From the NCBI GenBank assembly GCA_017447625.1, contig JAFSNB010000012.1, positions 1-36,640 on the forward strand: a DNA stretch of 36,640 nt, written 5' to 3'. Below, piece after piece: positions 1 through 36,640 of this stretch. This DNA is from Bacteroidaceae bacterium. GTDB taxonomy: Bacteria; Bacteroidota; Bacteroidia; Bacteroidales; Bacteroidaceae. The position numbers and the translations under genes were made by a program. Below the pieces are notes generated by a model. It did not search any database, was not told where the DNA came from, and worked only from the letters and a program-made list of their open reading frames with translations. The stretch's first letter is position 1. Each line of letters starts with the position of its first letter.

Positions 1-68
1 GAACAGAGAAGTTAAGCCCGCTTGCGCCGATGGTACTGCGACAGTGGGAGAGTAGGTAGCCGCCACCT
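1..68 (+). rRNA. rrf: 5S ribosomal RNA, 3' part
   Basis: The first bases match the second half of a bacterial 5S rRNA: the GAAGTTAAGCCC helix region, CGCCGATGGTACTG and the GTGGGAGAGTAGGT stretch, closing with GCCGCCACC, which would pair with the missing 5' end. The 5' half lies outside the window. This is the normal end of a 16S-23S-5S operon. The exact 3' end is placed at the end of the closing helix and may be off by a few bases. Confidence 0.93.
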
Positions 69-81
69 TACACAAAGCCAG

Positions 82-118
82 GCCCCGAGAATCAAATGAG
101 ACTCTCGGGGCTTGCTTG
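82..118 (+). terminator. Intrinsic terminator of the rRNA operon
   Basis: Nine-base perfect arms GCCCCGAGA and TCTCGGGGC (82-90 and 103-111) with a 12-base loop, followed by TTGCTTGATT. It lies 14 bases past the 5S rRNA end, so it most likely stops rRNA transcription. Confidence 0.85.
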
Positions 119-126
119 ATTAATAA

Positions 127-158
127 CGTTTTATCGTTATACCGTTATACCGTTATAT
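127..158. repeat. 8-bp degenerate tandem repeat
   Basis: Four units of 8 bp in a row: CGTTTTAT, CGTTATAC, CGTTATAC, CGTTATAT. The stretch lies between the rRNA terminator and the convergent PorT-like gene. Similar 8-bp arrays occur at 12303, 33561 and 33676. Confidence 0.8.
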
Positions 159-162
159 CGAG

Positions 163-867
163 TTACTCGAAGTAAAAGGTTAGGCTTATCATGCGACTGT
201 GGCTCTTGTCCAGCCCTTTCGTAAACTTAAGCAGAGAGGCATCTATAAGATCGGTTCGGTTCTTCTGAAGAATGTCCAAAAGGCCGAAACTGAACTTAAG
301 TTCTGGAATCAGCTTAAAGAATGGGAGATAGATGTCGCAACCCATCGCAATTTCCAGAAAACAGTCGAATCGCTTGGGCATAATAGCTCGGTGGTTCTTC
401 ACAGTCAGGTCTATACTTGGAGCCACGCCTAACAATACGTATGGGCGGAAGTTGTTGTATCGCGGAGCCGCTATTTTCAGCTCAAGTGGCACAGAGATGT
501 ATGCACTCTTGATGTTCTGCGTACTGTCGCGTCCGCTCAGTTGCTCATGGAATCCTATATGCTTCTGACCGAAATTCATAGCTGGAGCCAGACGTAGGGC
601 AAATGTTTTGTTTAATCGCAGCTCTCCAAGCACTCCCACGGTAAAGCCAGGCTGGTAGTTATCTACGTCTGCATACCATTGGTCTCCGCTCGCTGGATCA
701 ATATACCCGTTGTTCTTCATTTCCATATCCATCATGTTCAGGCCAACGAAGAAGCCATAGTGCAGTTGCCGGGTGTCCAAATAGGGCCGGTGCATAATCT
801 TCTGTTCCTGGGCACATAGTCCGAGGAACATGGAAGAAGCTATTAGCGATGATAAAAGACGTTTCAT
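163..867 (-). CDS. porT: PorT-like outer-membrane beta-barrel protein (type IX secretion)
   Basis: A 234-residue protein with a signal peptide (charged MKRL, hydrophobic core, likely cut before QEQK) followed by a barrel-like sequence of alternating hydrophobic strands. The end, ISLTFYFE, has the aromatic C-terminal residue typical of outer-membrane barrels. Length and the segments RPYLDTRQLHYGFFVG, CDIYLPFFKLIPELKF and the final FYFE fit PorT/SprT, a required component of the type IX secretion system of Bacteroidetes, as I recall that family. I chose the ATG at 867; the codon before it is TTG. A generic PorT-family barrel (PF13568) is the alternative. The gene ends toward the 5S rRNA operon and no clear promoter was seen upstream. 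Confidence 0.68.
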   Translation of the reverse strand: MKRLLSSLIASSMFLGLCAQEQKIMHRPYLDTRQLHYGFFVGLNMMDMEMKNNGYIDPASGDQWYADVDNYQPGFTVGVLGELRLNKTFALRLAPAMNFGQKHIGFHEQLSGRDSTQNIKSAYISVPLELKIAAPRYNNFRPYVLLGVAPSIDLTVKNHRAIMPKRFDCFLEIAMGCDIYLPFFKLIPELKFSFGLLDILQKNRTDLIDASLLKFTKGLDKSHSRMISLTFYFE

Positions 868-955
868 CAATAAAAATAACGCATGATATAGGGCTTTTAT
901 TGCCTTTTTTGCGTGAAACTTAATGGTTTCGGATGGTTGTTCGCTCTGTTTTTAT

Positions 956-963
956 TAACTTTG
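956..963 (+). promoter_or_regulatory. Bacteroidetes -7 box (TAACTTTG) before the pseudouridine synthase
   Basis: TAACTTTG matches the TAnnTTTG box exactly. A TTG at 937-939 could be the upstream element, with a spacing slightly shorter than usual. The box ends only 7 bases before the ATG at 971, so transcription would start almost at the start codon. Confidence 0.55.
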
Positions 964-970
964 TGCCGTC

Positions 971-2614
971 ATGGACATCTTGCCACAATATATTCATTCT
1001 TTGGAGTGGGCCGGCGAGCCTTTGCCGACCGCTTTCACTTATCCCTTCCGCTATGAGCCTCACCCGCTTTGTCGCAAGGCGGCAGCTCTTGTTCAGAGCC
1101 ATTTAGAAGAGATGAGTATAACAGAGCCAAAGATGTTTGGCGTACTTGTGGTATCAGATGATTCTGAATCAGCTAAAGGGCAACTATATTTTCTTGCGGC
1201 ATATTCAGGTCAGTTAGACGGAAGCTACGATTATCCATGGTTCGTGCCTCCGGTATTTGATTATCTTGATCCCAATGGCTATTTCATGCAGGAGCAGGCT
1301 CGTATAGTAAGTTTAAGCGAGCAATTAGCACAGCTAAATGAAAGTGAAGAGTTAAAGGCTTTGAATTCTGAGTTAGTCTTGCTTGTTTCGGAGCGCAACG
1401 AGGCTATATCAGTTGCAAAAAACCGTTATGAGGAGGGGCGTACGCAGCGCAATGCCTTAAGGGCGCAGACAGGACTTTCCCAAGAGCAGCAGGCAAACCT
1501 CGTTCTTGAGAGTCAAAGAGAGAGAGCAGACATCATGCGGGCCAAGCAGAAGCATAAGGATGAGATTGCCCAGTTGGAAGAGAAAATCCGTGCACACGAA
1601 TGCCGTGTTAAGTCGCTTGTCACTCAGCGCAAGGAGAGGAGTGAATCTCTCCAAGAATGGCTTTTTCATCGCTTTAGACTATTGAACCAAGACGGAGAAT
1701 GTAAGGATGTAGTTCTGATATTCAAGGAAGAGGGTAGGCGCATAATCCCCTCAGGTACAGGCGAGTGCTGTGCTCCGAAGTTGCTGCAAGCTGCATACTC
1801 TCTTCATTTGAAGCCTTTATGCATGGCTGAGTTCTGGTGGAATCCGCTCCAAGAGTCAGACAATCGTTCTCATTTAACTTATTATCCCTCTTGTCATCAG
1901 AAATGCCGCCCCCTCTTGAGATTCATGCTTCGCGGACTCACAGTTGAGTCCAGTCCGGCTCTTCATTATGACAAGGTCAACAGTCCGATGCGGATGATTT
2001 GGGAAGATGAGTATTTGGCTATTGTTGAGAAACCGGCCGGGATGCTCTCCCAACCTGGGCGCAGCGACCAGCGGAACCTGTTTGACGAGTGTCTGAATCG
2101 TTGGCCAGATATTGAGGGGCAGGTGATAGTGCATCGCTTGGACCAGGATACCAGTGGTATAATGGTCGTGGGCAAGACGAGTCGCGCTCACCATTTCCTT
2201 CGTAAGTTGTTTGAGTCACGGGAAGTGGAGAAGGAGTATGTAGCTCTCGTCGAAGGTGAAGTCTCCATGAAGGATGGCCTAATCAGTCTGCCTTTAGCTC
2301 CTGACGTGGAGAATAGTCCGCGTCAGAAGGTTGACTACAAGGTTGGCGTAGAAGCGGTTACAGAATATAGGGTTTTAGGAACAGAACTGGTTGATGGGAA
2401 ACTGCTCACTCGAGTCCTTTTCCGGCCGCTCACAGGTCGCACCCATCAGCTACGCGTTCACGCCGCCTCTCGTTTGGGGCTGGATAGTCCCATCTATGGT
2501 GACCGCCTCTACGGGCATCTTGCCGACCGTCTTTACCTTCATGCAACATCTCTAAGTTTCATCCACCCCTTTACTCATGAAAGGATGCGTTGGGAAGTTC
2601 CACCCCCATTCTAA
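971..2614 (+). CDS. RluA-family 23S rRNA/tRNA pseudouridine synthase with long N-terminal extension
   Basis: 547 residues, about twice a standard RluA enzyme. The catalytic domain is the C-terminal part, from about residue 340: WEDEYLAIVEKPAGML, the signature HRLDQDTSG (388-396) with catalytic Asp391, and GRTHQLRVHA near the end. It should isomerise uridine to pseudouridine in rRNA or tRNA; the target cannot be told from sequence. The first 110 residues (YPFRYEPHPLC region) are of unknown role, and residues about 115-225 are rich in Glu, Lys, Gln and Leu and look like a coiled coil. Such long RluA proteins are known in Bacteroides relatives. Its stop overlaps the stop of the convergent dnaX gene. 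The start is supported by the promoter just upstream. Confidence 0.9.
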   Translation: MDILPQYIHSLEWAGEPLPTAFTYPFRYEPHPLCRKAAALVQSHLEEMSITEPKMFGVLVVSDDSESAKGQLYFLAAYSGQLDGSYDYPWFVPPVFDYLDPNGYFMQEQARIVSLSEQLAQLNESEELKALNSELVLLVSERNEAISVAKNRYEEGRTQRNALRAQTGLSQEQQANLVLESQRERADIMRAKQKHKDEIAQLEEKIRAHECRVKSLVTQRKERSESLQEWLFHRFRLLNQDGECKDVVLIFKEEGRRIIPSGTGECCAPKLLQAAYSLHLKPLCMAEFWWNPLQESDNRSHLTYYPSCHQKCRPLLRFMLRGLTVESSPALHYDKVNSPMRMIWEDEYLAIVEKPAGMLSQPGRSDQRNLFDECLNRWPDIEGQVIVHRLDQDTSGIMVVGKTSRAHHFLRKLFESREVEKEYVALVEGEVSMKDGLISLPLAPDVENSPRQKVDYKVGVEAVTEYRVLGTELVDGKLLTRVLFRPLTGRTHQLRVHAASRLGLDSPIYGDRLYGHLADRLYLHATSLSFIHPFTHERMRWEVPPPF

Positions 2615-4470
2615 ACAAGCTCCAGCTTAAAGGCTTTTCCGAGCTCAATCAAGGCGGGATTCATGTCGCAGAAGTGGCGCAGTTGCTGGCGCTTGTCGAA
2701 TCGTTGCACCTCAACTGTGTGTTCTGTGACGCGAAGTGTTATTGTGAGTGACGAATTACTTAGATCCTGACGCAGGAATTCCGTGATGCGCGGCACTATT
2801 GCAGAGAGTCGCTTCTCTACTTCTTCGTTTTCAACTACCACTTCCAGTACACCTTCACCTGTAATTTTCGGTTGCATAATGCGCATTCTCTGGGCGAAAG
2901 CAGTCTCTTCGCGTGGCATTGAGTTGATGAACCTTTGCCAGCTTACTAACACCTCACTCTGTTCCAGCGGACGGTTTACTTGAGTCGTCGCGGATTGAAC
3001 GGATGATGTTGTGGCATCACTGTTTCCGCCTGTTGGTTGTGCATTGGCAATACCAGCCTGAACGGTCGTACTACCAGATTTTGCGGATTGGTGGCGTAGG
3101 GTTGGGCCACCAATGCTTCCAAATTTTATGGTTTTCCTTTGTTGTGTGGTTTCGGCAGGTACGGGACCGACAGAGGGGTGTGTTGCTGCTGTGGCTGAAG
3201 GAGTAGCAGAGGCTGTGTTAGCTGTTGGATTCTGTGCAATGGGCTGCGCTGTGGCAGAGGCACCCGTCTGCTGTGGTACAACGGGTGTGCCGACGGCTGC
3301 GGCCTGGCCGTCAGCTGTCAGCAGAGAGAAGATGGGGAGTAAATGTCGTGCAGGGCGACGCCCCGCACCGACTCCGTCCTCGTCCAGTTGAGCGCACTCA
3401 ATCAGCATAATCTCCACCTGCAAACGCTTGTTGCGGCTCGTGCGATAGTTCTGGTCGCAGGCGTTGCAGAGGCGGATTGCCGAGTACAGCCATGTCGGTT
3501 TGCAGCGTGCTGCTTGCTCAACATATCTTTGGCGGATGTCATCACTCACCTCAAGGAGTGCGGCTGTCTGTGGGTCGCGGGCCACAAGGACATCGCGCAG
3601 ATGCGATGCCAGTCCGCTCACAAACGGGCCACCCTCGAAGCCCTTAGTCAGGACTTCGTTGAAGAGTAGCATACAGTCAGTCACCCTGTGCTCATGCATA
3701 AGATCTACGAGTCGGAAATAATAGTCATAGTCCAGCACGTTCAGGTTCTGAATCACCTGCTGGTAAGTGATATTACCGCCGCTGAAGCTCACCACCTGGT
3801 CGAATATGCTCAGAGCGTCGCGCATACCGCCATCTGCTTTCTGGGCAATTACGTTCAGAGCAGCCGGTTCGTATGTGTAACCCTCGCGCTCGGCCACATA
3901 TTGCAGATGCTTGATAGTGTTTTCCACGCTCATACGCTGGAAATCGTATATCTGGCAGCGTGAGAGGATTGTGGGGAGAATCTTGTGCTTCTCCGTTGTG
4001 GCGAGAATGAAGACAGCATGTGCTGGCGGTTCCTCCAGCGTTTTCAGGAAAGCGTTGAAGGCGGCTGTTGAGAGCATGTGAACCTCGTCAATGATAAACA
4101 CCTTGTAGCGGCCTATCTGGGGCGGGATACGTACCTGCTCAATCAGGGCGCGGATATCATCCACAGAGTTGTTTGACGCGGCATCCAGTTCGTGGATATT
4201 CAGCGAACGACCTTCGTTGAATGCCTGGCAGGATTCACATTCGTTACATGCTTCGCCGTCCTCGTGAAGGTTCATGCAGTTGATGGTCTTGGCGAAGATT
4301 CTGGCACAGGTGGTCTTTCCCACTCCGCGCGGCCCGCAAAACAGATAGGCGTGAGCCAGTTTGCCCGCACGGATTGCATTTTTCAGCGTGGCTGCGATGG
4401 CTCCTTGTCCCACCACGGACTCAAAGGTCTGTGGACGGTATTTTCGGGCTGAGACTATATAGTCGGACAT
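2611..4470 (-). CDS. dnaX: DNA polymerase III subunit gamma/tau
   Basis: 619 residues. Clamp-loader ATPase of the replicative polymerase. Visible in order: Walker A GPRGVGKT (46-53), the four zinc cysteines C65, C75, C78, C81, Walker B IIDEVH (126-131), LEEPPAHAVFILATTE with sensor 1, and the SRC arginine-finger motif (170-172). Domain III follows to about residue 370, then a low-complexity Ala/Thr/Pro/Gln linker (about 390-500) and a C-terminal domain (LVSWQRFINSMPREE onward) that probably binds the polymerase. I saw no A-run suggesting programmed frameshifting to make a short gamma form. Its promoter interlocks with that of the divergent divIC-like gene. Confidence 0.97.
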   Translation of the reverse strand: MSDYIVSARKYRPQTFESVVGQGAIAATLKNAIRAGKLAHAYLFCGPRGVGKTTCARIFAKTINCMNLHEDGEACNECESCQAFNEGRSLNIHELDAASNNSVDDIRALIEQVRIPPQIGRYKVFIIDEVHMLSTAAFNAFLKTLEEPPAHAVFILATTEKHKILPTILSRCQIYDFQRMSVENTIKHLQYVAEREGYTYEPAALNVIAQKADGGMRDALSIFDQVVSFSGGNITYQQVIQNLNVLDYDYYFRLVDLMHEHRVTDCMLLFNEVLTKGFEGGPFVSGLASHLRDVLVARDPQTAALLEVSDDIRQRYVEQAARCKPTWLYSAIRLCNACDQNYRTSRNKRLQVEIMLIECAQLDEDGVGAGRRPARHLLPIFSLLTADGQAAAVGTPVVPQQTGASATAQPIAQNPTANTASATPSATAATHPSVGPVPAETTQQRKTIKFGSIGGPTLRHQSAKSGSTTVQAGIANAQPTGGNSDATTSSVQSATTQVNRPLEQSEVLVSWQRFINSMPREETAFAQRMRIMQPKITGEGVLEVVVENEEVEKRLSAIVPRITEFLRQDLSNSSLTITLRVTEHTVEVQRFDKRQQLRHFCDMNPALIELGKAFKLELV

Positions 4471-4513
4471 ACTTTTTGGGGGTATAAATGTACTTTTATT
4501 GTTAATTCCGCGC

Positions 4514-4544
4514 CAAATTTACGCAAATAATTTGTGCTCTCAAA
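4514..4544 (-). promoter_or_regulatory. dnaX promoter (TTTG-N19-TAAATTTG)
   Basis: Read on the minus strand, TTTG (4544-4541), exactly 19 bases, then TAAATTTG (4521-4514). This is a full match to the Bacteroidetes housekeeping promoter. Transcription would start near 4507, about 37 bases before the dnaX ATG. Confidence 0.8.
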
Positions 4545-4561
4545 GATTTTACGTAATTTTG
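4531..4561 (+). promoter_or_regulatory. divIC operon promoter (TTTG-N19-TAATTTTG)
   Basis: TTTG (4531-4534), exactly 19 bases, then TAATTTTG (4554-4561). Transcription would start near 4568, about 17 bases before the ATG at 4585. Its upstream element lies inside the spacer of the opposing dnaX promoter. Confidence 0.82.
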
Positions 4562-4584
4562 GCGCAGAAAAATAAGGAACTGAC

Positions 4585-5040
4585 ATGGATAGACTTTATT
4601 CCGTATGGAACATTGTGCGTCGATATAAGTATATCGTCGCCATTTTCATCTTCTTGATCATCATCGGAGTCATAGATGAAAACAGTTGGTGGGTGCGTCA
4701 CCAGAGGAAGGCTGAAATCGCCTTTTTGGAGGAGCAAATCAAGAATTACGAGCAGCAGTACGATGAGTATTCGCAGATGCTTGAGGCACTGAGCAACGAC
4801 CAGAATGCCGTGGAGCGCATGGCTCGTGAGAAGTATTATATGAAGCGCCCCAATGAGGATGTCTTTGTCTTCGTGACCACGGATGACTATGAGATTCAGA
4901 AACCTCTGGAGAAGCCTTCGGACCATCGTCTGTTGCTCCCAGGCGAGGAAGCCGAACAGGCAGCCAATGGTCAAACCACAGCCACCAACAGCCACCAACC
5001 AACAGCTAACAGTCAACCGTCCAATGAGACCGCTCACTAA
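4585..5040 (+). CDS. Septum formation initiator, DivIC/FtsB family
   Basis: 151 residues, a small bitopic division protein. A single membrane segment (about 17-31, IVAIFIFLIIIGV) follows a short basic cytoplasmic tail, then a coiled coil (about 38-72, RKAEIAFLEEQIKNYEQQY) and the family hallmark AVERMAREKYYMKRPNEDVF (76-95). The last 40 residues are Gln/Asn/Thr/Pro-rich and poorly ordered. DivIC/FtsB proteins work with FtsL and FtsQ to activate septal peptidoglycan synthesis. It is the first gene of a plus-strand run and its end overlaps the next gene by 17 bases. Confidence 0.9.
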   Translation: MDRLYSVWNIVRRYKYIVAIFIFLIIIGVIDENSWWVRHQRKAEIAFLEEQIKNYEQQYDEYSQMLEALSNDQNAVERMAREKYYMKRPNEDVFVFVTTDDYEIQKPLEKPSDHRLLLPGEEAEQAANGQTTATNSHQPTANSQPSNETAH

Positions 5041-5392
5041 GTTGCAGCAAATCATATTCATGGTTGGCGGCCTGCTCGTCGTGGTCGGAGCCGCCGCATA
5101 TATGCTGGCTCCGCTCCCTGCTTTCATCGTGTTTTCAGTCGGTGCTGTGGCTTTTGCCTCGATGCAGATGCTACAGACTTACGATGGCAAGAACTTCATC
5201 GTCCGCCGCTTGCGCCGCCAGCAACTTCTGGGCGCTTTGGCATTACTCCTTGCAGCCTGCTGTATGTGCATGCAGACGTTCCGTTTCGGCTTCGCCCTGC
5301 GCAACGAATGGGTCGTCTGTGCCACCATCGGCTGTGTCTTGGAACTCTATACATCCTTCCGTATCCCCGCAGAACTCAATAAGGAAAAATGA
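5024..5392 (+). CDS. Small integral membrane protein, unknown function
   Basis: 122 residues starting at the ATG at 5024, inside the end of the divIC-like gene. A longer reading frame back to 4883 exists but would overlap that gene by more than 150 bases and has no membrane-like sequence. There are four hydrophobic segments, roughly at 9-27, 30-46, 68-86 and 92-108, with a basic stretch (NFIVRRLRRQQ) between the second and third. The end overlaps plsC (ATGA), so it is almost certainly translated with its neighbours. I do not recognise a named family; its position suggests an envelope role. Confidence 0.75.
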   Translation: MRPLTKLQQIIFMVGGLLVVVGAAAYMLAPLPAFIVFSVGAVAFASMQMLQTYDGKNFIVRRLRRQQLLGALALLLAACCMCMQTFRFGFALRNEWVVCATIGCVLELYTSFRIPAELNKEK

Positions 5393-6105
5393 TTCTTTAC
5401 CGCATTTATCAGCTTCTTATCGCAGCGCCTATTCTCTTGCTGCTCACCATCATCACAGCCTTGACCACCACCATAGGCTGCACACTCGGCAATGCCTCCT
5501 TCTGGAGCTATTATCCGGGAATGTTGTGGTCGCGCGCCATGATTCGTATTCTCCTTCTGCCTGTTCATGTCGAGGGCAAAGAGAATATGCAAGAGGGGCA
5601 GAGCTATGTTATTGTGGCCAACCACCAAGGAGCGTTCGACATATTCCTAATCTACGGCTTTATCGGGCGGCACTTCAAGTGGGTGATGAAGAGCTCGCTG
5701 CGCAATATTCCACTCGTTGGGCGCGCTTGTGAGGCAGCCGACTTCATATTCATAGATAATCACCCTGCACGAATCAAGGAGTCGCAAGCACGTGCCCGCC
5801 GCATCCTTCAGGGTGGCGTCAGCGTAGTAGTCTTTCCTGAGGGCAAGCGCACTTGGACGGGAGAAATGAATCCCTTCAAACGCGGAGCTTTCCAGATGGC
5901 CGATGAACTGCAACTTCCCGTATTGCCTGTAACCATCAATGGCTCTTTCAAGGTGTTGCCGCGAAAGCACGATATATATTTCGTCAACCGCCATCGCCTC
6001 AGCCTCACTATCCATGCTCCAATCCCGCCAAAAGGCCAGGGCGCAGAGGCCGAACGCGCCACTATGGACGAGGCATATAATGTGATTAAGGCGGGGCTTG
6101 AATAA
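5389..6105 (+). CDS. plsC: 1-acyl-sn-glycerol-3-phosphate acyltransferase
   Basis: 238 residues. It transfers an acyl chain to lysophosphatidic acid to give phosphatidic acid at the inner membrane face. It has a hydrophobic N-terminal segment (about 8-32), the HX4D motif as NHQGAFD with His79 and Asp84, FPEGKRT (149-155; Lys replaces the usual Thr or Ser of FPEGTRS) and a later PVTINGS motif. Length is normal for the family. It overlaps the membrane-protein gene upstream by 4 bases (ATGA). Other members of the lysophospholipid acyltransferase superfamily, such as those for ornithine lipids, are a possible alternative. Confidence 0.9.
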   Translation: MILYRIYQLLIAAPILLLLTIITALTTTIGCTLGNASFWSYYPGMLWSRAMIRILLLPVHVEGKENMQEGQSYVIVANHQGAFDIFLIYGFIGRHFKWVMKSSLRNIPLVGRACEAADFIFIDNHPARIKESQARARRILQGGVSVVVFPEGKRTWTGEMNPFKRGAFQMADELQLPVLPVTINGSFKVLPRKHDIYFVNRHRLSLTIHAPIPPKGQGAEAERATMDEAYNVIKAGLE

Positions 6106-6160
6106 TTATGAGCCTTGCGCTCAACAGTACGTCATAATGCTTAATTCATAATTCATAATT
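6103..6160. repeat. Dispersed intergenic element with 7-bp repeats, copy 1
   Basis: 6103-6138 (TAATTATGAGCC through GTCATAAT) is nearly identical to 14505-14540, differing by one indel and one substitution; its ends, ATTATGA and TCATAAT, are inverted repeats. It runs into heptads ATGCTTA, ATTCATA, ATTCATA (6130-6160), and 28 bases here (6132-6159) recur exactly at 33519-33546. The element starts inside the last codon of plsC and fills most of the gap to the lipoprotein gene. Confidence 0.85.
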
Positions 6161-6186
6161 TCCGGAATCCAGCAAAAATCAATCTC

Positions 6187-6882
6187 ATGCAAAAGAATAC
6201 CCTCTTCCTCCCTCTATTAATATTATTAATGTGTGCTTGTGATAAGCAACCCACCATCCTTGGTGAGACAAACGTTCCGGAATTGGACGGGCGTATGCTC
6301 TATTTGAAAGCTTATAAGGAGGGAGATCTCGTGGATATAGATTCTGCGCAGGTCGTTCACGGACGTTTCCATTTCACCTACGCCGCCGACTCTACCATCA
6401 TGGCCAATCTCTTTATCGGAGACGAAAGCCTGATGCCTGTTGTCATAGACGGCTCTCCTCTGACTATATCCATCGGCGACCGCGAGCGCAAGGTGATTGG
6501 TTCGGCCCTTAACGACACTCTATTCCAGTTTATACGCCGCAAGACTGCTATTGACGAGCAGTTGGCTGAGATTCCACATCGTGAAAGTCAGATGATTATG
6601 GACGGGCTGAACCACGATGATATTGTAGCACAGCTGAATCTTGAGATCGATTCACTCTCCCGTTTGGAGGATGCTATGCTGATGAGTTTCATCAAGGATA
6701 ATATGGACAACGTCCTGGCGCCTGGCGTCTTCATGATTATCACTTCGGCCTTACCTTATCCCGTGCTGACACCTGCCATCGAGGAACTTGTAACCTTGGG
6801 GTCAGAGTCTTTCCGCAGCAATGCTTATGTGCAGGATTACCTGCGCATGGCACGTGAGAACATGGAGAAGATGGAACAATGA
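6187..6882 (+). CDS. DUF4369-type lipoprotein
   Basis: 231 residues. The N-terminus has a hydrophobic stretch (LFLPLLILLM) ending in CACDK, so Cys18 is probably lipidated. The sequence after it (LDGRMLYLKAYKEGDLVDIDSAQVVHGRFHF) is the beta-rich N-terminal domain often found before thioredoxin-like domains in Bacteroidetes (DUF4369); then comes a helical part (about 115-231). No thioredoxin domain or CxxC motif follows, so this is the short form. Function is unknown, perhaps an envelope or redox-linked accessory. The stop overlaps the next gene by 4 bases (ATGA). Confidence 0.8.
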   Translation: MQKNTLFLPLLILLMCACDKQPTILGETNVPELDGRMLYLKAYKEGDLVDIDSAQVVHGRFHFTYAADSTIMANLFIGDESLMPVVIDGSPLTISIGDRERKVIGSALNDTLFQFIRRKTAIDEQLAEIPHRESQMIMDGLNHDDIVAQLNLEIDSLSRLEDAMLMSFIKDNMDNVLAPGVFMIITSALPYPVLTPAIEELVTLGSESFRSNAYVQDYLRMARENMEKMEQ

Positions 6883-7760
6883 TACTTCATTACTCTCTTC
6901 CCGCCGTTATTCCGTATATTGACTGGCATTATTTTTTCCACGCTTGGGGCTTTCCGGCCCATTTTGCGGAGATAGCGGTCAATTGCGCCTGCGACGAGTG
7001 CCGCTCGCGCTGGATTGATGGGTTCCCTTCGGAAGAGCGGACACGTGCAGCAGAGGCTGACCGTCTGATGGCCGATGCCTTGGAGATGCTTTCGCGGGTT
7101 GCCGACGCATATCAGACTCACGTTCTCTTCGACCTGTATCCCTGTTATTCAGAGGGTGATGACATAATGCTTCGCGACCCTCGCGACGCTCAGCTCCCTC
7201 CTACGCGGCTCGCAATGCTCCGTCAGCAGCATCCGCCTTTCCTCTGTCTTGCAGACTTCATCGGGCAGGACTCTACTATTGGCCTCTTTGCCTCAACTGT
7301 GGATGAAGCCTTCGAACATATGTTCGCAGATTCAGACTCCTACCGTCACATGCTTGCCCAGACCCTGGCCGACCGTCTTGCAGAGGCCGCCACAGAGCGG
7401 GCACATGAGGAAATACGCCGCAAGATCTGGGGATATGCACCCGATGAGCACCTGTCTATATCTCAGCTCCACGCCGCTAAATATCAGGGGATTCGGCCCG
7501 CCATAGGTTATCCGTCCCTGCCAGATCAGAGCCTGATTTTTGACATAGACCGTCTGCTTAGTCTGTCAACCATTGACATCCGTCTGACGGAGAACGGCGC
7601 TATGCTCCCGCACGCCAGCGTCTGCGGTCTCATGCTCTCACACCCCCAAGCCACCTACTTCGGTATTGGCAAAATCGGTGAAGACCAGCTTCAAGACTAT
7701 GCAAAACGCCGAAAAACCACTCCAAACAGCCTCCGTCCTTTCCTCTCAGGTCTAACTTAA
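6879..7760 (+). CDS. Free-standing MetH reactivation (AdoMet-binding) domain protein
   Basis: 293 residues resembling only the C-terminal module of cobalamin-dependent methionine synthase. Key parts are CLADFIG (123-129), RPAIGYPSLPDQ (206-217, the RxxxGY AdoMet-binding motif with Arg206) and ASVCGLMLSHPQATYFGIGKIGEDQLQDYAKRR (split here as ASVCGLML, then SHPQATYF, then GIGKIGEDQLQDYAKRR) (246-278). The module lets AdoMet remethylate oxidised cob(II)alamin. No homocysteine, folate or B12-binding domain is in the window, so it would act in trans on a MetH encoded elsewhere, or have another role. It overlaps the lipoprotein gene by 4 bases and is followed by a terminator. The usual PDH of the motif is PDQ here. 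Confidence 0.85.
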   Translation: MILHYSLPAVIPYIDWHYFFHAWGFPAHFAEIAVNCACDECRSRWIDGFPSEERTRAAEADRLMADALEMLSRVADAYQTHVLFDLYPCYSEGDDIMLRDPRDAQLPPTRLAMLRQQHPPFLCLADFIGQDSTIGLFASTVDEAFEHMFADSDSYRHMLAQTLADRLAEAATERAHEEIRRKIWGYAPDEHLSISQLHAAKYQGIRPAIGYPSLPDQSLIFDIDRLLSLSTIDIRLTENGAMLPHASVCGLMLSHPQATYFGIGKIGEDQLQDYAKRRKTTPNSLRPFLSGLT

Positions 7761-7804
7761 TGCCATTTTTAGCTATTAATTGCAAAAAAATGGCATTAAT
7801 TTTT
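7757..7804 (+). terminator. Intrinsic terminator after the divIC-plsC gene run
   Basis: Fourteen-base perfect arms TTAATGCCATTTTT (7757-7770) and AAAAATGGCATTAA (7786-7799), then a T run. The left arm begins in the stop codon of the preceding gene. The T run contains the upstream box of the next promoter. Confidence 0.85.
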
Positions 7805-7832
7805 GATATAAATCAAGGAAACCCTACCTTTG
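7802..7832 (+). promoter_or_regulatory. Promoter of the secreted protein gene (TTTG-N19-TACCTTTG)
   Basis: TTTG (7802-7805), exactly 19 bases, then TACCTTTG (7825-7832). Transcription would start near 7839 and give a leader of about 80 bases. Confidence 0.82.
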
Positions 7833-7919
7833 TCCCGATTTAGGCATACCAAACCTATGTCCAAGTGACAATACATACCTAGACAAATAACCATAATCAA
7901 TAACTAACTCAGTACAACA

Positions 7920-10208
7920 ATGAAAAAACTATTACTTATCTTATGCGCTCTGCTGGGAACAGTAGGGGCGTGGGCTGAAACCTACACAATTTTTAATCAA
8001 GCTGTCGGAACGTTCTATGATAACTATGGAACAAGAGCTTCCGATAAATTAAGTTGGACATCAGGGAGTAATTCAGGCAAGTCGGGATTCGTGATTTCAC
8101 TCACAGGAAGCAATGTTACGTTGGATAAAGCTAGCAATTGGGCTTTGGTTGTTCATAGTAGTGTTGATGAGATTAATTATACTATGACCCTTCAAGCTCC
8201 TGATGGATATACAATCACGGGATATGATTTAACCGCCCAAATATGGTCCTCAAGTTATCCCAATTCATATACATTAACGGCAGAAGACGAGACAGCGCAG
8301 ACTATTAATAGTACAACACTAAAAACATTGTCTGTAACAGGACTCAATACTACTTCCACGGATATTTCCATTGTTGCAGCGGCTAGCTCATCTACAACAC
8401 AAAAATGGTTGACAATGAAGTCCCTGACGGTTACTATGGAACCCACATTCCAAGCAATTAATGTGACTTACGAGCTATATGATGACGGAGCCGATACCCC
8501 AACCGAAACCCAAGTTGAGCAGGTCGAGAAGAATAGTGATGTCAATATACCCTCCTCGTGGATTAATTACGTGTATTATTCTAATATTTCGTCAGAAGGT
8601 ACAATTGGTGAATCTGATTGCACAATAACGGTTAATCGCACATCCCGTACGAAGATAACTGACCTTGCAAACCTTAGCAATGGAAAGGCATACTACATTC
8701 GTAATGCGCGTGGTACTTGGGCAATAAAGAATTCAGAGATGAGTGCGAGCGCAACCTCAGACTTAACAGTAAATAATGCTAATAAGTTTGTCCTTTACAA
8801 TACTGGCGAAGAGTATTATCTTTTCAGCGTAAGCGAAAATAAATTCGTTAAATCTGATAAGTCTCTTTCTCGTACTCCTCAGGCCATTACAATCACAGCG
8901 ACAGAGGATGCTTCATATCCTTGGTGGTTTAAGTTTGATGACAGCCACATCTTTAATGGCGGCAACGGCTTTATGGTCGTCGATGGTTGGAATACATTAG
9001 ATGGCGGTAATAAGAATTATATCGTTGAGGCTGCGGATTTTGATGAGAGTATTATCACGTCCTTGCTTTCCATTGAAGGCGAATTCGCTACCGCTATAGA
9101 ACAGCTTCGTGCTATTAACTTTGGAACAGGCCTCAATCAGTATAGCTTTATTGGTGACTATGCAGACTATACGGCGACAGCATCCAGTGTGATAAATACT
9201 TTAGAAAGTGCCGGAGCCAGTGAAGATAATTTGGCCATTGCACAGGATATGCTTGCTCATTATGCTTTGAATATGCCTACTACTGGTTTCTATCGCATAA
9301 AGGGTGCGACAAGCAACAAATATCTTGCTTCTGGTTTAGCTGCCAATAACAAATTTAATATGACGACAGCTGAAGATGCTTCTACGATATTCTATTATGA
9401 TGGTACAAAGTTAGTGAACTTTGGTTCTGGAATGTGTAATGGCGTTACTACTAGTGCTTGGGCTTGGGTTACAGAGGATGCAGCTTCTGAAGTCACCTTC
9501 CAAGATGGCCTCACAAACGGCGGCTATGCAATAAAGACAAGTGGGGCTAACTTCTATGATAATGGCGATAACAGCAACAGCGCTGACCGTGGAGGCAATG
9601 TAACCATAAACACTTCTCAAAATACGCGCTATCGCAGTTGGTATCTTACAGAGATAGCCACCCTTCCCGTTTCCATTTCCTCAGTTGGCTATGCCACATT
9701 CTTCTGCCCCGTTGCTGTCACTATTCCCAATGGCGTAAAGGCTTATTACATAAGCACACTGAGTGAGACGGAGGCAACATTGACAGAGATAGAGGGTACA
9801 ATTCCTGCAAGTACAGCCGTAGTACTTATTGGCTCAGAAGGCTCTTATGACTTCTCTATAGCTTCAGATGTGGATGCAATCTCTGGCAACAAGTTGGCAG
9901 GTACAGCTGCTGCAATAGAATACATTGACGGAGCATATACCTTGCAGACCAATAAGGACAATTCAAGTGAAGTCGGCCTCTACCCGACAGCTGTAGATTA
10001 TCTCGCAGGTTTCAAGGCTTATCTGCCCGCCACCGCATTCTCATCCGAAGCAAAGGGCTTCACCTTCCGCTTCTCCGACATTGAGACTGTTATCAACAGC
10101 ATCAGTGCTAAACAGAATGGTACTGTGTTCGACCTCAGCGGCCGCCGCGTAAGCAAGCCCGCTGCAGGCCTCTACATTGAAAACGGCAAGAAGGTAGCCA
10201 TTAAGTAG
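7920..10208 (+). CDS. Secreted modular protein with C-terminal sorting-type tail
   Basis: 762 residues with a clear signal peptide (MKKLLLILCALLGTVGAWA, cut before ETYT). Residues about 20-175 are beta-rich, Ser/Thr/Asn-rich and look like an adhesive or carbohydrate-binding sandwich. Two later segments begin alike, GKAYYIRNARGTWAIKN (about 257) and GFYRIKGATSNKYLASG (about 459), suggesting two ricin-like trefoil modules. A further beta domain starts at SISSVGYATFFCPVAVTIP. The last 30 residues (VFDLSGRRVSKPAAGLYI, then ENGKKVAIK) match the short tail common on exported Prevotella and Bacteroides proteins, related to type IX sorting domains. No catalytic motif was recognised. The gene is AT-richer than its neighbours. 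It has its own promoter. Confidence 0.82.
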   Translation: MKKLLLILCALLGTVGAWAETYTIFNQAVGTFYDNYGTRASDKLSWTSGSNSGKSGFVISLTGSNVTLDKASNWALVVHSSVDEINYTMTLQAPDGYTITGYDLTAQIWSSSYPNSYTLTAEDETAQTINSTTLKTLSVTGLNTTSTDISIVAAASSSTTQKWLTMKSLTVTMEPTFQAINVTYELYDDGADTPTETQVEQVEKNSDVNIPSSWINYVYYSNISSEGTIGESDCTITVNRTSRTKITDLANLSNGKAYYIRNARGTWAIKNSEMSASATSDLTVNNANKFVLYNTGEEYYLFSVSENKFVKSDKSLSRTPQAITITATEDASYPWWFKFDDSHIFNGGNGFMVVDGWNTLDGGNKNYIVEAADFDESIITSLLSIEGEFATAIEQLRAINFGTGLNQYSFIGDYADYTATASSVINTLESAGASEDNLAIAQDMLAHYALNMPTTGFYRIKGATSNKYLASGLAANNKFNMTTAEDASTIFYYDGTKLVNFGSGMCNGVTTSAWAWVTEDAASEVTFQDGLTNGGYAIKTSGANFYDNGDNSNSADRGGNVTINTSQNTRYRSWYLTEIATLPVSISSVGYATFFCPVAVTIPNGVKAYYISTLSETEATLTEIEGTIPASTAVVLIGSEGSYDFSIASDVDAISGNKLAGTAAAIEYIDGAYTLQTNKDNSSEVGLYPTAVDYLAGFKAYLPATAFSSEAKGFTFRFSDIETVINSISAKQNGTVFDLSGRRVSKPAAGLYIENGKKVAIK

Positions 10209-10297
10209 AATCAATTCTGAAATTCTATATATTCTTGATAAACAAGTAATCTCGAATTAGAGAATTGGAGAATTAACCTAATTAAAAAGTTACGATT

Positions 10298-10504
10298 ATG
10301 AAAAAGACATATCAGAATCCATCAACGGTAGTCGTGCAACTTGCTGGTGGCAATGTTTGCCAGAATTTAGTCGTCGGCAGCGCGAACGGCGGAAGCGGCA
10401 CTCAGCTCGCAAAGGAAGAGCATGAAGATCCCTATGCAGACGCTACAGGTACAACTCCCCATTACGACGTATGGGAGGAGGACTGGAATGCAGGCGAGGA
10501 ATAA
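10298..10504 (+). CDS. Small acidic peptide of unknown function (MKKxYxxP family)
   Basis: 68 residues. The N-terminus MKKTYQNPSTVVVQL resembles a very common group of short Prevotella and Bacteroides proteins that begin MKK-Y-x-x-P and end in an Asp/Glu/Trp-rich tail; here the end is YDVWEEDWNAGEE. The middle is Gly/Ser-rich with one Cys. There is no signal peptide or membrane segment. The function is unknown to me. It lies 90 bases after the secreted protein gene on the same strand with no terminator between, so the two may share a transcript; a terminator follows at 10557. Confidence 0.72.
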   Translation: MKKTYQNPSTVVVQLAGGNVCQNLVVGSANGGSGTQLAKEEHEDPYADATGTTPHYDVWEEDWNAGEE

Positions 10505-10556
10505 AAACGTTAGGATTAGCCTTTAGGGACTTTTAGTAATCCCGATAATTACCAAT

Positions 10557-10600
10557 GACAGCAGCGACAGTAGTAACCACTGCCGCTGCTGTCGTTTCTA
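10557..10600 (+). terminator. Intrinsic terminator after the small peptide gene
   Basis: Arms GACAGCAGCGACAGT (10557-10571) and ACTGCCGCTGCTGTC (10579-10593) pair over 14 of 15 positions with a 7-base loop, followed by GTTTCTA. The T tract is short, so efficiency is uncertain. Confidence 0.7.
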
Positions 10601-10682
10601 TAGTATGCAGTTTCGTTGAACCTTCTGCCGACACCTGTTGTCCTTTCGACCTGCATTTGCTGACTCTCCGGCCTCGAATGAT

Positions 10683-10798
10683 TGATTAGCACACGACTGT
10701 ATTTTAATTAACACACAGCCGTATGTTAATTAACACACAGCCGTATGTTAATTAGCACACAGCCGTGTATCAATTAACACACAGCCGTGTGTTAATAT
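10683..10798. repeat. 22-bp hairpin tandem array (TAATTA spacer type)
   Basis: Five units at exact 22-bp spacing. Each is a 16-bp core of arms ACACAC and GTGTGT around AGCC, separated by a 6-bp TAATTA-type spacer (spacers at 10683, 10705, 10727, 10749, 10771, 10793). The last core (10777-10792) is perfect; two others have one arm mismatch; the first is the most divergent. With the flanking spacer the unit reads TAACACAC-AGCC-GTGTGTTA. It lies in a 538-base gap (10505-11041) that otherwise holds only a terminator and the M16 promoter. The array at 36401 has the same 6-4-6 plus 6 plan with different bases. Confidence 0.92.
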
Positions 10799-10956
10799 AT
10801 GAGTCGAGGGAAAACGGTCGATGAGCCATGGGGGAATAGTCAATAGAATAGGGGAGGGATTGTCGAAGTTCCCGATTGAGAATAGCCGTTTTGGGTTAAA
10901 AATTGGAAGAAGATGTTTTTTTCGCTTGTTTATGCGGAAGAGAAGGGGAAAAGCCG

Positions 10957-10964
10957 TACCTTTG
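10957..10964 (+). promoter_or_regulatory. -7 box (TACCTTTG) before the M16 peptidase
   Basis: TACCTTTG is an exact TAnnTTTG match 77 bases before the ATG. No good TTTG lies 19 bases upstream, so this is a half-promoter call. Confidence 0.5.
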
Positions 10965-11041
10965 CACAGGCTTATGGCTGAGAAAGAAGAAGTACTGCCT
11001 TATGACAGAAGACAAGAAAACAGAGGATTGAAACTTATTGC

Positions 11042-12289
11042 ATGAATATAACAACATTTGAAGCGGGCGGTCTGCGTGTGGTGTGCGCGCCTGGTGCCAC
11101 GGACGTGGTGTATGCTGGAATAACGGTGGATGCCGGTACGCGTGACGAGAAGGATACGGAGAGCGGAATAGCGCATTTCGTAGAGCACATGTCGTTCAAA
11201 GGAACGGCGCGGCGCAAGTCTATGCAGGTGCTGAACCGAATGGAAAACGTAGGGGCGGATCTGAATGCTTTTACCACTAAGGAGGACACCACTTATTATT
11301 CCGTATTTCTGCGGGAGCATCTGGCGCGTGCCATCGACCTTCTGTTAGACATAACGTTTCACTCCACCTTCCCGCAGACAGAGATGGATAAGGAGGTGGA
11401 GGTCGTCTGTGACGAGATTGAGAGCTATAACGACTCGCAGTCCGAACTGATCTATGATGATTTCGAGGCTCTGCTCTTCCCCGAACACCCACTGGGGCGC
11501 AGTATTCTTGGCAATGCCGACCGCTTGCACGAGTTCCGGACGGCAGACCTTCAAGCGTTCACCAGCAGGTTGTATCTCCCGCAGAATGCAGTGATGTTCG
11601 TGATGGGGAACGTGAGGCCGGAGGAAGTGAGGAGACTGGTTGAACGCGGTTGCGCAACCTATCCTTGTGTTGCTGTGGGTGAGGAGCGTGTGGCGCGTAA
11701 AGCTCCAGATATTATTGGCGGTAAGACCGCAGGCAAGGCGGAGCCTACCGTGATGAACAAAGGGGTGCATCAGGCGCATGTGGTGCTCGGTTCGCGGGCT
11801 TATCCCGTGACTCACCCGCTATATATGGCAGCTGCGCTAATGAATAACATCCTCGGTGGCCCCGGCCTGAACTCTCGTTTCTCAATATCCCTGCGTGAGA
11901 GGCGCGGCTTGGTTTATACAGTTGAGAGTACACTTACTGCCTATACAGACACTGGCGCTTGGACCACCTATTTCGGATGTGACCCAGCGGATGTCCGTCG
12001 TTGTCTGCGGTTGGTCGGCACAGAGTTGCGGCATCTGATAGAACGGCCTCTCACAGCGCATCAGCTGAGTGCGGCGAAAAGACAGATGAAGGGACAGCTC
12101 GGAGTGAGCTACGACAACTTCGAGAATGTGGCCATTGCAATGGGTAAGCGCTATCTGCATCACGGACTTACCACGACTCCCGAAGAACTCCTCGCAAAGA
12201 TAGATGCTGTGACGGCAGAGGAACTGCAGCAGGCGGCGGCAGAGCTGCTCGCGCCTGAGGCGATTAAGACGCTGATTTATATGCCGTGA
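11042..12289 (+). CDS. M16 (pitrilysin/insulinase) family zinc metallopeptidase
   Basis: 415 residues, the typical length of the single-unit processing-peptidase type found in Bacteroidetes. The zinc site is HFVEH (His45, Glu48, His49) with the distal ligand Glu125 in VVCDEIESYND, exactly 76 residues after His49, as the family requires. The second half carries the inactive M16_C domain (GGPGLNSRFSISLRERRGLVY, given as GGPGLNSRF then SISLRERRGLVY). There is no signal peptide, so it should be cytoplasmic. It degrades or trims peptides; the substrate is unknown. It ends convergently with the wbqC-like gene. An overlapping upstream frame at 10821-11045 is not considered a gene. Confidence 0.93.
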   Translation: MNITTFEAGGLRVVCAPGATDVVYAGITVDAGTRDEKDTESGIAHFVEHMSFKGTARRKSMQVLNRMENVGADLNAFTTKEDTTYYSVFLREHLARAIDLLLDITFHSTFPQTEMDKEVEVVCDEIESYNDSQSELIYDDFEALLFPEHPLGRSILGNADRLHEFRTADLQAFTSRLYLPQNAVMFVMGNVRPEEVRRLVERGCATYPCVAVGEERVARKAPDIIGGKTAGKAEPTVMNKGVHQAHVVLGSRAYPVTHPLYMAAALMNNILGGPGLNSRFSISLRERRGLVYTVESTLTAYTDTGAWTTYFGCDPADVRRCLRLVGTELRHLIERPLTAHQLSAAKRQMKGQLGVSYDNFENVAIAMGKRYLHHGLTTTPEELLAKIDAVTAEELQQAAAELLAPEAIKTLIYMP

Positions 12290-12302
12290 TGAGGCGGGAT
12301 AT

Positions 12303-12326
12303 CGTTAAACCGTAATTCCGTTAGTC
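12303..12326. repeat. 8-bp degenerate tandem repeat
   Basis: Three units, CGTTAAAC, CGTAATTC, CGTTAGTC, in the gap between two convergent genes, running into the last codons of the wbqC-like gene. It is short and degenerate, so its identity as a repeat rests on the resemblance to 127-158. Confidence 0.55.
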
Positions 12327-12959
12327 TTTCAGGCTCTTCTTCAAGGTGATTAGCCCTTCCGGACCCATGTTAAAGAGGAGGTCTATAATGCTGAGGTTTG
12401 GCAGGAAGCCTAAGCGCTGCTGGAAAACTTGGTAATAGGGCTGTGGGTGGAAATGAATGGGGTGTTCTGCGGGCTCTTCTGTGTAAGGGCAGCGGGGAGA
12501 GATTGTGGCGCGGAGGTCGGTGTATTCACCTTCTGGGTGGATGAAAGCGGAGGTAAAGCTGGTGCGAGTGTCTATGTCAAGCAGGGAGCAGATGAGTCGC
12601 TGCAGGGCTTCGTTGTAATCTATGAGGAAGCCAGCCGGCTTGTCATAGAAGGGCAGGAAGTCATCTGCATAGTATTCGAAGAAAGGGGAGTGGCCGTAGG
12701 CACTTCGGATTGCGTTCCAGTGGTGGTGACGCCACGCACCGTGGTCGCTGATGCGAAGATCGCGTATCTCTGCATGTGATGAGGCTTTCTCCAACGGTAT
12801 GCTGAGGGCAACAGGCCCGTCTGGACCTGCTATTATGCAACGGTTGCGATATGTCTGTTTCAGGTAATGCTCATGGATATCTATGAGTGCTTCGTCTGCT
12901 TTGGCGAGGTGAGCATAGTACTGAACGGGTGCGAGGTACGCGGTGGAAAGGAGTAGCAT
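12321..12959 (-). CDS. WbqC-like family protein
   Basis: 212 residues. The sequence from LSTAYLAPVQYYAHLAKAD through QTYRNRCIIAGPDGPVALSIPL (given in two parts) and FFEYYADDFLPFYD is typical of the WbqC-like family, named after a gene in O-antigen clusters. The biochemical role is uncertain. In many Bacteroides relatives this gene sits beside lepB; here it is 27 bases downstream of dprA, in what looks like a thioesterase-dprA-wbqC operon. No signal peptide or membrane segment. Confidence 0.85.
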   Translation of the reverse strand: MLLLSTAYLAPVQYYAHLAKADEALIDIHEHYLKQTYRNRCIIAGPDGPVALSIPLEKASSHAEIRDLRISDHGAWRHHHWNAIRSAYGHSPFFEYYADDFLPFYDKPAGFLIDYNEALQRLICSLLDIDTRTSFTSAFIHPEGEYTDLRATISPRCPYTEEPAEHPIHFHPQPYYQVFQQRLGFLPNLSIIDLLFNMGPEGLITLKKSLKD

Positions 12960-12963
12960 AAAC

Positions 12964-12998
12964 TGTCAACTATCAATTGTCAACTGTCAAATTTCAAT
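12964..12998. repeat. 7-bp degenerate tandem repeat
   Basis: Five heptads in a row: TGTCAAC, TATCAAT, TGTCAAC, TGTCAAA, TTTCAAT. The stretch forms the spacer between dprA and the wbqC-like gene and extends into the last three codons of dprA. Confidence 0.8.
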
Positions 12999-14111
12999 TA
13001 AGTGATAACGATTGCCTGCCATGAGGCGGACGACGCCCTTCATCTCAAGCTCAATCATCATTGGAGTGAGGCGTGGCAGGGGGAGATTGAGCGCGTCAGC
13101 AAGGGCTGAGGCAGACAAGTCACCGTCAGCGCGGTTGAGGGCATCTACGGCTTGCTGCTCTTCGGGAGAGAGCATCGGGAAGAGGGTGGGCTGCTTCGCG
13201 GCTTCTTTTTCAGTTTCTTCAGGCATCCAACCCATATCTTCGAGGAAGTCCTCTGCGGAGGTTATTAGGCGTGCCTTATCTCTGCGTATGAGGTCGTTGC
13301 AGCCGGCAGACTGCTCATCTCCGACACGTCCGGGGAAGGCGAATACATCGCGAGCGTATCCGAAGGCCATGTCCGCTGTTATGAGCGAACCGCCGTGACT
13401 GGCGCTCTCGACAACAATAGTGGCATCCGAAATACCAGCAACGATGCGGTTGCGCTGCACGAAATTCATCTTGTCTGGGCGCGTGTGGCTCATGTATTCA
13501 GTAATGAGCCCTCCCTGCTTGAGCATTTCCACGGCTGTGGAGCGGTGAGTGCGGGGATAGATCTCATCCAGTCCGTGAGCCAGGACTCCGACCGTCGGGA
13601 GCTGATGGCTGAGACTGGCGCGGTGGGCGGCTACATCTATGCCATAGGCCAGTCCGCTGACGATGAGAGTGTCGGGCGCCAGGCGGCTGAGTCCTTTGAC
13701 AAATTCATTGCAGATGTCACGTCCGCGCTCGGTGCAACGACGTGTGCCCACGATGCTGACGACGTGTGTAGCGTTGAGATTAGCCTTCCCAAGAAAGAAG
13801 AACACCACCGGGGCATCCTCGCAGTTGCGCAGGCGGGCGGGGTATGCCTCGTCGTTCCATCCGATGATGCTGATGTGGTGGCTTTGGGCGTATGCCAACT
13901 CGCTCTCGCAACGTGGCAATGCGGTGTCAAGATCCGAGAGAGCGTCAGCCGCGCGTGGACTCAGGTTATCAATTGAGCGCGCTATGTAGCGTCTGTTTGC
14001 GAATATTTCTGTGGCGCTCCCCATCGTCTGCAGCAGTTGTTGCTGCTGAGCTATGGAGATACGCGTCTGGCAGGCCAGTGCCATCAGATAGATAAGTTCC
14101 TGATCGTTCAT
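12987..14111 (-). CDS. dprA: DNA-processing protein DprA
   Basis: 374 residues. It loads RecA on incoming single-stranded DNA during transformation. Domain order: an N-terminal helical SAM/HhH-like part (1-75), the Rossmann-like core with VGTRRCTERG (121-130), SGLAYGIDVAAH (152-163), a FVQRNRIVAGIS segment and SASHGGSLITADMA, then a C-terminal winged-helix (about 315-374, LSASALADALNLPLPRL). Length and motifs are normal. It overlaps the thioesterase gene by 4 bases. Many bacteria that are not known to be transformable keep dprA. Confidence 0.95.
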   Translation of the reverse strand: MNDQELIYLMALACQTRISIAQQQQLLQTMGSATEIFANRRYIARSIDNLSPRAADALSDLDTALPRCESELAYAQSHHISIIGWNDEAYPARLRNCEDAPVVFFFLGKANLNATHVVSIVGTRRCTERGRDICNEFVKGLSRLAPDTLIVSGLAYGIDVAAHRASLSHQLPTVGVLAHGLDEIYPRTHRSTAVEMLKQGGLITEYMSHTRPDKMNFVQRNRIVAGISDATIVVESASHGGSLITADMAFGYARDVFAFPGRVGDEQSAGCNDLIRRDKARLITSAEDFLEDMGWMPEETEKEAAKQPTLFPMLSPEEQQAVDALNRADGDLSASALADALNLPLPRLTPMMIELEMKGVVRLMAGNRYHLIEI

Positions 14112-14473
14112 GGGACTAAAGCATCAAGCTCGGGCGTAGTGCCGAGACGTCCGTTGATTAGGCATACAGTTGTAACCTCGCTGCGGTTAGCCAGCACACG
14201 GTCGGGGAGACGGAAAATCTTCTGGTCGAAGATGTATTTAACCCCTTCCTTGCGCACGTCCAGTGTGCAGATGAACTCGTCACCGCTGCGCAAAGGTACT
14301 TTGAACTGCATGTTCACGCGTGCCACGACAGCATCGATGCCCTGGTTGTGCAGTTCGGCGAAGCTTATACCGTGCGAGAGCATGAACTCGTGCCGGGCGT
14401 GCTCGCAGTAATGCATATAATTTGCGTTGTTTACTATGCCTTGTAGGTCACATTCATAATCGCGGACCTTCAT
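14108..14473 (-). CDS. Acyl-CoA thioesterase, 4HBT (YbgC/FadM-like) family
   Basis: 121 residues from the ATG at 14473; an in-frame TTG two codons upstream (14479) is the less likely alternative. Single hotdog domain with the active-site motif CDLQGIVNNANYMHY, catalytic Asp at residue 9, followed by an EHARHEFM helix. It should hydrolyse an acyl-CoA thioester; the chain length is not evident. It is the first gene of the run with dprA (ATGA overlap) and the wbqC-like gene. Confidence 0.88.
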   Translation of the reverse strand: MKVRDYECDLQGIVNNANYMHYCEHARHEFMLSHGISFAELHNQGIDAVVARVNMQFKVPLRSGDEFICTLDVRKEGVKYIFDQKIFRLPDRVLANRSEVTTVCLINGRLGTTPELDALVP

Positions 14474-14478
14474 TTTCA

Positions 14479-14540
14479 ATTAATAATTCATAAATCATAA
14501 TTCATAATTATGAGCTTGCGCTCAACAATACGTCATAATT
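14479..14540. repeat. Dispersed intergenic element with 7-bp repeats, copy 2
   Basis: Heptads ATTAATA, ATTCATA, AATCATA, ATTCATA, ATTATGA (14479-14513), running into the 36-bp element (14505-14540) that is nearly identical to 6103-6138 in the same orientation. It fills the gap between the DUF2851 gene and the thioesterase gene. Confidence 0.85.
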
Positions 14541-14549
14541 GGGCTTGCT

Positions 14550-15854
14550 TTACTTTTTCTCTCTCTTCAGGTATTCATAACCGAAGCGGCAGCGGAGGCA
14601 GTCTATGCGGTCGCAGTATTCGCGCTTGAGCTGAATGAGAGCCTGGCTGTCGGCAGCCGACTCTACGCTGAGGCCGCATTGCTTCCATTGGCGCATGATG
14701 AAATTTGCCTCCGGTTTCAGTTGCTCCAGAATGTTGACGGCACGCTCCTGCTCTTCTTCGTTGTCTGTGCGGCTTCCGTGGGCGAAAAGGAGCGGCACGA
14801 TCGTGTTTATGATGATTAAGTCGCAGCTTGAGGCAGAGAGCCGTTTCTCGCTGGAGCGTGATGGGAGACCGAAGAGGTAATGCTCGCGCCAGTAGTCTGA
14901 AGGAGCTACCGAGAGAGCTTTATGGAGGTCTTCGCGCGACGATGCGCGGATAAGTGTGGCAAAGCTGGCTGTGTCTTGGTGATAGAGCTGAGCCAGTTGA
15001 ACGAGCCTGAGATGCGGAAAATTCTGCGGTCGAAGGCGCAGGAAACGCCACAGATGTGACGGCATAGGCGGTTCGAGCGAGAACTTGTGTGAGAGATAAG
15101 CGTATTCGGAGCGCAGCCGCTTGAGATATGCGTCTTGCTCAGCCGCTTCGCGGGCGCTCTGTGGAATAGCTTCTGGCGCGAGCAGACCTGCGGTGCCGAG
15201 GAAGAGGGCTTCCAGCTGGAAGAGATCGTCACGGTGCTTGGCGCAGGCGTGGAGCGGCAGGTGAGTGGCCCACTGCTCAAACGGGTCGCCGTTGATTCCG
15301 AATCCGAAGTTGCGTGCGAGCGTCACAAATGCCATACGTTCCCAGTCGCCTTGAAGGGCATCCAAACGGGCGAGACAGCGGTCGGCCCGCTGTTTGAGCC
15401 GCTCGAAGAGCAGGGCACTCATCCACGAGTGGACCGTAAGCGACGGCAGCGAAGGGATAATGCGCCAGCAGCGTGGATAGTCCTCCGTTTGGCACAGAGT
15501 GTCATATTTCTGGCGTATGTCGTCGGGAATAGGCAACTGAAGCTGTGGCAGGGTACGTCCGCCTGCAGTCTCAACCTCCATGTCCGCCTCGCATACCACA
15601 TGCAGGATGACGCTGTTATAAGCGGCGTCGGTCTGGTGTCCGTGGCGAAACCAGTCGCTTGAGCGCAGATGCATCTCCACGTTACCTACCCACATCGTGC
15701 CGCCGACTTTCACCTTGGCGTTGAAGAAGTCCGGACCGGCATTCCTGTTGTGGAGTCCCGGGTCCAGGATTTCAACCTTCTGGCCATCGGTGGTGAGCAG
15801 TTCGGCGAGAGGCAAAATTCGCTGTTTCCAGATGTAATGTAGCAGCTTTTCCAT
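14550..15854 (-). CDS. DUF2851 family protein
   Basis: 434 residues, a usual length for this Bacteroidetes family. The N-terminus (MEKLLHYIWKQRILPLAEL, then GQKVEILDPGLHNRNAGPDF) and GNVEMHLRSSDWFRHGH are its recognisable parts. These acidic and His residues look nuclease-like, but I do not know a proven function. The C-terminus has a Cys cluster, CDRIDCLRCRFGYEYL, which may bind metal. It is transcribed away from dapB and has its own -7 box. Confidence 0.85.
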   Translation of the reverse strand: MEKLLHYIWKQRILPLAELLTTDGQKVEILDPGLHNRNAGPDFFNAKVKVGGTMWVGNVEMHLRSSDWFRHGHQTDAAYNSVILHVVCEADMEVETAGGRTLPQLQLPIPDDIRQKYDTLCQTEDYPRCWRIIPSLPSLTVHSWMSALLFERLKQRADRCLARLDALQGDWERMAFVTLARNFGFGINGDPFEQWATHLPLHACAKHRDDLFQLEALFLGTAGLLAPEAIPQSAREAAEQDAYLKRLRSEYAYLSHKFSLEPPMPSHLWRFLRLRPQNFPHLRLVQLAQLYHQDTASFATLIRASSREDLHKALSVAPSDYWREHYLFGLPSRSSEKRLSASSCDLIIINTIVPLLFAHGSRTDNEEEQERAVNILEQLKPEANFIMRQWKQCGLSVESAADSQALIQLKREYCDRIDCLRCRFGYEYLKREKK

Positions 15855-15876
15855 GTCAAAGTAGGTTAAGACAGGA

Positions 15877-15884
15877 CAAAAGTA
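15877..15884 (-). promoter_or_regulatory. -7 box (TACTTTTG) before the DUF2851 gene
   Basis: On the minus strand TACTTTTG lies 22 bases before the ATG at 15854. A TTTG lies upstream but at 23 rather than 19 bases, so the upstream half is weak. Confidence 0.5.
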
Positions 15885-15937
15885 GTAAATAAACGCTTAA
15901 AAAGATACAAACTGGCCGTAATTTCACAAAAAAGCAG

Positions 15938-15945
15938 TACTTTTG
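15938..15945 (+). promoter_or_regulatory. -7 box (TACTTTTG) before dapB
   Basis: TACTTTTG ends 22 bases before the dapB ATG. No TTTG was seen at the right distance upstream. It mirrors the opposing TACTTTTG box at 15877. Confidence 0.5.
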
Positions 15946-15967
15946 GCGCGTTTTTACAGGTATAGAT

Positions 15968-16702
15968 ATGAAAATAGCATTAATTGGATACGGTAAGATG
16001 GGCAAAATGATAGAGCAGATTGCCTTGGAACGCGGACATGAGATAGTTAGCATTATCGACATCGACAATCGCGAGGATTTTGACAGCGAGGCTTTCTCCA
16101 GCGCCGACGTAGCAATAGAATTCACGGCTCCGCATGTTGCCTATGACAACTATCTGAGGGCCTTTGCCCACAACGTGAAGGTGGTCTCCGGTTCAACCGG
16201 CTGGCTGAAGGAGCACGGCGAAGATGTCAGGAAACTCTGTACAGAAGGCGGTCAGACTCTGTTCTGGGCCTCGAACTTCTCTGTTGGCGTAGCTGTCTTT
16301 TCAGCTGTGAACCGCTATCTGGCTCGGTTGATGAACAAGTTCCCCCAATATGACCCTCACATGGAGGAGACACATCATATTCATAAGTTAGACGCGCCGA
16401 GCGGTACGGCTATCACGTTGGCAGAGGGAATTATTGGTGAACTGGACCGTAAGGAGAAATGGGTGAAGGGCGAGTCAAATGCCCCGTATGCAGCCGACAC
16501 ATTGCGAATCGACTCCCTGCGCAGAGGCGAGGTACCGGGCATCCACACAATACGCTATGACAGCGATGCAGACTGCATAACCATCAGTCACGACGCGCAC
16601 AGCCGCAAAGGATTCGCTCTTGGAGCAGTGCTGGCTGCTGAATACACGGCCACTCATAGCGGGTTGCTGACGATGGATGATCTTTTCCCTGAATTAGTTT
16701 AG
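15968..16702 (+). CDS. dapB: 4-hydroxy-tetrahydrodipicolinate reductase
   Basis: 244 residues. It reduces dihydrodipicolinate in the diaminopimelate and lysine pathway, using NAD(P)H. The N-terminus has the nucleotide-binding IALIGYGKMGKMIEQIA; the middle has VSGSTGW; the signature HHIHKLDAPSGTA follows, with the catalytic His-His and Lys. Slightly shorter than the E. coli enzyme, as usual in Bacteroidetes. It is first of a run with lepB (28 bases) and the sulfhydrylase gene. Confidence 0.96.
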   Translation: MKIALIGYGKMGKMIEQIALERGHEIVSIIDIDNREDFDSEAFSSADVAIEFTAPHVAYDNYLRAFAHNVKVVSGSTGWLKEHGEDVRKLCTEGGQTLFWASNFSVGVAVFSAVNRYLARLMNKFPQYDPHMEETHHIHKLDAPSGTAITLAEGIIGELDRKEKWVKGESNAPYAADTLRIDSLRRGEVPGIHTIRYDSDADCITISHDAHSRKGFALGAVLAAEYTATHSGLLTMDDLFPELV

Positions 16703-16724
16703 AGTTTAATGTTTAAAGTATAAA
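16697..16724. repeat. 7-bp degenerate tandem repeat
   Basis: Four heptads, GTTTAGA, GTTTAAT, GTTTAAA, GTATAAA, covering the dapB stop codon and the spacer before lepB. Confidence 0.65.
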
Positions 16725-16730
16725 GAAATT

Positions 16731-18206
16731 GTGGCTAACAATAAGAACAATAGTAAGAAACAGACGCCTGTTTGGGTGGCTTGGCTGAAAGCCGCGGTCG
16801 CCATAGGCCTCTTTTTGTGGTTTATTATCTGGGCAGATGCCCTTTGGGCGATAATCATTGTGCCGTTTATCTTTGATGCCTATGTTACGAAGAAGATACC
16901 CTGGACGTGGTGGAAAGATCTGGAGAACCCAGTCTCGCGCACCATCATGTCATGGGTAGATGCCATCGTGTTCGCTCTCGTGGCTGTCTATTTCGTGAAT
17001 ATATACTTCTTCCAGAACTATACGATTCCTTCATCTTCTCTAGAGAAAAGTCTGCTTGTGGGTGACTATCTCTTCGTTTCGAAGATGAGCTACGGCCCTC
17101 GCGTGCCGCAGACACCGCTGCATATGCCTCTGACCCAACACACGCTGCCCGGCGGAGCACAGAGCTATAGTACTCTTATTCAGTGGGATTATAAACGCGT
17201 GCACCCGAAACCAGTTCAGCTGAACGACATCGTAGTGTTCAACTATCCGAGCGGGGACACCGTGCTGGCTAATCCCTATTATCAGGCTGCGGACTTCTAT
17301 TCGCTCTGCTATTCCTATGGTAAGCAGATAGTGGCCCAGAACAACGGCGCCCTGCCACAAATGGACAGTCTCACCACTCTGCAGCAGCGCCAACTCTTCA
17401 GCATCTATTATCAGGTGGGCAGACAGTATGTTGATGAGAACTTTGGAGAGTTCGGAGGCGTGATGTGGCGTCCGGCCGACCGTCGCGAGAACTATGTGAA
17501 GCGTTGTGTTGGTCTGCCGGGACAGACGTTGGAGATTAAAGACCACATAATCTACCTTGATGGCAATCCGAACAAGGAACCTGACAATGTGCAGTATAAC
17601 TACCGTGTGGTGCTGCGTGACGACCGTCCCGAGGATAATCTGCCAGAAGCCCTCACCCGAGAGCTCGGACTGAGTGATGAAGACCTCATCACCTTGCATC
17701 AGACAGGACATATACCCTTGACATCAGCAGCCCGCAATCGTCTGTTGGAGGCAACGGACTATGTTGAGGATGTTATCTACGAAAACAGTGCTGTCAAGGG
17801 CGAGGTTTATCCTCTGAATGCTTATACCGGATGGACACGAGACAACTACGGTCCTGTATGGATTCCGAAGAAAGGTGAGAGTATAGACCTCACGCTGGAG
17901 AACCTGCCGGTGTATGAGCGTCCGATTCGCGTTTATGAGGGTAACGAACTGGAAGTGACAGACGATGGTAAGATTATCATCAACGGTAAGGAGGCCACAT
18001 CCTATACATTCAAGATGGACTATTATTGGATGATGGGTGATAACCGCCATAACAGCGCCGACAGCCGTTATTGGGGCTTTGTACCAGAAGATCATATAGT
18101 GGGTAAACCCATCATGATCTGGCTTTCCATAGATAAAGACCGCTCCTGGTTTGACGGACACATCCGCTGGAAGCGTCTGTTCAGATGGGTGGACAATATT
18201 AAATAG
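16731..18206 (+). CDS. lepB: Signal peptidase I
   Basis: 491 residues, starting at GTG (ANNKNNSKK follows); no better ATG precedes the membrane region. It removes signal peptides from exported proteins at the inner membrane. Hydrophobic segments lie at about 18-36, 38-50 and 77-95. The catalytic Ser103 is in IPSSSLEKSLLVGDYLFV and the general base Lys257 in NYVKRCVGLPG; GDNRHNSADSRYWGFVPE is near the end. It is much longer than the E. coli enzyme because of an insertion (about 135-240) between the Ser and Lys motifs and another after it (about 285-400), a known trait of Bacteroidetes LepB. Confidence 0.95.
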   Translation: MANNKNNSKKQTPVWVAWLKAAVAIGLFLWFIIWADALWAIIIVPFIFDAYVTKKIPWTWWKDLENPVSRTIMSWVDAIVFALVAVYFVNIYFFQNYTIPSSSLEKSLLVGDYLFVSKMSYGPRVPQTPLHMPLTQHTLPGGAQSYSTLIQWDYKRVHPKPVQLNDIVVFNYPSGDTVLANPYYQAADFYSLCYSYGKQIVAQNNGALPQMDSLTTLQQRQLFSIYYQVGRQYVDENFGEFGGVMWRPADRRENYVKRCVGLPGQTLEIKDHIIYLDGNPNKEPDNVQYNYRVVLRDDRPEDNLPEALTRELGLSDEDLITLHQTGHIPLTSAARNRLLEATDYVEDVIYENSAVKGEVYPLNAYTGWTRDNYGPVWIPKKGESIDLTLENLPVYERPIRVYEGNELEVTDDGKIIINGKEATSYTFKMDYYWMMGDNRHNSADSRYWGFVPEDHIVGKPIMIWLSIDKDRSWFDGHIRWKRLFRWVDNIK

Positions 18207-18229
18207 TTTAAGGTTTAAAGAAATAATAT

Positions 18230-19507
18230 ATGAAACGCAATCTCGAAACATTATGTATTCACGGCGGGTGGAAACCCCGCAAGGGCGAGGCTCAGCAACT
18301 GCCAATCTATCAAAGCACAACATTCCGTTATGAGACCAGCGAGCAGATGGCACGCCTGTTCGATTTGGAGGATGAGGGCTATTTCTATACACGTCTGGCA
18401 AACCCTACCAATGACGCCGTGGCCGCTAAAATCAACGCTCTGGAAGGGGGCGTGGGATGTCTGCTTACCTCTTCCGGTCAGGCCGCCAATTTCTACGCCG
18501 TGTTTAACATCTGTCAGGCCGGTGACCACTTCATAACCTCCAACACCATCTATGGCGGCACCTTCAACCTCTTTGGTGTCACAATGAAGAAATTGGGCAT
18601 AGAGTGCACTTTCGTTGATCCCGATTGGGACGATGAGCGCATCGAGGCAGCCTTCCGTCCTAACACCAAATGTTTCTTCGGCGAGACAATAAGCAACCCT
18701 GGTGGAAATGTCTTTGACATCGAACGCTTTGCCAAGATTGCCCACGCCCACGGTGTACCCCTTATTGTGGATAACACCTTTGCCACGCCTATCAACTGCC
18801 GCCCGTTTGAGTGGGGTTGCGATATCGTGACACACTCCACGACAAAGTACATGGACGGACATGCTACACAGGTGGGAGGTGCTATAGTAGATAGTGGTAA
18901 TTTTGACTGGGAGGCGCATGCTGACAAATTCCCCGGACTTTGCACGCCGGACGAGAGCTACCACGGACTGACTTACACCAAGGCTTTTGGCCAAAAGGCT
19001 TATGTGACGAAGCTGGTGAGTCAGTTGATGCGCGACCTCGGCTCTATTCCTTCACCTCAGAACTGTTTCCTGCTGAATCTTGGTTTGGAAACCCTGCACC
19101 TGAGGATGCCCCGCCATTGTGAGAACGCACAGCGTGTGGCCGAGTGGCTGGAAGCTAATCCGAAAGTGGAGTGGGTTAATTATTGCGGTCTGCCAAAGAA
19201 CAAGTATTATCCTCTGGCACAGAAATACCTGCCCAATGGCTCGTGTGGCGTTATCGCCTTCGGACTGAAAGGCAACCGTGAGGATGCCATCCGCTTTATG
19301 GATAATCTGGATTTTGTATCAATCGTGACACATGTAGCCGATGCACGCACCTGTGTGCTGCATCCTGCCAGTCACACCCATCGTCAGCTGTCTGACGAGC
19401 AGCTGCGCGAGGCAGGTGTAGCTCCCGACCTGATACGTCTAAGTGTTGGTCTGGAGAATGTCGAAGACATCATAGCCGACTTGAATCAGGCTATGGAAAA
19501 GATGTAA
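18230..19507 (+). CDS. O-acetylhomoserine sulfhydrylase (PLP enzyme)
   Basis: 425 residues, the usual length of MetY-type enzymes and longer than cystathionine gamma-synthase. It makes homocysteine from O-acetylhomoserine and sulfide, in the cytoplasm. The PLP lysine is Lys206 in VTHSTTKYMDGHATQVGG; also visible are YTRLANPTNDAVAAKI, SSGQAANFYA and VDNTFATP. It follows lepB by 23 bases, probably in one transcript. Closely related gamma-family enzymes, such as methionine gamma-lyase, cannot be fully excluded. It ends 5 bases from the convergent THUMP-like gene. Confidence 0.9.
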   Translation: MKRNLETLCIHGGWKPRKGEAQQLPIYQSTTFRYETSEQMARLFDLEDEGYFYTRLANPTNDAVAAKINALEGGVGCLLTSSGQAANFYAVFNICQAGDHFITSNTIYGGTFNLFGVTMKKLGIECTFVDPDWDDERIEAAFRPNTKCFFGETISNPGGNVFDIERFAKIAHAHGVPLIVDNTFATPINCRPFEWGCDIVTHSTTKYMDGHATQVGGAIVDSGNFDWEAHADKFPGLCTPDESYHGLTYTKAFGQKAYVTKLVSQLMRDLGSIPSPQNCFLLNLGLETLHLRMPRHCENAQRVAEWLEANPKVEWVNYCGLPKNKYYPLAQKYLPNGSCGVIAFGLKGNREDAIRFMDNLDFVSIVTHVADARTCVLHPASHTHRQLSDEQLREAGVAPDLIRLSVGLENVEDIIADLNQAMEKM

Positions 19508-19512
19508 GGCAG

Positions 19513-20682
19513 TCAGACCGATAAGGACTTTACCATAATGTGCCGCCCGTCAGCAAGTGTGGCGGCAAAAAGATGAACAGGGCCACCCTCACGCAGACGT
19601 AGTTGTTTGCGGAGGGTGGCAGTCGTTTGCGGGAACCCTCTCACCGTGAGGTCTGCGCACGAGATTCCTTGAAGCAGAGTGCGCAGCTCTTTCTTGCTGA
19701 ACCCAGTCCAGGCGGTCACTGGAAAACGCTTTCCGGGCCAATCTTCAATCAGCTTGTCAGAGGTGTAGAGGTGGCTCATCGGAGACAATTTCCTGACTCC
19801 AAAACGTAAGGCTATGGATTTCAGCATACCGGCTTTCAGTATAGCGGCATTCGGTTCATAAAGCCATGTGCCAAGCTCATCGGCATATTCCGGCATTGCA
19901 TTTTGCTCTTCACTTTGTGTAAAGCGCAGTCCGCAACAGTGAATCACAGGCTCTGCGACCTCTTGCCCTACAACCAAAAGAACCTCTTTACATTCGCCGC
20001 CAATACTCACCGTATGAACCTCCGAAACACCCTTTATGGCACGGATGGCTGCGGTGATGTCGAGCATCGGTGACAATTTCACGACAACCAACTTTGCAAC
20101 AGCTCTCAGACGCTCTTGTAAAGCGCACACATCTGGAGTGCAATCCTCTATAAGCACAGTCTTACGGCCCGCGTTGTCACGTCGCGCGGGATCTATTAAT
20201 ATAATGATAGGCGCGCGTAAGGTATCCGGAAGTCTCTCAATTACGGTTTCTGCTGTGTCGTTAACCACATTGAAATCCGTTATACCAAGCAAAGCAAAGT
20301 TGTGAGCGGCGATTTTACATAGGGCCGCATCCCGCTCCACATAGATGCTATGGCGGAAACGGCGGGCTATAGTTGCAAAGTCAACGCCAAAACCGCCCGT
20401 GAGGTCGATGAATATGTCATCCTCAGCCTTGAAACGGTCTATGATGTCGGCCTTGTACGCTGCTGCCTCTTCGCTTGAACATTGTTCCATGGAGAGGCGC
20501 TTAGGCCATAGCAGCTCTTCGTTGGCAGCCCAGGTCGGGAGCTTGCGTGCCGCCAGTTGTCGCCCCTCAATCTGCTGCAGGGCTTCAGATGCATCCACCC
20601 CTTCTGGCATCTTGCGTAAAGCCAGCGTGCGCACGTCATCTCTGGCGTGCGCACGTATATAATCTATGGTCTGTTTGTTCAC
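19513..20682 (-). CDS. THUMP-like domain class I methyltransferase
   Basis: 389 residues from a GTG start at 20682. The core is a SAM-dependent Rossmann fold: FIDLTGGFGVDFATIA (91-106), YVERDA for the acidic loop, and IDPARRDN (163-170) where N6-type methyltransferases have DPP(Y/W). The N-terminal 80 residues are helical, and the C-terminal part (GVRKLSPMSHLYTSDK onward, ending VKSL) fits the THUMP-like domain of Bacteroidetes proteins such as P. gingivalis PG_1098. An RNA substrate is likely but not proven. It starts 25 bases after the beta-galactosidase stop and may be read through from it. Confidence 0.85.
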   Translation of the reverse strand: MNKQTIDYIRAHARDDVRTLALRKMPEGVDASEALQQIEGRQLAARKLPTWAANEELLWPKRLSMEQCSSEEAAAYKADIIDRFKAEDDIFIDLTGGFGVDFATIARRFRHSIYVERDAALCKIAAHNFALLGITDFNVVNDTAETVIERLPDTLRAPIIILIDPARRDNAGRKTVLIEDCTPDVCALQERLRAVAKLVVVKLSPMLDITAAIRAIKGVSEVHTVSIGGECKEVLLVVGQEVAEPVIHCCGLRFTQSEEQNAMPEYADELGTWLYEPNAAILKAGMLKSIALRFGVRKLSPMSHLYTSDKLIEDWPGKRFPVTAWTGFSKKELRTLLQGISCADLTVRGFPQTTATLRKQLRLREGGPVHLFAATLADGRHIMVKSLSV

Positions 20683-20707
20683 TCTTGTAGATTAAAGCTA
20701 TAGAGTC

Positions 20708-24877
<4,170 letters not shown>

Positions 24878-24898
24878 TTATATTGGGTTTTATAATCG

Positions 24899-24929
24899 CA
24901 AAGGTAGGTATAGTTTTTGAAACTGCCAA
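24899..24929 (-). promoter_or_regulatory. Beta-galactosidase promoter (TTGG-N19-TACCTTTG)
   Basis: On the minus strand, TTGG (24929-24926), 19 bases, then TACCTTTG (24906-24899). The -7 box is exact and the upstream box differs at one base. The leader would be about 30 bases. Confidence 0.7.
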
Positions 24930-25000
24930 GAATTTTTGCAACAAAAGTGAAAATTCTATATTATAATGTACAAAAAGCTCCGAAAGTCGCCTAAATCAGG

Positions 25001-25038
25001 TATAAATAAATGAAGAAGGTGGCCTCTCGGTCACCTTC
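25001..25038 (-). terminator. Intrinsic terminator of the topA-to-anti-sigma operon
   Basis: On the minus strand arms GAAGGTGACC and GGCCACCTTC (25038-25015, one mismatch, GAGA loop) are followed by TTCATTTATTTA. It lies about 120 bases after the anti-sigma gene; nothing else was recognised between 25039 and 25156. Confidence 0.75.
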
Positions 25039-25156
25039 ATTCATCGTTAGCATGTGTTTTGTTTTTCTTGACTGAAATCTCACGACTTCTGGCAGGTTTT
25101 TCAAGCACTAACGGATTGATAGAAAAAGCAAAAATGAAAATGAAAATGTATGATTG

Positions 25157-25645
25157 TCATTGGGCGAGCGGTGTGAGAGTCGGATTTGCGAGAACCGTGT
25201 CTGCCAAACCCTCTGTTGCCTCTGCGCTCTTGATGTCGATGGGTGTTGTCTCGTCTGCATTCAACTCGTCCTGTTCACTCATGACAGTGTTGTCCGGGTA
25301 CGTGGATGCAGTTCCTGCTGCGTGTTCCACGGCTGTGCCGAAGACAATGGCGAACGCGATAAACGCGGCTGCCTTGAACAATGGACGCATCCGCATGGAC
25401 AGGCTTATGCGCCGTGCCTGTACGTGCTGCTCACCTGTGAGGGCGAGGATGCGATTGTCAAACGACGCATCGAGATGGGCCTCGGACAGCTTGTGCTCTG
25501 CGAGGAACAGGGGCTGCCATTGACGCAGGTGCTCAGGTATCTCCTCTTGAGCGAAGAACTTACGCAAAATCTGCTCTTCTTCCAGAGTCGTCTCGCCATC
25601 GAAATAGCGGTCTATGAGCTGTTCTATGTACTTGTAGTCCATCAT
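25157..25645 (-). CDS. Putative anti-sigma/regulatory membrane protein
   Basis: 162 residues. The N-terminal part (MMDYKYIEQLIDRYFDGETTLEEEQILRKFF) is shown in two pieces here: DYKYIEQLIDRYFDG and TTLEEEQILRKFF; it resembles the helical start of Bacteroidetes proteins encoded after ECF sigma genes. There is no HxxxCxxC zinc site. A single membrane segment (about 89-108, LFKAAAFIAFAIVFGTAV) precedes an acidic, Thr/Ala-rich tail that should be periplasmic. This layout, cytoplasmic helix then one membrane span beside an ECF sigma gene, is why I propose an anti-sigma role. That role is inferred from context. The start is the first of two ATGs. Confidence 0.6.
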   Translation of the reverse strand: MMDYKYIEQLIDRYFDGETTLEEEQILRKFFAQEEIPEHLRQWQPLFLAEHKLSEAHLDASFDNRILALTGEQHVQARRISLSMRMRPLFKAAAFIAFAIVFGTAVEHAAGTASTYPDNTVMSEQDELNADETTPIDIKSAEATEGLADTVLANPTLTPLAQ

Positions 25646-25743
25646 GTGTTGATGTGCGTTTCTGTGGGGAAGACGATTGAATGGCCGAAAAGTTACAACT
25701 CCCGCCCATCTTTTAACATTCTTTTAGTTTTAAACCCATTTTC

Positions 25744-25811
25744 ACTTTCATCTTTCATCTCTAATCTTTCATCTTTTCTCTTCTTCTCTTTTCTCTTTTC
25801 TCTCCCCCTCG
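25744..25811. repeat. 7-bp repeat and polypyrimidine tract between sigma and anti-sigma genes
   Basis: Heptads ACTTTCA, TCTTTCA, TCTCTAA, TCTTTCA, TCTTTTC (25744-25778) run into an almost pure C/T stretch up to 25811. In the transcript this is a purine-rich leader of the anti-sigma gene within a 176-base gap. No hairpin was seen. Confidence 0.7.
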
Positions 25812-25821
25812 AAGAGAGGGC

Positions 25822-26301
25822 TTATAGTCCGTAATGCTGTATCTGGTTATATTGTTCCTTTACTTTCTGACGTGCTCGGTGAAGATATACACGAACCTGA
25901 TCTTCAGTCAGTTTAAGCTGCTCTGCCATTTCGCGATAGCTCAGTCCTTCGATGTCGCGCAGACGGATAAGATCATCTAAAGGCGGAGGCAGTTTGTTGA
26001 TAAGACGGTTAAGGATGTCAAGCGATTCCTTGTTGTCATGTGGAGCGTCTGTTCCGTGGTGGTCAGGTGTGAGAGGCTGCTGGCGGTCGAGCCGTTTGCG
26101 CTTGTCCAATGCTATATTCTTGCATATCTGCATAAGCCACGCCTGCATATTATCAATAGAATCCCACTCGGCACGGCGTTCCCAGGCACGCAGCATGGTA
26201 TCCTGCACGACATCCTCTGCCTCAGCTGCATCCATTGTGATACTGAGGGCCAGACGATATAGGCGGTCGCGGTGCGGAAGAATGGAATTTCGGAAGTCCA
26301 T
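25822..26301 (-). CDS. ECF-family RNA polymerase sigma factor
   Basis: 159 residues. Region 2 is LYRLALSITMDAAEAEDVVQD through RAWERRAEWDS and NMQAWLMQICKNIALDKRKR (parts given separately), about 15-75; region 4 is LPPPLDDLIRLRDIEGLSY followed by the helix-turn-helix QLKLTEDQVRVYLHRARQ, about 108-150. It directs RNA polymerase to a small gene set; the signal is unknown. Its ATG overlaps the argB stop by one base (TAATG on the coding strand), so it is translated with the argB transcript. The putative anti-sigma gene follows. Confidence 0.93.
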   Translation of the reverse strand: MDFRNSILPHRDRLYRLALSITMDAAEAEDVVQDTMLRAWERRAEWDSIDNMQAWLMQICKNIALDKRKRLDRQQPLTPDHHGTDAPHDNKESLDILNRLINKLPPPLDDLIRLRDIEGLSYREMAEQLKLTEDQVRVYLHRARQKVKEQYNQIQHYGL

Positions 26302-27071
26302 TATTTACAAATCAACGTTCCGCCTTGCAGATCTTGAATATTGGTTATGCGGACTGATGAGACTCCGGCGTGTAAGGCGGAAAAGGCGTTTTCGAGCTTT
26401 GGTATCATTCCCCCGCTTATAGTTCCGTCGGCAACAAGGTTCTTGAAGTCTGATTCGCTTATTTTTGATATAAGACTGTCCGGGTTATTAGCGTCACGTA
26501 ATACTCCCGGCAATTCAAAGCAGTAGGTAAGAGATACGTCTCCAACCGACACAGAGGAGAGTGCTACGGCTGCCGTCTGTGCCATTGTATCGGCGTTGAT
26601 ATTGAGCATGTTGCCTTTGCCGTCGTGAGTGAGGGGAGCTATGACAGGGGTTATCCCGTTTTGCAGCAGTTGTTGTATGCGCTCGCCGTCAGCATCATCT
26701 ACATCACCTACGTATCCGAAGTCAATTCCTTCAGGCGTTATCGGCCTGCGATGAGCCTGAACGATATTCATGTCAGCCCCTGTTAGTCCGAGGGCGTTCA
26801 CGCCACGAGCCTGCAGTTGTGCCACAATATTCTTGTTCACCAAACCGCCATAAACCATCGTAACTATGCGCAGCATATCGCTGTCAGTGATGCGGCGGCC
26901 TCCAACCATCTTACTCTCAATGCCCAGTTTCGTGGCCAGTTGTGTGGCAGTGCGGCCTCCGCCGTGAACGAGCACTTTCGGGCCTTCCACCTTTACGAAT
27001 TCATCCAGAAGGATGGCGAGCTGCGCAGGATCCTCGACCACAGCGCCGCCGACTTTGATTACAGAAATCAT
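26301..27071 (-). CDS. argB: Acetylglutamate kinase (or N-succinylglutamate kinase)
   Basis: 256 residues, second step of ornithine/arginine synthesis: phosphorylation of N-acylglutamate. Visible: SVIKVGGAVVED (phosphate-binding Lys), VLVHGGGRTATQLATKLG, NINADTMAQTAAVAL and ISGGMIPKLENA, all typical of the amino-acid kinase fold. Some Bacteroidetes use succinylated rather than acetylated intermediates, and the sequence alone does not settle that. No N-terminal arginine-sensing helix is seen, so feedback inhibition by arginine is less likely. It overlaps speA by 4 bases. Confidence 0.93.
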   Translation of the reverse strand: MISVIKVGGAVVEDPAQLAILLDEFVKVEGPKVLVHGGGRTATQLATKLGIESKMVGGRRITDSDMLRIVTMVYGGLVNKNIVAQLQARGVNALGLTGADMNIVQAHRRPITPEGIDFGYVGDVDDADGERIQQLLQNGITPVIAPLTHDGKGNMLNINADTMAQTAAVALSSVSVGDVSLTYCFELPGVLRDANNPDSLISKISESDFKNLVADGTISGGMIPKLENAFSALHAGVSSVRITNIQDLQGGTLICK

Positions 27072-28960
27072 TCCAAATACGTATATCCGTAAAGACCGGC
27101 CCTGTAGTTGCTGATGAACTCCTTGCCCTCGCTCTCGGTAATCTTGCCGTCCTGAACCGCACGGCTCACCCAGATTTCCAGTCGGCGAACGAGACGCTTC
27201 GGGTCGTACTGAACATATTCAAGCACATCGGCAACTGTCTCGCCGTCAATTACTTGCTCAATCTCGTAAGTGTCGCGGCTCACGGATACGTGAACTGCGT
27301 TTGTGTCGCCGAAGAGGTTGTGCATATTGCCGAGAATCTCCTGGTAAGCGCCTACAAGGAACACTCCTATGTAATAGTGCTCGCCGGGCTGCAGGGTGTG
27401 TAGAGGAATATAATTGGTCTGGTGTCCGCCGTTGACGTAAGTAGTAATCTTTCCGTCAGAGTCACAGGTGATATCCTGTAGGGTTGCGCTGCGGGTGGGC
27501 TGTTCTCCCAGTCGGGCAATCGGCATAATCGGGAATAGCTGGTCCAGAGCCCAAGAGTCGGGCATAGACTGGAACAGAGAGAAATTGCAGAAGTACTTGT
27601 CTGCCATCTGCTTGTCCAAGGCACGCAGTTCATCGGGCGCATGTTTCTGATGATGAGCCAGTTCTGCGACCTCATGACTTATTGCCCAGTAGAGCGATTC
27701 TATCTGTGCACGTGTCTTCAGGTCTATGATCCCGTGGCGGAAAAGGTCAAGAGCCTCCTCGCGGATATCTTCGGCATCGTGCCAGTCCTCAAGCAACGAG
27801 CGGCTGGAGAGCTTGTCCCAGATCTCTGTGAGGTCATGCACGAGCTTGTGGTCCGACTCGCTCGGCTCGAAGTCTTCAGGCATCTGCGGAGCGCTGACAC
27901 TTTCCATGACATCCACAATCAGTACGCTGTGATGTGCAGTCAGAGAGCGTCCGCCTTCTGTGATAATGTTGGGGTGGGGGATGCCGCTCTGGTTCGCGGC
28001 CTCCACGATAGTATATACGCAGTCGTTGACGTATTCCTGAATGGAGTAGTTCACAGAGCTCTCGCTGTTGCTGGAGCGGGTGCCGTCGTAATCCACGCCG
28101 AGGCCGCCGCCACAATCGATGAACTCTATGTTAAAGCCCATATTGTGTAGCTGCACATAGAACTGTGCTGCCTCGCGCAGAGCTGTGGATATGCGTCTGA
28201 TTTTTGTGATTTGGCTCCCGATATGGAAATGCAGCAGTTTGAGACAGTCGCTCAGCTCATATTCCTTCAGCAGTTCGAGAGCCATTAGCAGTTCTGAGGA
28301 GTTGAGGCCGAACTTGGAGGCGTCGCCGCCGCTCTCGCTCCATTTGCCGGAGCCGTTGGCAGCCAGTTTGATTCGTATGCCCAGATTCGGTCTTACGCCC
28401 ATGCGCTGGGCTGTCTCTGCGATTATGCGCAGTTCTGGCATCTTCTCCACAACAAGGAATACGCGCTTGCCCATCTTCTGTGCCAGCAGAGCCAACTCTA
28501 TGAAATTCTGGTCCTTGTGGCCGTTGCAGATGATGAGGCTGTCGCTATCCATGTTCGTGGCTAGCACAGCATGCAGTTCAGGCTTAGAGCCGGCTTCCAG
28601 TCCCAGGTTATAGCGTTTGCCGTGACTGATGATTTCCTCAACGACAGGGCGCATCTGGTTCACCTTCACGGGGAAGATGATGAAGTGTTCGGCCTGGTAG
28701 TTATATTCCTTGGCAGCCTTGCGGAAACACTCATCGGTCTTCTCAATGCGATTATCCAGAATGTCCGGGAAGCGGATTAGCATCGGAGCCGTGATGTGAC
28801 GGGTGGCAAGCTCGTCGATAACATCTTTCAGATCGACCTGCACTCCGTTTTTCTTCGGGGTGACATAAACATGTCCTTTGTCGTTGATACCAAAATAGTT
28901 GACTCCCCACCCTTTGATGTTATAGAGTTCTTCGGAGTCTTCTATACGCCATTTTCTCAT
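27068..28960 (-). CDS. speA: Biosynthetic arginine decarboxylase
   Basis: 630 residues. It converts arginine to agmatine for polyamine synthesis using PLP. The PLP lysine is Lys99 in FIIFPVKVNQMRPV; LLHFHIGSQI and FIDCGGGLGVDYDG are the barrel motifs, and the C-terminal beta domain ends in YTYLE. The N-terminal extension (WGVNYFGINDKGHVYVTP) is typical of SpeA. It overlaps aroK upstream and argB downstream by 4 bases each, so arginine synthesis and consumption are encoded side by side. Confidence 0.95.
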   Translation of the reverse strand: MRKWRIEDSEELYNIKGWGVNYFGINDKGHVYVTPKKNGVQVDLKDVIDELATRHITAPMLIRFPDILDNRIEKTDECFRKAAKEYNYQAEHFIIFPVKVNQMRPVVEEIISHGKRYNLGLEAGSKPELHAVLATNMDSDSLIICNGHKDQNFIELALLAQKMGKRVFLVVEKMPELRIIAETAQRMGVRPNLGIRIKLAANGSGKWSESGGDASKFGLNSSELLMALELLKEYELSDCLKLLHFHIGSQITKIRRISTALREAAQFYVQLHNMGFNIEFIDCGGGLGVDYDGTRSSNSESSVNYSIQEYVNDCVYTIVEAANQSGIPHPNIITEGGRSLTAHHSVLIVDVMESVSAPQMPEDFEPSESDHKLVHDLTEIWDKLSSRSLLEDWHDAEDIREEALDLFRHGIIDLKTRAQIESLYWAISHEVAELAHHQKHAPDELRALDKQMADKYFCNFSLFQSMPDSWALDQLFPIMPIARLGEQPTRSATLQDITCDSDGKITTYVNGGHQTNYIPLHTLQPGEHYYIGVFLVGAYQEILGNMHNLFGDTNAVHVSVSRDTYEIEQVIDGETVADVLEYVQYDPKRLVRRLEIWVSRAVQDGKITESEGKEFISNYRAGLYGYTYLE

Positions 28961-29484
28961 ATCTTCAGCATTTCTCTAATGAGTGCAACACATTCATCCA
29001 CTTTCTCGTAGTTCTCCAGCAGGCCGATGTCGATGACGTGGCGTGCCTTCATATAGAACGGTTCGCGTTCCTGCAGCGATTCCTTTATATATTCGTATCG
29101 CTCTTGGTCGTCCTTGCCTTGCAGCAGAGGCCGGGCGCCCTTTGCCACTTTGAGGTGGGCGTCCAGAATCTCCGGCGAGGCTTTTAGGTAGATGGTCTCA
29201 GCCAGAGAGTTCATGTATTCCATGTTGTCGAAGAAGCAGGGAGTGCCGCCGCCGCAACTGAGTACGATGTTCTCGAACTCAGCTACCTCGTGCAACATTC
29301 TGCGTTCGAGGTCGCGGAATCCCTCTTCCCCCTTTTCTGCGAAGATTTCAGGGACCTTCTTGCGATAGCGTTCGGTGATATACCAGTCCAAGTCGTAGAA
29401 GGGAACTCCCAATGCTTTCGCAAGTCCCCTTCCTACAGTTGTCTTTCCGGCTCCCATGTAGCCGATGATGATGACTCTTACCAT
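28957..29484 (-). CDS. aroK: Shikimate kinase
   Basis: 175 residues. It phosphorylates shikimate in the chorismate pathway. P-loop GYMGAGKTTVGRGLA near the start, YDLDWYITER with the shikimate-binding Asp, the EGFRDLERRML helix with Arg, and SCGGGTPCF (GGG motif). Second gene of the operon, 21 bases after topA, overlapping speA by 4 bases. Confidence 0.95.
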   Translation of the reverse strand: MVRVIIIGYMGAGKTTVGRGLAKALGVPFYDLDWYITERYRKKVPEIFAEKGEEGFRDLERRMLHEVAEFENIVLSCGGGTPCFFDNMEYMNSLAETIYLKASPEILDAHLKVAKGARPLLQGKDDQERYEYIKESLQEREPFYMKARHVIDIGLLENYEKVDECVALIREMLKI

Positions 29485-29505
29485 TTATAAATCTAAATCA
29501 CCTAC

Positions 29506-31839
29506 TTATTTCTTCCGGGTGTATCGGCGTGGGGTCTTGGCCTTCCCCTCCTGAGACTTAATGAGTTCCATGCATTCCTCGTATGTCATCTCCAGGATGC
29601 GCTCCTGGATGTTCTTGGGGATACGGTAGTTCTCGCCTTTATATACGAGATACGGGCCGTAGCGTCCGTTGAGAATCTCTAGATCTGCGTCTTCGTCGAA
29701 GGTCCTGAGGTGACGCTCGTCCTCTGCCTGTCTCTTCTGCTTGATCAGTTCGATGGCTTCTTCCAGAGTGATTGAGAGCGGGTCGGTTGAGGCCGGGATA
29801 CTGACGAACTTCTTCTGATGAAGTACGTAGTTACCGTATCGTCCGGTTCCTACGGTGACGTCATCACCCTCGAACTTACCGAGTGTGCGCGGCAGACGGA
29901 ACAACTCCAGTGCATCCTCCAGCGTGAGGGTTTCCAGACTCTGGTCTTTCTGCAACTGGGCAAAACGCGGTTTTTCGTGCTCGTCAGCCACACCCATCTG
30001 TACTACAGGACCGAAGCGGCCTATCTTCACGGAAACGACCTTGCCGGTCTGCGGGTCGGTGCCGAGGATACGTTCGCCCACGCGCAATTCGCTCTTGGAG
30101 TGAATGGTCTCGTCAACGAGCGGCTCCAGATCGCCCCAGAATTTCTGGATCATTTCCGTCCACTGTTCCTTGCCGTCAGCTATTGAGTCGAATTCCTTCT
30201 CCACGTCTGCGGTGAAGTTATAGTCCATAACCTCAGGGAAGTACTGCATCAGGAAGTCGTTCACCACGATTCCGGTGTCTGTGGGCAGCAGTCGTCCGCG
30301 CTCTGTGTTGGAGGCCACCGTGCGTATTTCTTCATGTTTTTTGCCGTTGCCGTCTATGGTGAGTATGAGGCACTCGTGCTCGTCGCCAGGCTTCTCTCCT
30401 TTGACCACATATTCGCGCTGTTGGATAGTGCTGATGATGGGTGCATATGTTGACGGACGTCCGATACCCAGCTCTTCCAGCTTCTTCACCAGACTGGCTT
30501 CGTTGTATCGTGTCGGGCGTTGTGTGTAACGTTCTGTGGCTGTTATGCCAACGATGCCGAGCTTCTGGCCGGCAGTCATAGATGGAAGGATATTGCCGGC
30601 ATTCTCATTTTCCACGTCCTCGTCAGTAGTCTCGCGATAGACCTTCAGGAAACCCTCGAACTTCACCACTTCGCCCGTTGCCACGAATTGCTCTTCGCGT
30701 CCGCTGATGCTGATTGTGGCCACAGTCTTCTCCATCTCTGCGTCTGACATCTGGCTGGCAATGGTGCGCTTCCAGATGAGGTCATAAAGGCGGCGTTCTG
30801 CCGGAGCGCTGTCTGTCAGTTCCTGACGGTCCATGTATGTCGGACGGATAGCTTCGTGAGCCTCCTGAGCGCCTTTGGTTGAGGTGTGGTACTGGCGTAT
30901 CTTAACATATTCCTCACCCATAGTCTCGCTGATAACCTTGCGGCTGGCACCGAGAGCCAGAGTGGAGAGGTTGACGCTGTCTGTACGCATGTATGTGATA
31001 AGTCCGCTCTCATATAGATGCTGCGCGACAAGCATAGTCTGTGCCACGGCGAATCCCAGCTTGTGCGCAGCCTCCTGCTGCAGGGTGCTGGTAGTGAATG
31101 GCGGTGCCGGCATGCGGCGCATAGGCTTTGTCTGAACATCATCTATAGTGAATTTGGCCTTGCTGGCAGCGTTCAGGAACTCTTCCACCTCTTGGCGTGT
31201 GGCGAAGCGGCGGTTAAGCTCGGCTCTCACCTCGCTTCCTGAGGGGAGACTGAGAAGAGCCGTTACTCTGTAGTAGGCCTCGCTCTGGAACGCCTGCACT
31301 TCGCGCTCGCGCTCCACGATAAGTCTCACGGCCACGCTCTGCACACGACCGGCACTCAGGCCTGGCTTCACCTTGCGCCACAGCACGGGCGAGAGCTTGA
31401 AACCGACTATGCGGTCCAGCACGCGGCGTGCCTGCTGAGCGTTCACCAGCGCCATGTCCACGCTGCGCGGGTGCTCGATAGCTTCTTGGATGGCCGGTTT
31501 CGTGATTTCATGGAATACGATGCGGCGTGTGGTCTCCGGCTTCAGTTTCAGCACCTCTTCCAGATGCCATGAGATAGCTTCTCCCTCGCGGTCTTCATCG
31601 GATGCGAGCCACACTATATCTGCTTTCTTTGCGCTTTGTCTCAGTTGTGTCACGACATGCTGCTTGTCAGCCGGCACCTCGTATTCGGGTTGGAACGTGT
31701 CCAGGTTGATGCTGAAACTCTTTTTCTTCAGGTCACGAATATGACCGTAAGAGGACATCACTTTATACTCCTTGCCCAGGAATTTCTCGATTGTTTTGGC
31801 CTTGGCTGGAGACTCTACGATAACTAAATTTTGGGGCAT
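29506..31839 (-). CDS. topA: DNA topoisomerase I
   Basis: 777 residues from the ATG at 31839 (MPQNLVIVESPAKAKTI). An in-frame start at 31887 would add 16 residues, but it lies upstream of the promoter box and adds nothing conserved. Type IA enzyme that relaxes negative supercoils. TOPRIM: Glu9 and SDEDREGE with Asp81, Asp83, Glu85; active-site Tyr283 in GLITYMRTDSVN. The C-terminus has repeated TopoI_C-type modules (GRFGPVVQMG, GRYGNYVLHQKKF, GRYGPYLVYKGENYRIP) in place of four-cysteine zinc ribbons. First gene of the aroK-speA-argB-sigma operon. Confidence 0.96.
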   Translation of the reverse strand: MPQNLVIVESPAKAKTIEKFLGKEYKVMSSYGHIRDLKKKSFSINLDTFQPEYEVPADKQHVVTQLRQSAKKADIVWLASDEDREGEAISWHLEEVLKLKPETTRRIVFHEITKPAIQEAIEHPRSVDMALVNAQQARRVLDRIVGFKLSPVLWRKVKPGLSAGRVQSVAVRLIVEREREVQAFQSEAYYRVTALLSLPSGSEVRAELNRRFATRQEVEEFLNAASKAKFTIDDVQTKPMRRMPAPPFTTSTLQQEAAHKLGFAVAQTMLVAQHLYESGLITYMRTDSVNLSTLALGASRKVISETMGEEYVKIRQYHTSTKGAQEAHEAIRPTYMDRQELTDSAPAERRLYDLIWKRTIASQMSDAEMEKTVATISISGREEQFVATGEVVKFEGFLKVYRETTDEDVENENAGNILPSMTAGQKLGIVGITATERYTQRPTRYNEASLVKKLEELGIGRPSTYAPIISTIQQREYVVKGEKPGDEHECLILTIDGNGKKHEEIRTVASNTERGRLLPTDTGIVVNDFLMQYFPEVMDYNFTADVEKEFDSIADGKEQWTEMIQKFWGDLEPLVDETIHSKSELRVGERILGTDPQTGKVVSVKIGRFGPVVQMGVADEHEKPRFAQLQKDQSLETLTLEDALELFRLPRTLGKFEGDDVTVGTGRYGNYVLHQKKFVSIPASTDPLSITLEEAIELIKQKRQAEDERHLRTFDEDADLEILNGRYGPYLVYKGENYRIPKNIQERILEMTYEECMELIKSQEGKAKTPRRYTRKK

Positions 31840-31866
31840 AATCCTAAATTTGTCGAAATTTGGGCG

Positions 31867-31874
31867 CAAATATA
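31867..31874 (-). promoter_or_regulatory. -7 box (TATATTTG) before topA
   Basis: On the minus strand TATATTTG lies 27 bases before the ATG at 31839. No TTTG at 19 bases upstream. It supports the shorter topA start. Confidence 0.6.
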
Positions 31875-31962
31875 GGCATTTATTCATTGATGCCGTTTTT
31901 TAATTAGGTATTTTTAATTCTTTTTCCCCTTTCTCCCTCATTTTTCTCTTTTCTGCCCTTTT

Positions 31963-31997
31963 CTTTTACTTTTTACTTTTTATTTTTTACTATTTGA
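31963..31997. repeat. 7-bp degenerate tandem repeat within a pyrimidine tract
   Basis: Heptads CTTTTAC, TTTTTAC, TTTTTAT, TTTTTAC, TATTTGA inside a T/C-rich gap between topA and the divergent flippase gene. Confidence 0.65.
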
Positions 31998-32044
31998 TTT
32001 ATTTGTTCTATCTTCGCGCCGAAATCTGCAAATAAAGATTATTT

Positions 32045-33517
32045 ATGGCACAATTAAAAGCCTTGATGAAGGACACTGCCATCTACGGACTGAGCAGTAT
32101 CGTGGGACGCTTCCTCAATTATCTCCTCGTGCCCCTGTACACTCATTATATGCCGCGTGAGACGGGCGACTATGGCGTAAGCACAAATGTCTATGCTTAT
32201 ACCGCGCTGATTCTCGTGCTGCTCACGTTTGGTATGGAGACCACTCTGTTCCGTTTCGCCAACGAAACTCCTGCCACAGGCTCATCGCGCGACATCGAGC
32301 GGTGGCCGGACATGGTTTTCTCCACCTCGTTCGGGTTGGTCGGAGCACTAACGGCCCTCTTCCTTGCCCTGCTGTTCGGTTTCATTGGCCCGATTAGCGC
32401 TCATTTGGGTTATGCAGATCATCCTGACTATTTGCTGATGATGGGAGCTGTGGTGGCAATGGATGCCTTGCAGGCGCTGCCGTTTAGCTACCTGCGTTTT
32501 CAGAAGCGTCCAATACGCTTTGCAGCCCTTAAACTGCTTTTTATAGCTCTCAACATCGGACTGAACCTGATTTACTTCGTCTTACTCGGCAAGACGTCCG
32601 TGTTCTATGTCTTCTTCATCAACCTGCTTTGTACGGGCTTTATCTCCCTGCTCTTTATCCCCGGTATTTTCCGCATCAGCTGGAACTTCTCTTTCCCGCT
32701 GCTTCGCCGTATGCTCTCTTACTCATGGCCGATTCTGGTTCTGGGCATAGCAGGCATCTTGAATCAGGTAGCGGACAAGATTATCTTCCCGCTGGTCTAT
32801 CCAGACTCAGCAGACGCTAATGTTCAGTTGGGCATTTACGGCAGTTGCGTGAAGATCGCAATGATAATGGCAATGATTACGCAGGCGTTCCGCTATGCTT
32901 ACGAGCCTATAGTCTTCGCCAAGGCCAAGGACGCGGACAAGAACGAGTACTACGCCGCAGCCATGAAGTACTTCATCATTTTCACCCTTCTGGCTTTCCT
33001 CTGCGTGGTGGGGTGGATGCCGCTGTTGCAGTACATCATCGGAGCGGGTTACCGCGAGGGACTTGGAGTTGTGCCGGTAGTTATGGCGGCAGAGATAATG
33101 ATGGGTATCTATTTCAACCTCTCTTTCTGGTATAAGCTCATTGACAAGACTATCTACGGAGCTATCTTCTCTCTGGCCGGATGTGCCGTACTTGTGACCT
33201 TCAACATCATCCTAATCCCTCGTCTCGGTTATTGGGCCTGCGCTTGGGGAGGTGTGGCAGGTTATGGCACGGCTATGGTTTTAAGCTATGTCGTGGGCCA
33301 GCGCAAGAACCCGATTCCCTATCCGATGCGTGACATCTGTCTCTACTTCCTTCTTACATTAATAATATATATATGTATGGAGCGGCTGCCAGAACAGTGG
33401 CCTTCGTGGGCACATATCGTCCTCAACACCGTCTTCATCTGCATCTTTGTGGCATACATCGTGAAGAAAGACCTCCCGCTGCGCGGCCTCCCCGTCATCG
33501 GGAAATACTTTAAATAA
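32045..33517 (+). CDS. Polysaccharide/oligosaccharide flippase (Wzx-like, MOP superfamily)
   Basis: 490 residues with 12 to 14 hydrophobic segments. The start, MKDTAIYGLSSIVGRFLNYL followed by VPLYTHYMPRETGDYGVST, is typical of Wzx/RfbX-type transporters that flip lipid-linked sugars across the inner membrane. Conserved polar residues are visible around MLSYSWPILVLGIAGILNQVADK and AGYREGLGVVPVV (each under the family pattern). No glycosyltransferases are nearby, so the substrate is open. Divergent from topA; the upstream region has only a poor promoter match (TATCTTCG at 32009). Confidence 0.88.
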   Translation: MAQLKALMKDTAIYGLSSIVGRFLNYLLVPLYTHYMPRETGDYGVSTNVYAYTALILVLLTFGMETTLFRFANETPATGSSRDIERWPDMVFSTSFGLVGALTALFLALLFGFIGPISAHLGYADHPDYLLMMGAVVAMDALQALPFSYLRFQKRPIRFAALKLLFIALNIGLNLIYFVLLGKTSVFYVFFINLLCTGFISLLFIPGIFRISWNFSFPLLRRMLSYSWPILVLGIAGILNQVADKIIFPLVYPDSADANVQLGIYGSCVKIAMIMAMITQAFRYAYEPIVFAKAKDADKNEYYAAAMKYFIIFTLLAFLCVVGWMPLLQYIIGAGYREGLGVVPVVMAAEIMMGIYFNLSFWYKLIDKTIYGAIFSLAGCAVLVTFNIILIPRLGYWACAWGGVAGYGTAMVLSYVVGQRKNPIPYPMRDICLYFLLTLIIYICMERLPEQWPSWAHIVLNTVFICIFVAYIVKKDLPLRGLPVIGKYFK

Positions 33518-33592
33518 TTCATAATGCTTAATTCATAATTCATAATGCAGAATCCCGAATAATCGTTTAATCGAATAATCGAATAACCGAAA
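33517..33592. repeat. 7-bp repeat (28-bp shared element) followed by 8-bp repeat
   Basis: 33517-33544 holds heptads ATTCATA, ATGCTTA, ATTCATA, ATTCATA; 28 bases (33519-33546) are identical to 6132-6159. Then 33561-33592 is four 8-bp units: AATCGTTT, AATCGAAT, AATCGAAT, AACCGAAA. Confidence 0.85.
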
Positions 33593-33601
33593 AGGCCGCC
33601 A

Positions 33602-33629
33602 ATCTATAATAGAATGTAAAATGTAGAAT
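33602..33629. repeat. 7-bp repeat, inverted match to 36128-36146
   Basis: Heptads ATCTATA, ATAGAAT, GTAAAAT, GTAGAAT. Nineteen bases (33611-33629) are the exact reverse complement of 36128-36146, so the pair flanks the S46 peptidase gene in opposite orientation. Confidence 0.75.
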
Positions 33630-33644
33630 TCGCCCCGCAGGTCT

Positions 33645-33675
33645 CCCCTCCCTCACGGGAGGGGGCGGGGGTGGG
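33645..33675. repeat. GC-rich palindromic element, copy 1
   Basis: CCCCTCCC-TCAC-GGGAGGGG (33645-33664) followed by GCGGGGGTGGG. Its plan matches the element inside the next gene at 33754. The host gap is otherwise AT-rich. Confidence 0.75.
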
Positions 33676-33707
33676 TCTTTAAATCGTAAAATCTTTAAAT
33701 CGTAAAA
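33676..33707. repeat. 16-bp direct tandem repeat (two copies)
   Basis: TCTTTAAATCGTAAAA occurs twice in a row, ending 8 bases before the S46 peptidase ATG. It can also be read as 8-bp units with an AATC core. Confidence 0.85.
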
Positions 33708-33715
33708 TAAGTAAG

Positions 33716-36055
33716 ATGTCTATCAACAAACACTTCTCGTTTCTCATTCTGCTCCCTCCCTTTAGGGAGGGCGGGGGGAGAGTCCTGGGCGGGGGGAGAG
33801 TCCTCTCTCTCTTTGCTTCCTGCCTCCTGGCAGCAACATTTTTCCTGTCGCAGAGCCTTGAGTGCCGTGCCGACGAAGGTATGTGGCTTATTGGTCGCAC
33901 CGACCCCAAAGCGATGGCTGTGGCACGCAGCCTCGGCCTGCAACTTACCGATGAGCAGCTCTATGGCGAGGACGGCACCAGTCTGAAGGACTGCGTCGTG
34001 GATTTCGGAGACTACTGCTCCGGAGTCATCGTCTCGTCCGACGGCCTCGTGTTCACCAACCACCATTGCGGCTATTCGGCCATCCAGAAACTCTCCACTC
34101 CCGAGGACGACATCCTCGACAACGGTTTTGTGGCAAAAACTCACGCCGACGAACGTCCCGCTGAGGGTCTCTTTGTGAAGGTTTGGCAGCGCACGCAGGA
34201 CATCACCGCCGAAATCACCGACTCACTGCGCCGGCTCTATGCCGATAAAGACCTTGAGCGCAAGGCCGGAAAGAACCGCGAGGCTGTAATCTACAGCAAG
34301 AACATCTCCCGCCTGCTTTCAATCGCCGCCCGCCGCGCCGAACGTACGGCAAAGAGAGACGGTGAGAAAGGTATAGTCTGTGATGCCAAGGCCTTCTATG
34401 GCGGCAGCGTGTTCCTTATCAACTACTATCGCAAGTACTCCGACATCCGCCTGGTCTTCACCGTTCCCCAGTGTCTCGGCAACTTCGGCGGCGACACAGA
34501 CAACTGGATGTGGCCCCGTCAGACGGCCGACTTCAGCGTGTTCCGCATCTATGCCGACTCTCTCGGTAACCCCGCTTCATATAGTGCCGAGAATATCCCT
34601 CTGCAACCGAAGCGCTGGGCTCGCGTCAGCATCGACGGTTACGATCAGGGCTCCTATTGCATGACCATAGGCTACCCTGGTTCTACCAGCCGCTACCTCT
34701 CTTCCTACGGAATCGAGGAGCGCACCACAGTTAATAACATCCCCGTAATCCAGGTGCGTGGCGTCAAGCAGGACGTCTGGAAGAAGTGGATGCGTGCCGA
34801 CCGTGCCATCAGCATCAAATACTCCTCCAAGTTCGCCCAGTCCAGCAACTACTGGAAGAACTCGCAGGGAATGAACGAGGCTGTGGCCCGTCTTGGCATA
34901 ATCAGCCAGAAGCAGCAGCGCGAACAGAACATCCAGCGCTGGTACGAAGCCGACAAATCCCGCAAGCAGCGTTTCGGCTCGATGTTATCCACTCTCAAGA
35001 AGGCATACAAAGAGCGCCACGACGCGCAGTACGCCCAGGGCTTTGCCAACGAGACCTTCAACCGAGGCATCGAAATCGTCAGCTTCGCCCGCTTGGCTGT
35101 CCGTTGTGCAGAGAGCCACACCAATTACCGCGCCGTGTTGGAGGAATATGTGTCCGACAGCTACAAGGACTACGACCCGCGTGTTGATGAAGAGGTGATG
35201 GCAGCTCTTCTCGAGAACTATGCCAAGCAGGTGTCGTCCAAATACCTGCCACGCTTCTATTCGGACATCCGCAAGAAATACAAGAACGACTATAAGGCCT
35301 TTGCTCACGACATCTTCGCGCAGAGCCGCCTCACCTCCTACAAGGGTTGGTACGGACTCGTTCATGCCAAAGTGCGTTCCGCCAAGACCCTCCCCGACTC
35401 GCTTGAGCAGGCGTTGGCTGACGAGCAGGCTTACTTGCAGCATGTGAATAGCGACCCCGCAGTACGCCTTTACACTCAGATTGCTGATATGACGAGTAAT
35501 GTGATTTCTCCGTCGCTCACCAAGACCGCTCCCGTGATCTCCTACAACGAGAACCTGCTCACCCAGTCTGTCCTGGAGATGGAGCAGGAGGAGCCGCACT
35601 ACAGCGATGCCAACTTCACCCAGCGCATGAGCTTCGGCATCGTGAGCGACTACACCAACGCCGGCACTCACCACGACCTGCAGACCACGATGCCGTCCCT
35701 ACTCGCCAAGATAGACCGCTCCGTGGATATCGATGACTACAAGGTTACGCCCGATGTGGCACGCATCCTGCGTGGCAAGGGCTATGGACGCTATGCCGAC
35801 AGTCGCACGCGCGACCTCAACCTCTGCTTCCTCACCACCAACGACATCACCGGCGGCAACTCCGGCAGCCCGATGTTCAACGGACGCGGCGAACTCATCG
35901 GCCTCGCCTTCGACGGCAACTGGGATGCCCTCTCCTCGGACATCAGTTTTGACAGCGGCCTCACCCGCTGCATCGGCGTCGATATCCGCTACGTCCTCTG
36001 GCTCATGGAACGTTGGGGCAACGCCTACCACCTCGTAAACGAAGTCCTGAAGTAA
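33716..36055 (+). CDS. S46 family dipeptidyl-peptidase, DPP7-like
   Basis: 779 residues. Exported serine exopeptidase that removes dipeptides from peptide N-termini. Catalytic His117 in TNHHCGY, the Asp within GGDTDNWMWPR, and Ser716 in GGNSGSPMF. The residue 18 after the Ser, which sets specificity in P. gingivalis enzymes (Gly in DPP7, Arg in DPP11), is Gly here (AFDGNWD), so broad hydrophobic preference is predicted. The mature part begins near ADEGMWLIG. The signal region is odd: MSINKHFSFLIL, then LPPFREGGGRVLGGGRVL encoded by a GC-rich repeat, then a second hydrophobic run ending QSLECRA. No in-frame ATG, GTG or TTG was seen between the repeat and that second hydrophobic run. No type IX tail. 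Confidence 0.92.
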   Translation: MSINKHFSFLILLPPFREGGGRVLGGGRVLSLFASCLLAATFFLSQSLECRADEGMWLIGRTDPKAMAVARSLGLQLTDEQLYGEDGTSLKDCVVDFGDYCSGVIVSSDGLVFTNHHCGYSAIQKLSTPEDDILDNGFVAKTHADERPAEGLFVKVWQRTQDITAEITDSLRRLYADKDLERKAGKNREAVIYSKNISRLLSIAARRAERTAKRDGEKGIVCDAKAFYGGSVFLINYYRKYSDIRLVFTVPQCLGNFGGDTDNWMWPRQTADFSVFRIYADSLGNPASYSAENIPLQPKRWARVSIDGYDQGSYCMTIGYPGSTSRYLSSYGIEERTTVNNIPVIQVRGVKQDVWKKWMRADRAISIKYSSKFAQSSNYWKNSQGMNEAVARLGIISQKQQREQNIQRWYEADKSRKQRFGSMLSTLKKAYKERHDAQYAQGFANETFNRGIEIVSFARLAVRCAESHTNYRAVLEEYVSDSYKDYDPRVDEEVMAALLENYAKQVSSKYLPRFYSDIRKKYKNDYKAFAHDIFAQSRLTSYKGWYGLVHAKVRSAKTLPDSLEQALADEQAYLQHVNSDPAVRLYTQIADMTSNVISPSLTKTAPVISYNENLLTQSVLEMEQEEPHYSDANFTQRMSFGIVSDYTNAGTHHDLQTTMPSLLAKIDRSVDIDDYKVTPDVARILRGKGYGRYADSRTRDLNLCFLTTNDITGGNSGSPMFNGRGELIGLAFDGNWDALSSDISFDSGLTRCIGVDIRYVLWLMERWGNAYHLVNEVLK
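33754..33804. repeat. GC-rich palindromic element, copy 2, with in-frame 18-bp duplication
   Basis: CCCTCCC-TTTA-GGGAGGG (33754-33771), then GGGCGGGGGGAGAGTCCT twice in a row (33769-33786 and 33787-33804). The duplicated unit is 18 bases, so the reading frame is kept and encodes GGRVLG then GGRVLS. It lies inside the signal-peptide part of the S46 peptidase gene. Confidence 0.9.
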
Positions 36056-36064
36056 GTCTTATAA

Positions 36065-36169
36065 ATTCTATATTCTATCTTCTATATTCTATATCCTATA
36101 TCCTACATCCAACATCTTCCATTCTACATTCTACATTTTACATTCTACATTTTACATTTCACATTTTAC
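36065..36169. repeat. Long 7-bp tandem repeat, 15 units
   Basis: Fifteen consecutive heptads drifting from ATTCTAT through ATCCTAT and ATCCAAC to ATTCTAC and ATTTTAC, starting 10 bases after the S46 stop codon. It is the longest heptad array in the window. No terminator hairpin was found for the S46 gene in or near it. Confidence 0.9.
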
Positions 36170-36197
36170 ACCAAATTGTTTTTTTTTGGAAAAATCA

Positions 36198-36308
36198 ACC
36201 GAATGTACCGAAATTTGTCATAACGCATTGAATATCAATCGCCCCGTTTTCGGTAGATTCCTCAAAAAATCTACCGAAAATTCGGTGCATTCCGGTAAAA
36301 ATGTACCG
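36198..36308. repeat. Nested inverted repeats with ACCGAA motifs
   Basis: Perfect 13-base arms TTTTCGGTAGATT (36247-36259) and AATCTACCGAAAA (36268-36280) with an 8-base loop. An outer imperfect pair is 36198-36216 and 36278-36296. ACCGA or its complement TCGGT occurs five times in 36198-36286. No T run follows, so it does not look like a terminator; a protein-binding region is possible. Confidence 0.75.
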
Positions 36309-36338
36309 CAAGGTGTTGCTTGTTTGAGTCTTTTTTAT

Positions 36339-36346
36339 TACCTTTG
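36339..36346 (+). promoter_or_regulatory. -7 box (TACCTTTG) before the candidate non-coding RNA
   Basis: TACCTTTG is an exact match; TTGC lies 19 bases upstream (one mismatch to TTTG). Transcription would start near 36353. No credible ORF starts downstream within the window. Confidence 0.6.
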
Positions 36347-36400
36347 TAACGGATTATCAGACCAGGATACAACGAGTCTTGTGTTTAGGTTCAGACTAAA

Positions 36401-36488
36401 GTGACATTCGTGTCACCTGCGGGTGACACGAGTGACACTTCCGAGTGACACATGTGTCACCTCCTTGTGACATTGATGTCACTTCTGT
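36401..36488. repeat. 22-bp hairpin tandem array (GTGACA type)
   Basis: Four units at exact 22-bp spacing (36401, 36423, 36445, 36467). Cores are GTGACA-TTCG-TGTCAC, GTGACA-CGAG-TGACAC (one arm mismatch), GTGACA-CATG-TGTCAC and GTGACA-TTGA-TGTCAC, with 6-bp spacers CTGCGG, TTCCGA, CTCCTT and TTCTGT. Arms are conserved while loops and spacers vary. The plan equals that of the array at 10683. Confidence 0.93.
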
Positions 36489-36542
36489 CTTCGGCAGATA
36501 ATTATTGCTGTCCGCTAAAAGTTGAACAGCGACAAATCAGGT

Positions 36543-36582
36543 GTCCGCAGTGCCGATAAACAGGCATTGCGGACTTATTTTT
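36543..36582 (+). terminator. Intrinsic terminator
   Basis: Arms GTCCGCAGTGCC (36543-36554) and GGCATTGCGGAC (36563-36574) pair fully with one G-U, with an 8-base loop, followed by TTATTTTT. The T run is on the plus strand. No plus-strand gene precedes it within 480 bases. Confidence 0.85.
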
Positions 36583-36640
36583 GAAAAAGTAAGCCCCCTC
36601 AATCAAATAACGTTAGCTCAGGAGGCGATGTTTCCGTCTC

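Follow-up and report, generated by a model that had tools for sequence, protein, structure and literature searches.

Two palindromic arrays with one period

Two short tandem arrays within the 36,640-nucleotide stretch of a Bacteroidaceae genome analysed here (the window) have different bases and the same geometry, which raises the question of whether this is a coincidence or, as the original prediction had it, a sign of selection on a plan. The relevant features of the window are as follows.

10683..10798, no strand assigned: array 1, five 22-bp units with a core that is mostly ACAGCYGT and an AT-rich dyad spacer, TTAATTAA
11042..12289, forward strand: M16 peptidase gene (Pfam), downstream of array 1
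36248..36399, forward strand: left portion of the dispersed array 2-bearing element, with inverted CGGTAGATT/AATCTACCG followed by promoter-like TACCTTTG; similar in paralogues L009 and L010
36400..36490, no strand assigned: array 2, four 22-bp units with arms GTGACA/TGTCAC and variable centres
36500..36640, no strand assigned: end of a multi-copy repeat inside which the contig ends; copies also occur close to the ends of contigs C1, C21, C25 and C32

Both arrays were confirmed to be real and palindromic. TRF recovered 5.1 copies of period 22 in array 1 (10685-10796) and 2.9 copies in array 2 (36410-36472, within the range originally given). On an 11-bp lattice set to its best phase, complementary position pairs make up 76% of the total in array 1 and 64% in array 2, compared to means of 27% and 25%, respectively, over 22 phases. 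The proposed layout of 6-nt arm, 4-nt loop, 6-nt arm and 6-bp spacer is only one possible cut of these repeats, whereas the palindromic 22-bp period stands; given that any periodic palindrome must have another dyad offset by half its period, the repeat amounts to one dyad per 11 bp. The last array 1 unit has arms lengthened to ATTAACACAC/GTGTGTTAAT, and in array 2 the second unit (GTGACACGAGTGACAC) has no hairpin in its own frame. In both window arrays the 22-bp units abut, with none of the longer unique spacers of a CRISPR array.

Array 1, which has a terminator-like dyad on one side and the next gene on the other, belongs to a family of 11 loci in its own genome (10 besides array 1), from which 49 units were read, 41 of them distinct. 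The spacer and loop of array 1 had been described as conserved; across the family, the fixed positions are the central ones, which mostly read ACAGCYGT, and the T/A pair that lies outermost, whereas the outer arm positions vary. Complementarity in the family (321/451) is barely higher than in column-shuffled units (310.4 ± 6.4), and covariation within it is weak.

Array 2 is found at three loci of its own genome (two besides array 2), and its carrying element was not detected in the 40 other genomes searched. Genome G016 yielded one weak, array-only match (E 2e-4), in which the array has other letters. The TACCTTTG at 36339-36346 is presumably a Bacteroidetes-type -7 element. The possibility that array 2 represents a conserved RNA family was rejected, since among the 41 genomes the carrying element is confined to these three loci. 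The repeat that extends rightwards from about 36500, probably an insertion sequence, is a separate element, and array 2 stops just before it.

The 22-bp class in related genomes

The common plan of the two arrays is not a coincidence: both are members of a large class of short palindromic repeat arrays of rumen-type Bacteroidales, in which the 22-base spacing is kept and the sequence is species-specific. Related DNA (67 loci, 1.14 Mb in total) yielded 182 merged tandem arrays, of which 57 repeat with period 22 and 11 with period 44; in 187 kb from other phyla, 1 of 11 arrays has period 22. Lag counts in the relatives give 45 at lag 22 and 25 at lag 44, and no other lag in the range 16-49 exceeds 13. 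In the sample from the window's own genome, lag 22 is narrowly first (7 versus at most 5) or tied with lags 16 and 44 (7 each), depending on the count. Thus, a genome scan for further arrays, which could have come out empty, turned up many with other sequences in the genome, the genus and its relatives, and the idea of the same geometry with different bases was largely borne out. We found no named class of 22-bp palindromic arrays in the literature searched.

Some of the relatives are far richer in such arrays. When the gap between cores was left free (0-30), tandem pairs of the genome's own core number 219 in G067, 214 in G061, 209 in G068 and 139 in G062, and the backwards-pattern control gave 0 in every genome. 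Among the matches listed, nearly all the paired cores lie 22 bp apart, and exact-core spacing in 40 fetched arrays is 22 throughout, with the exception of two spacings of 44. Two core types occur side by side in each of the genomes G062, G063 and G071. The window genome contains several cores (array 1, array 2 and CCTTGG types), with its own array families being low-copy (11 and 3 loci).

Orthologous sites provide the best evidence for the class. In the M16 peptidase linker, an in-frame 22-bp array devoid of stop codons is found at the same place in 14 of 66 genes (threshold, lag-22 identity of 0.65 over 44 bp), albeit not in the window's own M16 gene. All array-bearing genes fall within one related 19-row clade (support 100/100), and the array label needs 6 changes on the tree, 4 of them forced by well supported branches, which implies both gains and losses of arrays inside the clade. 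Gene length (1206) was rejected as evidence of an array because clade members without one have the same length. Rickettsia palindromic elements are likewise kept in frame in protein genes, but these are larger single elements from a different phylum, and only the present ones are 22-bp tandem arrays.

In the murE-mraY interval, 13 of 15 relatives carry a 22-bp array, as judged by eye, with differing cores and a unit number that varies by whole units, for instance, from 5 in L040 to 2 in L060. In one near pair, L040 and L046, the lattice and most spacer letters are kept and the three inner cores differ. Cores change in concert: agreement between units is 0.71 within a genome (n=11) versus 0.53 between genomes at one locus (n=144), with 0.44 for shuffled units.

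Covariation of the arms among relatives, on which the original prediction depended in part, is present between genomes (z 5.5; 0 of 1000 shuffles), in contrast to the weak signal inside the array 1 family. The test used 14 units, hand-phased on their CACG centre, of which three are nearly identical (L038, L055, L080), and the neighbouring axis scored too (z 3.1). In L027 and L028, the first two arrays differ in sequence and have a common dyad phase modulo 11, although these loci may be copies of one composite; the agreement fails for the third L028 array and is only approximate in L025 and L026. Some GTCACACTAG units lack a clear dyad at the usual axis. Palindrome tests on individual TRF consensus units, which have little power, gave p <= 0.05 for 9 of 52 arrays (mean 0.594 versus 0.508), and 18-bp arrays score equally high (0.611 versus 0.505).

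Candidate explanations for the fixed period

Our preferred reading, held tentatively and at somewhat less than even confidence, is that the arrays are DNA dyads spaced every 11 bp, bound by a putative oligomeric protein and made uniform within each genome, in the manner of REP or BrickBuilt elements. The arrays would be double-stranded-DNA repeat elements of the genus and its kin, in which the 22-bp unit, about two helical turns, would place a pair of dyad sites on one helix face at a distance of 11 bp, such that 3-6 units could form a phased platform. Array-rich genomes carry at least 100 such unit pairs of one or a few core types, and either selection for binding or the copying of one element onto another may homogenise them. 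Replacement of cores over time on the fixed lattice would leave orthologous positions with the array but not its sequence. Of the two mechanisms originally proposed, dimer sites on one helix face fit better than a row of RNA hairpins. The several cores of the window genome mean that this reading needs several proteins or loose specificity. It is slightly weakened, and replication slippage slightly strengthened, by the lag tie in the window's own genome and the 6 changes on the M16 tree.

A possible but less likely alternative is that the arrays are selfish palindromic elements of REP or MITE type, mobilised by a putative transposase acting in trans, with the 22-bp unit as the transposase's binding module and new families overwriting old ones, hence the change of cores. 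Consistent with this are the high copy number, the intragenic copies, the coexisting core types of the three genomes named above and both orientations relative to genes (5, 6, 3 and 6 of 20 in four classes, in G068). The inverted-repeat ends are also rather uniform, mostly AAACGCCGC...GCGGCGTTT in G067 and less regular in G068 (20 elements each); however, a periodic palindrome by itself produces matching AAACG/CGTTT ends such as those of most G067 elements. Transposition alone would not yield arrays kept at orthologous positions with changed cores. Moreover, the Y1/REP-associated transposase (PF01797) has no match in the window genome (G000, 73% complete) and, among 14 array-bearing genomes, is strong (E below 1e-15) in 3 and above the cut-off at all in 5; RAYT/Y1 transposases were accordingly rejected as a general driver.

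We consider it unlikely that a trans-acting factor imposes a genome-wide lattice, that is, a 22-bp palindromic period at hundreds of sites, and rewrites or selects all cores in concert; if so, the conserved positions would bear a code particular to each species, including those in frame within genes.

Among bacterial repeats, it is unusual for structure to be retained at orthologous sites while the sequence turns over, and this points to a hidden recogniser or a copying process. The question of a recogniser is directly testable, given that the elements are numerous, can be counted and occur in frame in a gene with many orthologues.

A further alternative, also unlikely, is that the arrays are functionless minisatellites that arise neutrally by hairpin-assisted replication slippage, the 22-bp step being set by the replication or repair machinery. 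The whole-unit variation at murE-mraY, the location in tolerant DNA (linker, intergenic), the constancy of period but not of sequence and the weak covariation inside the array 1 family are all compatible with slippage, which alone would not be expected to produce the between-genome covariation or the L040/L046 core differences with spacers kept.

Least probable is a role in RNA, with transcript hairpins protecting or terminating mRNA or binding protein. On this view a small RNA could include array 2, given that each of its three copies has a similar promoter-like sequence in front of it. The window arrays and L059 fold more strongly than shuffles (z -9.1 for array 1, -6.7 for array 2 and -3.6 for L059), transcription is to be expected across the murE-mraY and M16 arrays, and few arrays are found between divergent genes (4 of 86 by rough gene calls; 3 of 20 in G068). 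However, the L055, L056 and L040 arrays fold like shuffles (z -0.7, +0.8 and -0.1), and the best RNA fold of each window array is a single long stem, not a row, although the array 2 centroid fold and the DNA folds split into two or three stems. Folding potential is therefore not common to the class, and a hairpin row is not supported as its general function. Furthermore, array 1 follows a terminator-like dyad and precedes the next gene, no Rfam family reaches the gathering threshold within the window, and the 20 G068 arrays show no orientation bias relative to transcription, although palindromes would mask one. The orientation test is unusable on the GC-rich G067 arrays, where stop-free arrays create false open frames.

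Comparison with known repeats

REP and BIME sequences, as described in PMC3733652, resemble the present arrays in their short palindromic units, high copy number, clustering, species-specific families and intragenic copies; high-copy, species-specific short palindromic units are indeed found in the array-rich relatives. By contrast, the arrays described here have a 22-bp head-to-tail lattice and no consistent REP-associated transposase, although CGTC-type REPs are also said there to be without a dedicated one. No constant GTAG/CGTC tag was seen in the array 1 family, murE-mraY or G067/G068 arrays read by eye. The intergenic TAACTGA heptamer arrays, abundant in genomes including five Bacteroidetes (PMC4679880), have a 7-bp non-palindromic unit of fixed sequence, unlike the present 22-bp palindromes.

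The BrickBuilt MITE minisatellite of Porphyromonas gingivalis and P. gulae, from the same order, has 23-nt tandem units (19 copies in one genome), predicted long stem-loops, dyad symmetry, a variable unit number and flanks ending in inverted repeats, according to PMC4596501. The near-equal unit length, palindromy and variable unit number are shared with our arrays, whose unit is nevertheless 22 bp. BrickBuilt is described there as one sequence family, always intergenic, with a long leader and tail and IS5-like ends (GAGACC...), whereas the present arrays have genome-specific sequences, hundreds of unit pairs, core differences at orthologous sites, in-frame M16 members and AAACG-like ends (20 elements each from G067 and G068, by eye); the reading of flanks also covered the array 1 family. 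BrickBuilt-type minisatellites may be one case of a wider class. Tandem direct repeats of 22, 23 and 41 nt are also cited in that source for P. gingivalis W83, locations not given, and match the present arrays, on period alone, in their 22-nt member.

Palindromic 22-bp arrays and their copies in the window genome

The two arrays for which a 22-bp period had been noted are both genuine tandem arrays of that period, judged by sequence and by tandem repeat detection (TRF):

10683-10798, array 1, 22-bp tandem array
about 36400-36490, array 2, 22-bp tandem array

On an 11-bp lattice, complementarity at the best phase reaches 76% of position pairs in array 1 (mean across phases, 27%) and 64% in array 2 (mean, 25%). 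The arm, loop and spacer plan originally proposed allows two partitions, because a periodic palindrome must hold two dyads per period. The arrays are most naturally described as a series of dyads 11 bp apart, of two alternating types.

Array 1 is flanked by a terminator-like dyad (about 10558-10597, by eye) on one side and an M16 peptidase gene starting at 11042 on the other. The region 7760-11040, which contains array 1 together with a 762-aa gene and an ORF of 68 aa without a Pfam match, corresponds to only about 200 bp in a close relative (L031, 8182-8378). A promoter-like TACCTTTG precedes array 2, and the array is followed closely on the right by a multi-copy repeat within which the contig ends. 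This repeat (36500-36640) is probably an insertion sequence; it has further copies close to the ends of other contigs, and related genomes contain similar stretches (cf. L014 and L015).

Seven paralogous loci of array 1 were identified in the window genome by similarity and three by core pattern, yielding 11 loci in total, and all 10 exact core pairs from the pattern search are spaced by 22 bp. Array 2 has two paralogues, with which it shares an element of about 240-310 bp that includes the promoter-like part. Similarity searches at the DNA level detected neither array 1 in 60 other genomes nor the array 2 element in 40; a weak match of the array 2 query in G016 is an array with other letters (TGTGCCA/TGGCACA), also of period 22 bp (L011). 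Other 22-bp arrays, of the GTCACGGCCGTGACCCAATT, CCTTGG and CCAAGG types, adjoin array 1 paralogues. At two such loci, L027 and L028, which may be copies of one composite, the first two adjoining arrays differ in sequence but have identical dyad phases modulo 11; the third array of L028 is out of step with them. Agreement of phase is only partial elsewhere (1.0, 1.5 and 2.0 at L025; 9.0, 9.5 and 2.0 at L026).

Period 22 and genome-specific cores among relatives

TRF applied to 1.14 Mb from Bacteroidales relatives (67 loci surrounding M16 genes) yielded 182 merged arrays with a score of at least 60, including 57 of period 22, 11 of 44, 16 of 18, 14 of 21 and 12 of 14. A TRF-independent count of sites at which the sequence matches itself at a given shift found 32 at lag 22 and 14 at lag 44, no other lag between 12 and 59 exceeding 7; a shorter counting window raised these to 45 and 25, with a maximum of 13 among the other lags between 16 and 49. 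In 13 loci from other phyla (187 kb), one of 11 arrays has period 22. In the window's genus, stretches from 20 genomes (372 kb) contain seven lag-22 sites, their units differing, and also seven lag-21 sites, mostly simple-repeat-like; stretches from 20 genera elsewhere in the order (253 kb) contain none at lag 22 and two at lag 23, both in one genome. In a non-random 400-kb sample of the window genome, four stretches of which hold known arrays, lag 22 is narrowly ahead (7 versus at most 5 for others), and lags 22, 16 and 44 tie at 7 in the shorter-window count. Further 22-bp arrays of other sequence, sought beyond the window, are present in the window genome, its genus and relatives, lag 22 being the commonest among the latter. 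The closest relative found carries long 18-bp and 28-bp tandem arrays (L031, 18617-19127).

Cores were counted in whole genomes as pairs of copies separated by a free gap of 0-30; the backwards control patterns gave 0 in every genome.

Core pairs per genome
CGCCGCACGCGG, 16 genomes: 219 in G067, 214 in G061, 34 in G074, 0-2 in the remaining 13
TAACACGTTA, 16 genomes: 209 in G068, 51 in G061, 27 in G071, 26 in G063, 21 in G065, 0-15 in the remaining 11
GTCACACTAG, 15 genomes: 139 in G062, 51 in G063, 38 in G071, 0-2 in the remaining 12 (0 in the window genome)

Among the matches listed, the spacing is 22 by eye, save six of 21 in G061. Exact cores in a set of 40 fetched arrays are always spaced by 22, except for two spacings of 44, in which the middle unit is altered. 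Most aligned elements comprise 3-4 inner units and outer units of lower conservation. In fragmented metagenome assemblies such as these genomes, unit numbers may be collapsed.

Arrays at orthologous sites

The linker between the two M16 domains contains a stop-free 22-bp array in 14 of 66 genes, at 0.48-0.50 of the matched gene (cut-off, a lag-22 identity of 0.65 across 44 bp; 12 genes at 0.70), and gene length is similar with and without it. In a 44-row M16 tree from which the linker was left out, all 14 fall within one 19-row clade (support 100/100), and the array label requires six changes, four of them forced by well supported branches. The five rows of this clade below the threshold include L058, which shares an array with its near twin L093 but narrowly misses the cut-off; clade members L059 and L070 have no 22-bp array in the linker. 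The in-frame linker arrays of L047, L058 and L093 form a longer inverted repeat (CAGTAC... with ...GTACTG), and L060, with a similar M16 core, has a murE-mraY array with another core.

Between murE and mraY, 13 relatives have an array by eye downstream of the murE stop, out of 15 with a locus extending that far; the gaps without one measure 52 bp (L050) and 41 bp (L069). Within the genus (50 of 57 gaps read), arrays occur in L221-L228; the window genome has none at this site (L251). L040 and L046, with a murE 3' coding identity of 0.95, share the same five-unit lattice and most spacers but differ in the three inner cores. Among 25 of 27 arrays, unit consensus identity averages 0.71 for the two loci within a genome (n=11, range 0.41-0.95), versus 0.53 at the same locus (n=144) and 0.51 at different loci (n=145) of different genomes, and 0.44 after shuffling.

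DNA dyads, RNA hairpins and known repeat elements

Compensatory arm changes, the proposed check, are seen between genomes but only weakly within the array 1 family. Around the CA|CG axis of 14 hand-phased units, pairing extends to 52% of cells, versus 38% with columns shuffled (z 5.5, 0 of 1000 shuffles), a figure inflated by relatedness, with three units being near copies; the neighbouring axis gives z 3.1 (0 of 1000), and C-G, G-C, A-T and T-A all occur as inner arm pairs. The array 1 family itself shows a small excess (321 of 451 versus 310.4 +/- 6.4 shuffled), which comes mostly from two position pairs; arm positions 5, 7 and 10 (counted from the centre) show no covariation.

A row of RNA hairpins, the alternative originally offered, would fit the strong folding of arrays 1 and 2 relative to shuffles (RNA z -9.1 and -6.7; DNA z -6.1 and -5.5) and of the L059 array (z -3.6 as RNA, less so as DNA, z -1.6). 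However, the best RNA fold of each window array is a single long stem, and the arrays of L055, L056 and L040 fold no differently from shuffles. The centroid structure of array 2, like the DNA folds of the window arrays, has two or three stems. No orientation bias relative to neighbouring genes was found among 20 arrays of G068. Rough, open-frame gene calls place 26 of 86 classified arrays inside open frames, some of which are spurious, and 4 between divergently oriented genes. A lattice of dyads at the DNA level fits the arrays best, and a protein would presumably bind it.

The closest known system (PMC4596501) is BrickBuilt of P. gingivalis, an intergenic 23-nt minisatellite with long stem-loops and IS5-like ends, present in 19 copies in one strain. 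Period-23 arrays also occur in some relatives (L068, L069, L071 and L196). The BrickBuilt paper also mentions earlier reports of 22-, 23- and 41-nt tandem repeats in strain W83, and a 22-nt period is therefore not without precedent in this order. REP elements (PMC3733652) have copy number, palindromes and intragenic copies in common with the 22-bp arrays. A cognate REP transposase was not found in the incomplete assembly of the window genome; among 14 array-bearing relatives, five in all have a match over the cut-off and three a strong one. The open-licence literature searched yielded no 22-bp class with exchanged cores. The arrays might work like REP or BrickBuilt palindromic repeat elements, membership in neither being established.

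Intergenic tandem repeats of heptamer type (ATTCTAC, TTTCATC and the like) occur in the window (25740-25803, 31959-32000 and 36065-36170), at L250, L253 and L258, and in some murE-mraY gaps without a 22-bp array. They look like a second abundant repeat class of the genus, to be compared with the TAACTGA repeats described in PMC4679880.
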